From the NCBI GenBank assembly GCA_947632155.1, contig CANROF010000013.1, positions 1 through 48,765 of the forward strand: DNA of 48,765 bases. The letters run 5' to 3'. A program made the translations under genes and the position numbers. The DNA is from an uncultured Oscillospiraceae bacterium. GTDB lineage: Bacteria > Bacillota > Clostridia > Oscillospirales > Oscillospiraceae. Numbering within the stretch: the first letter of the stretch is position 1; the number at the start of each line of letters is the position of its first letter. This document shows, one piece after another, positions 1 through 48,765 of the stretch. The notes under the pieces were generated by a model, which worked only from the letters and a program-made list of their open reading frames with translations, was not told the origin of the DNA and made no database searches.

Positions 1-237
1 GACCCCAATTACGGTGCCTATTATGAAGCAGGCTATGCGCTTGGGCTTGGGAAAGAAGTTATTATCTCTTGTAGCAAGGAAGTTTTTACAAAAGATTATA
101 CCGCCAAAGAAGTTAGCCCTTACGCAAAATACTTAAAGCCGCATTTTGATGTTGCACAAAAGCAGACACTTGTTTGGGATGACCATAATGATCTGACAAA
201 AAAGCTGTCTGAATGGATTAAAGCCATTATAGGTTAA
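1..237 (+). CDS. Nucleoside 2-deoxyribosyltransferase-like protein, C-terminal part
   Basis: An open frame enters from the left edge and ends in TAA at 235-237, giving the last 78 residues. The segment YYEAGYALGLGKEVI matches the nucleoside 2-deoxyribosyltransferase fold, in which a Glu after the Tyr pair serves the active site and the following strand is hydrophobic. Members act on the glycosidic bond of nucleosides or nucleotides, but some relatives are NAD- or nucleotide-binding defence domains, so the substrate is open. Codon use (AAA, GAA, TTT, ACA) is far more AT-rich than in any other gene here, which suggests recent transfer. A hairpin at 282-325 closes the transcript. The start lies outside the window. 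Confidence 0.6.
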   Translation, partial: DPNYGAYYEAGYALGLGKEVIISCSKEVFTKDYTAKEVSPYAKYLKPHFDVAQKQTLVWDDHNDLTKKLSEWIKAIIG

Positions 238-281
238 ACACTACATTCAAGATCGTGTGATAGTTCGATTCATTACAAAGT

Positions 282-325
282 AAAGCACGGAGTACCGGGG
301 ATTCCCTGGTACTTCGTGCTTTTTG
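282..325 (+). terminator. Rho-independent terminator after the deoxyribosyltransferase-like gene
   Basis: AAAGCACG-AGTACC-GGG pairs with CCC-GGTACT-CGTGCTTT across a short loop, followed by TTTTTG on the plus strand. The stem is nearly symmetric, so it may also stop transcription arriving from gntP on the other strand, although the minus-side T tract is poorer. Confidence 0.75.
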
Positions 326-430
326 TTTGCCCCAATCCAGCCTGACAGATGCCGTAATTATAATTTTGGCTTCAAAACTTTCTTACGGGCACCCGTCATT
401 GGCCGGAGGGGTCTTTTGCTTTATGGGCTG

Positions 431-1873
431 TCAGTGGATGAACAGCGACAGGATGATGAGGATGATGGAGCCGAAGGCGGGGACCAGGATGGAGCCGACG
501 GACCAGGTCTTCAGGCTCGTCTTGATGTCCATGCCGGAGAAGTTGGTGACCACGTGGAAGTAGGAGTCGTTGAGGTAGCTGGGGCACATGGTGGTGAGGC
601 ACAGGGCCAGGGCCGCGAGATAGGGGTTGATGCCCAGCGTGGCCATCATGGGGGCGATGATAGCGGAGCCCGTGATCATGGCGGTGGTGCCGGAGCCCTG
701 GGGGAAGCGCATGATGACGCCGATGATGATGGGGACCAGGATGCCGGGGATACCGGTGGCGACGATCCAGTCGGCCATGATCTTGGCGGCGCCGGTGGCA
801 TTGATGACAGCGCCCAGGGCGCCGCCGGCGGCGGTGATGAATACGATGGGGCCGGCGTCGCGGCAGGCCTCCTGCATCATGTTGACGCAGGTCTTCTTGT
901 CATAGGTGCGGCAAAGCAGGAACGCGCCCATGAGGATGGAGACGAAGAGGGCGACGACGGGCTGGCCCAGGAAAGAGACGACGTTGGCGAAGGCAGTCCC
1001 GGCAAGGGGCTTGATCTGGCCGACGATGGTGTTGCAGAAGATGAGGATGATGGGGACCAGCAGGGTCGCGAAGGAGAGGAACGCACTGGGAAGCTTCTCG
1101 GCGGCCAAGAGGTCGGCGAAATCCTGGGTGGCCAGGTCCTGACCGTTCTTCTGCTTCTCCTGGATGCGGTCCAGGACCGCGAGCTGCTCCTTGGAGTACT
1201 TGGAGCGGTCGATCTCATAGGGGACCACGAGGTCCGGGTACTTCTTGCCGAAGAACCGGAACAGGAAGACGGAGAAGATGAAGATGGGCACGGAGATGGC
1301 GATGCCGGCCAGGATGTAGAGGCCTAAGTCGATGCCCAGGCCATTCTCATTGAAGGTGGAGACGACGGCCAGGGGGCCGGGCGTGGGCGGTACCATGAAG
1401 TGGGTGATGTAGAGGCCCATGCCCAGGATCCCGCCCAGCCAGACCATGGATTTCTTGGTCAGACGCGAGAACTCCTTGGCAAGGGAGGAGAGGATGACGA
1501 AGCCGGAGTCGCAGAACACGGGGATGGACACCACAAAGCCCGTGAGGCCGAGAACGACGTCGCAGTTTTTGACGCCCACCAGCTTCAGGATGGTCAGGGC
1601 CATGCGCTTGGCGGCGCCGCTCTTCTCAAGGAAGATGCCCATGATGCAGCCGAAGCCAATGACCACGCCGATGCTGGCCATTGTGTTGCCGAAGCCCGTT
1701 GTGACGGTGCTGACGCACTGGGTCAGCGTCTCAACGGTGCCGAAGGGCATTGCCAGGATCGCTATGAGGATAGCCGTGATTATGAGGGACGGGAACGCGT
1801 GCATTTTGGTGAAGATGATCAGCAGCATCATTACGACGATGCCGATGGCCATTGCCAATACCGGATGTAGCAT
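431..1873 (-). CDS. GntP-family gluconate/sugar-acid:H+ symporter
   Basis: A 480-residue protein of the usual length for GntP permeases, made almost entirely of hydrophobic segments (about 12 membrane spans). Family landmarks are visible: FCDSGFVIL around residue 120, VPPTPGPL around 160, and the glycine-rich GGALGAVINATGAA in the second half. The family imports gluconate and related aldonates or hydroxyacids with protons. The ATG at 1873 follows a CAGGAGGA ribosome site. It is the last gene of the larA-uxaA-uxaA-gntP run, starting about 55 nt after the dehydratase large subunit. The substrate cannot be read from sequence; the neighbouring LarA and UxaA proteins argue for a sugar acid or other 2-hydroxyacid. 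Confidence 0.9.
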   Translation of the reverse strand: MLHPVLAMAIGIVVMMLLIIFTKMHAFPSLIITAILIAILAMPFGTVETLTQCVSTVTTGFGNTMASIGVVIGFGCIMGIFLEKSGAAKRMALTILKLVGVKNCDVVLGLTGFVVSIPVFCDSGFVILSSLAKEFSRLTKKSMVWLGGILGMGLYITHFMVPPTPGPLAVVSTFNENGLGIDLGLYILAGIAISVPIFIFSVFLFRFFGKKYPDLVVPYEIDRSKYSKEQLAVLDRIQEKQKNGQDLATQDFADLLAAEKLPSAFLSFATLLVPIILIFCNTIVGQIKPLAGTAFANVVSFLGQPVVALFVSILMGAFLLCRTYDKKTCVNMMQEACRDAGPIVFITAAGGALGAVINATGAAKIMADWIVATGIPGILVPIIIGVIMRFPQGSGTTAMITGSAIIAPMMATLGINPYLAALALCLTTMCPSYLNDSYFHVVTNFSGMDIKTSLKTWSVGSILVPAFGSIILIILSLFIH

Positions 1874-1928
1874 TTTTCTTTCCTCCTGTTTATTTTTAGT
1901 TATACAAAGCGCCGGAGCGCCAAGTACC

Positions 1929-3107
1929 TCAAATGACCGGGCCCAGGCAGAAGATGTCCATGGAGCCGTAGTAGCCCAGGGCCTCGTTCTTTGTCGTCTG
2001 GCCGGAGAGGACCCGCAGTAAAAGCTCGAAGGCCTCCTCCCCCACCTCGTCGATGTGCTTCTCGCCGGTGATGATGGTCCCGGCGTTCAGGTCCATGTCG
2101 TGGCCCATGCGCTCATAGGTGTTGGGGTTGCCGCAGATCTTGATGACGGGCATGGACGGGAAGCCCTGGGGCGCGCCCCGGCCGGTGGAGAACATCATGA
2201 TCTGGGCGCCGGTGGCGGCCATGCCGGTCAAAATCTCCGGCTCGCGCCCCGGGGCGTCCTTGATCCAAAGGCCCTTCTGGCCGTCGATGCGGTCGCAGTA
2301 CTCCAAGACGCCCTGGATGGACCGGTGGCCGGACTTGACGATGGCGCCCAGGCTCTTCTCCTCGATGCTGGAGAGGCCCCCGGCGATGTTGCCCGGGGTG
2401 GGCTGGCCGCCGCGCATGTCCTCGCCCACCGCCTTGGCGCGCTTTTCCATGCGGTCCACGATGTCGTAGATCTTCTGCCCCACGGGGCCGTTCTCGCCGC
2501 CCACGGCCCGGCGGGCCAGGATGTGCTCGCCGCCCAAAAACTCGGTAGTCTCGCCGAATACCACCGTGGCGCCCAGGTCCACCAGTTTGTCGGCCACGTA
2601 GCCGATGACGCAGTTGGAGGCCATGCCGGAGGTGGTGTCGGAGGCGCCGCACTTGATGGACATGATGACCTCGGATATGTCCGCGGGCTCCCGCTGGAGG
2701 CCGGAGATCTGCTGGACCAGCCGCTGTGCCGCGTCGATGCCGGCCTGGATGGCCCGGCTGGTGCCGCCCAGCTCCTGGATGCGGATGATCTCCACGGGCT
2801 TGCCGGTGGAGCGGATCTCCTCAACGATTTTTTCGTGGTCCGTGCCCTCGCACCCCAGGCTCACCACCAGCGCCGCGCCCACGTTGGGGCTGCGGCCCAA
2901 GTTTGAGAGGACCTGGGTGACCCGCTTCAGGTCCAGGGGCAGTTGGCAGCAGCCCTGGTGGTGGAAGTAGCCCACCGTGCCCTGGACCTGGCGGCATATC
3001 GCCTGGCCCACGTCGTTGGCGCAGATGACGCTGGGGATGACCGCCACAAGATTCCTGGCGCCCGCCTTGCCGTCGGGACGGCGGTAACCCATGAATGTAC
3101 AGCTCAT
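1929..3107 (-). CDS. UxaA-family dehydratase, large (C-terminal) subunit
   Basis: 392 residues corresponding to the catalytic C-terminal part of altronate/galactarate dehydratases, encoded apart from the small N-terminal domain. Visible motifs are MGYRRPDGKAGARN at the start, HHQGCCQ near residue 50, SLGCEGTD near 87, KCGASDTTSGMASN near 150 and TGRGAPQGFPSMPVIKI near 310. These are the conserved Cys/His and glycine segments of the UxaA fold. The family removes water from C2-C3 of hexonates or hexarates; a related split pair, SuyAB, removes sulfite from sulfolactate, so chemistry is only assigned to family level. It follows the small subunit by 12 nt and precedes gntP. A good GGAGGG ribosome site precedes the ATG. 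Confidence 0.88.
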   Translation of the reverse strand: MSCTFMGYRRPDGKAGARNLVAVIPSVICANDVGQAICRQVQGTVGYFHHQGCCQLPLDLKRVTQVLSNLGRSPNVGAALVVSLGCEGTDHEKIVEEIRSTGKPVEIIRIQELGGTSRAIQAGIDAAQRLVQQISGLQREPADISEVIMSIKCGASDTTSGMASNCVIGYVADKLVDLGATVVFGETTEFLGGEHILARRAVGGENGPVGQKIYDIVDRMEKRAKAVGEDMRGGQPTPGNIAGGLSSIEEKSLGAIVKSGHRSIQGVLEYCDRIDGQKGLWIKDAPGREPEILTGMAATGAQIMMFSTGRGAPQGFPSMPVIKICGNPNTYERMGHDMDLNAGTIITGEKHIDEVGEEAFELLLRVLSGQTTKNEALGYYGSMDIFCLGPVI

Positions 3108-3119
3108 TTCCGTCCCTCC

Positions 3120-3416
3120 TCAAAGATCGCCGCGGCCGCGAAGGGCCTCCATGTTGTGTACGTGGACGTACTCGCCCTTTTTGATGTCCGCGCTGGCGGC
3201 GCCGATGCACTCGCCGTATTTCATGACGCGCTCCCCCCGGGGGATGTCCACAAGGGCTATCTTGTGCCCGTAGGGCACGTCGCCGATGACGGCGATGTGC
3301 TCGTGGGAGCCCTTTTTGTCCCGGACCTCCACCACGGTGCCGTCGGTGATGCCGTTTGCGAAGATGGTGGCCACGTTGTCCAGGTCGTCCACCTTCAAGG
3401 CCAGCTTCAGCTCCAT
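3120..3416 (-). CDS. UxaA-family dehydratase, small SAF-domain subunit
   Basis: A 98-residue protein that matches the N-terminal SAF-like domain of altronate/galactarate dehydratases (VATIFANGITDGTVVEV..., HIAVIGDVPYGHKIALVDIPRGERVMKYGECIG). In single-chain UxaA enzymes this domain precedes the catalytic part; here it is a separate gene immediately before the large subunit, the same split seen in SuyA/SuyB sulfolactate lyases. The larA stop is 1 nt upstream, so translation is probably coupled. It is expected to form a cytoplasmic complex with the product of 1929-3107. Confidence 0.85.
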   Translation of the reverse strand: MELKLALKVDDLDNVATIFANGITDGTVVEVRDKKGSHEHIAVIGDVPYGHKIALVDIPRGERVMKYGECIGAASADIKKGEYVHVHNMEALRGRGDL

Positions 3417-3417
3417 A

Positions 3418-4707
3418 TCAGCCCTCCTTTACCGCCAGGACCGCCACGCCGTCGGGAATGACCACGACCTGGGCGTCCCGGCCCATGAGCTCGTAGGCCT
3501 TCTCCAGCGCCTCGTCCACGGAGGAGGCCGGTATCATATTGGCCTTTTTCACAAGCTCGTGGTCCAAAAACGTGGTGACGATGATGACCCGGTGCTTTTT
3601 GAGGATGCGGGAGTATATCTGGGCGCACCACTGCTCGGAGATCGTCTCCTTGGGCGGTATTTTGGACAGGTACTCGTCTATCTCGTCCACCGTTCCCCGG
3701 ACGATGAGCTTTTCAAAGTGCGTGCCGCCCATGCCGTCGCAGCAGGAGGCGCACATGATGATGACGCCGCCGTCCCGGCAGCAGGCCTCCGCCGTGGCCA
3801 CGGCCTTGGGGCTCTGATAGAGGTTCTGGTCCAGGGGGTAGCCGCCGTTGGAGGTGACCACGATGTCCCCGGTGACGCTGGGGCACTGTGCCAGGCTCCG
3901 GACAAAGGCGACGCCCTTCTCGTGGGCCTTTTCCAGATCCCCGGCGAAAGCCGCGATGACCTTCTTCTCGCCGTTCAGCGCCACATTGAGGATGAACTGC
4001 ACGTTCACCGCCCTCGCGGCGCAGACCATGTCCTCATGGATGGGGTTGTGCTCTAAGACGCCCGTGGTGGAGTAGGGACTGGAGATGGCCTTGTAGGAGT
4101 GGTTCTCATTCACCGTGGCGGCGTTGCAGATGCCCGGGAGGATGCTCTTGCGCCCGCCGGAGAAGCCGGCGAAGAAGTGGGGCTCGATGAAGCCCTCCGT
4201 CACCAAAAGGTCGCACTCCAGCGCCAGGCGGTTGACCCAGAGCTCCGCGCCGGAGGGCAGCGTCATCACATAGTCGAAGTCCTCATCCCGGAAAGCGTCG
4301 TTGACGGCGATCTTCTCATTGTCCACAATGGCGTCCCCGAACATCCGCCGCTGCTCGGCCTGGGTGGTGGGCCGGTGGAGGCCCGTGGCGATGAGGATGG
4401 TGATGTCCGCCTCCGGGTTGCCGGAGCGAATCTCCCGAAGAAGGATGGGCAAGGTGAGCTTGCTGGGTACGGCTCTGGTGTGGTCGCTGGTGACGACCAC
4501 CACCTTCTTCTTCCCCCGAGCCAGCTCCGAAAGCCTCGGTGTGCCGATGGGATGGGAAAGGGCCTCCTCCACCAGCTCCGCCTCGGTCCTCCCCGGGTCA
4601 AACTCGTCCGTGCGGGAGTTCACCACGGCCTTCAGGTTCTTCTCGTCAATGTGAAGGTCCATGGACGAGGTATAGTAGGGAATCTTGATGGTTTTCAGAA
4701 AAATCAC
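3418..4707 (-). CDS. larA: Nickel-pincer (LarA-family) 2-hydroxyacid racemase/epimerase
   Basis: 429 residues from a GTG. The LarA hallmarks are all present: SDHTRAVP, TGLHRP, EPHFFAGFSGGRKSILPG, ENHSYKA and NLYQSPKAV. The residues that in Lactobacillus LarA bind or work with the nickel-pincer cofactor occur as R78, H111, H177, K187, H203, Q298 and K301, so the fold and cofactor use look intact. Homologues racemise lactate, malate or other 2-hydroxyacids, and some epimerise gluconate at C2. Start: the ribosome site AAAGAGGTG overlaps the GTG itself; an in-frame CTG at 4698 sits 6 nt after it and would give the same residue numbers as the Lactobacillus enzyme. No larB, larC or larE (cofactor synthesis) genes are in the window. 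First gene of the island, directly behind a consensus promoter. Confidence 0.88.
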   Translation of the reverse strand: MIFLKTIKIPYYTSSMDLHIDEKNLKAVVNSRTDEFDPGRTEAELVEEALSHPIGTPRLSELARGKKKVVVVTSDHTRAVPSKLTLPILLREIRSGNPEADITILIATGLHRPTTQAEQRRMFGDAIVDNEKIAVNDAFRDEDFDYVMTLPSGAELWVNRLALECDLLVTEGFIEPHFFAGFSGGRKSILPGICNAATVNENHSYKAISSPYSTTGVLEHNPIHEDMVCAARAVNVQFILNVALNGEKKVIAAFAGDLEKAHEKGVAFVRSLAQCPSVTGDIVVTSNGGYPLDQNLYQSPKAVATAEACCRDGGVIIMCASCCDGMGGTHFEKLIVRGTVDEIDEYLSKIPPKETISEQWCAQIYSRILKKHRVIIVTTFLDHELVKKANMIPASSVDEALEKAYELMGRDAQVVVIPDGVAVLAVKEG

Positions 4708-4764
4708 CTCTTTCGACGGGGATTTCGACCGTTCGTTGTGCGGAATGGCTAAAATCCTCGAATG

Positions 4765-4801
4765 ATGTATACATTATACGTTCTTTATCAGATAATGTCA
4801 A
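4765..4801 (-). promoter_or_regulatory. Consensus promoter and palindromic operator for the larA operon
   Basis: On the minus strand TTGACA (4796-4801), a 17-bp spacer and TATAAT (4773-4778) give a perfect sigma-A promoter. The perfect palindrome ATGTATACAT (4765-4774) overlaps the end of the -10 box and the start site. GTATAC cores of this form are typical operators of GntR/FadR-type repressors, which often control sugar-acid genes. No such regulator gene is present in the window, so the assignment is inference. Confidence 0.75.
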
Positions 4802-4819
4802 CAGAAATGTTTACAATTT

Positions 4820-4858
4820 ATACAAAAATCGCCCGCCGGTCTGGCCGGCAGGCGATTA
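4820..4858 (-). terminator. Terminator of the glk-garR remnant operon
   Basis: On the minus strand AATCGCCTGCCGG pairs with CCGGCGGGCGATT and is followed by TTTTTG. It lies just after the broken garR gene and insulates the larA promoter from it. Confidence 0.8.
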
Positions 4859-4881
4859 GATTGACGAATTGAATTAATTTT

Positions 4882-5101
4882 TCACCGCGCTAAATCAATA
4901 AGCGGCAGCGGCGACGACGCGGCGTGGGCGGCGCCACCACCACCTGATTTGCAAGCTTTGCCCCGTTCCCGGAGCCCAGGGGCGGCAAGCTCGTCTACGC
5001 TTCCGCGGCTCCTGTTATAGACCACCAGCTCATGTCCGGCCCTCATAAGGTTCTTCGCCATGGGCCTCCATGATGCCAAGTCCGATAAAGCCTATTTTCA
5101 T
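4882..5101 (-). pseudogene. Broken tartronate-semialdehyde reductase (garR/glxR-like)
   Basis: From an ATG at 5101, preceded by a GAGGTGAGGGC ribosome site lying in the end of the glycerate kinase gene, the frame reads MKIGFIGLGIM, the Rossmann start of 2-hydroxy-3-oxopropionate reductases. It then loses frame. The next frame continues correctly with MAKNLMRAGHELVVYNRSRG, and a third frame holds GSGNGAKLANQVVVA, a segment that lies about 165 residues into intact family members. So there are at least two frame changes, an internal loss of roughly 120 codons and no C-terminal catalytic domain. Intact, it would reduce tartronate semialdehyde to glycerate, the substrate of the next-door kinase. 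Confidence 0.8.
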
Positions 5102-5105
5102 GCCC

Positions 5106-6338
5106 TCACCTCACCAGGGCCACGGCCACGTCGTTGACGTTGGTGCCGGTGGGGCCGGTGACCACAAGCCCGCCCACGGCCTTCAGTGCGTTGTAGGCAT
5201 CGTTGTCGTTGAGCACCGCCACGGGGTCCAGGCCACGGGCGGCCAGAGCCGCCATCGTCTCGCCGTCGGTGTAGCCCCCGGCGGCGTCGGTGGGACCGTC
5301 GGTGCCGTCGCTGCCCACGCTGAACACAGCGGCGTCCAGCCCCGCGATGGCTGCGGCGGCGGCCAGGGCCAGCTCCTGGTTGCGCCCTCCCCTGCCGTGG
5401 CCCACCAGCTTCACCACCGTCTCGCCGCCGGCTATGTAGGCGGTCCTTTTGCCTTGCCCGGCGTTGGTCCGGGCGACGCTGCCCAGGAAGCTCCCGGCCT
5501 CCCGGGCCTGGCAGCAGAGCATGTCCGTGAGGACCACCGGCTCATAGCCCAGCCCCCGGCAGATTCCCGCCGCTGCGGCGCACAGCTCCCGGACAGAGCC
5601 GGTGATGACCGTCTCCACGTTGTCAAGCTCCTTGGGCGTCTCGGCCTTCAAAAGCTCCCGGACGGTGTCCGAAAGCCGCAGGGAGTACCTCTCCGCGATG
5701 GCCTGGGCGTCCGCGGCGGTGCTCCTGTCCGGGGTGGCGGGGCCGGAGGCGATCATGTCCAGGGGGTCGCCCAGAATGTCGCTGAGGACGATGGCGTACA
5801 CCTTCGCCGGGGCGCAGAGCTTGGCAAATCTGCCGCCCTTCACGCCGGAGAGGCGCTTGCGGATGGTGTTTATCTCCACGATGTCCGCCCCGCAGGCCAG
5901 AAGCTGCCCGGTGACGTCCTGAAGCTCCTCCAGGGGCACCAGGGGCTTTTCAAAGAGGGCGCTGCCGCCGCCGGAGAGCAGGAAGAGCACCGTGTCCCGG
6001 GGCGTCAGGCCCGTCACCGCGTCGATGGCGGCCTGGGTGCCCACGATGGTGTTCCCGTCCGGTACCGGGTGGCCCGCCTCAAAGCACCTGTAATCGCCGA
6101 TGGGCCCCATGACGTGGCCGTATTTCGTCACCACCACGCCGGAGTCCGCCCTGTCCCCCAGGACCTGGTGGGCCGCGGCGGCCATCTGCCAGGCGGCCTT
6201 TCCCGCCGCGATGAGCACGACGCGCCCGGGGAAGGTCCGCCCCTCCAGGGCCCGCCTCACCGCCGCGTCGGGCTTCACCGCGTCGATGGCGCCGGAAATG
6301 ATAAGGTCCGCGTCCTGTCTGAGTGTGCGCTGTTCCAT
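5106..6338 (-). CDS. Glycerate 2-kinase (MOFRL/DUF4147 family)
   Basis: 410 residues, the normal size of the MOFRL-type glycerate 2-kinases, which phosphorylate D-glycerate at C2 to 2-phosphoglycerate in the cytoplasm. Landmarks are GKAAWQMA near residue 46, LLSGGGSALFEKP near 135, NTIRKRLSGVKGGR near 178, LSDILGDP near 210 and, in the C-terminal MOFRL part, GGETVVKLVGHGRGGRNQELAL and GSDGTDGPTDAAGG. The ATG at 6338 has an AAAGGGGA ribosome site 8 nt upstream. It has its own promoter (6378-6406). The reductase that would feed it, 5 nt downstream, is a pseudogene, so glycerate must come from elsewhere. Confidence 0.9.
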   Translation of the reverse strand: MEQRTLRQDADLIISGAIDAVKPDAAVRRALEGRTFPGRVVLIAAGKAAWQMAAAAHQVLGDRADSGVVVTKYGHVMGPIGDYRCFEAGHPVPDGNTIVGTQAAIDAVTGLTPRDTVLFLLSGGGSALFEKPLVPLEELQDVTGQLLACGADIVEINTIRKRLSGVKGGRFAKLCAPAKVYAIVLSDILGDPLDMIASGPATPDRSTAADAQAIAERYSLRLSDTVRELLKAETPKELDNVETVITGSVRELCAAAAGICRGLGYEPVVLTDMLCCQAREAGSFLGSVARTNAGQGKRTAYIAGGETVVKLVGHGRGGRNQELALAAAAAIAGLDAAVFSVGSDGTDGPTDAAGGYTDGETMAALAARGLDPVAVLNDNDAYNALKAVGGLVVTGPTGTNVNDVAVALVR

Positions 6339-6377
6339 AGTCAGTTCCCCTTTCCAATATTTTCGTTATTTTTGACA

Positions 6378-6406
6378 ATTATACACGACTTTCCGACAGG
6401 AATCAA
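6378..6406 (-). promoter_or_regulatory. Promoter of the glycerate kinase gene
   Basis: On the minus strand TTGATT (6401-6406), 17 bp, TATAAT (6378-6383), about 40 nt before the glycerate kinase ATG. Confidence 0.65.
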
Positions 6407-6435
6407 GAGCAAATTTACCATTGGGCCGCCGCACA

Positions 6436-6466
6436 CAAAAAAGCGGCGGAAAACCGCCGCTTTTTA
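6436..6466 (-). terminator. Terminator after the VanW-family gene
   Basis: A perfect stem AAAAAGCGGCGG / CCGCCGCTTTTT with a 4-nt loop, A-rich on one side and T-rich on the other, 13 nt after the VanW stop. It can work in both directions. Confidence 0.85.
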
Positions 6467-6478
6467 CAGATTGTTTTC

Positions 6479-8395
6479 TCAGCCCTGGGGCTCCGTTCCG
6501 CCCTCAGCGCCGCCGCCCTCCCCGTCGGGGGCCCCGCCCTCACCAGAGGTATCGGGGGTGTCCGGGGTATCCGAATCATCGGGATTATCCGGATTGTCCG
6601 GATTGTCCGGATTATCAGGATTGTCGGGAGTATCCGGATCGTCGGGGGTGTCCGGGGTGTCGGGATTCTCGGATTCACCCGGGTTATCAGGGGTATCCGG
6701 ATTTTCAGGATCATCCGGGTTATCCGGATTCTCGGGGTTATCGGGATTCTCGGGGTTATCCGGATTCTCCGGATTCTCCGGCTCGTCCGGGGGGACAGGG
6801 GCGTCGGGGCCAACGGCCACAATGGTCTTTCCGGCGTAATACGTGTCCTTTGTCACGAAAACGCGCCTGATGATGGAGCCGTTGCCGTCCCGGTAGACCT
6901 TGTACGCCTCGGAGACGCAGCCTGTGGCGCCGTACTCCCGGACGACCCGCTCGCCGGGGGCCAGCGTCTCGTCAACTGTCTCCACCACGCTGGGGCTCAT
7001 GTACTCCAGGACGTTGGATTCCAGCTCCACGGTGATGTCGCTCTCCTTGGTGCCCCAGATCTCCACGGTCAGGGCCTTGTCCTTGACGTAGGCCACGATC
7101 TTGATGGGATAATTCCTGTTGTTTTTGAATTTCAGGTCCAAATTCGGCCAGTAGACCGTGGCGTCGAAGCTGGGTGACACGTATGCCACCATCATGTCGT
7201 GGTTGTAGCGCTGGGTGATCTCCAGGTCCGCCACCAGGGCGCAGTAGTAGATGGAGGAGCTGGTCTGGCAGATGCCGCCGCCCACCTCCTGCACCGTGGT
7301 GCCGCCGGCGAAGGCGCCCGCCGGCATGTAGCCCTTTTCGCTGGTGCGCTCGCCTGTGGCATTGTTGAAGGAGAACTCGTCGCCGGGGTTCAGGACCATG
7401 TCGTTTATGGCCTTGGCGGTGAGGTCGATGTTGTTGATGCGGTTGTCGGTGCTGTCGTACATGGTGGTGGTTATCTCCGCCAGCTTATCGGCGAAGAGGC
7501 GGTCCTCCACCTGGCCGGCGGAGACGTCGGGCTGGGTGACCACCAGCTCCACGACGACGCTCTCGCCGGGGGCCGCGGAGCCGTAGGCGGCCTTGGCCGC
7601 CGCCTTGTCAAAGGAGATACCGGGGGTGCCGCCCTCCGGGGACTGGGTGTCGGGGTTGAAAACGGCGTCCACGGGCTCGGTGTAAATTTCGTCGTATATG
7701 GCGTCTATGTCCAGCTCCGCGCCGGCCTCGCCGGGGCATTTGGCCTCGGAAAACCGGTCGGTGGAGGCGCTCTCCCCGGAGAGGAGCGTATCGCGAACGA
7801 AGTCGAACACCCCGTCCTCGTCCACCTTATAGGCGTTTTCCGGCTTTGTGAGGATAAGGGAGCTGTCGGTGACGGTGTACGCCCCGTCGGAGGCGTCGTG
7901 GTTGACCCTGGCCGCGGCCTCGGAGATGATGGCCCGGACGCCGTCCTCGTTGAGGGTCCGCTGGGCGTAGACCTCGTGGGACTTGGACATGCACTTTACG
8001 TAGGAGACGAGGTTCGAGAAAAACCCGCCGTCCCGGCCGTAGGCGTAGGCCGCGTCCACCGCGTCCGTGACGGAGGAGGCGATGCCCACCTCGTCGCTGG
8101 TGACGCTGACGCTGATCCGGTCCGTGAGCACGGCGGTGGCCTTCACCCCGGAGGGCACGCCCACCCCGGCCTCCAGCAGCGCGCTGCTGGCGCGCTCATA
8201 CGTCATGCCGCCCACGTCAACGCCGTTGACGGTGACGTGGGGGTAGATGGTGTTGCGCCCGGCCACGTAGGCCCCGGCCCCGAAAAAGCCGATGACGGCA
8301 ATGGCGGTGACCGCCGCCAGAACGACGACGGCAACGGTGACGCCGTTTATCCCCCCGGCGCGTTCACGTTTCTTTTCTCTCTTTCCCTGTGCCAT
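6479..8395 (-). CDS. VanW-family exported protein with YoaR-like domains and Pro/Asn/Asp tail
   Basis: 638 residues from the ATG at 8395, chosen because AAGAGG lies 7 nt upstream; a second ATG at 8401 is too close to that site. Order: a basic N-terminus and one membrane span (about residues 16-42); YoaR/PG_binding_4-like repeats beginning PHVTVNGVDVGGMTYERA; the VanW domain (about 315-480) with NPGDEFSFNN and GGGICQTSSSIYY; a small beta domain; and a tail of about 100 residues built from PDNPEN, PDTPD and PDNPD units, ending Gly/Glu-rich with no LPXTG sorting signal. The family is cell-wall associated in Gram-positives and linked in some strains to glycopeptide-resistance clusters, but its reaction is unknown. 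No other van gene is nearby, so this is a general wall protein. Confidence 0.85.
   Translation of the reverse strand: MAQGKREKKRERAGGINGVTVAVVVLAAVTAIAVIGFFGAGAYVAGRNTIYPHVTVNGVDVGGMTYERASSALLEAGVGVPSGVKATAVLTDRISVSVTSDEVGIASSVTDAVDAAYAYGRDGGFFSNLVSYVKCMSKSHEVYAQRTLNEDGVRAIISEAAARVNHDASDGAYTVTDSSLILTKPENAYKVDEDGVFDFVRDTLLSGESASTDRFSEAKCPGEAGAELDIDAIYDEIYTEPVDAVFNPDTQSPEGGTPGISFDKAAAKAAYGSAAPGESVVVELVVTQPDVSAGQVEDRLFADKLAEITTTMYDSTDNRINNIDLTAKAINDMVLNPGDEFSFNNATGERTSEKGYMPAGAFAGGTTVQEVGGGICQTSSSIYYCALVADLEITQRYNHDMMVAYVSPSFDATVYWPNLDLKFKNNRNYPIKIVAYVKDKALTVEIWGTKESDITVELESNVLEYMSPSVVETVDETLAPGERVVREYGATGCVSEAYKVYRDGNGSIIRRVFVTKDTYYAGKTIVAVGPDAPVPPDEPENPENPDNPENPDNPENPDNPDDPENPDTPDNPGESENPDTPDTPDDPDTPDNPDNPDNPDNPDNPDDSDTPDTPDTSGEGGAPDGEGGGAEGGTEPQG
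6480..6800 (-). repeat. Degenerate tandem repeat encoding the Pro/Asn/Asp tail
   Basis: Units of 9-12 bp of the form CCGGATAATCCG run for about 300 bp inside the VanW gene and encode PDN/PEN/PDT triplets. Units differ at third positions and in length, as expected for a tract that expands and contracts by slippage or recombination. Confidence 0.85.
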
Positions 8396-8454
8396 ATCCA
8401 TGCCTCTTGACCAACGGAAAACCACATTTTCCGGTATTCTATACTATACTATAA

Positions 8455-8483
8455 ATCATATCCGAAGCCGTCGGAAAAATCAA
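8455..8483 (-). promoter_or_regulatory. Promoter of the VanW-family gene
   Basis: On the minus strand TTGATT (8478-8483), 17 bp, TATGAT (8455-8460). A run of TATAG units follows immediately downstream (8436-8454). Confidence 0.6.
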
Positions 8484-8543
8484 CTACAATTCAGTGAAAT
8501 TTTGACTTCAAAATGTTACTATTTTTCGGCAAATCCACGCCCG

Positions 8544-9794
8544 TCAGCCTATGCCCTGGAACAGCGCCACCTCGCCGGGGCGCTTGGAAAACATGGAAAA
8601 CTGGTAGGCGTCCCCCTCCTCGCTCTTCCAGGGGGAGACGATGCTCATGCGCTGCTTTGTCTGGGCGTCCAGTATCTCGCCGATGAGGGTGTTGGACAGG
8701 AGGAAGCCCTCCGGCGTGAAGCTCCAGCGGTCCTGGTTCTTCACCATCCACCGGTGCTCCACAAAGGAGTCCATCAGCTCCCGGGCCATGTCGAAGCGGC
8801 AGGGGAAGATGTCGTAATACTCCTTTTCGGAAATGCCGCGGGTGGTGCGCAGGCCCAGCATCAGGTACTCCCCCGCCCGCTCGAAGTCCGTGATGCTCTC
8901 GGCGTGGTCCACAACGCTCCGGCCGGAGAGGATATTCTGGGCGTAGAGCTCCATGTCCGCCACGCAGCTATAGCGCTGGCCGGAAACGCACGAGTGCGCC
9001 GCCGCGCCGAAGCCCATGTACTCCCCCATCTGCCAGTATTTCAGATTGTGCCGGGACTCATAGCCCCTCCGGGCGAAGTTCGATACCTCGTACTGCTTGT
9101 AGCCGTTGCGGCCCAAGGCGTCCACGGCGTAGAGGTACATGTCCGCCTGCAGGTCGTCGTCCGGGATAAAGGGAGAGTCCTTAAATGGCCAGAGGGGCGT
9201 GCCCTCCTCGATCTTCAGGCCGTAGCAGCTCATGTGGTCGGGCTTCAGGGCCAGGGTCCGGGTCAGGGTGTCGGCCCAGTCCTCCCGGGTCTGGCTGGGC
9301 AGGCCGTAGATGAGGTCCAGGCTCACGTTCTCAAACCCGGCTTTCCGGGCGTTGAGGACCGCCTCCTCCACCTTGGCGAAGTTGTGGAGCCGCCCGATGC
9401 TCTTCAAAATGCCGTCGTTTGCCGACTGCGCGCCGATGCTGAGGCGGTTGAAGCCCGCCCGGCGCAGCTTCATAAGGTCCCGTAGGGTGGTGCTCTCGGG
9501 GTTCACCTCCACGGTGAATTCCCCGTCCACCATGACCCGGCCGTATTTTTTGAGGGCGCTCATCAGCGCCACCAGCCGCCCCGCCCCATAGAAGCTGGGC
9601 GTCCCGCCGCCGATATAGACGGTGTCGATGACGTAGCCCTGGAGCTGCGAGGAGGACTCCCTTATGTGCGTCAGCAGCGCCTTCTGGTATTTGGGAATCA
9701 TGTCCTCCCGCCCGGCCAGGGAGTAAAAGTCGCAGTACGCGCACTTCCCGGCGCAAAAGGGTATGTGGATGTATATCCCCAGCGTCTTCTCCAT
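8544..9794 (-). CDS. hemW: Radical SAM heme chaperone HemW
   Basis: 416 residues from the ATG at 9794, which follows a GGAGGCGAGAGA ribosome site; the upstream extension reads through the promoter. The radical-SAM triad C14-x3-C18-x2-C21 lies in IHIPFCAGKCAYCDFYS, followed by YIGGGTPSF, EVNPESTT and LSIGAQSAND. This arrangement, with the extra Cys-lacking Phe-Tyr after the third cysteine, fits HemW rather than oxygen-independent coproporphyrinogen oxidase HemN. HemW binds heme and a [4Fe-4S] cluster and delivers heme to acceptors. HemN/HemW separation by eye is imperfect. It is transcribed alone from its own promoter. Confidence 0.85.
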   Translation of the reverse strand: MEKTLGIYIHIPFCAGKCAYCDFYSLAGREDMIPKYQKALLTHIRESSSQLQGYVIDTVYIGGGTPSFYGAGRLVALMSALKKYGRVMVDGEFTVEVNPESTTLRDLMKLRRAGFNRLSIGAQSANDGILKSIGRLHNFAKVEEAVLNARKAGFENVSLDLIYGLPSQTREDWADTLTRTLALKPDHMSCYGLKIEEGTPLWPFKDSPFIPDDDLQADMYLYAVDALGRNGYKQYEVSNFARRGYESRHNLKYWQMGEYMGFGAAAHSCVSGQRYSCVADMELYAQNILSGRSVVDHAESITDFERAGEYLMLGLRTTRGISEKEYYDIFPCRFDMARELMDSFVEHRWMVKNQDRWSFTPEGFLLSNTLIGEILDAQTKQRMSIVSPWKSEEGDAYQFSMFSKRPGEVALFQGIG

Positions 9795-9829
9795 TCTCTC
9801 GCCTCCCACCGCGATTTTCGTCATTTTAT

Positions 9830-9858
9830 ACTATACACCCCTGCCCCCGTTTTTTCAA
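9830..9858 (-). promoter_or_regulatory. Promoter of hemW
   Basis: On the minus strand TTGAAA (9853-9858), 17 bp, TATAGT (9830-9835), with the start point about 30 nt before the hemW ATG. Confidence 0.6.
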
Positions 9859-9928
9859 TCCCAAAAAAGTGAAACCGTGCCGCAGGGGCCGATGGCGCGT
9901 GTAATGGAAGTCGGGTAGTGGACCGATA

Positions 9929-9958
9929 GACGGGTCGCCGGGACGGCGACCCCTACGG
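9929..9958 (+). repeat. GTAGGGG-type hairpin repeat, left copy
   Basis: GGGTCGCCG-GGA-CGGCGACCC forms a perfect hairpin followed by CTACGG. A near-identical copy in the opposite orientation lies at 10242-10272 (one inserted base, one A/G change). The two flank the MITE-like element. Copies of this kind, with TAGGGG at one edge of a GC-rich stem, look like REP-type intergenic repeats. Confidence 0.65.
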
Positions 9959-9975
9959 CATAAACGATTGGTTTA

Positions 9976-10134
9976 TACTAATCCCTGATTAAAAACGCCA
10001 ACCGAGCGGCGAGAATTTTTTGCGTCAGGCGAGGAAGACGGCGCAGAGAATACTGTATGTATTGTCAAGCCGTCTGACGAAGCATGGCGCAAAAAAGACC
10101 GTCGCGAATTGGAGTTTTTGATTAGGGATTAGTA
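9976..10134. mobile_element. MITE-like palindromic element of 159 bp
   Basis: The ends TACTAATCCCT and AGGGATTAGTA are perfect inverted repeats, and the symmetry continues inward with gaps (ATTAAAAAC against GTTTTTGAT, then TTTTTTGCG against CGCAAAAAA, then GACGGC against GCCGTC), so the whole element can fold on itself. TTA stands directly outside both ends (9973-9975 and 10135-10137), a likely 3-bp target duplication. There is no coding capacity. This is the pattern of a non-autonomous miniature transposable element; the parent transposase is not in the window. Confidence 0.65.
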
Positions 10135-10164
10135 TTATACGTTTGGCATAAACGCGAGGGCGTT

Positions 10165-10199
10165 CCGTAGTAGGGGCCGGACACCGTGCCGGCCCATCC
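10165..10199 (+). repeat. GTAGGGG-type hairpin repeat, third copy
   Basis: TAGGGGCCGG-ACACCGTG-CCGGCCC shares the TAGGGG edge and stem-loop layout of the copies at 9929-9958 and 10242-10272 but has a different stem sequence. Confidence 0.5.
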
Positions 10200-10241
10200 C
10201 CCCGTCATACCGCTTCGTGTCCGTCATCCGCGCCAACGTAT

Positions 10242-10272
10242 CCGTAGGGGCCGCCGTCCCCGGCGACCCGTC
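10242..10272 (-). repeat. GTAGGGG-type hairpin repeat, right copy
   Basis: CCGTAGGGGCCGCCGTCCCC with GGCGACCCGTC is the inverted partner of 9929-9958. Together they make the 9795-10376 interval a patch of nested repeats; apart from these, the hemW promoter and the hairpin at 10322-10352 I see no gene in it. Confidence 0.6.
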
Positions 10273-10321
10273 CCCCGTTTTTCTCTCACCTTCCGACTTT
10301 CGCTCCGTCTCCGAAAACGGT

Positions 10322-10352
10322 ATTCGCCGCGCGTTCGGAACGCGCGGCGAAT
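10322..10352 (-). terminator. Long perfect hairpin after the nucleoside kinase gene
   Basis: ATTCGCCGCGCGTTC pairs with GAACGCGCGGCGAAT with almost no loop, 25 nt beyond the kinase stop. There is no clear T tract on either side, so it may be a terminator of the recJ operon or simply an mRNA-end stabilising stem. Its outer stem matches that of the aspS terminator at 29625-29656. Confidence 0.5.
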
Positions 10353-10376
10353 AATTTGGGTGCGCGGTGTGGGCGC

Positions 10377-11312
10377 TCAATACTTGTATATCCCCCCGCC
10401 GATGAACTCGCGAAGGAGGGAGGACTGGGGGACGTGCTTTTCCTCGATGGGGACGTACTGCTCCAAAAGGGGGATGATGCCGCGGACCTCGTCAAAGCCG
10501 TCGCGGTCCCGGGTCAGGTCCCGGAAGAGGGGCAGGGCCAGGGGGGCCAGGACGCTCATCTCGTACTCCAGGGTGGAGTCCAGGATGAGGCGGGCCTTGG
10601 GGATGTAGGGCGTGATGTGCTCCCGCTCGCCCCGCATGACGTTGGCCCAGAGGGAAAGGGTGTACTCCGCGTCGGCGCCCCGGAAGTTGTTGTCCCGGAC
10701 GACCCGGCGCACAAGGCGCGTCCACTCGGGCTTGAAAATACTGCCGTCCGGCATCACCGTCTCCGAGCTTGCGGATATGTAGAGGGCGAAGGCCCCGGGG
10801 TTTTTATCGGTTATCATGTCGTTGAGGGCGTGGATGCCCTCGAAGATGGCCACCTCGTTTTCCCGGAGGCGCAGGGGCGTGAACATGCTGGCCGAGCGCT
10901 TCTGGCGGGTGAACATGAAGTAAGGCACCCGGATCTCCTCCCCCCGGGCCAGGGCCGCGAAGTGCTCGTTCAAAAGCTCGATGTCCATCAAAAGCGGCGA
11001 CTCGTAGTCAACCTCCCCCTCCGGCGTCCTGGGGCAGGTGCGCAGGTCCAGGGTGTTGAAGTAGTTGTCCATGGAAATGGTGTGGGTGTTGACGCCCCGG
11101 CGCTCCAGCTCCGTCTCCAGGCGCTTGGCCGTGGTGGTCTTCCCCGCCCCGCTGGGGCCGGAGAGCAGCACGATGGGGCAGTTTTTCATATTCCCGCATA
11201 TGGCGTCCGCCGCCCGGACGATGCGGGCGGAGTAGCTCTCCTCGGACTCCTCCACGAAGGCCGCGGGCTCCGTTCTTGCCCGGAGATTGATGCTCTCAAG
11301 TGTATATGCCAT
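10377..11312 (-). CDS. Uridine kinase-like nucleoside kinase (PRK/URK family)
   Basis: 311 residues with a P-loop GPSGAGKTT at 52-60, the substrate Asp segment SMDNYFNT near 95 and a DYESPLLMD segment near 118, all typical of the phosphoribulokinase/uridine kinase superfamily. Many clostridial relatives carry an extra N-terminal TGS-like domain and are about 550 residues; here only the kinase half is present. The expected role is phosphorylation of a nucleoside (pyrimidine salvage), but the exact substrate is not readable. The start overlaps the end of hemZ by 17 nt, so it is the last gene of the recJ-to-hemZ operon. Confidence 0.75.
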   Translation of the reverse strand: MAYTLESINLRARTEPAAFVEESEESYSARIVRAADAICGNMKNCPIVLLSGPSGAGKTTTAKRLETELERRGVNTHTISMDNYFNTLDLRTCPRTPEGEVDYESPLLMDIELLNEHFAALARGEEIRVPYFMFTRQKRSASMFTPLRLRENEVAIFEGIHALNDMITDKNPGAFALYISASSETVMPDGSIFKPEWTRLVRRVVRDNNFRGADAEYTLSLWANVMRGEREHITPYIPKARLILDSTLEYEMSVLAPLALPLFRDLTRDRDGFDEVRGIIPLLEQYVPIEEKHVPQSSLLREFIGGGIYKY

Positions 11313-12795
11313 GATTCTGTCCTCCCGTCTCTCTGTAAAATTCCGCGATCTTCTCCTTGCCGGAGAGGATATTTTCGATTCTCTCCATGTACTCCTTGGG
11401 GTATTTGGGGTCGAATATCCGCTCCACCCGGCCGGTCCTCCTGTCCACGAGCTTGGTGGAGCCGCCGCCCCCCATGGCCAGGATCGTGCACAGCTCCTCC
11501 ATGATCAAAATGTTGTAAAGGCTCTCCGTCCCCGGCTTTGCCCAGCCCACGTTCTCAAACCCGCCGGACATGAATTTCTGGCGGTACAGGTAGTAGGGCC
11601 GGTACCCCGCTCCCCGCAGCCGCTCCGCGGCCTCGTCCAGCATTTGCCGGACGGCGGCGGCGTCGGGGCGGGCGGTGTCCTCCTCGGTGATGCGGGAGCC
11701 CTTTTTGAGGGCCAGGGTGTGGACGGTGACGTTCTCCGGCGCCAGCTCCAGCACCCGGGTCAGCGTATCCGAAAAGCCCTCCGGCGTGTCGGCGGGCAGG
11801 CCCGCGATGAGGTCCATGTTGATCTGGCAGTTTAAGTTCTCCCGGGCCATGGCGTAGGCCGTATAGATGTCCCGGGCCTCGTGGCGCCGTCCGATGGCCC
11901 GGAGGACCTGGTCGCTCATGGACTGGGGGTTTATGCTGATGCGGGTGACGCCCTCCATAGCCCGGAGCTTCTCCGCCGTCACGGTATCGGGCCGCCCGGC
12001 CTCCACGCAGGCCTCCCGCAGGTGCGTAAGGTCGAATTCCTCGGAAAGCCACCCCAGAAGCGTCTTTAATTCCTCCGCCGACAGCGTCGTGGGCGTGCCG
12101 CCGCCAATGTAGAGGGATATGGGACGGAGCCCCAGCTCCCGGGCGACCCTGGCCGTGGCGGCGATTTCCTTATGCAGCGCCTCCAAAAAGGCGGGGATGA
12201 GCTTCATGGACTTCTCCACGCTCTGGCTCACAAAGGAGCAGTAGGCGCAGCGGGTGGGGCAAAAGGGGATGCCCACATAGAGGGCGATGTCCCGCTCCCG
12301 GAGCTCCCGCTCCACCCTCAGCGACGCCTTGGCGGTGTCGAGGCACAGCCGCGCCCGGTCCTCCGCCACAAAGTAGTCCGCGGCCATTTTGGATACGGCC
12401 TCCCGGTCCCCCATCCCCCGCTGGAGATACCGCGTCATGATGGTCCCGGGGCGTATGCCGGTGAGCGCCCCCCAGACGGGCCGCGCCGGGATGAGCTCCA
12501 TGGCGGCGGCGTAGAACGCCAGCTTGAGGATCCGCTGGGCCTCCCGGTCCCGGGTCTGCTTTGTCCGAAACTGCGCCGGGTCCCCGGCCTGGACCGCCCG
12601 GGCCGTCCCGCCGTTATAGCACAGCTCCACCGCGGCCATAGCCTCCGTATCCGAAAACCGCAGCTCCGCCCGGGCCCAGTCCTCCCCCGGCGCCGGGGGC
12701 GCCTCCGGGTACTCCGGGCACTGGGCAGGCATCAGGGCCAGCAGGATCTGCTCCACGGCGTACTTGTAGTCGTGTCCGATAAGATAGAGCTTCAT
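11296..12795 (-). CDS. hemZ: Coproporphyrinogen dehydrogenase-like radical SAM protein HemZ
   Basis: 499 residues, the HemZ length. An N-terminal domain of about 165 residues precedes the radical SAM core, whose cluster triad is C179-x3-C183-x2-C186 in IPFCPTRCAYCSF, followed by YIGGGTPTTL and EAGRPDT. HemZ proteins are annotated as oxygen-independent coproporphyrinogen III oxidases, although the activity is not firmly shown for all. The ATG overlaps the stop of the metallo-hydrolase gene (ATGA, 4 nt), the usual dtd-MBL-hemZ arrangement of Clostridia. Confidence 0.9.
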   Translation of the reverse strand: MKLYLIGHDYKYAVEQILLALMPAQCPEYPEAPPAPGEDWARAELRFSDTEAMAAVELCYNGGTARAVQAGDPAQFRTKQTRDREAQRILKLAFYAAAMELIPARPVWGALTGIRPGTIMTRYLQRGMGDREAVSKMAADYFVAEDRARLCLDTAKASLRVERELRERDIALYVGIPFCPTRCAYCSFVSQSVEKSMKLIPAFLEALHKEIAATARVARELGLRPISLYIGGGTPTTLSAEELKTLLGWLSEEFDLTHLREACVEAGRPDTVTAEKLRAMEGVTRISINPQSMSDQVLRAIGRRHEARDIYTAYAMARENLNCQINMDLIAGLPADTPEGFSDTLTRVLELAPENVTVHTLALKKGSRITEEDTARPDAAAVRQMLDEAAERLRGAGYRPYYLYRQKFMSGGFENVGWAKPGTESLYNILIMEELCTILAMGGGGSTKLVDRRTGRVERIFDPKYPKEYMERIENILSGKEKIAEFYRETGGQNHGIYT

Positions 12796-13397
12796 ATCTC
12801 CTTGGCATACCTCAGATAATAATTGGTGGCTTTCTCGATGTCCAGGGTCGTGGGGTCCATGTGTCCGGGGTAGACCTCGTAGTTGCCCGGGATGTCCCCC
12901 AGGCGGCGGAGGGAGGCCATGAGCTTCTCCAGGTCCCCGCCGGGCAGGTCCGTGCGGCCGCAGCTCCCTTCAAAGAGCGTGTCCCCGGTGAAGAGGGCGT
13001 CCTGGCACTTGAGGGTCACGGAGCCCGGGGAGTGGCCCGGCGTCTCCATCACCCGAAAGCGCAGGCTCCCCACGTCCACGGTGTCCCCGTCGGACCAAAA
13101 GCGCGTGTCCGCGGGGCCGCAGTAACGGTAGCTCTCCGGCGTATCGGTGAAGTCCGCCCGGTGGATGAAGATGGGCGCGCCCGTCTCCTCATGGAGGGCC
13201 GCGGCGGCGCCGGTGTGGTCGTAGTGGCCGTGAGTCAGGAAGATGGCCCGGACGGTGAGCTTCGTGTCCTCAAGGTAGTCCATGATGGTGTTGAACTCGT
13301 CGCCGGGGTCGATGACGGCGCACTCTAAGGTCCTCTCGTCCGTCACCACGTAGCAGTTGGCCTCGATGTGGCCCACGGGAATACATTTTATCAGCAT
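12792..13397 (-). CDS. MBL-fold metallo-hydrolase (glyoxalase II/YcbL-like)
   Basis: 201 residues. The zinc motif H56-x-H58-x-D60-H61 is in FLTHGHYDHTGA, with the later metal ligands in ETPGHSPGS and YPGHMDPTT. The size and motifs fit the short hydroxyacylglutathione-hydrolase-like group (YcbL/YqgX type), which hydrolyse thioesters; the substrate in organisms without glutathione is unknown. It starts 3 nt after the dtd stop and overlaps hemZ by 4 nt. Confidence 0.85.
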   Translation of the reverse strand: MLIKCIPVGHIEANCYVVTDERTLECAVIDPGDEFNTIMDYLEDTKLTVRAIFLTHGHYDHTGAAAALHEETGAPIFIHRADFTDTPESYRYCGPADTRFWSDGDTVDVGSLRFRVMETPGHSPGSVTLKCQDALFTGDTLFEGSCGRTDLPGGDLEKLMASLRRLGDIPGNYEVYPGHMDPTTLDIEKATNYYLRYAKEI

Positions 13398-13400
13398 GGT

Positions 13401-13841
13401 TCAATTCCTCGTATCAAAAAGAATAGTCACGGGCCCGTCGTTGACGGACGCCACCTGCATATCCGCGCCGAAAACGCCGTGCTCCACCCGGAAGCCCCGG
13501 TCCCGGCACGCGCTCATAAACAGCTCATAGAGCGGTATCGCCGTCTCCGGCCGCGCCGCCTCCGTGAAGCCCGGGCGGCGGCTCTTGGTATCGGCAAAGA
13601 GGGTGAACTGGGATACGCACAGGATCTCTCCCCCGGCGGCGGCCAAATTGAGGTTCATTTTACCGTTTTCGTCCTCGAATACCCGCAGCCCGCACACCCG
13701 GTCGGCGAGCTTTATGGCGTCCTCCGCCGTGTCGTCCCGATGGACCCCCAGCAGCACGAGAAACCCTTTCTCGATTTTCGCCGTCACCGCCCCCTCAATG
13801 GCGACGGCGGCGCTCAAAACTCTGGTGACAACAGCGCGCAC
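13401..13841 (-). CDS. dtd: D-aminoacyl-tRNA deacylase
   Basis: 146 residues, full length for DTD. The two active-site signatures are present: SQFT at 77-80 and NDGPVT at 134-139 (the cross-subunit Gly-Pro motif). The homodimer hydrolyses D-amino acids, and glycine mischarged on tRNA-Ala, from tRNAs. The start is GTG with an AAGGAGGG ribosome site. Between relA and this gene lies copy A of the modular repeat, which any relA-dtd read-through transcript would contain. Confidence 0.93.
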   Translation of the reverse strand: MRAVVTRVLSAAVAIEGAVTAKIEKGFLVLLGVHRDDTAEDAIKLADRVCGLRVFEDENGKMNLNLAAAGGEILCVSQFTLFADTKSRRPGFTEAARPETAIPLYELFMSACRDRGFRVEHGVFGADMQVASVNDGPVTILFDTRN

Positions 13842-13867
13842 AGGCTCCCTCCTTTCTTAACCCATTT

Positions 13868-14047
13868 CAAATATTTTTTCCGGCGACATGCGCGTCGGAA
13901 AAAATACCTTTTGTCGCCCAAGTGTGCCCCTGCGGGGCGCGCGCAGGGCGACAGCAGGGAAATTTTTCTGAATTTCGCAAAATTCAGAAAAATTTCCCGC
14001 ACGTTCCCCTTGGCATCGAAAGCCCGTCAGGGCTTTCGAGCCAGTTA
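13868..14047 (+). repeat. Modular hairpin repeat, copy A (full, four hairpins)
   Basis: Four stems in order. h1: TTTTTTCCG...CGGAAAAAA (13872-13904). h2: TGTCGCCC...GGGCGACA enclosing GCCCC/GGGGC (13912-13953). h3: a 19-bp stem GGGAAATTTTTCTGAATTT and its complement (13958-13998). h4: CGAAAGCCC-GTCA-GGGCTTTCG (14017-14039). Between h3 and h4 is GCACGTTCCCCTTGGCATC. The h4 end runs into the stop codon of relA (TTA at 14045-14047 on the plus strand). It fills the space between relA and dtd. Confidence 0.85.
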
Positions 14048-16261
14048 TGTGCCTTGCCTTTTGACTTCCTTGACGCTCCGGACGCCCATGATGCGCGTCA
14101 TGGCGGTGCCCAGCTCCGCCTTGTCCTTCACGCGCAGGGTGATGAAGACGGTGGCCTCGCCGCCGCCCATGTTCCGGGCGGTGAGGGCGTCCACCTTCAC
14201 CTTTAAGGACGCCAGGACCGTGGCGATGTCCATCACCAGGCCGTCCCGGTCATTCGCGGTAATGGCCAGGGCCGTCTGATAGCGGTCCTCCTCCCCCGGC
14301 GCCCAGTGGACGCGGATCCAGCGGTCCCCCTCGCCCTTCTCGGCGGAGGCGGAGTAGTTGCGGCAGTCGGTGCGGTGGATGGAGACGCCGTAGCCCCGGG
14401 TGATGAAGCCCACGATCTCGTCCCCCGGCACGGGCATACAGCAGTGGGAGAACTTGACCAGGCAGTTGTCTATCCCCTCCACGATGATTCCGTTGACGGC
14501 GTGGGGCTGCTTGCCGCTGGACGCTGCCCAGAAGGGCTCGGCCCCCTGCTTGCGGGCGGAGCGCTCGATAAGGCGCATCTCGTCCTTGATATTGTTCACC
14601 GTCTTCTGGGCCGAGAGCCCCCCGTAGCCGATGGAGGCGTACATGTCGTCCAGGGCGGAGACGGAGATGCGCTCCAGTATCCTGGGGAGGGCCTTTTCGT
14701 CGCTGAGGACGGACAGCGGCACCGCCTGGCGGCGCATCTCCGCCTCAAAGGCGGCGCGGCCGGTGACGATGTTCTCCTCCCGGCGCTCCTTTTTGAACCA
14801 CTGGCGTATCTTGTTGCGGGCCTCGGAGGACTTGACGATGCCCAGCCAGTCGCGGCTGGGGCCCTTGGAGGTGTTGGAGGTGATGACCTCCACCACGTCG
14901 CCGTTCTGCAAAACGTGGGAGAAGGGCACGATGCGGCCGTTGACCTTGGCGCAGGTCATGCGGTTGCCGATGGCGGAGTGGATGGAGTAGGCAAAGTCGA
15001 TGGGCGTTGCCCCGGCGGGGAGGCTCTTCACATCCCCGTGGGGGGTGAAGACAAAGACCTCGTCCGCGAACATGTCCACCTTCAGGTTGGAGATGAAGTC
15101 CGAGGCGTCGGAGTCCTCCTGCGTCTCCAAAAGGTTGCGTATCCAGGCGAACTTGTCCTCGTCGCCCCGGCTCTGGATGCCCTCCTTATATTTCCAGTGG
15201 GCGGCGATGCCGTACTCGGCGGTGCGGTGCATCTCCCAGGTGCGGATCTGGACCTCGAAGGGGATGCCCTCCGTGCCGATGACGGTGGTGTGGAGGGACT
15301 GGTACATATTGGGTTTGGGCGTGCCGATGTAATCCTTGAAGCGCCCGGGCACGGGCTTGTAGAGCTCGTGGATGCACCCCAAGACATTGTAGCACTCCGT
15401 GATGTCGTCCACGATCACCCGGAAGGCGTAAATGTCCATGATCTCGTCAAACTCCATGCTCTTTCCGAACATCTTGCGGTAGATGGAGTAGATATCCTTC
15501 GTCCGGGACTGGACGCCGCACTTTATGTGGGCCTCGTCCATGCGCCGGCGGATGGCGGCCTCGGTGCGCTCCATGAAGCCGGCGTTGCGGATCTCCCGCT
15601 GGCGCAGGGCGTTTTCTATCTCGTGGTACCCCACGGGGTCCAGGTACAAAAGCGACAGGTCCTCCAGCTCCAGCTTGATCTTGGACATGCCCAGGCGGTG
15701 GGCGATGGGGGCGTAAATCTCCATCGTCTCCCGGGATTTTTCAAGCTGCTTTTCCCGGGACTGGTACTCCATCGTCCGCATATTGTGGAGCCGGTCGGCC
15801 ATTTTGATGAGCACCACGCGGATGTCCCTGGCCATGGCCAGGAGCATCTTCCTCAGGTTCTCCATCTGCTCCTCTTCCTTGCTGGTGTAGCGGAGCTTCG
15901 TGAGCTTGGTGACGCCCTCCACGATGTCCGCCACGCCGTCGCCGAAGCGGCGCGCCACTTCCTCGTGGGTGACGGGGGTGTCCTCGATGACGTCGTGGAG
16001 GATGGCGGCGATGACGGATTCCTCGTCCAGCCCCATCTCCGCCACGATCACCGCCGCGGCCAGGGGGTGGGTGATGTAGGGGCTGCCGTCCTTTCGGAGC
16101 TGGTCCCCGTGGGCCTCCCGGGCGAACTCGTAGGCCTCCCGGATCCTGGCGGAGCTCTTTATCTGGGTACACTGTTCCACCGCCCGCTCCAGGGCCTCAT
16201 AAGCCCCGGCGCAGACGCTCTCCACAGACGTATTCACGGTTTTTGTGTCTGAATTATCCAT
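14045..16261 (-). CDS. relA: Bifunctional (p)ppGpp synthetase/hydrolase RelA/SpoT
   Basis: 738 residues from the ATG at 16261, which has CAGGTGA upstream; the frame stays open further up only as the antisense of recJ. Domain order: HD hydrolase (THPLAAAVI, LHDVIEDT near residue 88, KMADRLHNMRT), synthetase (YAFRVIVDD, KDYIGTPKPNMYQSLHTTV, FEVQIRTWEMH), TGS (VFVFTPHGDVKSLP...) and a C-terminal ACT domain. Both catalytic halves keep their motifs, so it should make and degrade ppGpp in response to starvation. It starts 20 nt after recJ. Its stop codon is the edge of repeat copy A. Confidence 0.95.
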   Translation of the reverse strand: MDNSDTKTVNTSVESVCAGAYEALERAVEQCTQIKSSARIREAYEFAREAHGDQLRKDGSPYITHPLAAAVIVAEMGLDEESVIAAILHDVIEDTPVTHEEVARRFGDGVADIVEGVTKLTKLRYTSKEEEQMENLRKMLLAMARDIRVVLIKMADRLHNMRTMEYQSREKQLEKSRETMEIYAPIAHRLGMSKIKLELEDLSLLYLDPVGYHEIENALRQREIRNAGFMERTEAAIRRRMDEAHIKCGVQSRTKDIYSIYRKMFGKSMEFDEIMDIYAFRVIVDDITECYNVLGCIHELYKPVPGRFKDYIGTPKPNMYQSLHTTVIGTEGIPFEVQIRTWEMHRTAEYGIAAHWKYKEGIQSRGDEDKFAWIRNLLETQEDSDASDFISNLKVDMFADEVFVFTPHGDVKSLPAGATPIDFAYSIHSAIGNRMTCAKVNGRIVPFSHVLQNGDVVEVITSNTSKGPSRDWLGIVKSSEARNKIRQWFKKERREENIVTGRAAFEAEMRRQAVPLSVLSDEKALPRILERISVSALDDMYASIGYGGLSAQKTVNNIKDEMRLIERSARKQGAEPFWAASSGKQPHAVNGIIVEGIDNCLVKFSHCCMPVPGDEIVGFITRGYGVSIHRTDCRNYSASAEKGEGDRWIRVHWAPGEEDRYQTALAITANDRDGLVMDIATVLASLKVKVDALTARNMGGGEATVFITLRVKDKAELGTAMTRIMGVRSVKEVKRQGT

Positions 16262-16281
16262 AATTTCACCTGAAATGAAGT

Positions 16282-17976
16282 TTATGCCAGGGGGATGTAA
16301 TCGCAAAGGCAGAGCTGCACGCCCCGCCGGCCGCGAAATTCGTTGATCTGGGGCGTGAAGGCCACGGCGGCGCGGCCGCCCACCCGGACGCCCAGCTCCT
16401 CCGGGCCCTTGGAGAAGTAGACCGCCTCGAACACCTGCCCCTGGAGGCCCAGCCACAGCTTTGTGTGCTTGCCGTCGGACAGCCCCGCGGCGTTCTCCAC
16501 GGTGACGTCCGCCATGCACAGCACCGGCTGGGGGTTGCCGGGGCCGTAGGGCTCCAGCTCGTCCAGGGCCTCCACGTTGGGGAGGCTCAACAGCTCCGGC
16601 TTTATGACCTCCAGGTCCACGTGGACCCGCTTCTCCGGGACGCCGCCCTGGCAGGAGGCGTACTCCCGGCCCAGGCCCTCCCGGAGGGCGTCGATCCTGT
16701 CCTCCCGGACGGTGAGCCCCGCCGCCAGGGCATGGCCGCCGAAGGTCAGGAGGTCGTCCCGGCAGGCGGAGATCGCCTCGTACAGATTGAAGCCCTCCAC
16801 GCTCCGGCAGGAGCCCCGGCCCACGCCGTCCTTTACGCAGATCATCACGGCGGGAAGGCCGTACTTTTCCGAAAGCCGCGAGGCCACGATGCCGCAGACG
16901 CCCTGGTGCCAGGTGCGGGACGACAGCACGATGGGCCTGCCCTCCGGCGGGCGGTCCCTCAGCATCTCCAGCGCCTCCCGGTACATGTCGCCCTCGATGC
17001 GCTGGCGCTCGCGGTTCATGGCGCACAGCTCCCCGGCGAGGATACCCGCCCGCTCCCCGTCCCGGGTGAGCAGCAGCTCCACCGCCACGTCGGTGCTGCC
17101 AAGGCGCCCGGCGGCGTTGATGCGCGGCGCCACGCCGAAGCCGATGTTGCCCACCGTGGGGGCCTTGGCGTCGATGCCCGCGGCCTGGCGGAGCTTCAAA
17201 AGGCCGGGGCGGCGCCCCGCTTTAAGCTCCTCCAAGCCCCGCTTGATGAGGACCCTGTTCTCCCCCGTCACGGGCATCACGTCCGCGATGGTGCCGGTGG
17301 CCACCAGGTCCCCGTATTTTTCCAAAAGCCGCTCCTCGCTGCCCGGCCCCTCCAGGGCGCAGACGAGCTTGAAGGCCACGCCCACGCCGGCCAGGTCCTT
17401 GGAGCGGGAGGGACAGTCCGGCCGCCGTGGGTCCACCGCCGCCACGGCCTCCGGTATGGGCCCGGAGCACTCGTGGTGGTCGGTTATGATCATCTCAAGG
17501 CCAATCTCCCTGGCGTGCCGCGCCTCCTCCGAGGCCGTGATGCCGCAGTCCACGGTGATGATCAGGGTGACGCCCCAGCCCCTCACGGTGTCCAGGGCCG
17601 CCGCCTTGACGCCGTAGCCCTCCTCCAGGCGCTCGGGTATGTAGATCTCACAGGGAACGCCCCTGGAGCGCAGATACTCCGTCACAAGGCAGCTCGCGGT
17701 TATCCCGTCCACGTCGTAGTCGCCGTATACGGCCACGCGCTCCTTATCCTCAATGGCCCTTTGGACGCGCCGGACGGCCCTGTCCATGTCGATAAACTCC
17801 ATGGGGTCGGAGAGGACACCCAGATCCCAGCGCAAATACTCCCTCACCCCGGCCATGTCCCGGACGCCCCTGGAGGCGAATACCACCGCCGCCAGGGGAT
17901 TCACCCCGGCGCGGCAAAGCCCCACCGCCGTCTCCCGGTCAAAGCCGTGTACATCCCATCTGTCGATCACTTTCAT
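16282..17976 (-). CDS. recJ: Single-stranded-DNA-specific exonuclease RecJ
   Basis: 564 residues. DHH-family motifs I-III are clear: GDYDVDG at 85-91, VDCGIT at 142-147 and ITDHHE at 164-169, with DHHA1 features later (GFGVAPRINAAGR, GRGSCRS, FGGHALAAG). RecJ degrades single-stranded DNA 5'-3' in recombination and mismatch repair, using Mn/Mg bound by the Asp/His residues. First gene of the recJ-relA-dtd-MBL-hemZ-kinase operon. The ATG at 17976 follows CAGGAGAC. Confidence 0.95.
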   Translation of the reverse strand: MKVIDRWDVHGFDRETAVGLCRAGVNPLAAVVFASRGVRDMAGVREYLRWDLGVLSDPMEFIDMDRAVRRVQRAIEDKERVAVYGDYDVDGITASCLVTEYLRSRGVPCEIYIPERLEEGYGVKAAALDTVRGWGVTLIITVDCGITASEEARHAREIGLEMIITDHHECSGPIPEAVAAVDPRRPDCPSRSKDLAGVGVAFKLVCALEGPGSEERLLEKYGDLVATGTIADVMPVTGENRVLIKRGLEELKAGRRPGLLKLRQAAGIDAKAPTVGNIGFGVAPRINAAGRLGSTDVAVELLLTRDGERAGILAGELCAMNRERQRIEGDMYREALEMLRDRPPEGRPIVLSSRTWHQGVCGIVASRLSEKYGLPAVMICVKDGVGRGSCRSVEGFNLYEAISACRDDLLTFGGHALAAGLTVREDRIDALREGLGREYASCQGGVPEKRVHVDLEVIKPELLSLPNVEALDELEPYGPGNPQPVLCMADVTVENAAGLSDGKHTKLWLGLQGQVFEAVYFSKGPEELGVRVGGRAAVAFTPQINEFRGRRGVQLCLCDYIPLA

Positions 17977-18026
17977 GTCTCCTGTAATCCGTTAATCCGT
18001 ATAGGGTAATTCTTTCATAAATAATT

Positions 18027-18055
18027 ATTATATCAAATCCCGCCGCAGATAACAA
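18027..18055 (-). promoter_or_regulatory. Promoter of the recJ-relA operon
   Basis: On the minus strand TTGTTA (18050-18055), 17 bp, TATAAT (18027-18032), leaving a leader of about 45 nt before recJ. It is divergent from the promoter at 18167-18175. Confidence 0.65.
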
Positions 18056-18166
18056 TACCGCCCGCGGAAAAAATTCATGGATAATATCGGCGGACGGGCC
18101 GCCGTGGGGGAAATGTAGAAAAATTATTAAAAAACAGCAAATCCGATTTAAATTTCCGTTGGGGTG

Positions 18167-18175
18167 TGGTATACT
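18167..18175 (+). promoter_or_regulatory. Extended -10 promoter of the U32-family gene
   Basis: TGG-TATACT is an extended -10 element; the -35 region (TTTAAA, 17 bp upstream) is poor, as usual for this promoter type. The predicted start is about 35 nt before the ATG. Confidence 0.5.
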
Positions 18176-18215
18176 TATCATGAGGAAATTTGTTTACATG
18201 GGAGGTGACGTTGGG

Positions 18216-20273
18216 ATGACGGAGCTTTTGGCGCCGGCGGGGTCGGCCGAGGGCGTGTCCGCCGCCGTGCAGAGCGGCGCGGACGCGGTGTATCTGAGCT
18301 TTTCCGCCGGGGAGGACCGGGGGAGGTTCGACCTTACCGAGGACGAGCTTGGCAGGGCCTGCCAGTTCTGCCGTATGCGCGGTGTGAAGCTCTACGTCTG
18401 TCTCGACGTCCGCCCCACGGACGCCGAGCTCCCCGCCGCGCTGGAGGTCGCCCGGAGGGCCCAGCGCATGGGCGCCGACGCCATTATCGCCCAGGACCTG
18501 GGGCTCATCTGGGCGCTGCGCCGGGCGCTGCCCTCCATGCCCATCCACGCCGGGGCGGGGTTGGGCATCCACGACGAGGACGGACTGCGGCTGTGCCGGG
18601 CCATGGGCCTTGCCAGGGCGGCCCTCCCCAGGGAGCTGCCCTTTGAGGAGATCAAAAAGCTCTCCGCCGCCGGCATCATCGACTTAGAGGCCGCCGTCCA
18701 CGGGCCGCTGTGCCCCGCCTGCTCCGGAAAGTGCGCCCTGTCGGGCGCGGCCGTCTCCGGCGGACCCTGCCGCGGGGAGTGCCTTTCGTACTTCACCGCC
18801 GGGGCCCGGGAGCGCCCGCCCCTGGGGCTTTTGGATCTGTGCCTGGCCGACGAGCTGGGGAAGCTCACGGATCTGGGCATCGCCGCGGTGCGCATCGACG
18901 GCCGGGAGCGCCGTCCGGAGTACGCCGCCGCCGTAACGGGCGTCTATTCCCGGGCCCTGGGCACCGGGCGCAGGCCCTCCGCCGAGGACCGGAAGCTTCT
19001 GGAGGGGGCCTTCCCCGCCGGGGGCTTCACCCGCGGGTTCTTCGCCGGGTCCGACGTCTCCGCCATGCGGGGCGTCCGGGGCGCGGAGCCCCAGGGCGAC
19101 ACGCCATTCTATGCCGCCGTCCGGAAAAACTACTTAAATCACGAGTTCCAGCGGGTCCCCGTGACCTTTGAGGTGGAGCTGAAGCTTGAAACTCCCGTGC
19201 GCCTCACCGCCGCGGACGACCGGGGGAACACCGTCTCCGGCACCGGCGCCGCGCCGGAGCTGGCCTTCCACACCCCCACCACCCCGGCGATGCTGAGGAC
19301 CGAGCTTTTCAACACCGGCGGCACGCCCTTCCGGTGCGACGGCGTCACCGCGTACATCGAAAAGGGCGTCTACATCGACCCCAAAAAGCTGGCCCCCGTC
19401 CGGGACGAGCTTTTGAGCCAGCTTCTCATGAAGCGCATCGCCATGGACAGCCGCGCCGAAGGCGTGGTGGACGAGCTCCCCCCGGCCCCGGCGGTCAGCG
19501 AGCCTCCGGTGCTGACGGTGATGGTGCGCAAGTGCTCGCAGCTCTCGCCCAGGCTCCTCTCCCTGGCCCCGCCGGTCATCTACCTCCCGCTGGAGGAGGC
19601 CGTCAGCGGCGATAAGCGCCTGGACCCGTTTTTGGAGGCCCGGGAGATCACCGTCTGCCCCGTCCTGCCGCCGGTGATCCTCTCCGGGGAGCTGGGGCGC
19701 GTGGCCGAACAGCTTTTCAAGGCCCGGCAGATGGGCCTCACCGAGGTCATGGCCGGGTACATCGGCCACATCATCCTGGCCCGGAAGCTGGGCTTCGAGG
19801 TCCGGGGCGACACGTATCTCAACGTCCGCGGCTCCAACACCCTGGCGGTGCTTTTGGGCCTGCGGCTCAAGTCCGCGGCGGTGAGCCAGTCCCTGAGCTC
19901 CGCCGAGGTCCGTACGCTTCGCAAGTACATCGACACGGAGCTTGTGGTCTACGGGCGGATGCCCCTCATGTACACCGCCGGGTGCGTCATAAAGGCCCAG
20001 ACGGGCGTGTGCTCCTGCGACAGCTTCAGCGGCATCCCCGACGCCCAGGGCTTCATGTGCCCCGTGACCCGCTCCTTCGGGTGCAGGAACGTGGTGTGGA
20101 GCGCGGCGAAGCTCCACCTGGCCCCCCGGAGCCGGGAGTACCTGACGGCGGGTCTGTGGGGCGTGCGCCTCAACTTCACCACCGAGAACGCCGACGAGGT
20201 GGTGCGGATCACCGAGCGCTATCTGGAGATGGGTACATACGAGCCGTCCACCACGACGCAAGGAAAATTTTAA
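18216..20273 (+). CDS. U32-family peptidase-like protein (RlhA/TrhP group, DUF3656 type)
   Basis: 685 residues from the ATG at 18216, selected because GGGAGGTGA lies 7 nt upstream. It begins with ELLAPAGSAEGVSAAVQSGADAVY in two parts (ELLAPAGS, then the AGADAVYL-like strand), the signature of U32 proteins. Cysteines at 166, 169 and 173 (CPACSGKC) and two near 184-188 could hold an Fe-S cluster. Although named peptidases, studied bacterial relatives hydroxylate rRNA or tRNA (RlhA on 23S C2501, TrhP on tRNA uridine-34), so an RNA-modifying role is more likely than proteolysis. The length and the C-terminal part fit the longer form with the DUF3656 collagenase-like domain. Its TAA is fused to repeat copy D. 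Confidence 0.85.
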   Translation: MTELLAPAGSAEGVSAAVQSGADAVYLSFSAGEDRGRFDLTEDELGRACQFCRMRGVKLYVCLDVRPTDAELPAALEVARRAQRMGADAIIAQDLGLIWALRRALPSMPIHAGAGLGIHDEDGLRLCRAMGLARAALPRELPFEEIKKLSAAGIIDLEAAVHGPLCPACSGKCALSGAAVSGGPCRGECLSYFTAGARERPPLGLLDLCLADELGKLTDLGIAAVRIDGRERRPEYAAAVTGVYSRALGTGRRPSAEDRKLLEGAFPAGGFTRGFFAGSDVSAMRGVRGAEPQGDTPFYAAVRKNYLNHEFQRVPVTFEVELKLETPVRLTAADDRGNTVSGTGAAPELAFHTPTTPAMLRTELFNTGGTPFRCDGVTAYIEKGVYIDPKKLAPVRDELLSQLLMKRIAMDSRAEGVVDELPPAPAVSEPPVLTVMVRKCSQLSPRLLSLAPPVIYLPLEEAVSGDKRLDPFLEAREITVCPVLPPVILSGELGRVAEQLFKARQMGLTEVMAGYIGHIILARKLGFEVRGDTYLNVRGSNTLAVLLGLRLKSAAVSQSLSSAEVRTLRKYIDTELVVYGRMPLMYTAGCVIKAQTGVCSCDSFSGIPDAQGFMCPVTRSFGCRNVVWSAAKLHLAPRSREYLTAGLWGVRLNFTTENADEVVRITERYLEMGTYEPSTTTQGKF

Positions 20274-20370
20274 CTGGCCCGAAAGTCCGGAGGGCTTTCC
20301 AGCCTGTCGAAAAAGCCCTGACGGGCTTTTCCGACAAGGGGAACGTGCGATTTGGGTTTTTTGACAAATA
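20271..20370 (-). repeat. Modular hairpin repeat, copy D (deleted form)
   Basis: Read on the minus strand this is the outer edge TTTGTCAAAAAACCCAAAT joined directly to CGCACGTTCCCCTTG and h4 (GGAAAAGCCC-GTCA-GGGCTTTTT), with h1-h3 absent. An additional stem (GGAAAGCCCTCCGGACTTTC) follows, ending at the TAA of the U32 gene. It separates that gene from maf. Confidence 0.75.
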
Positions 20371-20388
20371 ATACCAAGGAGAAATAAC

Positions 20389-20970
20389 GTGATCATTCTC
20401 GCCTCAGCCTCTCCGAGAAGGCGCGAGCTTCTTCTCAAAATGGGCATCGACGAATTTGAAATACGGCCCTCCGCCCACGAGGAGCCCTTTGACGGCGCTC
20501 TGGGCGTGGAACGGGCGGTGGAGCGCATCGCCCTTATGAAGGGCCGGGACGCGGCCTCCGGGGCGGGCCCCGGGGACATCGTGATCGCCGCGGACACGCT
20601 GGTTTTTTTGGACGGGGAGCCCCTGGGCAAGCCCCGGGACACGGCGGACGCCGTCCGGATGCTCTCCGCCCTCTCCGGCCGGGAGCACACCGTCATCACG
20701 GGCCTCGCCGTCCTCTCCGGCGCCGGCGAGCAGGTCTGCCACGCCGTCACGCGGGTGCGCTTCCGGGCGCTTTCCGAGGGGGAGATCCGCTGGTACGTCC
20801 AGAGCGGCGAGCCCATGGACAAGGCCGGGGCCTACGGCATCCAGGGCCTGGGCGGTTTGCTGGTGGACTCCATCGACGGGGATTACTACAACGTGGTGGG
20901 CCTGCCGGCGGCGCGCCTGGCGCTGATGCTCCGGCGGGCGGGATATGATATATTTTCGAAGGTGAAGTAA
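20389..20970 (+). CDS. maf: Maf-family nucleoside triphosphate pyrophosphatase
   Basis: 193 residues. It starts IILASASPRRRELL, the Maf nucleotide-binding loop, followed by E in PSAHEEP, AADTLV and GKPRD segments and the C-terminal GLPAARL. The enzyme hydrolyses dTTP/UTP or modified nucleotides to monophosphates and is linked to division arrest and nucleotide-pool cleaning. The start is GTG with AAGGAG 7 nt upstream. The TAA is immediately followed by the GTG of mreC, matching the maf-mreC-mreD order common in Firmicutes; mreB is missing from the series. Confidence 0.92.
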   Translation: MIILASASPRRRELLLKMGIDEFEIRPSAHEEPFDGALGVERAVERIALMKGRDAASGAGPGDIVIAADTLVFLDGEPLGKPRDTADAVRMLSALSGREHTVITGLAVLSGAGEQVCHAVTRVRFRALSEGEIRWYVQSGEPMDKAGAYGIQGLGGLLVDSIDGDYYNVVGLPAARLALMLRRAGYDIFSKVK

Positions 20971-21813
20971 GTGAAGGATTTCTTTTCCAAAAAGGGGATA
21001 TTCATCGCGGCGGCGGCTCTGCTGGTGGCGGTGGCAGCCGCCATCACCGTGGCCGTCACCGGCGGGCACGCGGGGTTCGCCTCGCTTCTCTCCGAGCCCT
21101 TCTTCAAGCCGGTGAAGAGCGCCATGACGTCCCTGGTGGGCTCTCTGGAGCGGACATACGACTACATGTACCGTTACGACGAGATTGAGGCGGAGAACGA
21201 GCGCCTCCGGGCCCGGATAGCCGAGCTCGAGCGGGAGTACAGGGAGTACCAGGAGATCAGCGAGGAAAACGCGCGCCTCCGGGAGCTTTTGGGCTTCGCC
21301 GCCAGGTACGAGGACCTGGCCATGGAGCCGGTGTCCGTCATCGCCTGGACGGCCTCCAATTTCTCCTCCTCCTTCACCGTCAGCAAGGGCTCCTCCGCCG
21401 GGATAGAGCTCTATGACCCGGTGGTGACGGAAAACGGGTATCTGGTGGGGCAGGTCACCAGCGTGACCTCCGCCTCCTGCGTGGTCACCACCGTGGTGGA
21501 CACGTCCATGCGCGTGGGCGCGCTCATCTATGAAAGCGGCGAGACGGGGGTGCTCTCGGGGGACTACGACCTCTTCAAGGCCGGGCAGCTCAAGCTTTCG
21601 TATCTCGGGGAGGAGAGCGGGCTCGTCATCGGCGGCACCGTCGTCACCTCCGGTTCCGGCGGCGTCTACCCCGCGGGGCTGGTCATCGGGAAGGTCAGCG
21701 GCATCGCCGTGGGCTCCTCGGGCCTGGACCCCTACGCCATCGTGGAGCCCTCCGCGGATATTTCCGATGTCACCCACCTTTATGTCATCACCGACTTTTC
21801 GGTGAACGAGTGA
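20971..21813 (+). CDS. mreC: Rod shape-determining protein MreC
   Basis: 280 residues: one membrane span (about 9-30), a coiled coil (about 68-105, rich in EAENERLRARIAELE-type heptads) and the two beta-barrel domains of MreC (VSVIAWTASNFSSSFTVSKGSSAGI onward). MreC is the extracytoplasmic scaffold that couples MreB/MreD to the elongation PBP. The start is GTG directly after the maf stop, with no separate ribosome site beyond GAAGGTGAAG inside maf. Confidence 0.92.
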   Translation: MKDFFSKKGIFIAAAALLVAVAAAITVAVTGGHAGFASLLSEPFFKPVKSAMTSLVGSLERTYDYMYRYDEIEAENERLRARIAELEREYREYQEISEENARLRELLGFAARYEDLAMEPVSVIAWTASNFSSSFTVSKGSSAGIELYDPVVTENGYLVGQVTSVTSASCVVTTVVDTSMRVGALIYESGETGVLSGDYDLFKAGQLKLSYLGEESGLVIGGTVVTSGSGGVYPAGLVIGKVSGIAVGSSGLDPYAIVEPSADISDVTHLYVITDFSVNE

Positions 21814-21822
21814 GGCGCGGCC

Positions 21823-22329
21823 ATGGAGAACACAAAGCGCCGCGCGGCGGTAAAGATACTTATCCTGGGTCCCTACCTCATCCTTCTCTACATCCTCCAG
21901 TCCACGGTGTTCACCCACATCGAGCTTTTCGGCGCCAAGCCCATGCTGCTGCCCATAGCCGCGGCGGGGATGGCCCTCTTCGGCGGGCGTATCCAGGGCG
22001 GGGTGTTCGGGCTCTTCGCCGGGATGCTGACGGACCTCTCCTGCAACCAGCCCACGGTGGAATTTACGCTGATACTGACCTTCTCCGGGCTCCTCATCGG
22101 GGTCCTTTCGGACACGGCGCTGGTGCAGGGCTTCCCCTCCTTCCTGCTGACGGCCGCGGCGGAGCTGGCGGTGTGCTCGGCGTTCCAGGTGGTGATCCCG
22201 GTCGTCCTCCGGAACGCGCCGCCGGCGGTGCTGGCGGGCATCGCCCTCCGGCAGTGCGGGAGCTCCCTGGTCTTCGCCATACCGTTTTACTACATCTCGC
22301 GCTTTCTGAGCCGCGTCATTTCAAGGTGA
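21823..22329 (+). CDS. mreD: Rod shape-determining protein MreD
   Basis: 168 residues, nearly all in five to six hydrophobic segments, in the fixed position between mreC and the elongation PBP. MreD proteins are poorly conserved in sequence; assignment rests on length, topology, position and the N-terminal LYILQSTVFTHIELFGAKP, which resembles other MreD starts. The ATG is 9 nt after mreC, with GTGAGGCG as ribosome site. Confidence 0.85.
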   Translation: MENTKRRAAVKILILGPYLILLYILQSTVFTHIELFGAKPMLLPIAAAGMALFGGRIQGGVFGLFAGMLTDLSCNQPTVEFTLILTFSGLLIGVLSDTALVQGFPSFLLTAAAELAVCSAFQVVIPVVLRNAPPAVLAGIALRQCGSSLVFAIPFYYISRFLSRVISR

Positions 22330-22335
22330 TGGAAT

Positions 22336-24450
22336 ATGGATAAATTTATAAAAACCTCCCGGGTCATAGCCCTGGGGCTGGCGCTGGCGGTGATCGTCGG
22401 GATATACGGCCTGACGCTCTACCGCATACAGGCCATCGACACCGAGGCCATCCTTGAGGACACCGGCGGCAGCGTCGCGGCCACCACCTACGCCGTCCAC
22501 GCCGCCCGGGGATCCCTGCTGGACCGCAACGGCGTGCTCCTGAGCTCCGATCGGACCATCTACGACATACGCATCTCCCGCCAGCAGCTTTTGCAGCAGC
22601 CGGACCGGAACACCATCTTGCTCAACCTCATCCGCGCCGCCAACCGGTTCGGCGTGGAGTACACCGACAACTTCCCCGTGACCATGGCCGCGCCCTTTGA
22701 GTACCTGGTGAACATGAGCTCCACCCAGCGCTCCCGGATGCGCAGCTACTTTGAGTATTTCACCGAGAGCCTCCACGTCGCCGACCCCGACGACCCCGGC
22801 ATCACCGCCACGCAGCTCATCTCCTGGATGCGCGAGCACTACGGCATCGACTACACCGTCACCGCCGAGGACGCCCGGAAGATCATCGGCGTGCGCTTCG
22901 AGCTGGAGATCGGCGCCATTTTAGGCGCCAACGACTACGTTTTCGCCACCGACGTGTCCCAGGAGTTCGTGAGCTACATCTCCGAGCTGAGCCTGGCCTC
23001 CGTCACCATCGAGACGCGCTCCACCCGGGTCTACCACACCGACTACGCGGCGCACCTCCTGGGCTACGTGGGCGCCATGACCGAGGCCCAGTACGAAAAC
23101 AAATACAAGGACCTGGGCTACCCCTTAAACGCCCTGGTGGGCCGGGACGGCGCGGAACAGGCGTTTGAGGAATATCTTCACGGCACCGACGGTTCCGTCA
23201 CCATCTACACCGACGAGACGGGCGCCGTGGTGAACAAGGTGGTGAATTCCGAGGCCAAGGCCGGCAGCAACGTCTACCTCACCGTGGACATCGGCCTCCA
23301 GAAGGTGGCCGAGGACGCCCTGGCCTCCACCATCGGCCAGCTCAATCGCGACCGGACGGAGGAGTACGAGAAGGCCCTGGCCCAGGGCAAGGACGTAAAG
23401 GAGCCGGAGATGGCCAGCGGCGGCGGCGTTGTGGCGGTGGATGTACGCACCGGGGAGGTCCTGGCCCTGGCCAGCTACCCCACCTTCAAGCTGTCCACCT
23501 TCTATGAGGACTTCGACGCCCTGAACTCCGACCCCGCCAGCCCCATGCTCAACCGCGCCACCTACGGCAACTACAACCCCGGCTCCACCTTCAAGATGGT
23601 GACGGCCCTGGCGGCCCTGCGCAGCGGCACCATCTCCCGCTGGACCACCATCCGGGACCAGAGCGTCTACATGGCCTACGCCCAGCAGAACTTCACGCCC
23701 ACCTGCTGGATCTACCCGGGCAGCCACGGGACGCTGGACGTGGTGGGGGCGCTGGAGCAGTCGTGCAACTACTTCTTCTACACCGTGGCGGACGAGATGG
23801 GCATCAGCAGCATCTCCGAGGCCGCGGAGCTCTTCGGCTTCGGCCAGCACACGGGCATCGAGATCGGCGACGACATGGGCACCGTGGCGTCCGTTGAGTC
23901 CAAGCGCCGGCTCCTGAATGAGAGCTGGTGGAACGCCGACACGCTGCTGGCCTGCATCGGCCAGGGCCTCAACCTCTTCACCCCCGTCCAGATGGCAAAC
24001 TACGTGGCCACCATCGCCGCCGACGGCGTCCGCCACAACCTCACCTGCCTCCACAGCGTGGCAAGCTTCGACTATTCCGACGTCCTGCTCAGGCGCGAGC
24101 CCCGGATAGCCGGCGTCATCGACGACCCGGAGGGGTACCTGGAGATCCTGCAGGAGGGTATGCGGGCCGTGGCCAAGACCGGAACGGCCGCCTCGGCTCT
24201 GGCGGACTACCCCATTCCCGTGGCCGCCAAGACCGGCACGGTCCAATTGGACTCCTCGTCCATAAACGACGGCATCTTTGTCTGCTACGCCCCCGCCGAC
24301 GACCCGCAGATCGCCATAGCCGTGGTGGTGCAGAAGGGCGGCTCCGGCTCGCGCCTCATCACCATCGCCCGGGATCTCCTGGATTACTGGTTCCAGGGCA
24401 CAGACGACTGGGGCTCCGGGATCGTGCAGGACAATTCACTGGTTAGATAA
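22336..24450 (+). CDS. mrdA: Penicillin-binding protein 2 (elongation transpeptidase)
   Basis: 704 residues: one membrane span (about 12-30), a PBP dimerisation domain beginning ARGSLLDRNGVLL, and a class B transpeptidase domain. Catalytic motifs are S417-T-F-K420, S476-C-N478 and K632-T-G-T. A second, perfect KTGT stands 18 residues earlier (K614). It cross-links peptidoglycan on the outer face of the membrane during side-wall growth. Order mreC-mreD-pbp2 and a 6-nt gap to mreD indicate one operon. No rodA is present nearby. Confidence 0.93.
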   Translation: MDKFIKTSRVIALGLALAVIVGIYGLTLYRIQAIDTEAILEDTGGSVAATTYAVHAARGSLLDRNGVLLSSDRTIYDIRISRQQLLQQPDRNTILLNLIRAANRFGVEYTDNFPVTMAAPFEYLVNMSSTQRSRMRSYFEYFTESLHVADPDDPGITATQLISWMREHYGIDYTVTAEDARKIIGVRFELEIGAILGANDYVFATDVSQEFVSYISELSLASVTIETRSTRVYHTDYAAHLLGYVGAMTEAQYENKYKDLGYPLNALVGRDGAEQAFEEYLHGTDGSVTIYTDETGAVVNKVVNSEAKAGSNVYLTVDIGLQKVAEDALASTIGQLNRDRTEEYEKALAQGKDVKEPEMASGGGVVAVDVRTGEVLALASYPTFKLSTFYEDFDALNSDPASPMLNRATYGNYNPGSTFKMVTALAALRSGTISRWTTIRDQSVYMAYAQQNFTPTCWIYPGSHGTLDVVGALEQSCNYFFYTVADEMGISSISEAAELFGFGQHTGIEIGDDMGTVASVESKRRLLNESWWNADTLLACIGQGLNLFTPVQMANYVATIAADGVRHNLTCLHSVASFDYSDVLLRREPRIAGVIDDPEGYLEILQEGMRAVAKTGTAASALADYPIPVAAKTGTVQLDSSSINDGIFVCYAPADDPQIAIAVVVQKGGSGSRLITIARDLLDYWFQGTDDWGSGIVQDNSLVR

Positions 24451-24519
24451 TTTTTCCAATAGTAATTAATGCCTTGTTTCCCGTCGTTTTGACCACCATA
24501 TATTGTGTTTTGGGGCATG

Positions 24520-24544
24520 AATATATTCAGAATGTGAATATATT
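24520..24544. promoter_or_regulatory. Inverted repeat upstream of the minD-like gene
   Basis: AATATATTCA-GAATG-TGAATATATT is a perfect 10-bp inverted repeat with a 5-nt spacer, ending 15 nt before the -35 box at 24560. Its position and symmetry suit an operator. The half-sites resemble ARG boxes (TGAAT..ATTCA), but the spacing is not the standard one. Confidence 0.45.
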
Positions 24545-24559
24545 TGTTTTTCGAATCCC

Positions 24560-24588
24560 TTGCAAAGTTGAAAGCTCTCATATATAAT
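24560..24588 (+). promoter_or_regulatory. Promoter of the minD-like gene
   Basis: TTGCAA (24560-24565), 17 bp, TATAAT (24583-24588). The predicted start point is only about 10 nt before the ATG, so the leader consists of little more than the GGGGGT ribosome site. Confidence 0.65.
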
Positions 24589-24605
24589 GTTATTTGGGGG
24601 TATTT

Positions 24606-25343
24606 ATGGGCATTTCTATTTTGGTGACCTCCGGCAAGGGCGGCACGGGCAAGACCACCTGCTGCGCGGCTCTGGCCTCACATTTGGCGGCCCTGGGCCG
24701 CAGGACGCTCTGCGTGGACTGCGACGCGGCGCTCAGGAATCTGGACCTGGTGCTGGGCCTGTCCGACGGGGTCCTCTGGGACTTTACGGACGTCATATCC
24801 GGCAGGACCGACACGGCGGGGGCCGTCACGGCCCACCCGAAGATTCCCGGTCTTTGGTTCCTCTCCGCTCCCACGGACCTCACGTCCGATGCCGACGCGG
24901 CGGGCTTTGCGCGGCTTTTGGGGGAGCTTCGGGAGGAATATGACTACGTCCTTTTGGACTGCCCCGCCGGCATCGGCAGCGGCTTTCGCATGGCGGCCTC
25001 CGGCGCGGACATGGCGATCGTGGTCACCACGGGGGACCTCACCAGCCTCCGGGACGGCCAGCGTACTGCCTCGGAGCTGCGGGCCATGGGGCTTGAGGAG
25101 CTGCGGCTCCTCGTAAACCGCGTCTACCCCCGGGCATACCGGCGGGTGCGCCGGAACATCGACGAGATCATCGACACCGTGGGCGCCCGGCTCATCGGCG
25201 TCATCAGCGAGGACCGGCGCGTCTCCGAGGCCGGGAATCTGGAGATACCCCTGAAGCTCTATAAGGCCCGGCGCGTAAACCGCCAGTTTGCCCGCGTGGC
25301 CCGGCGCGTCACCGGCCAGCGCGTGGCGCTGGGGAAAATTTGA
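24606..25343 (+). CDS. MinD/ParA-family ATPase, probable septum-site protein MinD
   Basis: 245 residues from the ATG at 24606 (GGGGGT 5 nt upstream); an in-frame TTG at 24594 is less likely. A deviant Walker A, GKGGTGKTT (10-18), DCDAALRNLDLVLGL (switch I) and LLDCPAGIG (Walker B) mark it as MinD-like; VNRVYP is in the expected place after the Walker B strand. MinD sits on the membrane and activates MinC to block polar division. The C-terminus (RQFARVARRVTGQRV) could be an amphipathic helix. It sits where minCD lies in many Clostridia, after mre-pbp2 and before mgsA, but minC and minE are absent. Confidence 0.8.
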   Translation: MGISILVTSGKGGTGKTTCCAALASHLAALGRRTLCVDCDAALRNLDLVLGLSDGVLWDFTDVISGRTDTAGAVTAHPKIPGLWFLSAPTDLTSDADAAGFARLLGELREEYDYVLLDCPAGIGSGFRMAASGADMAIVVTTGDLTSLRDGQRTASELRAMGLEELRLLVNRVYPRAYRRVRRNIDEIIDTVGARLIGVISEDRRVSEAGNLEIPLKLYKARRVNRQFARVARRVTGQRVALGKI

Positions 25344-25397
25344 TACTTGAATTATAAAAGAGCCAATCTTTTCATCTATAAGAAAGAGGTGACCGGA

Positions 25398-25799
25398 ATG
25401 AACATCGCTTTGATGGCTCATGACAGGAAAAAGGAACTGATGGTGCAGTTTTGCATCGCGTACTGCGGAATACTGTCCGCCCACTCCATATGCGCCACCT
25501 ACACCACCGGCAGACTTGTGAAAGAGGCCACAGGTCTGCCCATCGACCTGTACCTCTCCTGCGACCAGGGCGGCGACCAGCAGATGGCGGCCCGGCTTGC
25601 CTACAACGAGCTGGATCTGGTCCTCTTTTTCGACGACCCCACCGACCCCAAGGGGATGGCCGCCACCAACAAGATTGGACGGCTCTGCGACCAGCAGAAC
25701 GTCCCCTTTGCCACCAACGTCGCCACCGCCGAGGTCCTCATCCGGGGCCTCAAGGACGGGATGCTGGACTGGCGCGACATCGTAAACCCCAAAAAATAA
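25398..25799 (+). CDS. mgsA: Methylglyoxal synthase-like protein with altered active-site loops
   Basis: 133 residues from the ATG at 25398, which follows AAAGAGGTGA. It aligns along its whole length with MgsA: MNIALMAHDRKK (H8 and D9), TTGRLVKEATGL, GGDQQ with the catalytic Asp at 60, and ATNVATAEVLI. MgsA turns dihydroxyacetone phosphate into methylglyoxal plus phosphate. Two family segments are changed: the SGPLGGDQ loop reads SCDQGGDQ, and the PHxPDV loop that carries the His and Asp equivalent to E. coli H98 and D101 reads KGMAATNK. So it may be weak, differently regulated or changed in substrate. Its place after minD is the usual one in Clostridia. Confidence 0.8.
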   Translation: MNIALMAHDRKKELMVQFCIAYCGILSAHSICATYTTGRLVKEATGLPIDLYLSCDQGGDQQMAARLAYNELDLVLFFDDPTDPKGMAATNKIGRLCDQQNVPFATNVATAEVLIRGLKDGMLDWRDIVNPKK

Positions 25800-25835
25800 A
25801 GGTGCCCCGGGCGTCTTTGACCCATGCCATAAACT

Positions 25836-25864
25836 GCCCCCGCTCCACCGGCGGGGGCTTTCTT
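25836..25864 (+). terminator. Terminator after mgsA
   Basis: GCCCCCGC-tccaccg-GCGGGGGC followed by TTTCTT, 37 nt after the mgsA stop. Confidence 0.85.
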
Positions 25865-25895
25865 ACGCAAAAGATGTATGAATTAAGGAGTTTAT

Positions 25896-27251
25896 ATGGA
25901 ACGCGTTAAACCTCACACGCTCTCCGGATTTATGGAGCTGCTGCCGAAAAAACAGGTGCTGATGGACAAGATAACGGCGACGGCGGAGCGCGTCTACTCC
26001 CTCTACGGCTTCACGCGCCTGGACACGCCGCTTATCGAGAGCTCCGAGGTGCTTTTGGCCAAGGGCGGCGGCGAGACGGAGAAGCAGATATACCGCTTCA
26101 CCAAGGGGGACACGGACCTGTCCCTCCGGTTCGACCTCACCGTGCCCCTGGCAAAATACGTGGCGATGAACTATTCCGAGCTCTCCTTCCCTTTCCGCCG
26201 GTATCAGATCGGCAAGGTCTACCGGGGCGAGCGGGCGCAGCGGGGGCGCTTCCGGGAGTTTTATCAGGCGGACATCGACGTCATCGGCGACGGCGCCCTC
26301 GATATCATGAACGAGGCGGAGATACCGTCCATCATCTACCGGCTCTTCACGGAGCTGGGCCTTACCCGCTTTGTGATCCGCGTAAACAACAGGAAGGTGC
26401 TGACGGGCTTTTACGATATGCTGGGCCTCTCGGACTCCGCCGCGGACATCATGCGCGCGGTGGACAAGCTTGACAAGATAGGCCCCGGCAAGGTCCGCGC
26501 CATCCTCACCGGCGACGTGGGCGTCCCGGAGGAGCGGGCCGATGAGATTCTCGATTTCATATCCATACGGGGCTCAAATTCCCAGGTCCTCGCCGCCCTG
26601 GGGCGCTACGCCGGCAGGAACGAGCTGTTCGACCTGGGCCTTTCGGAGCTCTCCGCCGTGGCGGAGTACCTGGTGGCCTTCGGCGTCCCGGAGGACCACT
26701 TCGCCCTGGACCTCACCATCGCCCGGGGCCTGGACTATTATACCGGCACCGTGTACGAGACTACGCTCCTGGACCACCCGGAGGTGGGCTCCGTCTGCTC
26801 CGGCGGGCGGTACGACGACCTGGCGGGGTATTACACCGACAAAAAGCTGCCGGGGGTAGGCATATCCATCGGCCTTACGCGGCTTTTCTTCATCCTTGAC
26901 GACGTGGGGCTCCTCTCCGACCGCGTCCCCACCGCCCCGGCGGACGTGCTCGTTCTGCCCATGACGGAGGACCGCTCCGCCGCGGTGGGCCTTGCCACGG
27001 CCCTGCGGGCCGCCGGGATACGGGCCCAGATCTACGCGGAGCCCAAAAAATTCAAGGCCAAAATGAGCTACGCCAACCGCCTGGGCGTCCCCTTCGCCGC
27101 CCTTTTGGGCGAGGACGAGATCGCCTCCGGCCGGGTGTCGCTGAAGGACATGCGCACGGGCCAACAGACGCTGATGACCGCGGAGGAGGCCGTGGAGGCC
27201 GTCCGCGGGGCCCTTTGGTCCTCCGCCGGCGAGAGGCCCGTCCGGGAGTGA
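25896..27251 (+). CDS. hisS: Histidyl-tRNA synthetase
   Basis: 451 residues. Class II motifs and histidine-binding segments are clear: RFDLTVPLAKYVA, the motif 2 region YQIGKVYRGERAQRGRF, DIDVIG, the HisA box ARGLDYYTGTVYE, GGRYDDL and GVGISIGLTRL; a C-terminal anticodon-binding domain follows (ADVLVLPMTEDRS onward). This separates it from HisZ, which lacks intact histidine-activation motifs and usually the C-terminal domain. It charges tRNA-His. The ATG has AAGGAG 8 nt upstream. It is followed by a small unknown gene and aspS, the usual clostridial pair. No T-box leader is visible upstream. Confidence 0.93.
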   Translation: MERVKPHTLSGFMELLPKKQVLMDKITATAERVYSLYGFTRLDTPLIESSEVLLAKGGGETEKQIYRFTKGDTDLSLRFDLTVPLAKYVAMNYSELSFPFRRYQIGKVYRGERAQRGRFREFYQADIDVIGDGALDIMNEAEIPSIIYRLFTELGLTRFVIRVNNRKVLTGFYDMLGLSDSAADIMRAVDKLDKIGPGKVRAILTGDVGVPEERADEILDFISIRGSNSQVLAALGRYAGRNELFDLGLSELSAVAEYLVAFGVPEDHFALDLTIARGLDYYTGTVYETTLLDHPEVGSVCSGGRYDDLAGYYTDKKLPGVGISIGLTRLFFILDDVGLLSDRVPTAPADVLVLPMTEDRSAAVGLATALRAAGIRAQIYAEPKKFKAKMSYANRLGVPFAALLGEDEIASGRVSLKDMRTGQQTLMTAEEAVEAVRGALWSSAGERPVRE

Positions 27252-27279
27252 CCGCCTTTTATGCTGGGAGGGAGCGAAA

Positions 27280-27768
27280 ATGTCCCTGAAAAGCCTGCTG
27301 ACCGTGGCCGCGATACTCCTTATAGCGGTGCTGACGGTGGGGCTGGTCATCTGCCGGCCCATGGGCCCGGAGAATTACGCCTCCGGCGTGTTCAACTTCG
27401 AGGCCGTCACCGAGGTCCGCGCCGCCGCCTGGGACGCCGGCCTCGACCAAAACCCCTCCGTTTTCACCTTAGAAGCGGAGGACCCCGGCATCGAGGCGCT
27501 TATCAAGCTCACGGACGGCCGGGGCTTCGGCCGGGCGCCGGGGTCGCTTTTCTCCGAGCCGGAGCCGGATTATGAGGAAAAAAGCCACTGTTGGATGGCG
27601 GTCTTCACCTGCGCCGTCTCAAACAGCCGCCTGATGGTATCCTACGACGGCGGCGTGCTGCGCCTCACCGGCAGCGAGACTGTCACCGTCACCGCCCAGG
27701 ATAAATCGGAGTGGGCGGAGCGGATGTACACGCTCATACTGTCCCTCTACCCCGCCGCGGAGGACTGA
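27280..27768 (+). CDS. Unknown membrane-anchored protein between hisS and aspS
   Basis: 162 residues with a hydrophobic segment at about 5-25 followed by a polar, presumably exported domain with no family I recognise. The charged N-terminus is short (MSLK), so the segment may be a signal anchor; there is no lipobox Cys in the right place (C25 is followed by RPMG). The exported part has acidic and aromatic residues and strand-like stretches near its end (GGVLRLTGSETVTVTAQD). A GGAGGGAG ribosome site precedes the ATG. Function unknown. Confidence 0.7.
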   Translation: MSLKSLLTVAAILLIAVLTVGLVICRPMGPENYASGVFNFEAVTEVRAAAWDAGLDQNPSVFTLEAEDPGIEALIKLTDGRGFGRAPGSLFSEPEPDYEEKSHCWMAVFTCAVSNSRLMVSYDGGVLRLTGSETVTVTAQDKSEWAERMYTLILSLYPAAED

Positions 27769-27780
27769 CCGGGCGATCAA

Positions 27781-27814
27781 ATATAGAATATATAGAATAA
27801 TAGAATAGATATAT
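27781..27814 (+). repeat. Short AT-rich tandem repeat before aspS
   Basis: Two ATATAGAAT units in tandem and a third, shorter AATAGAAT form a run just ahead of the aspS ribosome site. It may contain a -10 element, but no convincing -35 is visible. Confidence 0.5.
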
Positions 27815-27826
27815 GGAGTGATAACT

Positions 27827-29602
27827 ATGGTCCAATCACGCACCCACAACTGCAACGAGCTCCGGGAGAGCGACATCGGGGAGCGCGTGCGTCTGGTGGG
27901 CTGGATGGAGAACGTCCGGTTCGTCAGCGGCAGCCTCGCGTTTCTCGTGCTCCGGGACTTCTACGGCACCACCCAGGTGGTCATCGAGGACGAGGCCCTT
28001 TTGGCCCAGGTGAAGTCCATCAACAAGGAGTCCACCATCGCCGTAAACGGCACCGTCCGGGAGCGCAGCAGCAAAAACCCCAACCTCCCCACCGGCGGCA
28101 TCGAGGTGGTCCCGGAGAGCATCGAGCTTCTCGGCCGCTGCCGCTACAACGAGCTGCCCTTCCAGATAAACCGCTCCAGGGAGGCCGACGAGTCCTTACG
28201 CCTCAAGTACCGGTATCTGGACCTCCGCAACCCCGAGGTGAAAAAGAACATCGTTCTGCGCTCGAAGGTCGTCTCCGCCCTCCGGAACGCCATGACGGAG
28301 GAGGGCTTTTTGGAGATCACCACCCCCATCCTCACCGCCTCCAGCCCCGAGGGCGCCCGCGACTACCTGGTCCCCTCCCGCAAGCACCCGGGGAAGTTCT
28401 ACGCCCTGCCCCAGGCCCCCCAGCAGTTCAAGCAGCTCCTCATGACCTCCGGCTTTGACCGGTACTTCCAGATCGCCCCCTGCTTCCGGGACGAGGACGC
28501 CCGGGGCGACCGCTCCCCCGGCGAATTTTACCAGCTCGACATGGAGATGGCCTTCGCCGATCAGGACGACGTATTCGCGGTCTTGGAGCGCGTCCTGCCC
28601 CCCATCTTCGCCAAATACGGCGCCTATGACCGGGCCAGCGAGGCCCCCTTCGTCCGCATCCCCTACCTTGAGGCCATGGACAGGTATGGCTCGGACAAGC
28701 CGGACCTGCGCATCGACCTTACGCTTCAGGACGCCACCGCCGTCCTTGGCGCCTGCGGCTTCGGGCCCTTTGAGGGCAAGACCGTCAAGGCCGTCGTCGT
28801 CACGGGCTTTGAGGCCACCCGGAAGCAGATAGACCGGCTCTGCGCCGACGTGGAGGTCCAGGCCGGCGAGAAGGCGTACTGGTTCCGTCTGGACGAGGGC
28901 TCAAACGTCGTCGGCGGCATCGCCAAATTCGTGGAGCCCGTGAAGGCCGCCGTCATCGACGCCCTGGGCCTCACCCCCGGGTGCTTCGTGGGCCTCACCG
29001 CCGGGGACCTGCTCACCGCCCAAAAGACCGCCGGCGTCCTGCGCAATAAGCTGGGCGCCCTGTGCCCGGCCCATATGGACCGGGACCAGTACGCCTTTTG
29101 CTGGATCGTGGACTTCCCCATGTACGAGATCGGCGAGGAGTCCGGGGAGCTTGAGTTCTGCCACAACCCCTTCTCCATGCCCAACGGGGGGCTGGAGATC
29201 CTGCAAAAGGCCGCCGCCGGCCAGGTGGACCCCCTGACCATCACCGCCTTCCAGTACGACCTTGTGTGCAACGGCGTGGAGCTCTCCTCCGGCGCGGTGC
29301 GCAACCACGACCCGGAGATCATGATCGAGGCCTTCAAGCTCGTGCGCCTGGGCGAGGACGACGTCAAGGCCAAGTTCCCCGCCATGTACAACGCCTTCTG
29401 CTACGGCGCGCCGCCCCACGCGGGCATCGCCCCCGGCGTGGACCGGATGGTGATGCTCCTCACCGGCGCCGAAACTATCCGGGAGGTCATCCCGTTCCCC
29501 ATGAACAAAAACGCCCAGGACGTGATGATGGGCGCCCCCGGCGAGGTGACGCCACAGCAGCTCCAGGAGCTCTCCATCGCCGTCACAGCCCGGGAAGAGT
29601 AA
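27827..29602 (+). CDS. aspS: Aspartyl-tRNA synthetase
   Basis: 591 residues, the bacterial length. An N-terminal OB-fold anticodon domain (VRLVGWMENVRFVSGSLAFLV), class II motif 2 (CFRDEDARGDRSPGEFYQLD), an inserted GAD domain in the middle and motif 3 (GIAPGVDRMVMLL) are visible. The ATG at 27827 was chosen because GGAGTGA lies 6 nt upstream; a GTG at 27818 is inside that ribosome site. It charges tRNA-Asp. Whether it also charges tRNA-Asn cannot be read from the sequence. Confidence 0.94.
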   Translation: MVQSRTHNCNELRESDIGERVRLVGWMENVRFVSGSLAFLVLRDFYGTTQVVIEDEALLAQVKSINKESTIAVNGTVRERSSKNPNLPTGGIEVVPESIELLGRCRYNELPFQINRSREADESLRLKYRYLDLRNPEVKKNIVLRSKVVSALRNAMTEEGFLEITTPILTASSPEGARDYLVPSRKHPGKFYALPQAPQQFKQLLMTSGFDRYFQIAPCFRDEDARGDRSPGEFYQLDMEMAFADQDDVFAVLERVLPPIFAKYGAYDRASEAPFVRIPYLEAMDRYGSDKPDLRIDLTLQDATAVLGACGFGPFEGKTVKAVVVTGFEATRKQIDRLCADVEVQAGEKAYWFRLDEGSNVVGGIAKFVEPVKAAVIDALGLTPGCFVGLTAGDLLTAQKTAGVLRNKLGALCPAHMDRDQYAFCWIVDFPMYEIGEESGELEFCHNPFSMPNGGLEILQKAAAGQVDPLTITAFQYDLVCNGVELSSGAVRNHDPEIMIEAFKLVRLGEDDVKAKFPAMYNAFCYGAPPHAGIAPGVDRMVMLLTGAETIREVIPFPMNKNAQDVMMGAPGEVTPQQLQELSIAVTAREE

Positions 29603-29624
29603 TACTAATATCCAAGCTCAATTT

Positions 29625-29656
29625 ATTCGCCGCGCTTTTGCGCGGCGAATTTTTTT
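29625..29656 (+). terminator. Terminator after aspS
   Basis: ATTCGCCGCGC-TTTT-GCGCGGCGAAT followed by a run of seven T, 23 nt after the aspS stop. Confidence 0.92.
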
Positions 29657-29742
29657 GGAAAGCCGCACGTCTTATTTCAACAGGATTCTCACGCGGTCCG
29701 TGGTAAGATATGGCAAAATCTTGGGATACGGAGGGGATTTTC

Positions 29743-30021
29743 GTGAAAGCGCTGGTGCGGGAACGGGAAAATAAGCTGACGGAGGGGCAGCTTTCGGAGC
29801 TCCGGAGGCTTCCGGCGGGGCGGCTGCGGGAGACGGCGGAGATCGAGATGGCGTATCTGGGCCTGCCGCCGGAGAGGGCCGGGGAATATGTGGACCGGGT
29901 GCTGCTCTCCGCCCTGCCGGAGGCGCTGCGGGAGGCCCTGGCGTCTCTCCCCGCCGCGGAAACCAGCGTGGAGGCCGCGGACAACGTTCTAAAGGTGACG
30001 TTGCGCCTGCCGATTGGGTAA
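29743..30021 (+). CDS. Small unknown protein
   Basis: 92 residues from a GTG at 29743, preferred because GGAGGGG lies 6-7 nt upstream; an ATG at 29710 has no ribosome site. The protein is rich in Leu, Arg and Glu and is probably helical (KALVRERENKLTEGQLSEL, then LPEALREALASLP), ending in an extended segment. I recognise no family. It stands alone between the aspS terminator and the promoter of the next gene. Confidence 0.55.
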   Translation: MKALVRERENKLTEGQLSELRRLPAGRLRETAEIEMAYLGLPPERAGEYVDRVLLSALPEALREALASLPAAETSVEAADNVLKVTLRLPIG

Positions 30022-30027
30022 AATTTC

Positions 30028-30055
30028 TTGCTTTTCCCGCGCAACCTGCTATAAT
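30028..30055 (+). promoter_or_regulatory. Promoter of the acyltransferase-like operon
   Basis: TTGCTT (30028-30033), 16 bp, TATAAT (30050-30055), about 35 nt before the ATG at 30091. Confidence 0.6.
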
Positions 30056-30090
30056 GTATAGATACAATCATCCCACTCACGGGGGCGCGT

Positions 30091-31590
30091 ATGGCGAAAA
30101 AGACCAAGAGCACTGAATTTTCCGGGTATCTCCTCACCCTCCCGGGTGAGGAGCGCGAAGCTGTGTCCGCTTTTTTCAAGGTCCTGGACAGGCACCTGCG
30201 CATCGGGCGGGAGTGGAAGCGGCAGCTCGTCCGGGATTTTGAGGCGGCCATCCTCTGGTACGCGAAAAACGGCGTCCCGCTGGACGAGGCCCTGAGGCGT
30301 CTGTCCCCCACGAAGCTGGGCGGCTTCTACTCCCGCCCGGCGGACGACTGGTTCCCCCTGGACGCGGCGGCCAAGGTCTATCCCCTCTCCATGAGCCACA
30401 AGCAGATGGCGGTTTTTCGCCTCTCGGCGTATCTGGACAGGGACGTGGCGCCGGAGCTTTTGCAAATGGCCCTGACCTTCACCATCAAGCGCTTCCCTTT
30501 CTTCGCCACAACCATAAAAAACGGCGTTTTCTGGCACTACATCGACGCGGCCAAGCGGCGCTTCCCGGTGGAGCCGGAGTCCACCGTGCCCTGCGCGGAC
30601 ATCAATGTCTCCCTGACGGGCTCCAAGTCCTTCCGGGTGCTCTATTTCAAAAACCGCGTGAGCTGTGAGTTTTTCCACATCCTCACCGACGGCACCGGCG
30701 GCATGATCTTCCTAAAGACCCTCACCGCCGAGTACCTGCGGCTCCTGGGGGAGAGCGTCCCAGCCGAGAGGGGCGTTCTGGATATCGACGGGCTGCCCGA
30801 CGCCGCCGAATCGGCGGACGATTTTTCAAAGTGCGTCTCCGGGCGCAAGTCCTCGGGCTTTGTGGACAAGCCGGCCATACAGATGGGCGGCAAGCTGTCC
30901 TCCGTCAAGCCCTGTCAGGTGATACACTTCGACATGGACGCCGGGGCACTCCGCGCCGCCGCCAGGGCGCGGGGCGCGTCGGTGACGGCGCTGGTGACGG
31001 CCATGATGTTCATCTGCTGCAAGGCCGCCACGGACCGCCAGCACGGCACGGTACACATCCAGGTCCCGGTGAACATGCGCAACTATTTTGAGTCCAAGAC
31101 CCTCCGCAACTTCTCCCTCTACGCCAACATCCGCCTGGCGCTGGAGGATATCGGCCCTCTGGACGGCATCCTCCCGGAAGTCTCCCGGCAGCTCCGGGAC
31201 GGCGTCGCCTTTGACAAGATGCAGGAGATGATGAACGGCGCGGTGAAGCTGGTCCGGTCCGTGCGGCTGGTGCCGCTCTTTATCAAGTGCCCCGTGGCGC
31301 GGGTGATCTACGGCTTTCTGGGCGACCGGGCCTTCACGACGACGCTCTCCAATCTGGGCGTCGTGGACCTGCCGGAGGGCATGGCGGAGCACATAAAAAA
31401 GATGGACTTCGTCCTGGGGACCGTGGCTCTGGCCCGGGCGGCCTGCTCCATGGTGACGGTGAACGGCGTGGCCACGCTGTCGGTGGCGAAGCTCACCACC
31501 GACCCGTCCTTTGAGGAGCGGATGTACGCCCTTTTGCGGGACCTGGGGCTGGAGGTCAAGGTATCGGGGAGCGAGCTCTATGGATTTTGA
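30091..31590 (+). CDS. Alcohol acetyltransferase/condensation-fold protein
   Basis: 499 residues. The segment FFHILTDGTGG holds H196-x3-D200-G201, the HxxxDG active-site motif of the CoA-dependent acyltransferase/condensation superfamily, and NMRNYF and LSNLG segments occur further on as in alcohol acetyltransferases. Such enzymes move an acyl group from CoA or a carrier to a hydroxyl; here the acceptor is unknown. The first 80 residues are an extra basic helical region. The gene overlaps the next (a membrane protein) by 11 nt, so the two probably act together, perhaps on a lipid or cell-surface alcohol. The ribosome site is weak. Confidence 0.7.
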   Translation: MAKKTKSTEFSGYLLTLPGEEREAVSAFFKVLDRHLRIGREWKRQLVRDFEAAILWYAKNGVPLDEALRRLSPTKLGGFYSRPADDWFPLDAAAKVYPLSMSHKQMAVFRLSAYLDRDVAPELLQMALTFTIKRFPFFATTIKNGVFWHYIDAAKRRFPVEPESTVPCADINVSLTGSKSFRVLYFKNRVSCEFFHILTDGTGGMIFLKTLTAEYLRLLGESVPAERGVLDIDGLPDAAESADDFSKCVSGRKSSGFVDKPAIQMGGKLSSVKPCQVIHFDMDAGALRAAARARGASVTALVTAMMFICCKAATDRQHGTVHIQVPVNMRNYFESKTLRNFSLYANIRLALEDIGPLDGILPEVSRQLRDGVAFDKMQEMMNGAVKLVRSVRLVPLFIKCPVARVIYGFLGDRAFTTTLSNLGVVDLPEGMAEHIKKMDFVLGTVALARAACSMVTVNGVATLSVAKLTTDPSFEERMYALLRDLGLEVKVSGSELYGF

Positions 31591-32152
31591 GATCATCTAT
31601 CCGAAGATCAAAAAACAGTCCCTGGTGATGCTGCGGCTGCGGTACATTATGGGGCTTGTGTTCATCGCGGCCTCCGTGGCCTGCGTGGCGGTCAATCTGG
31701 CTGTGGGCGGCAAGGCCTGGAGCGTCATCGCCCTCTGGGGGATGTACATGGTCTGGACGCTGGTCCTCCGTCAGCCGCTGGTGGAGCGCAACCTCATAAG
31801 CCAGGGCGTGCGCCTGGCGGTGATGACGGGGATCCTGCTGGTGCTCATCGACCGGCTCCTCTACCCCGGGTGGGCGGCTTTCGTGGTGCCCATCGTTTCC
31901 TACGCGGCCCTCATCGTGCTGGCGGTGCTGTTTTTTGTCAATGTCTCCCAGCAGCGCCACAACGTGATGCCCCTCATCATCCTGACGGCCCTGGTAGTGG
32001 TGGGCTCCACCGTGGCCATGTTCGTCTTTTCCGAGACTCGCTGGCCCATGATCGTCCTGGCGGCCACCGCCGCCGTGCTGCTCATCGCCACGGCGCTCAT
32101 CCTGCGCGAGCGGCTGATCTCGGAGATCGTCAAGCGTTTCCATATCAAATAA
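31580..32152 (+). CDS. Multi-span membrane protein (resembles DUF6320) coupled to the acyltransferase
   Basis: 190 residues from the ATG at 31580, inside the end of the upstream gene. Six or so hydrophobic segments alternate with short charged loops; the N-terminus is MDFEIIYPKIKKQS and the C-terminus is basic. I associate this layout and partner gene with DUF6320, but from memory only. The translational overlap suggests a fixed stoichiometry with the acyltransferase-like protein, for example as its membrane partner. Confidence 0.65.
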   Translation: MDFEIIYPKIKKQSLVMLRLRYIMGLVFIAASVACVAVNLAVGGKAWSVIALWGMYMVWTLVLRQPLVERNLISQGVRLAVMTGILLVLIDRLLYPGWAAFVVPIVSYAALIVLAVLFFVNVSQQRHNVMPLIILTALVVVGSTVAMFVFSETRWPMIVLAATAAVLLIATALILRERLISEIVKRFHIK

Positions 32153-32197
32153 TAGTAATATCCATTTAAGCGCTGAAAGCGCGAAAAGAGGTATTTC

Positions 32198-32860
32198 ATG
32201 AAGACCCACCCTCCCAAGCTCCGCTGCTTCCTCCGCCCCGCGCCCTTTGGGCGCAGGCTTTCCGTTATGGCCGCCGGCGTGCTCATCCAGGGCTTCGGGC
32301 TCTCTCTGCTGCGGGCCATCGACTTGGGGCTGGACCCGTGCTCCTGCCTCACGCTGGGGGTTTCCCGGCTCACGGGCCTCAGCTTCGGGACATGTCAGGT
32401 CCTGTGCCACCTTATAAGCTTTCTCGTGGTCATACGCTTCGACATGAGCCGCCTGGGCTTTGGGACCGTGGGGAACATGGTGTTTTTGGGGTACATATCC
32501 GACTTTTTCGCCTGGCTCTGGCGCGTCGCGCTGCCGGAGGGCTTCTTCGCCTCCGCCGCGGCGCGGTATATCCTGCTGCTCCCCACGCTGGCGGTGTTCC
32601 TCTTCGGCGCGGCGGCGTACATGTGCTCGGGGCTCGGCTCCTCGCCCTACGACGCGGTGCCTTTCATTCTGTCGGAGCGCCTGGAAAAGCTCTCTTTCCG
32701 GTGGGTCCGCATGGCCTGGGACGTGGGCTTCATGACCCTGGGCCTCATATTGGGCGTCAAGCCCGGCGTCGTCACCGTGGCCACCGCCTTCTTTTTGGGC
32801 CCCATAGTCGCCTGGGTCCAAAAAAAGCTGGAAACGTCCCTCTTCGCGGAAAAATCATGA
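32198..32860 (+). CDS. YczE/YyaS/YitT-family membrane protein
   Basis: 220 residues with about five to six membrane spans. RAIDLGLDPCSCLTLGVS, GFGTVGNM and SGLGSSPYDAVP are typical of the YczE/YyaS family, whose members have no agreed function. An AAAAGAGGT ribosome site precedes the ATG. It follows the acyltransferase pair and is closed by the terminator at 32875-32908. Confidence 0.8.
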   Translation: MKTHPPKLRCFLRPAPFGRRLSVMAAGVLIQGFGLSLLRAIDLGLDPCSCLTLGVSRLTGLSFGTCQVLCHLISFLVVIRFDMSRLGFGTVGNMVFLGYISDFFAWLWRVALPEGFFASAAARYILLLPTLAVFLFGAAAYMCSGLGSSPYDAVPFILSERLEKLSFRWVRMAWDVGFMTLGLILGVKPGVVTVATAFFLGPIVAWVQKKLETSLFAEKS

Positions 32861-32874
32861 AATAGCAAAATAGG

Positions 32875-32908
32875 CAAAAAAAGGAGCCGAATTTCGGCTC
32901 CTTTTTTT
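32875..32908. terminator. Bidirectional terminator between yczE-like gene and hicB
   Basis: AAAAAAAGGAGCCGAA / TTCGGCTCCTTTTTTT is symmetric, with A and T tracts on the two sides. It serves the plus-strand membrane gene and the minus-strand hicAB genes. Confidence 0.9.
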
Positions 32909-32919
32909 ACGCGTTTTTC

Positions 32920-33327
32920 TCACCCCAGGTGTAGCTGCTGCTTCAGGGCATCCTGAAGGACCTGGGAGAAGTTTACGTTTCTTTCGCACGCCGCCGCGTT
33001 GAGCCACGCCGGAAGCGTGACCGTGCGGGTGACGGAGCGCGTCACCGTGGCAAGGCGAATCGTGGGCATATAAACGTCCACCAACGTCAGCACATCGTTC
33101 ATCCCCCCTGTGGGAAGCATCTGCAACGGTGTGGGCTTTGGTATCGGCTCCCCGTCCTGCTCAAGTCCATACATCACGGCGCCCAAAAGCTCCCTTGCGG
33201 AGTTCATGGCGTCCAGCTCATTCTCCCCGCTTGTGGCCGCGTCCAGGTCGGGAAAAACGACGGAGATTTCTTTTCCCTCCTCAAAATGCATAATTGCGGG
33301 ATATACATATTTTTCCGGAAGTTTCAT
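32920..33327 (-). CDS. hicB: HicB-family antitoxin
   Basis: 135 residues from the ATG at 33327 (AAGGAGG 8 nt upstream); an earlier ATG at 33348 overlaps the hicA stop but has no ribosome site. The N-terminal partial RNase-H-like HicB fold (YPAIMHFEEGKEISVVFPDLDAATSG) is followed by a C-terminal ribbon-helix-helix-like segment (TVTLPAWLNAAACERN). It should bind and block HicA and, with HicA, repress the promoter upstream of hicA. Confidence 0.88.
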   Translation of the reverse strand: MKLPEKYVYPAIMHFEEGKEISVVFPDLDAATSGENELDAMNSARELLGAVMYGLEQDGEPIPKPTPLQMLPTGGMNDVLTLVDVYMPTIRLATVTRSVTRTVTLPAWLNAAACERNVNFSQVLQDALKQQLHLG

Positions 33328-33344
33328 GACATATTCCTCCTTAT

Positions 33345-33542
33345 TCATCGAAAACGAAGCCCCGACTGCCTCTCAATGCTGTCAAGCGTAGGCCGAGGGA
33401 TGTCCTTATCCGGGTGTTTAACGGTGGTGCGCCCTTTCTTTGTCGGGTGTTTGAACTGATGATGGCTCCCGGTTACGCTGACAAGATACCACCCATCTTC
33501 TATTAGCGCGGCTATGACCTCTTTTGAGGACCAGCTTTTCAT
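33345..33542 (-). CDS. hicA: HicA-family mRNA interferase toxin
   Basis: 65 residues, the compact double-stranded-RNA-binding-like HicA fold. SSKEVIAALIEDGW and GSHHQFKHP (the catalytic His lies in GSHHQF, residues 25-30) are diagnostic, with KHPDKDIPRPTL near the end. The toxin cleaves mRNA when freed from HicB. The ATG at 33542 is taken because GGGTGGGA precedes it. Toxin first, antitoxin second is the usual hicAB order. Confidence 0.9.
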   Translation of the reverse strand: MKSWSSKEVIAALIEDGWYLVSVTGSHHQFKHPTKKGRTTVKHPDKDIPRPTLDSIERQSGLRFR

Positions 33543-33562
33543 CAATTCCCACCCCCAATAGC

Positions 33563-33618
33563 ATAATAACACATATTATTATATGTGTCAACGGGGAGGA
33601 CAAATTTGTCCTCCCCGT
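33563..33618 (-). promoter_or_regulatory. hicAB promoter with nested palindromic operators
   Basis: On the minus strand TTGACA (33586-33591), 17 bp, TATTAT (33563-33568). Between the two boxes lies a perfect inverted repeat, ACACATAT-4 nt-ATATGTGT (33569-33588), well placed for HicB binding. Directly upstream, 33591-33618 is a 28-bp perfect palindrome centred on ACAAATTTGT. Confidence 0.75.
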
Positions 33619-33620
33619 CA

Positions 33621-33824
33621 GTTTGTCAAAAAACTCAAATTCAATATTTTTTCCAAGGACATGTGCCTTGGAAAAAATTCCTTTTGTCGCACAAGTGTGC
33701 CCCAACGGGGCGCGCGCAGGGCGACAGCAGGGAAGTTTTCGCTGAATTTCGCAAAATTCAGCGAAAACTTCCCGCACGTTCCCCTTGTCGGAAAAAGGCC
33801 AACGGCCTTTTTCCGACAGTTTTA
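33621..33824 (+). repeat. Modular hairpin repeat, copy B (full)
   Basis: The outer edge TTTGTCAAAAAACTCAAATT is followed by h1 (TTTTTTCCAAGG...CCTTGGAAAAAA), h2 (TGTCGC...GCGACA enclosing GCCCC/GGGGC), h3 (GGGAAGTTTTCGCTGAATTT and complement), GCACGTTCCCCTTG and h4 (TCGGAAAAAGGCC/GGCCTTTTTCCGA). The h4 end meets the argF stop codon (33822-33824). It separates argF from the hicAB promoter. Confidence 0.85.
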
Positions 33825-34727
33825 CCCGTTTATGAGCCTGACCAGGACGGCTTTTTGGGCGTGGAGGCGGTTTTCGGCCTCGTCGAAGATCTCAGCGGCG
33901 TGGGCCTCCAAGACCTCGTCGGTGATCTCCTCGCCGCGGTGGGCGGGGAGACAGTGGAGGACGATGGCGTCGGGCTTGGCGTACTCCATGAGCTTCGCGT
34001 TCACCTGGTAGCCGGTGAAGTCCCGGCGGCGCTTCTCCGCCTCCTCCTCCATGCCCATGCTGGCCCACACGTCGGTGTACACGGCGTCGGCATTGGCCGC
34101 GGCCTCGTTGATGTCCTCGGTGATGGTGAGGTCCCCGTTCTCATGGGCCCACCTGACGATGTCCGCGTCCGGGAGGTACCCCTTGGGGCAGCCGATAGCC
34201 ACGCTCATGCCCGTCTTGATGCCCCCCACGATGAGGGAGTTTGCCATATTGTTGCCGTCGCCGATGAAGGCAAGCTTGCGCCCCTGGAGGGTCCCCTTGT
34301 ACTCCCGGATGGTCTGGAGGTCCGCCAGGACCTGGCAGGGGTGGGCGTAGTCGGTGAGGCCGTTGATGATGGGAATGGAGCCGTAGCGGGCCAGGTCCTC
34401 CACCTCGCTCTGGGCGTAGGTGCGGATCATGATGGCGTCCAGATAGCGGCTCAGGACCCGGGCGGTGTCCTGCACCGGCTCGCCCCGGCCGATCTGGAGG
34501 TCCCGGGAGCTCAAAAAGAGGGCGTTGCCGCCGAGCTGGTACATGCCCGCCTCGAAGCTGACGCGGGTGCGGGTGGAGGACTTCTGGAAGATCATGCCCA
34601 GGGTCCGGCCCGCCAGCACCGGGTGGGGAATGTTGTTTTTCCGCTCGAATTTGAGCTGGTCGGCCAGGCCCAGAAGGTCCAGGATCTCCTCCCGGGAAAG
34701 ATCGCCTAATTTCAGTAAATGCTTCAT
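33822..34727 (-). CDS. argF: Ornithine carbamoyltransferase
   Basis: 301 residues. Carbamoyl-phosphate site SSTRTRVSFE, HPCQ and the ornithine-site HCLPAHRGEE are intact. It converts ornithine plus carbamoyl phosphate into citrulline. The ATG overlaps the argD stop (ATGA). Last gene of the arg operon on this strand. Carbamoyl-phosphate synthase is not in the window. Confidence 0.95.
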   Translation of the reverse strand: MKHLLKLGDLSREEILDLLGLADQLKFERKNNIPHPVLAGRTLGMIFQKSSTRTRVSFEAGMYQLGGNALFLSSRDLQIGRGEPVQDTARVLSRYLDAIMIRTYAQSEVEDLARYGSIPIINGLTDYAHPCQVLADLQTIREYKGTLQGRKLAFIGDGNNMANSLIVGGIKTGMSVAIGCPKGYLPDADIVRWAHENGDLTITEDINEAAANADAVYTDVWASMGMEEEAEKRRRDFTGYQVNAKLMEYAKPDAIVLHCLPAHRGEEITDEVLEAHAAEIFDEAENRLHAQKAVLVRLING

Positions 34728-35896
34728 TCTCCGATCACCTCTTTCAAAATTTCCACAGCTTCCCTGAGCTGTTCGTCCGTGATGTTGAGGGGCGGCAGGA
34801 GCCGCACCTTCTCGTGGGCGGTCAGGACCACCACGCCGCGCCTCAGCGCGGCCCGGGCCACCTCCCCGGCGGGCTTATCCGTGAGGATGCCCACCATGAG
34901 GCCCATGCCGGTGACGCTTTGGACGCCCTTCGCCCCGGAAAGCGCCGATCGGATGTACTCCCCCTTGCGGCGGACGCCCTCCAGGAGCGCGTCGTCGATG
35001 CGCTCCAAGATGCTCAGCGCCCCGGCGCAGGCCACCGGGTTGCCGCCGAAGGTGGAGCCATGGTCCCCGGCGCCCAGGGTGTGCTCCACCCGCTCCCCCA
35101 GGAGGCACGCCCCCAGGGGCAGGCCGCCGCCCAGGCTCTTGGCGGTGGAGAAAATGTCCGGCGTGAAGCCAAACTGCTGGTAGGCGTAGAGCGTCCCGGT
35201 CCGGCCGTTGCCGGTCTGGACCTCGTCCACGATGACCAGCATCTCGTGCTCCCGGGCGATCTTCACCACCTCGTCCACGTACTGCCTTGTCAAGGGCACC
35301 ACGCCGCCCTCGCCCTGGATGAGCTCCAGCATCACGGCGCAGCAGTCGCCTTTTTCGGCCAGCGCCCGGACCTCCCCGGCGTCCTGGGCCGAGGCGTAGA
35401 CGAAGCCGGGGGTGAAGGGGCCGAATTTCGTGTGAAAGGCGTCCTGCCCCGTGGCGGCGAGGGTGGTTATCGTCCGGCCGTGGAAGCTGTTTTTCAGGGT
35501 GATGATCGTGGCGCGGCTCTCGTCGCCGTACTTGTCAAAGGCCCACTTCCGGGCGGTCTTTATGGCGCACTCGTTGGCCTCCGCCCCGGAGTTTCCGAAA
35601 AATACCTTTTTCATCCCCGTGCGCCGGCACAGCATCTCCGCCAGCTTCACGCAGGGCTGTGTGTAGTAGAGATTCGACATATGCTGGAGCCGGGACGCCT
35701 GCTCCGCCACCGCCGCGGCCCAAACGGGGTCGGCAAGGCCGAAAGCGTTGACGGCGATGCCGGCGCCCAGGTCGATATAGCGCCGCCCGTCCGCGTCAAA
35801 GACCTCCGCGCCCCGGCCGCTGACGAAGACCACGTCCGCCCGGCCGTAGGTGTTGGCTATGTACTTTTTGTCAAGGGCTTTTATATCCATATCCAT
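34724..35896 (-). CDS. argD: Acetylornithine aminotransferase
   Basis: 390 residues from the ATG at 35896, which has GAGGAG upstream and lies 11 nt after argB; a longer open frame only runs antisense through argB. Class III PLP aminotransferase features include GNSGAEANE, KNSFHGRT, DEVQTGNGRTG and the Schiff-base Lys in STAKSLGGGLPLGA. It makes N-acetylornithine from the semialdehyde. Translationally coupled to argF. Confidence 0.94.
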   Translation of the reverse strand: MDMDIKALDKKYIANTYGRADVVFVSGRGAEVFDADGRRYIDLGAGIAVNAFGLADPVWAAAVAEQASRLQHMSNLYYTQPCVKLAEMLCRRTGMKKVFFGNSGAEANECAIKTARKWAFDKYGDESRATIITLKNSFHGRTITTLAATGQDAFHTKFGPFTPGFVYASAQDAGEVRALAEKGDCCAVMLELIQGEGGVVPLTRQYVDEVVKIAREHEMLVIVDEVQTGNGRTGTLYAYQQFGFTPDIFSTAKSLGGGLPLGACLLGERVEHTLGAGDHGSTFGGNPVACAGALSILERIDDALLEGVRRKGEYIRSALSGAKGVQSVTGMGLMVGILTDKPAGEVARAALRRGVVVLTAHEKVRLLPPLNITDEQLREAVEILKEVIGE

Positions 35897-35907
35897 AATC
35901 TTACTCC

Positions 35908-36765
35908 TCACGCCGTAAACATGGTGCCAAGGCCGGCGTTTGTCAGAAGCTCCATCAAAATGGAGTGGGGCACACGTCCGTCGATGATGAAGACCTTCCG
36001 GACCCCCCGGCGTATGGCCTCCACACAGCACTGGATCTTGGGAATCATGCCGCCGGAGATGACGCCCTCCGCCACCAGCTCCGGCACGTCGGAGACGGAC
36101 ATGCGGCGAATCAGCGTATCCGGGTCGTTCCTGTCCCGCAGGAGCCCCTCGATGTCCGTCATGGTGAGCATGGACTCCGCCCCGAGCTTCCCGGCGATGC
36201 GGGCGGCGGCGGTGTCGGCGTTGATGTTGTAGAGGTTCCCCGCCTTATCGCAGCCCACGGTGGAGATAATGGGGATGTAGCCCATGTCCAGCAGGTCCGT
36301 GATGGGCTTGACGTCCACGTCCTCGATCTCCCCCACCGCGCCCAGGTCCGGGTCCAACTGCGCGGCCCGTATCATGTGGCCGTCCACGCCGGAGATGCCG
36401 ATGGCCCGGCCGCCGGAAAGCTCCACTAAGTTCACCAGGTCCTTGTTGACCTTCCCGGCCAGGACCATCTGGACGATGTCCATAGTCTCCGGGTCCGTGA
36501 CCCGCAGGCCGTTTTTGAATTCCGACTTCTTTCCGGTCTTTTTCAGCATGTCGGAGATCTCCGGCCCGCCGCCGTGGACCACCACCACCTTCACGCCGAT
36601 CATGGTGAGCAGCACGATGTCCCCCATCACCAGTTTTTTCAGATTCTCGTCCGTCATGGCGTTGCCGCCGTATTTGATGAGGATGATCTTTCCGGCGTAT
36701 TTTTGAATGTAAGGCAGCGCCTCCGTCAGCGTCTGCGCCCGGAGCGCGTGGTCGTGTAAGTCCAT
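35908..36765 (-). CDS. argB: Acetylglutamate kinase
   Basis: 285 residues. ATP and substrate segments KYGGNAM, VVVHGGGPEI and the NINADTAAARIA motif are present, and GGMIPKI in the C-terminal half is typical of arginine-pathway kinases. The extra N-terminal helix (DHALRAQTLTEALPYIQKYAGK) is the mark of hexameric, arginine-inhibited forms, so feedback control is likely. An AAAGGAGGT ribosome site precedes the ATG. Confidence 0.95.
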   Translation of the reverse strand: MDLHDHALRAQTLTEALPYIQKYAGKIILIKYGGNAMTDENLKKLVMGDIVLLTMIGVKVVVVHGGGPEISDMLKKTGKKSEFKNGLRVTDPETMDIVQMVLAGKVNKDLVNLVELSGGRAIGISGVDGHMIRAAQLDPDLGAVGEIEDVDVKPITDLLDMGYIPIISTVGCDKAGNLYNINADTAAARIAGKLGAESMLTMTDIEGLLRDRNDPDTLIRRMSVSDVPELVAEGVISGGMIPKIQCCVEAIRRGVRKVFIIDGRVPHSILMELLTNAGLGTMFTA

Positions 36766-36780
36766 AGTCGGACCTCCTTT

Positions 36781-37389
36781 TTAATAATCCGTTACGTCGA
36801 ACTTTCGGTCTTTAAAGTAATAGTCTCTGTCCCGGTCGGTGATCTCCCTGATGACCCTGCAGGGGTTTCCGGCGGCGATGACGTTGGCCGGGACGTCCCT
36901 TGTCACCACGCTCCCGGCGCCGATGACGGAGCCGTCGCCTACCGTCACGCCGGGGAGGATAACGGCGCTGCCGCCTATCCAGACGTCGCTGCCGATGGTG
37001 ACGGGGATGCCGTACTCGTAGCCGGAGGCGCGGCTCACAGGGTGGACCGGGTGTCCGGCGGTGTAAATGGATACGTTGGGGGCGATGAGCACGTTGTCGC
37101 CGATGGTCACCTTTCCCACGTCCAGCACCGTCAGGTTATAGTTGGCGCCGAAATTCTCCCCCACCTCGATATTATAGCCGTAGTCACAGTGGAAGGGCGG
37201 CTCGATCCACACGGTTTCCCCGGTTTTCCCCAGGAGCCTTTTCAAGATCGCCGGTATCTCCCGGCGTCTCTCCGGCGGGAGGTGATTGAGCTCGTAGATG
37301 AGCCTTTTGCAGGCCTCCCGCTCCTCGGTGAGGCCGTCCAGCCACGCCTTGTAGGGAAGCCCGGCCAGCATACGTTCCTTCTGGTCCAA
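36781..37389 (-). CDS. Maltose/galactoside-type sugar O-acetyltransferase inside the arg operon
   Basis: 202 residues of the LacA/Maa group: N-terminal cap helices, then a left-handed beta-helix of hexapeptide repeats (IEVGEN, VTIGDN, VTIGSDVWIGGSAVILPGV, SVIGAGSVV). The catalytic His is in SIYTAGHPVHP. These enzymes acetylate sugars with acetyl-CoA. The start is TTG at 37389, supported by GGGGGAG 7 nt upstream and by the family's usual N-terminus. It lies 14 nt after argJ and 15 nt before argB, fully inside the operon; no role in arginine synthesis is known for the family. Confidence 0.88.
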   Translation of the reverse strand: MDQKERMLAGLPYKAWLDGLTEEREACKRLIYELNHLPPERRREIPAILKRLLGKTGETVWIEPPFHCDYGYNIEVGENFGANYNLTVLDVGKVTIGDNVLIAPNVSIYTAGHPVHPVSRASGYEYGIPVTIGSDVWIGGSAVILPGVTVGDGSVIGAGSVVTRDVPANVIAAGNPCRVIREITDRDRDYYFKDRKFDVTDY

Positions 37390-37403
37390 TTTCCGCTCCC
37401 CCG

Positions 37404-38621
37404 TCAGGTCCTGTAGTCGCCGTTTATCTTCACGTAATCGTAGGTGAGGTCGCAGCCCCAGGCCTCGGCGGCGCTGTCGCCGGAATTGAGCTCCACTAAG
37501 ATGTCGATTTCGTCCTCCAAGAGCACCTTTTTGGCCTCGTCCTCGGAAAACGGGATGCCGGCGCCGTTTTTACAGACGTCCACCCGCCCGGCGCGGGATA
37601 CGAAGCTCACGTCAACCTTTTCCACGTCAACCTGGGCGCCGGAGTAGCCGATGGCGCACAGGACCCGGCCCCAGTTGGCGTCGGCGCCGAACATGGCGGC
37701 CTTGGTGAGGCTGGAGCAGATGACGGCCTTTGCCACGGTCCTGGCGGTATGGCCGTCGGCGGCGCCGGTGAGGCGGCAGGTCATGAGCTTGGTGGCGCCC
37801 TCGCCGTCCTTGGCGATCATCCGGCAAAGCTTCACGGTGACGGCGTGGAGGGCCGCGCGGAAAACGTCAAGGTCCTCGCCCTCGCCCTCAATAAGCCTGT
37901 TCCCCGCCATGCCGTTGGCCATGACGGCAAAGGTGTCGTTGGTGGAGGTGTCGCCGTCAACGCTCACCATATTGAAGGAGGTCTTTACGTCCTCGGAAAC
38001 GCACCTTTGCAGCATCTCCGGGGTGATGGCGGCGTCGGAGGTGACCCAGACCAGCATGGTCGCCATGTTGGGGTGGATCATGCCGGAGCCCTTGGCGATG
38101 CCGCCCAGGCGGCACCTGACGCCGCCGATCTCAAACTCAACGGCCGCCTCCTTGGGGACGGTGTCGGTGGTCATAATGGCGTTTTCCGCCAGATCCGAGT
38201 GGTCCCCCAGGCCCGCCGTCAGCTCCGCCATGCCCTTTTTCATGGGCTCTAAGCTCATGGGCTGTCCGATGACGCCGGTGGAGCCCACGATGACGTCGGC
38301 GGCGGCGATGCCGGTATACTCCTCCACCAGCGCGCTCATGCCCTCGGCGATCTCAATTCCATTGGCGTTGCAGGTGTTGGCGTTGCCGGAGTTGCATATG
38401 ACGGCCTGGGCGTAACCGTCGGCCAAATGCGCCTTTGTCACCTTGATGGGCGCGGACCTCACCAAATTCGCGGTATAGACCGCCGCGGCGGCGCAGCGCC
38501 TCTCCGAGACGATGAGGGCCAGATCCCGCTTTTTGGAGCTGGCCTTGATGCCGCACCGCACGCCGTTGGCCCGAAAGCCCCGGGCCGCGCACACGCCGCC
38601 GGGGATGAATGTGATGTTCAT
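37404..38621 (-). CDS. argJ: Glutamate N-acetyltransferase/amino-acid acetyltransferase
   Basis: 405 residues. The self-cleavage site is MATMLVW, with T188 as the new N-terminal nucleophile of the beta chain; GNANTCNA and STGVIGQP are conserved in the alpha chain. ArgJ moves the acetyl group from acetylornithine to glutamate, giving the cyclic pathway; many forms also use acetyl-CoA, which would explain the absence of argA here. A CTGGAGGA ribosome site precedes the ATG. Confidence 0.95.
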   Translation of the reverse strand: MNITFIPGGVCAARGFRANGVRCGIKASSKKRDLALIVSERRCAAAAVYTANLVRSAPIKVTKAHLADGYAQAVICNSGNANTCNANGIEIAEGMSALVEEYTGIAAADVIVGSTGVIGQPMSLEPMKKGMAELTAGLGDHSDLAENAIMTTDTVPKEAAVEFEIGGVRCRLGGIAKGSGMIHPNMATMLVWVTSDAAITPEMLQRCVSEDVKTSFNMVSVDGDTSTNDTFAVMANGMAGNRLIEGEGEDLDVFRAALHAVTVKLCRMIAKDGEGATKLMTCRLTGAADGHTARTVAKAVICSSLTKAAMFGADANWGRVLCAIGYSGAQVDVEKVDVSFVSRAGRVDVCKNGAGIPFSEDEAKKVLLEDEIDILVELNSGDSAAEAWGCDLTYDYVKINGDYRT

Positions 38622-38639
38622 ACAAATTCCTCCAGTATT

Positions 38640-39053
38640 CTATAGGACCATGAGAAGCGTCCCCGCGCCGATGAGGACGCAGCCAAGAAGCGATTTTACG
38701 GTAAATTTTTCGTGGAGAAAGACGAAAGCCAGCACCAGCGTCAGGACCGTGCTGAGCTTGTCGATGGGCACCACCTTGGACGCCTCGCCGATTTGCAGCG
38801 CCCGGTAGTAACAGAGCCACGACGCCCCGGTGGCGAGGCCCGAGAGAATGAGAAAGAGCCAGCTTTTCCGGCTGATCTCAGAGATCCCGCCCTGGGTGTT
38901 GGTGAGGAACACCATCCCCCAGGCCATGGCCAGCACCACGCAGGTCCGGATGGCGGTGGCCAGGTTAGAATTGACGTCCTCAATGCCCACCTTCGCCAAA
39001 ATCGACGTCAGCGCCGCGAAAACCGCGGAGCCGAGAGCGAAAATGAACCACAT
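38640..39053 (-). CDS. Single-domain EamA/DMT transporter inside the arg operon
   Basis: 137 residues with about five membrane spans, corresponding to one EamA repeat (ALGSAVFAALTSILAKVGI at the start, SGLATGASWLCYYRALQIGEASKVVPIDKLS in two parts, FLHEKFTVKSLLGCVLIGAGTLL at the end). Full EamA exporters carry two such repeats; half-size forms work as dimers. GGAGGTGA precedes the ATG at 39053. Its place between argC and argJ suggests export of an arginine-pathway metabolite, which is inference only. Confidence 0.85.
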   Translation of the reverse strand: MWFIFALGSAVFAALTSILAKVGIEDVNSNLATAIRTCVVLAMAWGMVFLTNTQGGISEISRKSWLFLILSGLATGASWLCYYRALQIGEASKVVPIDKLSTVLTLVLAFVFLHEKFTVKSLLGCVLIGAGTLLMVL

Positions 39054-39150
39054 AAAATCACCTCCGGCGGGTTTCCCCCGCCAACACCTCCAAAAGCTCC
39101 GCGGCCAGCCCGTCCACGGACTTTTCCACGGAGCGGAGCCATAGACGCCC
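39054..39150 (-). other. Possible coding remnant after argC
   Basis: Straight after the argC TAG the same frame continues as GRLWLRSVEKSVDGL then AAELLEVLAGETRRR and a TGA that abuts the next ribosome site. It has the codon bias of the genome and reads like the C-terminus of a helical protein, but has no ribosome site or start of its own. It may be debris of a lost gene or the former C-terminus of another protein. I cannot identify it. Confidence 0.25.
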
Positions 39151-40079
39151 CTACACATTGAGCCCCGTGAGCTCGTCGGCGCCGATGAGTATGTTCATGT
39201 TCTGCACCGCCGCGCCGGAGGCGCCCTTGCCCAGGTTATCGAAGAGGGCCGTCACCGTGACGCGCTCATCTCCGCCGGAGACGATGAGCATCAGGTCGTC
39301 CCGGCCCGCGAAGGCGTTGGCGTCGATCATGGGCGTCCCCCAGTTGAGGGGCGCGACGTTGATGAGGCGCCGGTACTGGTACCAGTCGTCCAGGGCCTCC
39401 CGGATGCTCTTGGCGGTGGGATGGCCGGGCAGGAGGTCTAAGTGGAGGGCCACGGTGGTGGCCATGCCCTTGTAGTAGTCGTCCACGATGGGCGAAAAGA
39501 CCGGCACGTGGGCGAGGCCGCAGACCGCCCGCATCTCCGGAAGGTGCTTGTGGGCCTGGGTGAGGCCGTAGACCCGGGGGGCGTTGAGGCCGGCGGGCTT
39601 CTCCGGGGCCTCGTAGTCCGCGATCATCTTCTTCCCTCCCCCGGAATAGCCGGTGAGGGAGAAACAGGTCAGCGGGTAGTCCGCCGGGACGATGCCCAGC
39701 TTTACCAGGGGGTAGACGGAGACGATGAAGCCCGTGGCGTGGCAGCCGGGGTTGGCGATGCGGCGGCCCCGCTCGATGGCGGCGCGGTGGGCGTCGTCCA
39801 GCTCGGGAAAGCCGTAGGCCCAGCCCTCCGCCGTGCGGTGGGCGGTGGAGGCGTCGATGACCCGGACCGCGGGATTTTCGATCATGGATACCGCCTCCCG
39901 CGCCGCGTCGTCGGGCAGGCACAGGAAGGCGATGTCGCAGGAATTCAGGGCCTCCCGCCGGGCCTCCCGGTCCTTCCTGAGCTCCTCCGGGAGGGTCATA
40001 AGCTCGATGTCCCGGCGGGCCTTCAGCCGGTCGTATATCTGCAGCCCGGTAGTCCCGGCGCTACCGTCGATGTAGATCT

Positions 40080-40083
<4 letters not shown>
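39151..40083 (-). CDS. argC: N-acetyl-gamma-glutamyl-phosphate reductase (short type 2 form)
   Basis: 310 residues, the length of the shorter ArgC class. It begins IYIDGSAGTTGLQIYDRL, with the catalytic Cys in IANPGCHATGF and a His in GLAHVPVF. It reduces acetylglutamyl phosphate to the semialdehyde with NADPH. The ATG overlaps the argH stop by 4 nt (ATGA). Confidence 0.93.
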
Positions 40084-41453
<1,370 letters not shown>

Positions 41454-41469
41454 TGGGCACCTCCTGAAA

Positions 41470-41623
41470 ACTGGCTCAAAAGCCCCCTTGGGGCTTTTGA
41501 TGCCAAGGGGATACGTGCGGGAAAATATACTGAATTTTGCGAAATTCAGTATATTTTCCCTAGGGATTTTTCCCGACGTACATGCCGCCGGGAAAAATAT
41601 TGAATCTGAGTATTTTGACAATC
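41470..41623 (-). repeat. Modular hairpin repeat, copy C (lacks hairpin 2)
   Basis: On the minus strand: TTGTCAAAATACTCAGATT, h1 (TTTTTCCCGGCG...CGTCGGGAAAAA), then CCTA in place of h2, h3 (GGGAAAATATACTGAATTT and complement), GCACGTATCCCCTTGGCATC and h4 (CAAAAGCCCC...GGGGGCTTTTG). It fills the argG-argH gap; here the h4 end faces the argH ribosome site rather than a stop codon. Confidence 0.85.
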
Positions 41624-41666
41624 TTCGCGGGAGCAAGGAACCGACCCGGTGTCCGGCATTCTGCCG

Positions 41667-42887
41667 TCAGGAATTCTTTTTATCCACCTGCGCCTGGACC
41701 GCGATGGGCAGGCCGTAGAGGTTGATGAAGCCGGCGGAGTCTTTCTGGTCGTAGTCCGACTCCCCGAAGGTGGCCAGCTCGTCGGAATAGAGGCTCCAGG
41801 GGCTCCAGACGCCGGCCTTGATAACGTTGCCCTTGTAAAGCTTCAGGCGCACCTTGCCGGTGACCCGCTCCTGGGTCTTGTCCACGAAGGCGGACAGCGC
41901 CTCCCGCAGGGGGGTGTACCACTGGCCGTTGTAGACCAGCTCCGCGAAGGTGATGGAGAGCTTCTGCTTTTCGTGCTGGGTCATCTTGTCCAGGCACACC
42001 GTCTCCAGGTACTCGTGGGCCTTGTAGAGGACGGTCCCGCCGGGCGTCTCGTAGACGCCGCGGCACTTCATGCCCACCAGACGGTTCTCCACGATGTCCA
42101 AAAGCCCGATGCCGTTGGCGCCGCCCAGGGCGTTCAGCTTGAAGATGACCTCCTTGGGGCTCATCTTCTCGCCGTCCACCGCCACGGGGACGCCCTTTTC
42201 AAACTCGATCTCCACATAGGTGGGCGTGTCGGGGGCGTCAATGGGGGAGACGCCCATCTCCAGGAAGCCCTTTTTCTCGTACTGGGGCTCGTTGCCGGTG
42301 TCCTCCAGGTCCAGGCCCTCGTGGCTGAGATGCCACATGTTCTTGTCCTTGGAGTAGTTCGTCTCACGGCTTATCCGGAGGGGCACGTTGTGGGCCTCGG
42401 CATAGTCGATCTCCTCGTCCCGGCTCTTGATGTCCCAGACCCGCCAGGGGGCGATGACCTTTATCCCCGGGGCGAAGTGCTTCAAGGTCAGCTCAAAGCG
42501 GACCTGGTCGTTTCCCTTTCCGGTGCAGCCGTGGGCGATGGCGTCGCACCCCTCGGCAAGGGCGATCTCCGCCAGGCGCTTGGCGATGACCGGGCGGGCC
42601 ATGGAGGTGCCCAGGAGGTAGTCCTCATAGACGGCGCCGGCCTTCATGGTGGGGATGATGAAGTCGTTGACAAACTCGTCGGTCAGGTCCTCCACGTAGA
42701 GCTTGGAGGCGCCGGTCTTTTTGGCCTTCTCCTCCAGCCCCTCGTTCTCGCTCCCCTGCCCCACGTCGCCGCAGACGGCGATGACCTCGCAGCCGGGATA
42801 GTTCTCACGGAGCCACGGGATGATTATGGATGTATCAAGCCCGCCTGAATAGGCCAGGGCTATTTTTTTGATGGGCTTTTCGGACAT
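41667..42887 (-). CDS. argG: Argininosuccinate synthase
   Basis: 406 residues. The ATP pyrophosphatase P-loop AYSGGLDTS is at 11-19, and [13 protein letters not shown] and [13 protein letters not shown] are conserved. It joins citrulline and aspartate with ATP. First gene of the arg operon, with a GGAGGAGAAC ribosome site and its own promoter. Confidence 0.95.
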
Positions 42888-42929
42888 AAGGTTCTCCTCC
42901 GTATTGAAATAGTCTTGGTTTGTGCTTAG

Positions 42930-42958
42930 ATTATCCTCTTTTTCCGCGGAAAAGTCAA
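42930..42958 (-). promoter_or_regulatory. Promoter of the arg operon
   Basis: On the minus strand TTGACT (42953-42958), 17 bp, GATAAT (42930-42935). The spacer contains the perfect palindrome TTTTCCGCGGAAAA (42940-42953), a possible operator. Confidence 0.7.
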
Positions 42959-42999
42959 GGGCTATTCACTTATCCACCCGTTTTTGTGAAATAAGCGAA

Positions 43000-43026
43000 G
43001 GGACCGGTCCCCCGGTCCCCCTTTTT
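43000..43026 (+). terminator. GC-rich hairpin between ltaS-like gene and argG
   Basis: GGGACCGG-TCCC-CCGGTCCC then CCTTTTT on the plus strand. On the minus strand, the direction of both flanking genes, the stem is not followed by a T tract, so as a terminator it would act only against antisense transcription. Confidence 0.45.
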
Positions 43027-43066
43027 CGTTATTTTACGCCGCCGGCCGCGGCCTTATTTTGGAAGC

Positions 43067-43105
43067 TGTGAATATTTATGCAGAAACAATGAATATTTAT
43101 TTAAT
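43067..43105. promoter_or_regulatory. Tandem ARG-box-like sites
   Basis: TGAATATTTATGCA (43069-43082) and TGAATATTTATTTA (43090-43103) are 21 bp apart, the centre-to-centre distance of paired ARG boxes bound by the ArgR/AhrC hexamer; the TGAATA halves are exact. They lie about 110 bp upstream of the argG -35 box and overlap the end of the ltaS-like gene. No argR gene is in the window. Confidence 0.45.
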
Positions 43106-45112
43106 AAACAGTCCCACGGACTCGGAGAGCGTCAGCCCCTCCACGGTGTCCTGGCAGACGGTCAGGACCTTGCCGCGCAGCTCCTCCGCCCCGCCGGCCT
43201 CCTCCAGGGACGCCGTCAGGCTCCCGTCCTCGGCCCTTGTCGTCTCCAGCTTCTCGCCGCCCACGGAAAGGACGCTCCAGTCGGTGAAATTCTGGCCCGT
43301 CACCCGCAGGAGGCCCGCCTCCTCGTCGATCTCGTACCCCGTCACCGACACCGGCTCCACGCCCATTTTGAGGTCCGTGGCGGTGTAGGGATTCTCCCCG
43401 CCGTAGCAGTAAAAATCGCCGTAGAGCATGTCGTGCTCCAGGAGCTTCAGCCCGTCCAGATAGTCCGGCGTGTCCCGCATCTGCCGGTGGTAGCGGAAAA
43501 GGAGCCCCCGGCTCATGCCAAGCTCGCTCAAGACCTTGGCGGAGAGCTGGTAGGCGGACAGGTCCTCGTCGTCCTCCGGGAGGCGGAAATTGGACCACAT
43601 GACGTACTCCGTCTCAAAAATATCGCCGTTGGTAAGCTCCTCGGAGCCGATGTCGAAATTTGGCAGGTGGTCGCCGTAGAGCACCACCACCGTGGGCTCG
43701 GCCCTGCGGGAGAGGGCGTCGATGAGCTCGCCGATGAAGGCGTCCGTCTCCTCAAGCTGCTCGGTATAATAGGCGAAGGCGTCCTGGGAGTCCGGGTCGG
43801 TGGCCCAGGTGATGCCAAGGTGCTCCGTGTCCACGCTGTCAACGCCCCGCTGGTACTTGCCGTGGCCCTGGACGGTGATGGTGAAGATGAAGTCCTGATC
43901 GCGGGTGGCGTCCAGGGCCTTCAGGATCTCCTGGGTCAGCACGGCGTCCTTGGCCCAGCCGATGGGGTTGTACTCCACATTGTCCATGTACTCGATGGAG
44001 GTGAAATTGTCAAAGCCAAGCTGCGCGAAGACCTGGTCCCGGTTATAGAAGGTGGCGGTATTGTTGTGTATGGCGGTGCCGGTGTAGCCCAGCTCCTTCA
44101 GGTCCCAGACCAGGGACTCGCAGGCCTCCTCCTGGAGGATCGTCTTGTACGGGTACTCGCCCATGCCGAAAAAGTCCAGGCTCATGCCGGAAAGTACCTC
44201 AAATTCCGTGTTGGCCGTGCCCGCTCCAACGGAGGGGACGGTCAAAAATCCGGAGGTGTACCTGTCCTTCAGGTCCGTAAACACCGGGATGGGGTTTTGC
44301 TGGAAGCTCACGTCCCCCAGATAGCTCACGTCGAAAAACGACTCAAGCTGTACCATTATGATGTTCGGGAGCATCCGGGGCTGCTCCGGCTCGTCCAGGT
44401 TCCCCACCAGCCAGTTCACGGCGGCGCGGGAGTAAAATTCCGGCCTCGATACGCCCCTGTCCACCGCCCCGGTGCAGAAGCAGTACACAAAGCCGTAGGT
44501 CCTGTAGGACCCGGCCACGTTGCTGAAGACCTCCTCCCGGGTGTCCTCGTGGCCCACCACCGTGACGCTGTAGGTACCCACGGCCAGGAGCACGGACCCG
44601 GCGATGAGCACCGCCGCCATTTTGAGCTTCACCGGCCTCTTGCCGGACCTTATGAATACGGCCACAAGCGCCGCAATGAAGAGCAGCAGCATGACGGCAA
44701 GCAGCGCGATCTGCCACCAGTCGAGATACACCGTAAAGATCGTCCCCACCGAGGGCAGAAGCGATATGTCGATGAGCCCGAAGGGCGTCACCCGGAAGGC
44801 CAGCACCACGCCGTTTACGATGCCCGCCAAGGCCCATATGGAGGAGAACAGCGTCAGGAAAAATACCCGCTTGCGGAAAAGGTGCGCCAGCGAGATGGTA
44901 GTCAGGACTATGAAATAGTTGGCCAGGAAATTGACGGGATGTACGAAGATGAACGCGATGGCCGCAAAGGGGGAGTGGCGGCTTGCCGACTCGATGATCA
45001 GCATGTCTATAAACGCAAGGACCGCCGTGAATATGACCGGGTGCGTGTCCAGCATCCGTCCGGCCCAATCGCGGAGCTTTTTCATTTTTCCGCTCTTCAC
45101 CGAGGCCTCCAT
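43097..45112 (-). CDS. LTA synthase-family phosphoglycerol transferase
   Basis: 671 residues: five N-terminal membrane spans (to about 190), an extracellular sulfatase/alkaline-phosphatase-type domain (about 245-560) and a C-terminal beta domain of IPT/TIG type (about 585-665). Metal and active-site landmarks are the Glu in IIMVQLESFFD (about 256), the nucleophile Thr in GAGTANTEFE (about 300) and GDHLPN (about 480). LtaS moves glycerol phosphate from phosphatidylglycerol to a growing lipoteichoic acid on the outer membrane face. The added C-terminal domain is absent from classic LtaS, so another phosphoglycerol acceptor is possible. Confidence 0.85.
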   Translation of the reverse strand: MEASVKSGKMKKLRDWAGRMLDTHPVIFTAVLAFIDMLIIESASRHSPFAAIAFIFVHPVNFLANYFIVLTTISLAHLFRKRVFFLTLFSSIWALAGIVNGVVLAFRVTPFGLIDISLLPSVGTIFTVYLDWWQIALLAVMLLLFIAALVAVFIRSGKRPVKLKMAAVLIAGSVLLAVGTYSVTVVGHEDTREEVFSNVAGSYRTYGFVYCFCTGAVDRGVSRPEFYSRAAVNWLVGNLDEPEQPRMLPNIIMVQLESFFDVSYLGDVSFQQNPIPVFTDLKDRYTSGFLTVPSVGAGTANTEFEVLSGMSLDFFGMGEYPYKTILQEEACESLVWDLKELGYTGTAIHNNTATFYNRDQVFAQLGFDNFTSIEYMDNVEYNPIGWAKDAVLTQEILKALDATRDQDFIFTITVQGHGKYQRGVDSVDTEHLGITWATDPDSQDAFAYYTEQLEETDAFIGELIDALSRRAEPTVVVLYGDHLPNFDIGSEELTNGDIFETEYVMWSNFRLPEDDEDLSAYQLSAKVLSELGMSRGLLFRYHRQMRDTPDYLDGLKLLEHDMLYGDFYCYGGENPYTATDLKMGVEPVSVTGYEIDEEAGLLRVTGQNFTDWSVLSVGGEKLETTRAEDGSLTASLEEAGGAEELRGKVLTVCQDTVEGLTLSESVGLFIK

Positions 45113-45152
45113 ATTGATGCATCTCCTGTATCTCTAAAAATCAAGCCTGCTT

Positions 45153-45181
45153 ATCATATCAAATCGGAACGTTTTTTTCAA
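45153..45181 (-). promoter_or_regulatory. Promoter of the ltaS-like gene
   Basis: On the minus strand TTGAAA (45176-45181), 17 bp, TATGAT (45153-45158), about 40 nt before the ATG. It is divergent from the bcp promoter about 90 bp away. Confidence 0.65.
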
Positions 45182-45272
45182 TCCGCTATTGCTTAAATTA
45201 TTTTTAAAATCCGATTACATTTTTGTACAAAGGCATGAAAATCCCGGATTTTTTCCGTTTTCAAGGTAGTCT

Positions 45273-45301
45273 TTGACATTTTCGCGCCGCTGTTGTATAC
45301 T
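45273..45301 (+). promoter_or_regulatory. Promoter of bcp
   Basis: TTGACA (45273-45278), 17 bp, TATACT (45296-45301), with the start about 20 nt before the bcp ATG. Confidence 0.8.
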
Positions 45302-45330
45302 ACAAAAAAAACATGTCAGGAGGTATCGCC

Positions 45331-45789
45331 ATGCTCACACAAGGCCAAGCAGCGCCGGATTTCACGCTCAATGACAAGGACGGCGTCCCCGTTACCCTCA
45401 GCTCCTTTCGGGGGCGGCGCGTGGTGCTCTATTTCTATCCCAAGGACATGACCCCCGGCTGTACCCGTCAGGCCTGCGCTTTCGCCGCGGCCTATCAGGA
45501 CTTCCGGGACCTGGACGCCGTAGTCATCGGCGTCAGCCGGGACTCCGAGGCCTCCCACCGGCGCTTCGCGGAGAAGAACTCCCTGCCCTTTATCCTGCTC
45601 TCCGACCCGGAGCGCGCCGCCATCGAGGCCTTTGGCGTCTGGCAGGAGAAGCGCAATTACGGAAAGGTCACCATGGGCGTGGTCCGCTCCACCTTTGTCA
45701 TCGGCCCGGACGGCGTCATCGAAAAGGTCATCCCCAACGCCAAGCCCGACACCAACGCCGGGGAGATATTGGCGTATCTGCGGGGGTGA
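45331..45789 (+). CDS. bcp: Thioredoxin-dependent thiol peroxidase (Bcp/PrxQ)
   Basis: 152 residues from the ATG at 45331 (AGGAGGT upstream). The peroxidatic Cys is C44 in TPGCT and the resolving Cys is C49, the CxxxxC spacing of BCP/PrxQ peroxiredoxins, with DFTLNDKDG at the start. It reduces peroxides with electrons from thioredoxin in the cytoplasm. It starts a short plus-strand operon with the macro-remnant gene 4 nt downstream. Confidence 0.93.
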   Translation: MLTQGQAAPDFTLNDKDGVPVTLSSFRGRRVVLYFYPKDMTPGCTRQACAFAAAYQDFRDLDAVVIGVSRDSEASHRRFAEKNSLPFILLSDPERAAIEAFGVWQEKRNYGKVTMGVVRSTFVIGPDGVIEKVIPNAKPDTNAGEILAYLRG

Positions 45790-45793
45790 GAAC

Positions 45794-46654
45794 ATGCCGC
45801 TTTCCATTGTCCGCGGCTCCGCGCCCTCCCGCCCGGCGCCGGCCGGCGCCGGGGACGAGGAGCTGACTCAGATCTACATATCGGAGTTCCGCCGCGCCGC
45901 AGGACTTCTCCGCTCCCCCGTGACCCTGGGCCTCATCGGCCTCCAATGCGGCGTCACGGCGGAGCGGTCCCTGCGCCTGGGCGTCCGGGCGGCCAGCATT
46001 TACCTTTCCTCCCACGACGCCCCCATCACGCTGACGGTGCCGGAGGGCCCCGCCGGGGAGCTCTCGGAGGGCGTATCCGCCGGGCTCCGGGAGTACATCG
46101 CCCGGCGCTATGACGGCTTTGACGGCCACATCTTTGGCCGCGTCCTCAGCCGCTCCGCGCCGCAGGAGGCTCCGTCCCGGCCGGTAAGGGCCTCCCGGGC
46201 CGCGCGGAGGGCGGAGGACGCCGCGCCCTTCGCCGTCACGCCCACGGCCGCCGCAGCGCCGCAGCCGGTCCTCAAAAAGGAGGCGCGGCTGGACGAGCTC
46301 CTGGCCCGCACAGACGCCGGCTTCTCCGAGACGCTGCTGCGGCTCATTGACGAGTCCGGGTACACCGACCCCGAGGTCTACAAGCGGGCCAACATCGACA
46401 GGAAGCTCTTTTCCAAGATTCGCTCCAATCCCGCCTACCGCCCGTCAAAGTCCACCGCCCTGGCGCTGGCCTTCGCTCTGCGGCTCGATCTGGAGGCCAC
46501 CCGGGACCTCATCGGCCGGGCCGGGTACACCCTGACCCACGCCAGCCGCGGCGACATCATCGTGGAATACTTCATCGAGAACGGAGATTACGACATCTTC
46601 CGCCTCAACGAGACGCTGTTCCGCTTCGACCAGCCCCTTCTGGGCGGCGCGTAA
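45794..46654 (+). CDS. Degenerate macro-domain protein with conserved C-terminal helical domain
   Basis: 286 residues from the ATG at 45794 (GGGGGTGAGAAC upstream). The start MPLSIVRG and residues about 22-115 follow the beginning and second half of the macro domains found in Firmicutes proteins of this layout, but the first half, which carries the NAAN and glycine-rich ADP-ribose loops, is missing and the SSGxYGYP loop reads IGLQCGVTAE. A low-complexity linker (about 118-165) leads to a well-kept domain (about 180-286: LLRLIDESGYTDPEVYKRANIDRKLFSKIRSN in two parts, then FRFDQPLLGG) of HTH-like appearance. ADP-ribose binding is therefore unlikely; a nucleic-acid or protein-binding role is inference. 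The next gene encodes a VWA protein. Confidence 0.6.
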   Translation: MPLSIVRGSAPSRPAPAGAGDEELTQIYISEFRRAAGLLRSPVTLGLIGLQCGVTAERSLRLGVRAASIYLSSHDAPITLTVPEGPAGELSEGVSAGLREYIARRYDGFDGHIFGRVLSRSAPQEAPSRPVRASRAARRAEDAAPFAVTPTAAAAPQPVLKKEARLDELLARTDAGFSETLLRLIDESGYTDPEVYKRANIDRKLFSKIRSNPAYRPSKSTALALAFALRLDLEATRDLIGRAGYTLTHASRGDIIVEYFIENGDYDIFRLNETLFRFDQPLLGGA

Positions 46655-46684
46655 CACGAGAAAGTTTGGCTTATCCTCCTGTAC

Positions 46685-46706
46685 GGGCCGCCGCCCACGG
46701 CGGCCC
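46685..46706 (+). terminator. Probable terminator after the macro-remnant gene
   Basis: GGGCCGCCG-CCCA-CGGCGGCCC, with a loose T-rich stretch (TTGTCCATTTTTC) behind it. A smaller stem GTCGCC/GGCGAC follows at 46725-46741. Confidence 0.6.
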
Positions 46707-46798
46707 TTGTCCATTTTTCATTTTGTCGCCTCCCAGGCGACCTCTGGCCCCCAATTCTTTGCTACAATAGAGCCATCAAAGAAAAGGAGGCCATTCAA

Positions 46799-47443
46799 AT
46801 GACAAACAACCTTACCGAGCTCGTATTCATCCTGGACCGCAGCGGCTCCATGGGAGGCCTGGAGTCCGACACCATCGGCGGCTTCAACTCCATGCTGGAA
46901 AAGCAGCGCCGGGAGCCGGGGGACGCTTTCGTCACCACCGTGCTCTTCGACAACGAGTCCGAGACTGTCCACGACCGGCTGCCCATCGAAAAGGTCCCCA
47001 AGCTCACGGAGCGGGAATACTACGTCCGCGGCTGTACGGCCCTCCTGGACGCCGTGGGCGGGACCATCGAGCACATCGCCGGGATACACAAGTACGCCCG
47101 CCCCGAGGACGTGCCCCAAAAGACCATGTTCGTCATCACCACCGACGGGCTGGAGAACGCCAGCAAAAAGTACAGCTACGACGCGGTAAAAAAGCTCATC
47201 GAGGCCAAACGCGAGCTGGGCTGGGAATTTCTCTTCCTGGGCGCCAACATCGACGCCGCCCGGGAGGCCGCCCGCTTCGGAATCGCCCCGGACCGGGCCG
47301 TGCGCTACAAGTCCGACCGCGCCGGCACCGCCCTCAACTATCAGGTGATCAGCGAGGCCGTCACCGCCGTCCGAGCCTGCGCGCCCCTGTCCGCCGACTG
47401 GAAAAAGGCCGTGGAGCAGGACGTCAAAAAGCGCGGAAAATAG
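46799..47443 (+). CDS. VWA-domain protein
   Basis: 214 residues, essentially a single von Willebrand A domain. The metal-binding MIDAS motif is complete: D13-x-S15-x-S17 (DRSGSM), the Thr in RGCTALLD and the Asp in ITTDGLEN. There is no signal peptide, so it is cytoplasmic, like TerY-type VWA proteins. Such proteins act through Mg-dependent partner binding. AAAGGAGG precedes the ATG. The pairing with a macro-type gene recurs in Firmicutes from memory; its role is unknown. Confidence 0.85.
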   Translation: MTNNLTELVFILDRSGSMGGLESDTIGGFNSMLEKQRREPGDAFVTTVLFDNESETVHDRLPIEKVPKLTEREYYVRGCTALLDAVGGTIEHIAGIHKYARPEDVPQKTMFVITTDGLENASKKYSYDAVKKLIEAKRELGWEFLFLGANIDAAREAARFGIAPDRAVRYKSDRAGTALNYQVISEAVTAVRACAPLSADWKKAVEQDVKKRGK

Positions 47444-47452
47444 TTTATCCAG

Positions 47453-48205
47453 TCACTCCGCGCTCTCTACGGTGACCTCCCCGGCCGGGAGGCGTCCGGC
47501 CTCCAGCGCCGCGGACAGGAGCCGGTCCTGGGGAAAATTTTTCGGAATACCGTCCCTGTACCGGTCAGGGAGGCGGAAGCGCACGCGCTCCACCTCCCTG
47601 CCGCCGCATATACAGGGCGTTTTTCCCCCGATCAGCACGGTCCGGCACCTGTCGGCCAGGAATACGGGACGCGCCGGGGCGCCCAGGAACACGGCGGCAT
47701 CCACGTCGGCGATCCCGTCCCGGCGCATGGGCTCCGGCGTCAGCCCCAGGTCCGCGCAGGCGGCCTCGATGGAGGACGTGTCGCCGGGAATGTCGGTAAC
47801 AAGATACCGAAATTCCTGTCCCAGCTCCCGGGCGAGCCGCGCCGCACGCCTGTCGGCCCGGGGCGCGCTGAGAAGGACCCTTGTCCGCGCCGGAGAGGCC
47901 GCTTTGAGGATCTCCGCGGCCTTGATAAGCAGCAGCTCCCTTGAATCCCCCTCCCGAAAGCCCCGGTCAAGAAAAAAATCACGGAACGGGAAATCGTGGG
48001 AGAAGAGCACGGTGGAGACGCGCATCAGCTTCAGCGTCCCGCAAAGGCCCTCCAGCGCCCGAACGAGCCGCTTTACCCGGGTCCGCGGAGATGCTTCAAC
48101 TGTCGCCAGCGCCGCGGGCAGGCCCAAGACCTCCGCCCCCTCCACCCGGACCCGCCCCCCGAACCCCCGCGCGGCGCTCCGGCCGCCGTCCATGAGACAC
48201 AACAA
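47453..48205 (-). CDS. Unknown protein next to the rRNA operon
   Basis: 250 residues if started at the TTG at 48205, chosen because GGAGG lies 7 nt upstream; an ATG at 48193 is the alternative. Arg- and Ala-rich, with a segment that looks like a Rossmann-type strand-loop-helix (TRVLLSAPRADRRAARLAREL) followed by a strand (FRYLVTDI), and a CICGG pair of cysteines near residue 210. I recognise no family. It converges on the VWA gene with a 9-nt gap between stops. Confidence 0.6.
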   Translation of the reverse strand: MLCLMDGGRSAARGFGGRVRVEGAEVLGLPAALATVEASPRTRVKRLVRALEGLCGTLKLMRVSTVLFSHDFPFRDFFLDRGFREGDSRELLLIKAAEILKAASPARTRVLLSAPRADRRAARLARELGQEFRYLVTDIPGDTSSIEAACADLGLTPEPMRRDGIADVDAAVFLGAPARPVFLADRCRTVLIGGKTPCICGGREVERVRFRLPDRYRDGIPKNFPQDRLLSAALEAGRLPAGEVTVESAE

Positions 48206-48268
48206 AAAATCCCCTCCCGAAAAGCTTTCAGGAAAGGATATGCGGATAAATAGCAATAAATAATAGCC

Positions 48269-48288
48269 AAAAGCCCGTCAGGGCTTTT
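48269..48288 (+). repeat. Fragment of the modular repeat (h4 only), copy E
   Basis: AAAAGCCCGTCAGGGCTTTT equals the h4 stem and GTCA loop of copies A and D, followed by CCGGCAG. It may also serve as a second terminator for the rRNA operon. Confidence 0.5.
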
Positions 48289-48298
48289 CCGGCAGACT

Positions 48299-48324
48299 AA
48301 AAAGCCCGCCATAGGCGGGCTTTT
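48299..48324 (-). terminator. rRNA operon terminator
   Basis: On the minus strand AAAAGCCCGCC-TAT-GGCGGGCTTTTT, just after 5S rRNA. Confidence 0.85.
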
Positions 48325-48330
48325 CAGCTT

Positions 48331-48446
<116 letters not shown>

Positions 48447-48450
48447 ACTA

Positions 48451-48526
48451 TGGTACACCTTCAGGGACTCGAACCCTGGACACCCTGATTAAGAGTCAGG
48501 TGCTCTACCAACTGAGCTAAAGGTGC
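48451..48526 (-). tRNA. tRNA-Lys (anticodon CTT), CCA encoded
   Basis: The cloverleaf is complete: acceptor GCACCTT/AAGGTGT with one G-U pair, D loop AGCTCAGTTGGTAGAGC, anticodon stem CCTGA/TCAGG with loop CTCTTAA, and T loop GGTTCGAGTCC. The CCA end is in the DNA. It lies about 4 nt ahead of 5S rRNA. Confidence 0.93.
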
Positions 48527-48529
48527 ATA

Positions 48530-48604
48530 TGGTGACCCGAGGGAGAGTCGAACTCCCGATTGGGGCGTGAGAGGCCCCCGTCTTGACCACTTGACCATCG
48601 GGCC
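48530..48604 (-). tRNA. tRNA-Glu (anticodon CTC), CCA encoded
   Basis: Acceptor GGCCCGA/TCGGGTC, D arm GGTCAAGTGGTCAAGAC, anticodon stem GGGGC/GCCCC with loop CTCTCAC, T loop AGTTCGACTCT, and an encoded CCA. Three nt separate it from tRNA-Lys. Confidence 0.92.
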
Positions 48605-48691
48605 ATCGGCTCAGCGAGCCATAGGCATGCGCCCTGAGAACTGAACAAATGGATGGGAAACGAAGCTTAAGAGCCTGCTATTCTTTTAAAG

Positions 48692-48765
48692 TCAAGCCCT
48701 CGGGTTATTAGTACCGATCAGCTGAGCGCCTTACAACGCTTACACCTTCGGCCTATCAACGGTAT
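48692..48765 (-). rRNA. rrl: 23S ribosomal RNA, 3' end (partial)
   Basis: The minus strand from the right edge reads GGCCGAAGGTGTAAGCG, GATCGGTACTAATA and CGAGGGCTTGAC, the conserved 3' end of 23S rRNA. The exact 3' end near 48692 is approximate; the rest of the gene lies outside the window. Confidence 0.88.

Follow-up and report, generated by a model that had tools for sequence, protein, structure and literature searches.

A MITE family with IS1182-type ends and duplicated target hairpins in uncultured Oscillospiraceae

The hairpin repeats dispersed between genes in the window, that is, the whole stretch of 48,765 nucleotides that was analysed, belong to a small mobile DNA element with about 100 copies in the window's genome. 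They very likely constitute one family of non-autonomous transposable elements, with a younger form, type 1, that inserts at hairpins, and an older form, type 2. Type 1, exemplified by copy B, is a MITE with IS1182-type ends (CAGYYTGTCRAAAA), and its cleanest insertions are flanked on both sides by a copy of the same hairpin. Type 2, exemplified by copy A, is mostly found directly downstream of stop codons and shows paired changes in its helices.

Copies in the window

Four copies, A to D, were found at the places reported in the first-pass annotation, together with a fifth, partial one that had been left out. They and their surroundings are as follows.

13401-13841, minus strand: D-Tyr-tRNA deacylase gene, downstream of copy A
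13870..14044, plus strand: copy A, type 2, with hairpin 4 on the right-hand side in this orientation (transcribed sense, minus strand)
13873-13905: hairpin 1 of copy A
13912-13953: hairpin 2 of copy A
13957-13998: hairpin 3 of copy A
13999-14012: linker GCACGTTCCCCTTG of copy A
About 14009-14044: hairpin 4 of copy A
14045-17026, minus strand: RelA/SpoT-type gene at the right of copy A, its stop codon beginning at the base next to the copy
20271-20273: stop codon of a U32-peptidase-type gene
20274..20368, minus strand: copy D, short derivative, between the U32-peptidase-type gene and a downstream Maf-type gene
20274-20302: hairpin CTGGCCCGAAAGTCCGGAGGGCTTTCCAG of copy D, directly after that stop codon; the remainder consists of a type-1 hairpin 4, then AAGGGGAACGTGCG, then the type-1 end TTTGACAAA to 20368
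33591..33618: hairpin ACGGGGAGGACAAATTTGTCCTCCCCGT at the left edge of copy B
33619..33823, plus strand: copy B, type 1, with left end CAGTTTGTCAAAAAACTC from 33619, four hairpins inside and right end GACAGTTTT to 33823
33822-33824: stop codon of an ornithine/aspartate carbamoyltransferase-type gene on the minus strand, touched by the right end of copy B
41471..41624, minus strand: copy C, mixed, lying against the direction of transcription between the argininosuccinate synthase and lyase genes
About 41471-41504: type-2 hairpin 4 of copy C
41519-41560: hairpin 3 of copy C
41566-41598: hairpin 1 of copy C (CCTA stands where hairpin 2 would be)
About 41608-41624: worn type-1 end of copy C
48269..48298, plus strand: fifth, partial copy, a fragment of the hairpin-4 end
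48299-48325: separate hairpin with a T-run, after the partial copy

Copies A and B are 85% identical over 108 nt, and folding of copy B gave z values of -9.94 and -9.74 for its two strands. The right edge of copy B carries no second copy of the left-edge hairpin. In copies A, B and C the two arms of hairpin 3 are fully complementary, as had been described. The account of the fixed blocks was slightly overstated: the TTTGTCAAAAAACTCAAAT edge is absent in A and variant in C and D, and C reads GCACGTATCCCCTTG. A scan of the window against Rfam matched 5S rRNA and two tRNAs only, and no repeat copy; in a permissive scan of copy A all matches fell below the gathering score and were mostly to miRNA models.

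Extent of the family

The picture of a modular, covarying and dispersed family was borne out in the genome as a whole, an assembly of 2.50 Mb in 89 contigs. Neither outcome that the first-pass annotation had named as refuting it, a lack of further copies or covariation at chance level, was observed. Allowing up to two mismatches, 117 hairpin-3 cores were found, versus none for the reversed pattern used as control. A first scan for whole elements had given 173 candidates, 40 of which were scored. Forms were sorted on 106 distinct copies read with their flanks, which cover part of the 117 cores, and comprised 80 copies of type 1, 21 of type 2 and 5 others (hereafter "own" copies). The first-pass annotation had not recognised the family, but its younger form is recognisable as a MITE whose IS1182-type ends are accompanied by duplicated hairpins.

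Among 40 genomes searched, matches were confined to the genus: the window's genome and 16 of 24 others, and none of 15 from other genera. A 23-nt family pattern hit 60 stretches of named genomes, in a scan that may omit records near the window's genome; all are from uncultured Oscillospiraceae with isolate names in Lapin-, presumably of rabbit-gut origin. The related species G046, whose genome is 74% complete, has 24 core places, of which 17 carry the allele TGAATTCCGCAGAATTCA. By sequence, 11 of these cores are type 2 (filtered), three (L281, L285 and L300) have type-1 ends, and the remainder are mixed or other. Set against the own copies, this make-up suggests a burst of type 1 in the lineage of the window's genome.

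Type 1 is flanked by duplicated hairpins

Type 1 starts with CAGNTTGTCAAAAAACTC, ends near GACAGGCTG and measures about 200 bp; its left end is recognisable in 77 of the 80 own copies, and 75 have full flanks. It has the features expected of a MITE, being short and multicopy, with terminal inverted repeats, a target-site duplication and ends common to autonomous insertion sequences (ISs). Exact direct repeats of at least 10 nt flank 47 of 124 type-1 copies, versus 1 of 974 shuffled flank pairs. The own copies contributed 24 of 75 (control, 1 of 588) and the related ones 23 of 49 (control, 0 of 386), the latter being the copies entered out of 61 found by one exact pattern and partly non-independent. 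Perfect duplication is thus missing in most copies, 77 of the 124 having no exact flank repeat of this length.

The repeated segments are hairpins. A separate count limited to own copies again gave 24 of 75, versus 1 of 737 in shuffled flanks. Of the 24 repeats that reached 12 nt, 21 contained a stem of 6 bp or more, as compared with 7 of 72 control segments; for own and related copies together, this proportion was 40 of 47. Repeats ranged from 12 to 35 nt, with a median of 25, and their length followed that of the hairpin (rho 0.81, n=45), 36 of the 45 agreeing within 4 nt. Stems of at least 9 bp within 45 nt of the edge of own type-1 copies were found in 37 of 75 left and 38 of 75 right flanks, versus 8 of 432 controls. 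Inspected by eye, many flank repeats resemble intrinsic terminators followed by T-runs, and the T-run is mostly retained at the right-hand hairpin copy, so that termination is probably preserved after insertion. One flank repeat, at L013, is a parS-like palindrome.

Comparison of orthologous gaps, which had been proposed as a check, uncovered sites without the element. At three places the carrier has two hairpins and the element-free relative one (L042/L058, L055/L079 and L013/L030), the L013 carrier having a third copy of the palindrome nearby. Likewise, site B in G046 contains a single hairpin and no element, beside a gene that is 94% identical. The comparison leaves out L162/L061, L184/L057 and L208/L050, whose alignments are too loose.

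IS1182-family elements with the same ends

In sister species there are IS1182-family elements about 1.5-1.65 kb long, whose ends read, for example, CAGTCTGTCAAAAAAC or CAGTCTGTCGACAAAC. The IS1182 model NF033551 matched in 20 of 34 genomes of the genus and exceeded its cut-off of 270 bits in 8 of the 34, the transposase at L091 scoring 380.7. Seventeen loci were tested, nine of them above the cut-off. Seven of these nine combine CAG..TGT ends with duplication of a whole hairpin (22, 23, 23, 25, 25, 31 and 31 bp); matching ends with a hairpin duplication were not found at the other two, L116 and L136, nor any duplication at the eight partial or other loci. Among 147 genomes from the order but outside the genus, 7 had matches to the sister-species transposase, at eight loci. 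Hairpin duplications of 34, 28 and 30 bp were observed at L338, L339 and L340, respectively; at L337 both flanks carry the hairpin, with the loop inverted, L341 and L343 have differing hairpins on the two sides, and L342 and L344 yielded nothing. Two plasmid relatives likewise yielded nothing. IS1202-type and IS1634-type transposases were also considered and were dropped once IS1182-family elements with the same ends appeared.

In the 89 contigs of the window's own assembly, IS1182-like matches were all below the cut-off and no intact partner IS was found, nor did the sister-species transposase have a match at 1e-60. Some of these weaker matches have another end, GGGGCTGTGAAAA, as at L114, beside a family copy. 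Judging from the common ends and duplications, type 1 may be mobilised in trans by an IS1182 transposase.

Placement of type 2

Type 2 shares the type-1 body and terminates in GGCAT...GCCAG, its left end often being a worn type-1 left end. None of 18 own copies has a target duplication; one copy from a related genome (L035) has a 15-nt hairpin repeat at its flanks. With neighbouring genes called by a codon model that was correct in 96 of its 113 training segments, the 21 own type-2 copies were oriented along transcription in 17 cases, against it in 2, between convergent genes in 1 and weakly assigned in 1; between co-directional genes, 17 of 19 follow transcription. The 80 own type-1 copies comprised 23 convergent, 16 along, 5 against, 2 divergent, 25 weak and 9 short cases. 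In 14 of 21 own copies the type-2 end lies 0-2 nt from the start of a stop codon, versus 5 of 80 type-1 right ends. In a second selection this spacing was found in 15 of 20 own copies, 8 of 11 from G046 and 2 of 7 from other loci, as against 77 of 5760 random positions.

These observations bear on a different reading, which we regard as possible though doubtful: that type 2 is primarily a structured mRNA element of the REP/BIME kind, selected for RNA folding after stop codons, and that type 1 derives from it and gained IS ends. REP/BIME repeats are palindromic, intergenic and present in many copies. The orientation of the own copies and the proximity to stop codons, far above random, speak for such an element, as does strong covariation with conserved linkers (see below). 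However, the 11 type-2 copies of G046 comprised 3 along, 1 against, 1 convergent and 6 unclassified, and the seven at other loci 3 along, 1 against and 3 weak, so that an orientation bias beyond the own genome is not established. Occupancy of site A also argues against it: only 6 of 25 genomes carry type 2 there, a distribution that requires 5 changes on the tree, as many as shuffled labels give (mean 5.5). Here, a site was called empty when the core was absent from the flank-to-flank gap (L261, L264 and L267 being judged on 250 nt), and the G046 row of the tree alignment was 35% filled. At the G046 counterpart of site L176 the element is absent and the stop codon lies one base from an AGGAGG motif, and at the L146 site a remnant persists in L247 (genome G006).

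Paired changes in the helices

Among 47 distinct pairs of own hairpin-3 arms, from 86 filtered copies, 20 were perfectly complementary and 36 had at most one mismatch, as compared with 2.3 and 11.5% when arms were swapped between copies. Related genomes gave 13 and 27 of 41 distinct pairs, from 50 copies (swapped, 1.7 and 6.1%). An alignment of 32 type-2 copies from the own genome, G046 and related loci was folded with RNAalifold, yielding 57 base pairs, 28 of which showed changes on both sides. Of its 1821 cells, 98.4% are paired, with 260 changed on both sides and 8 on one. The covariation score was 0.391, versus 0.121 (s.d. 0.008) for shuffled alignments and 0.049-0.137 for slid structures, and no shuffle reached it. 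One of five measures, the number of further pair types, was unexceptional (57 versus 53.9; reached by 66 of 500 shuffles).

Covariation was accordingly well above chance, but the kind of pairs formed does not favour RNA. On the sense strand of type 2, G-U pairs were no commoner than A-C (8 versus 18 of 1821 cells), indicating no wobble preference and weighing against selection on folded mRNA. In type 1, G-T exceeded A-C on the window strand (202 versus 48 of 3759 cells), which counts against a general absence of wobble; the excess is largely attributable to ancestral mismatches held in common and to poorly aligned columns. Two sites occupied in both species compared provide further cases. At L022/L072 several helices differ and both copies stay paired, as selection for RNA structure would have it, and at L042/L070 the arms differ yet pair. 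Copy-to-copy conversion or repeated insertion could also have produced these differences.

Mutation rather than selection might account for the symmetry, the arms being made alike by template switching or by conversion between arms or copies. We consider this unlikely, although several observations fit it. One-sided intermediates are nearly lacking in type 2, as the 8 one-sided versus 260 two-sided standard cells show. Among 59 type-1 copies with similar hairpins on both sides, the best match was direct in 46, with one copy inverted in 5 and tied in 8; the five inverted cases, like the inverted loop in L337, could result from arm-to-arm copying. In addition, the host hairpin at site B differs symmetrically between the own genome and G046. 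The younger form tells against such a process: the rare pair states of the 80 type-1 copies were one-sided in 37 cases and two-sided in 7, counts affected by poor alignment around hairpins 1 and 2, even though the 7 exceed the chance expectation. Mismatched type-1 forms were moreover amplified, a single G-T mismatch in hairpin 3 being common to 40 of the 80 copies. Compared with the type-2 counts, those of type 1 indicate that change in pairs, pronounced over long times, is weak among recent copies. RNA structure, DNA structure or a copying process that regenerates symmetry may underlie it.

Fate of the target hairpin

It is quite improbable that insertion replaces the target hairpin without duplicating it, as for IS1272. 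When stems of 7 bp or more lying no further than 45 nt from the edge were scored in the 75 own type-1 copies, 32 had a stem on each side, 13 only on the left, 15 only on the right and 15 on neither. The last group is what replacement would leave, but such copies may simply have decayed; wherever both hairpins remain the target is duplicated, and the empty site has a single hairpin in three relatives. That the repeats are REP-type elements moved by a RAYT (Y1) transposase is hardly credible, since, although RAYT-like Y1 genes occur in the genus and one in the window's genome (L320:1222-2085), the repeats beside one example (L318) are of another kind (GGGACGGTTCTT) and motif searches at 11 Y1 loci revealed no complete family copy, with a left-end fragment in L320 only.

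Discussion

The reading we favour, a single family of non-autonomous transposable elements in two forms, would work as follows. Type 1, with terminal inverted repeats resembling those of the IS1182-family insertion sequences of sister species, would be moved in trans by a transposase of that type. It inserts at DNA hairpins, many of them terminator-like, possibly through a cruciform intermediate at the target, and the cleanest insertions carry a full copy of the target hairpin in both flanks. Type 2, with the same body and diverged ends, may be the older generation, its survivors lying mostly along transcription just after stop codons, with helices maintained through paired changes. A bolder possibility, which we rate as less likely than not, is that the transposase reads the cruciform rather than a sequence, that the target hairpin acts as the ruler of the duplication, and that selection on DNA palindromy, or on both strands, keeps type 2 at stop codons; for the last point, the basis is that helices change in pairs with no preference for G-U.

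With whole-hairpin duplication seen in many natural insertions, the choice of targets by their structure can be put to a direct test. Should the right-hand hairpin still terminate, as its T-run suggests, this would explain how about 100 insertions are tolerated beside genes. Type 2, covarying and anchored at stop codons, constitutes a large natural data set with which to separate RNA selection, DNA selection and template switching.

Comparison with known systems

With REP/BIME elements the family has in common a palindromic, intergenic and multicopy nature, and type 2 its proximity to stop codons, a placement on which a literature search found nothing for REP/BIME. It differs from them by its four distinct hairpins, by the DDE-type ends of type 1 and by the lack of any link found to RAYT. 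Bacterial MITEs, and BOX and RUP of pneumococci, are likewise short, multicopy and intergenic, with inverted ends and modular hairpins; the present family is set apart by IS1182-type ends and a duplication whose length tracks the hairpin.

The closest parallels are IS1272 and TnSha1 of staphylococci, members of the IS1182 family. According to the two reports (PMC4923244, PMC5678879), they too have an IS1182-family transposase and target hairpins or inverted repeats without sequence consensus, several of which are terminators, confirmed as such in PMC4923244. Insertion proceeds there by a blunt cut with part of the target deleted (PMC4923244), and the hairpin is lost wholly or partly without target duplication (PMC4923244, PMC5678879), whereas here it is duplicated. 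A further difference is that most copies described here are short and gene-less. In pathway b of the stem-loop model of PMC5678879 (Figure 13), stem-loops attacked at their 5' feet would be duplicated whole, the very outcome found here. This pathway was drawn in 2017 as a possibility beside the IS1272 deletion pathway; the present data, with many MITE and 10 IS loci, are consistent with it. Open-licence PMC literature, searched by title and start of abstract, contained no description of an IS1182 MITE or of natural whole-hairpin duplication. Hairpin targeting by IS1182 relatives is thus already known, and a MITE family with duplication of the whole hairpin seems to be new.

Sequences adjoining IS1182-type elements and variation within copies

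At locus L091, from position 2279 onwards, a sequence resembling the left end of the family lies immediately to the right of an IS1182 element and its hairpin copy, as if one hairpin were common to two elements. At L114 (positions 1118-1400), a locus of the window's own genome, another IS1182-like element directly adjoins a family copy with its end GGGGCTGTGAAAA. Hairpin 2, the second of the four hairpins of the element, holds a long additional insert in some copies (L178, L197).

Copy A, whose ends are diverged (type 2), adjoins the stop codon of a RelA/SpoT-type gene. In relatives, this gene junction (window 14045 region) was found occupied by other, longer inserts, with gaps of 216-858 nt (L257, L259, L263, L268, L269 and L271), and in this it resembles a hot spot for insertions.

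Inverted hairpin copies

Comparison of the similar hairpins on either side of an insertion showed that 5 of the 59 pairs matched better with one copy inverted (L149, L170, L215, L064 and L082). At L337:1396-2985, an IS1182-type locus outside the genus, the hairpins flanking the insertion have the loop inverted. Such an inverted hairpin copy or loop could be a record of template switching in gap repair.

Other repeats

A second, unrelated family of repeats, of the type GGGACGGTTCTT, is present in both orientations at L318:2080-2480, adjoining the following gene:

L318:1267-2103, RAYT-like (Y1) gene

Within a long open reading frame of the window, 9-nt repeats form a run (6516-6821) in which one 90-nt reference gave 25 overlapping matches. 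Around one insertion at L013 (ca. 900-1200) lie three copies of the parS-like palindrome TGTTTCACGTGAAACA; the relative L030 carries a single copy.
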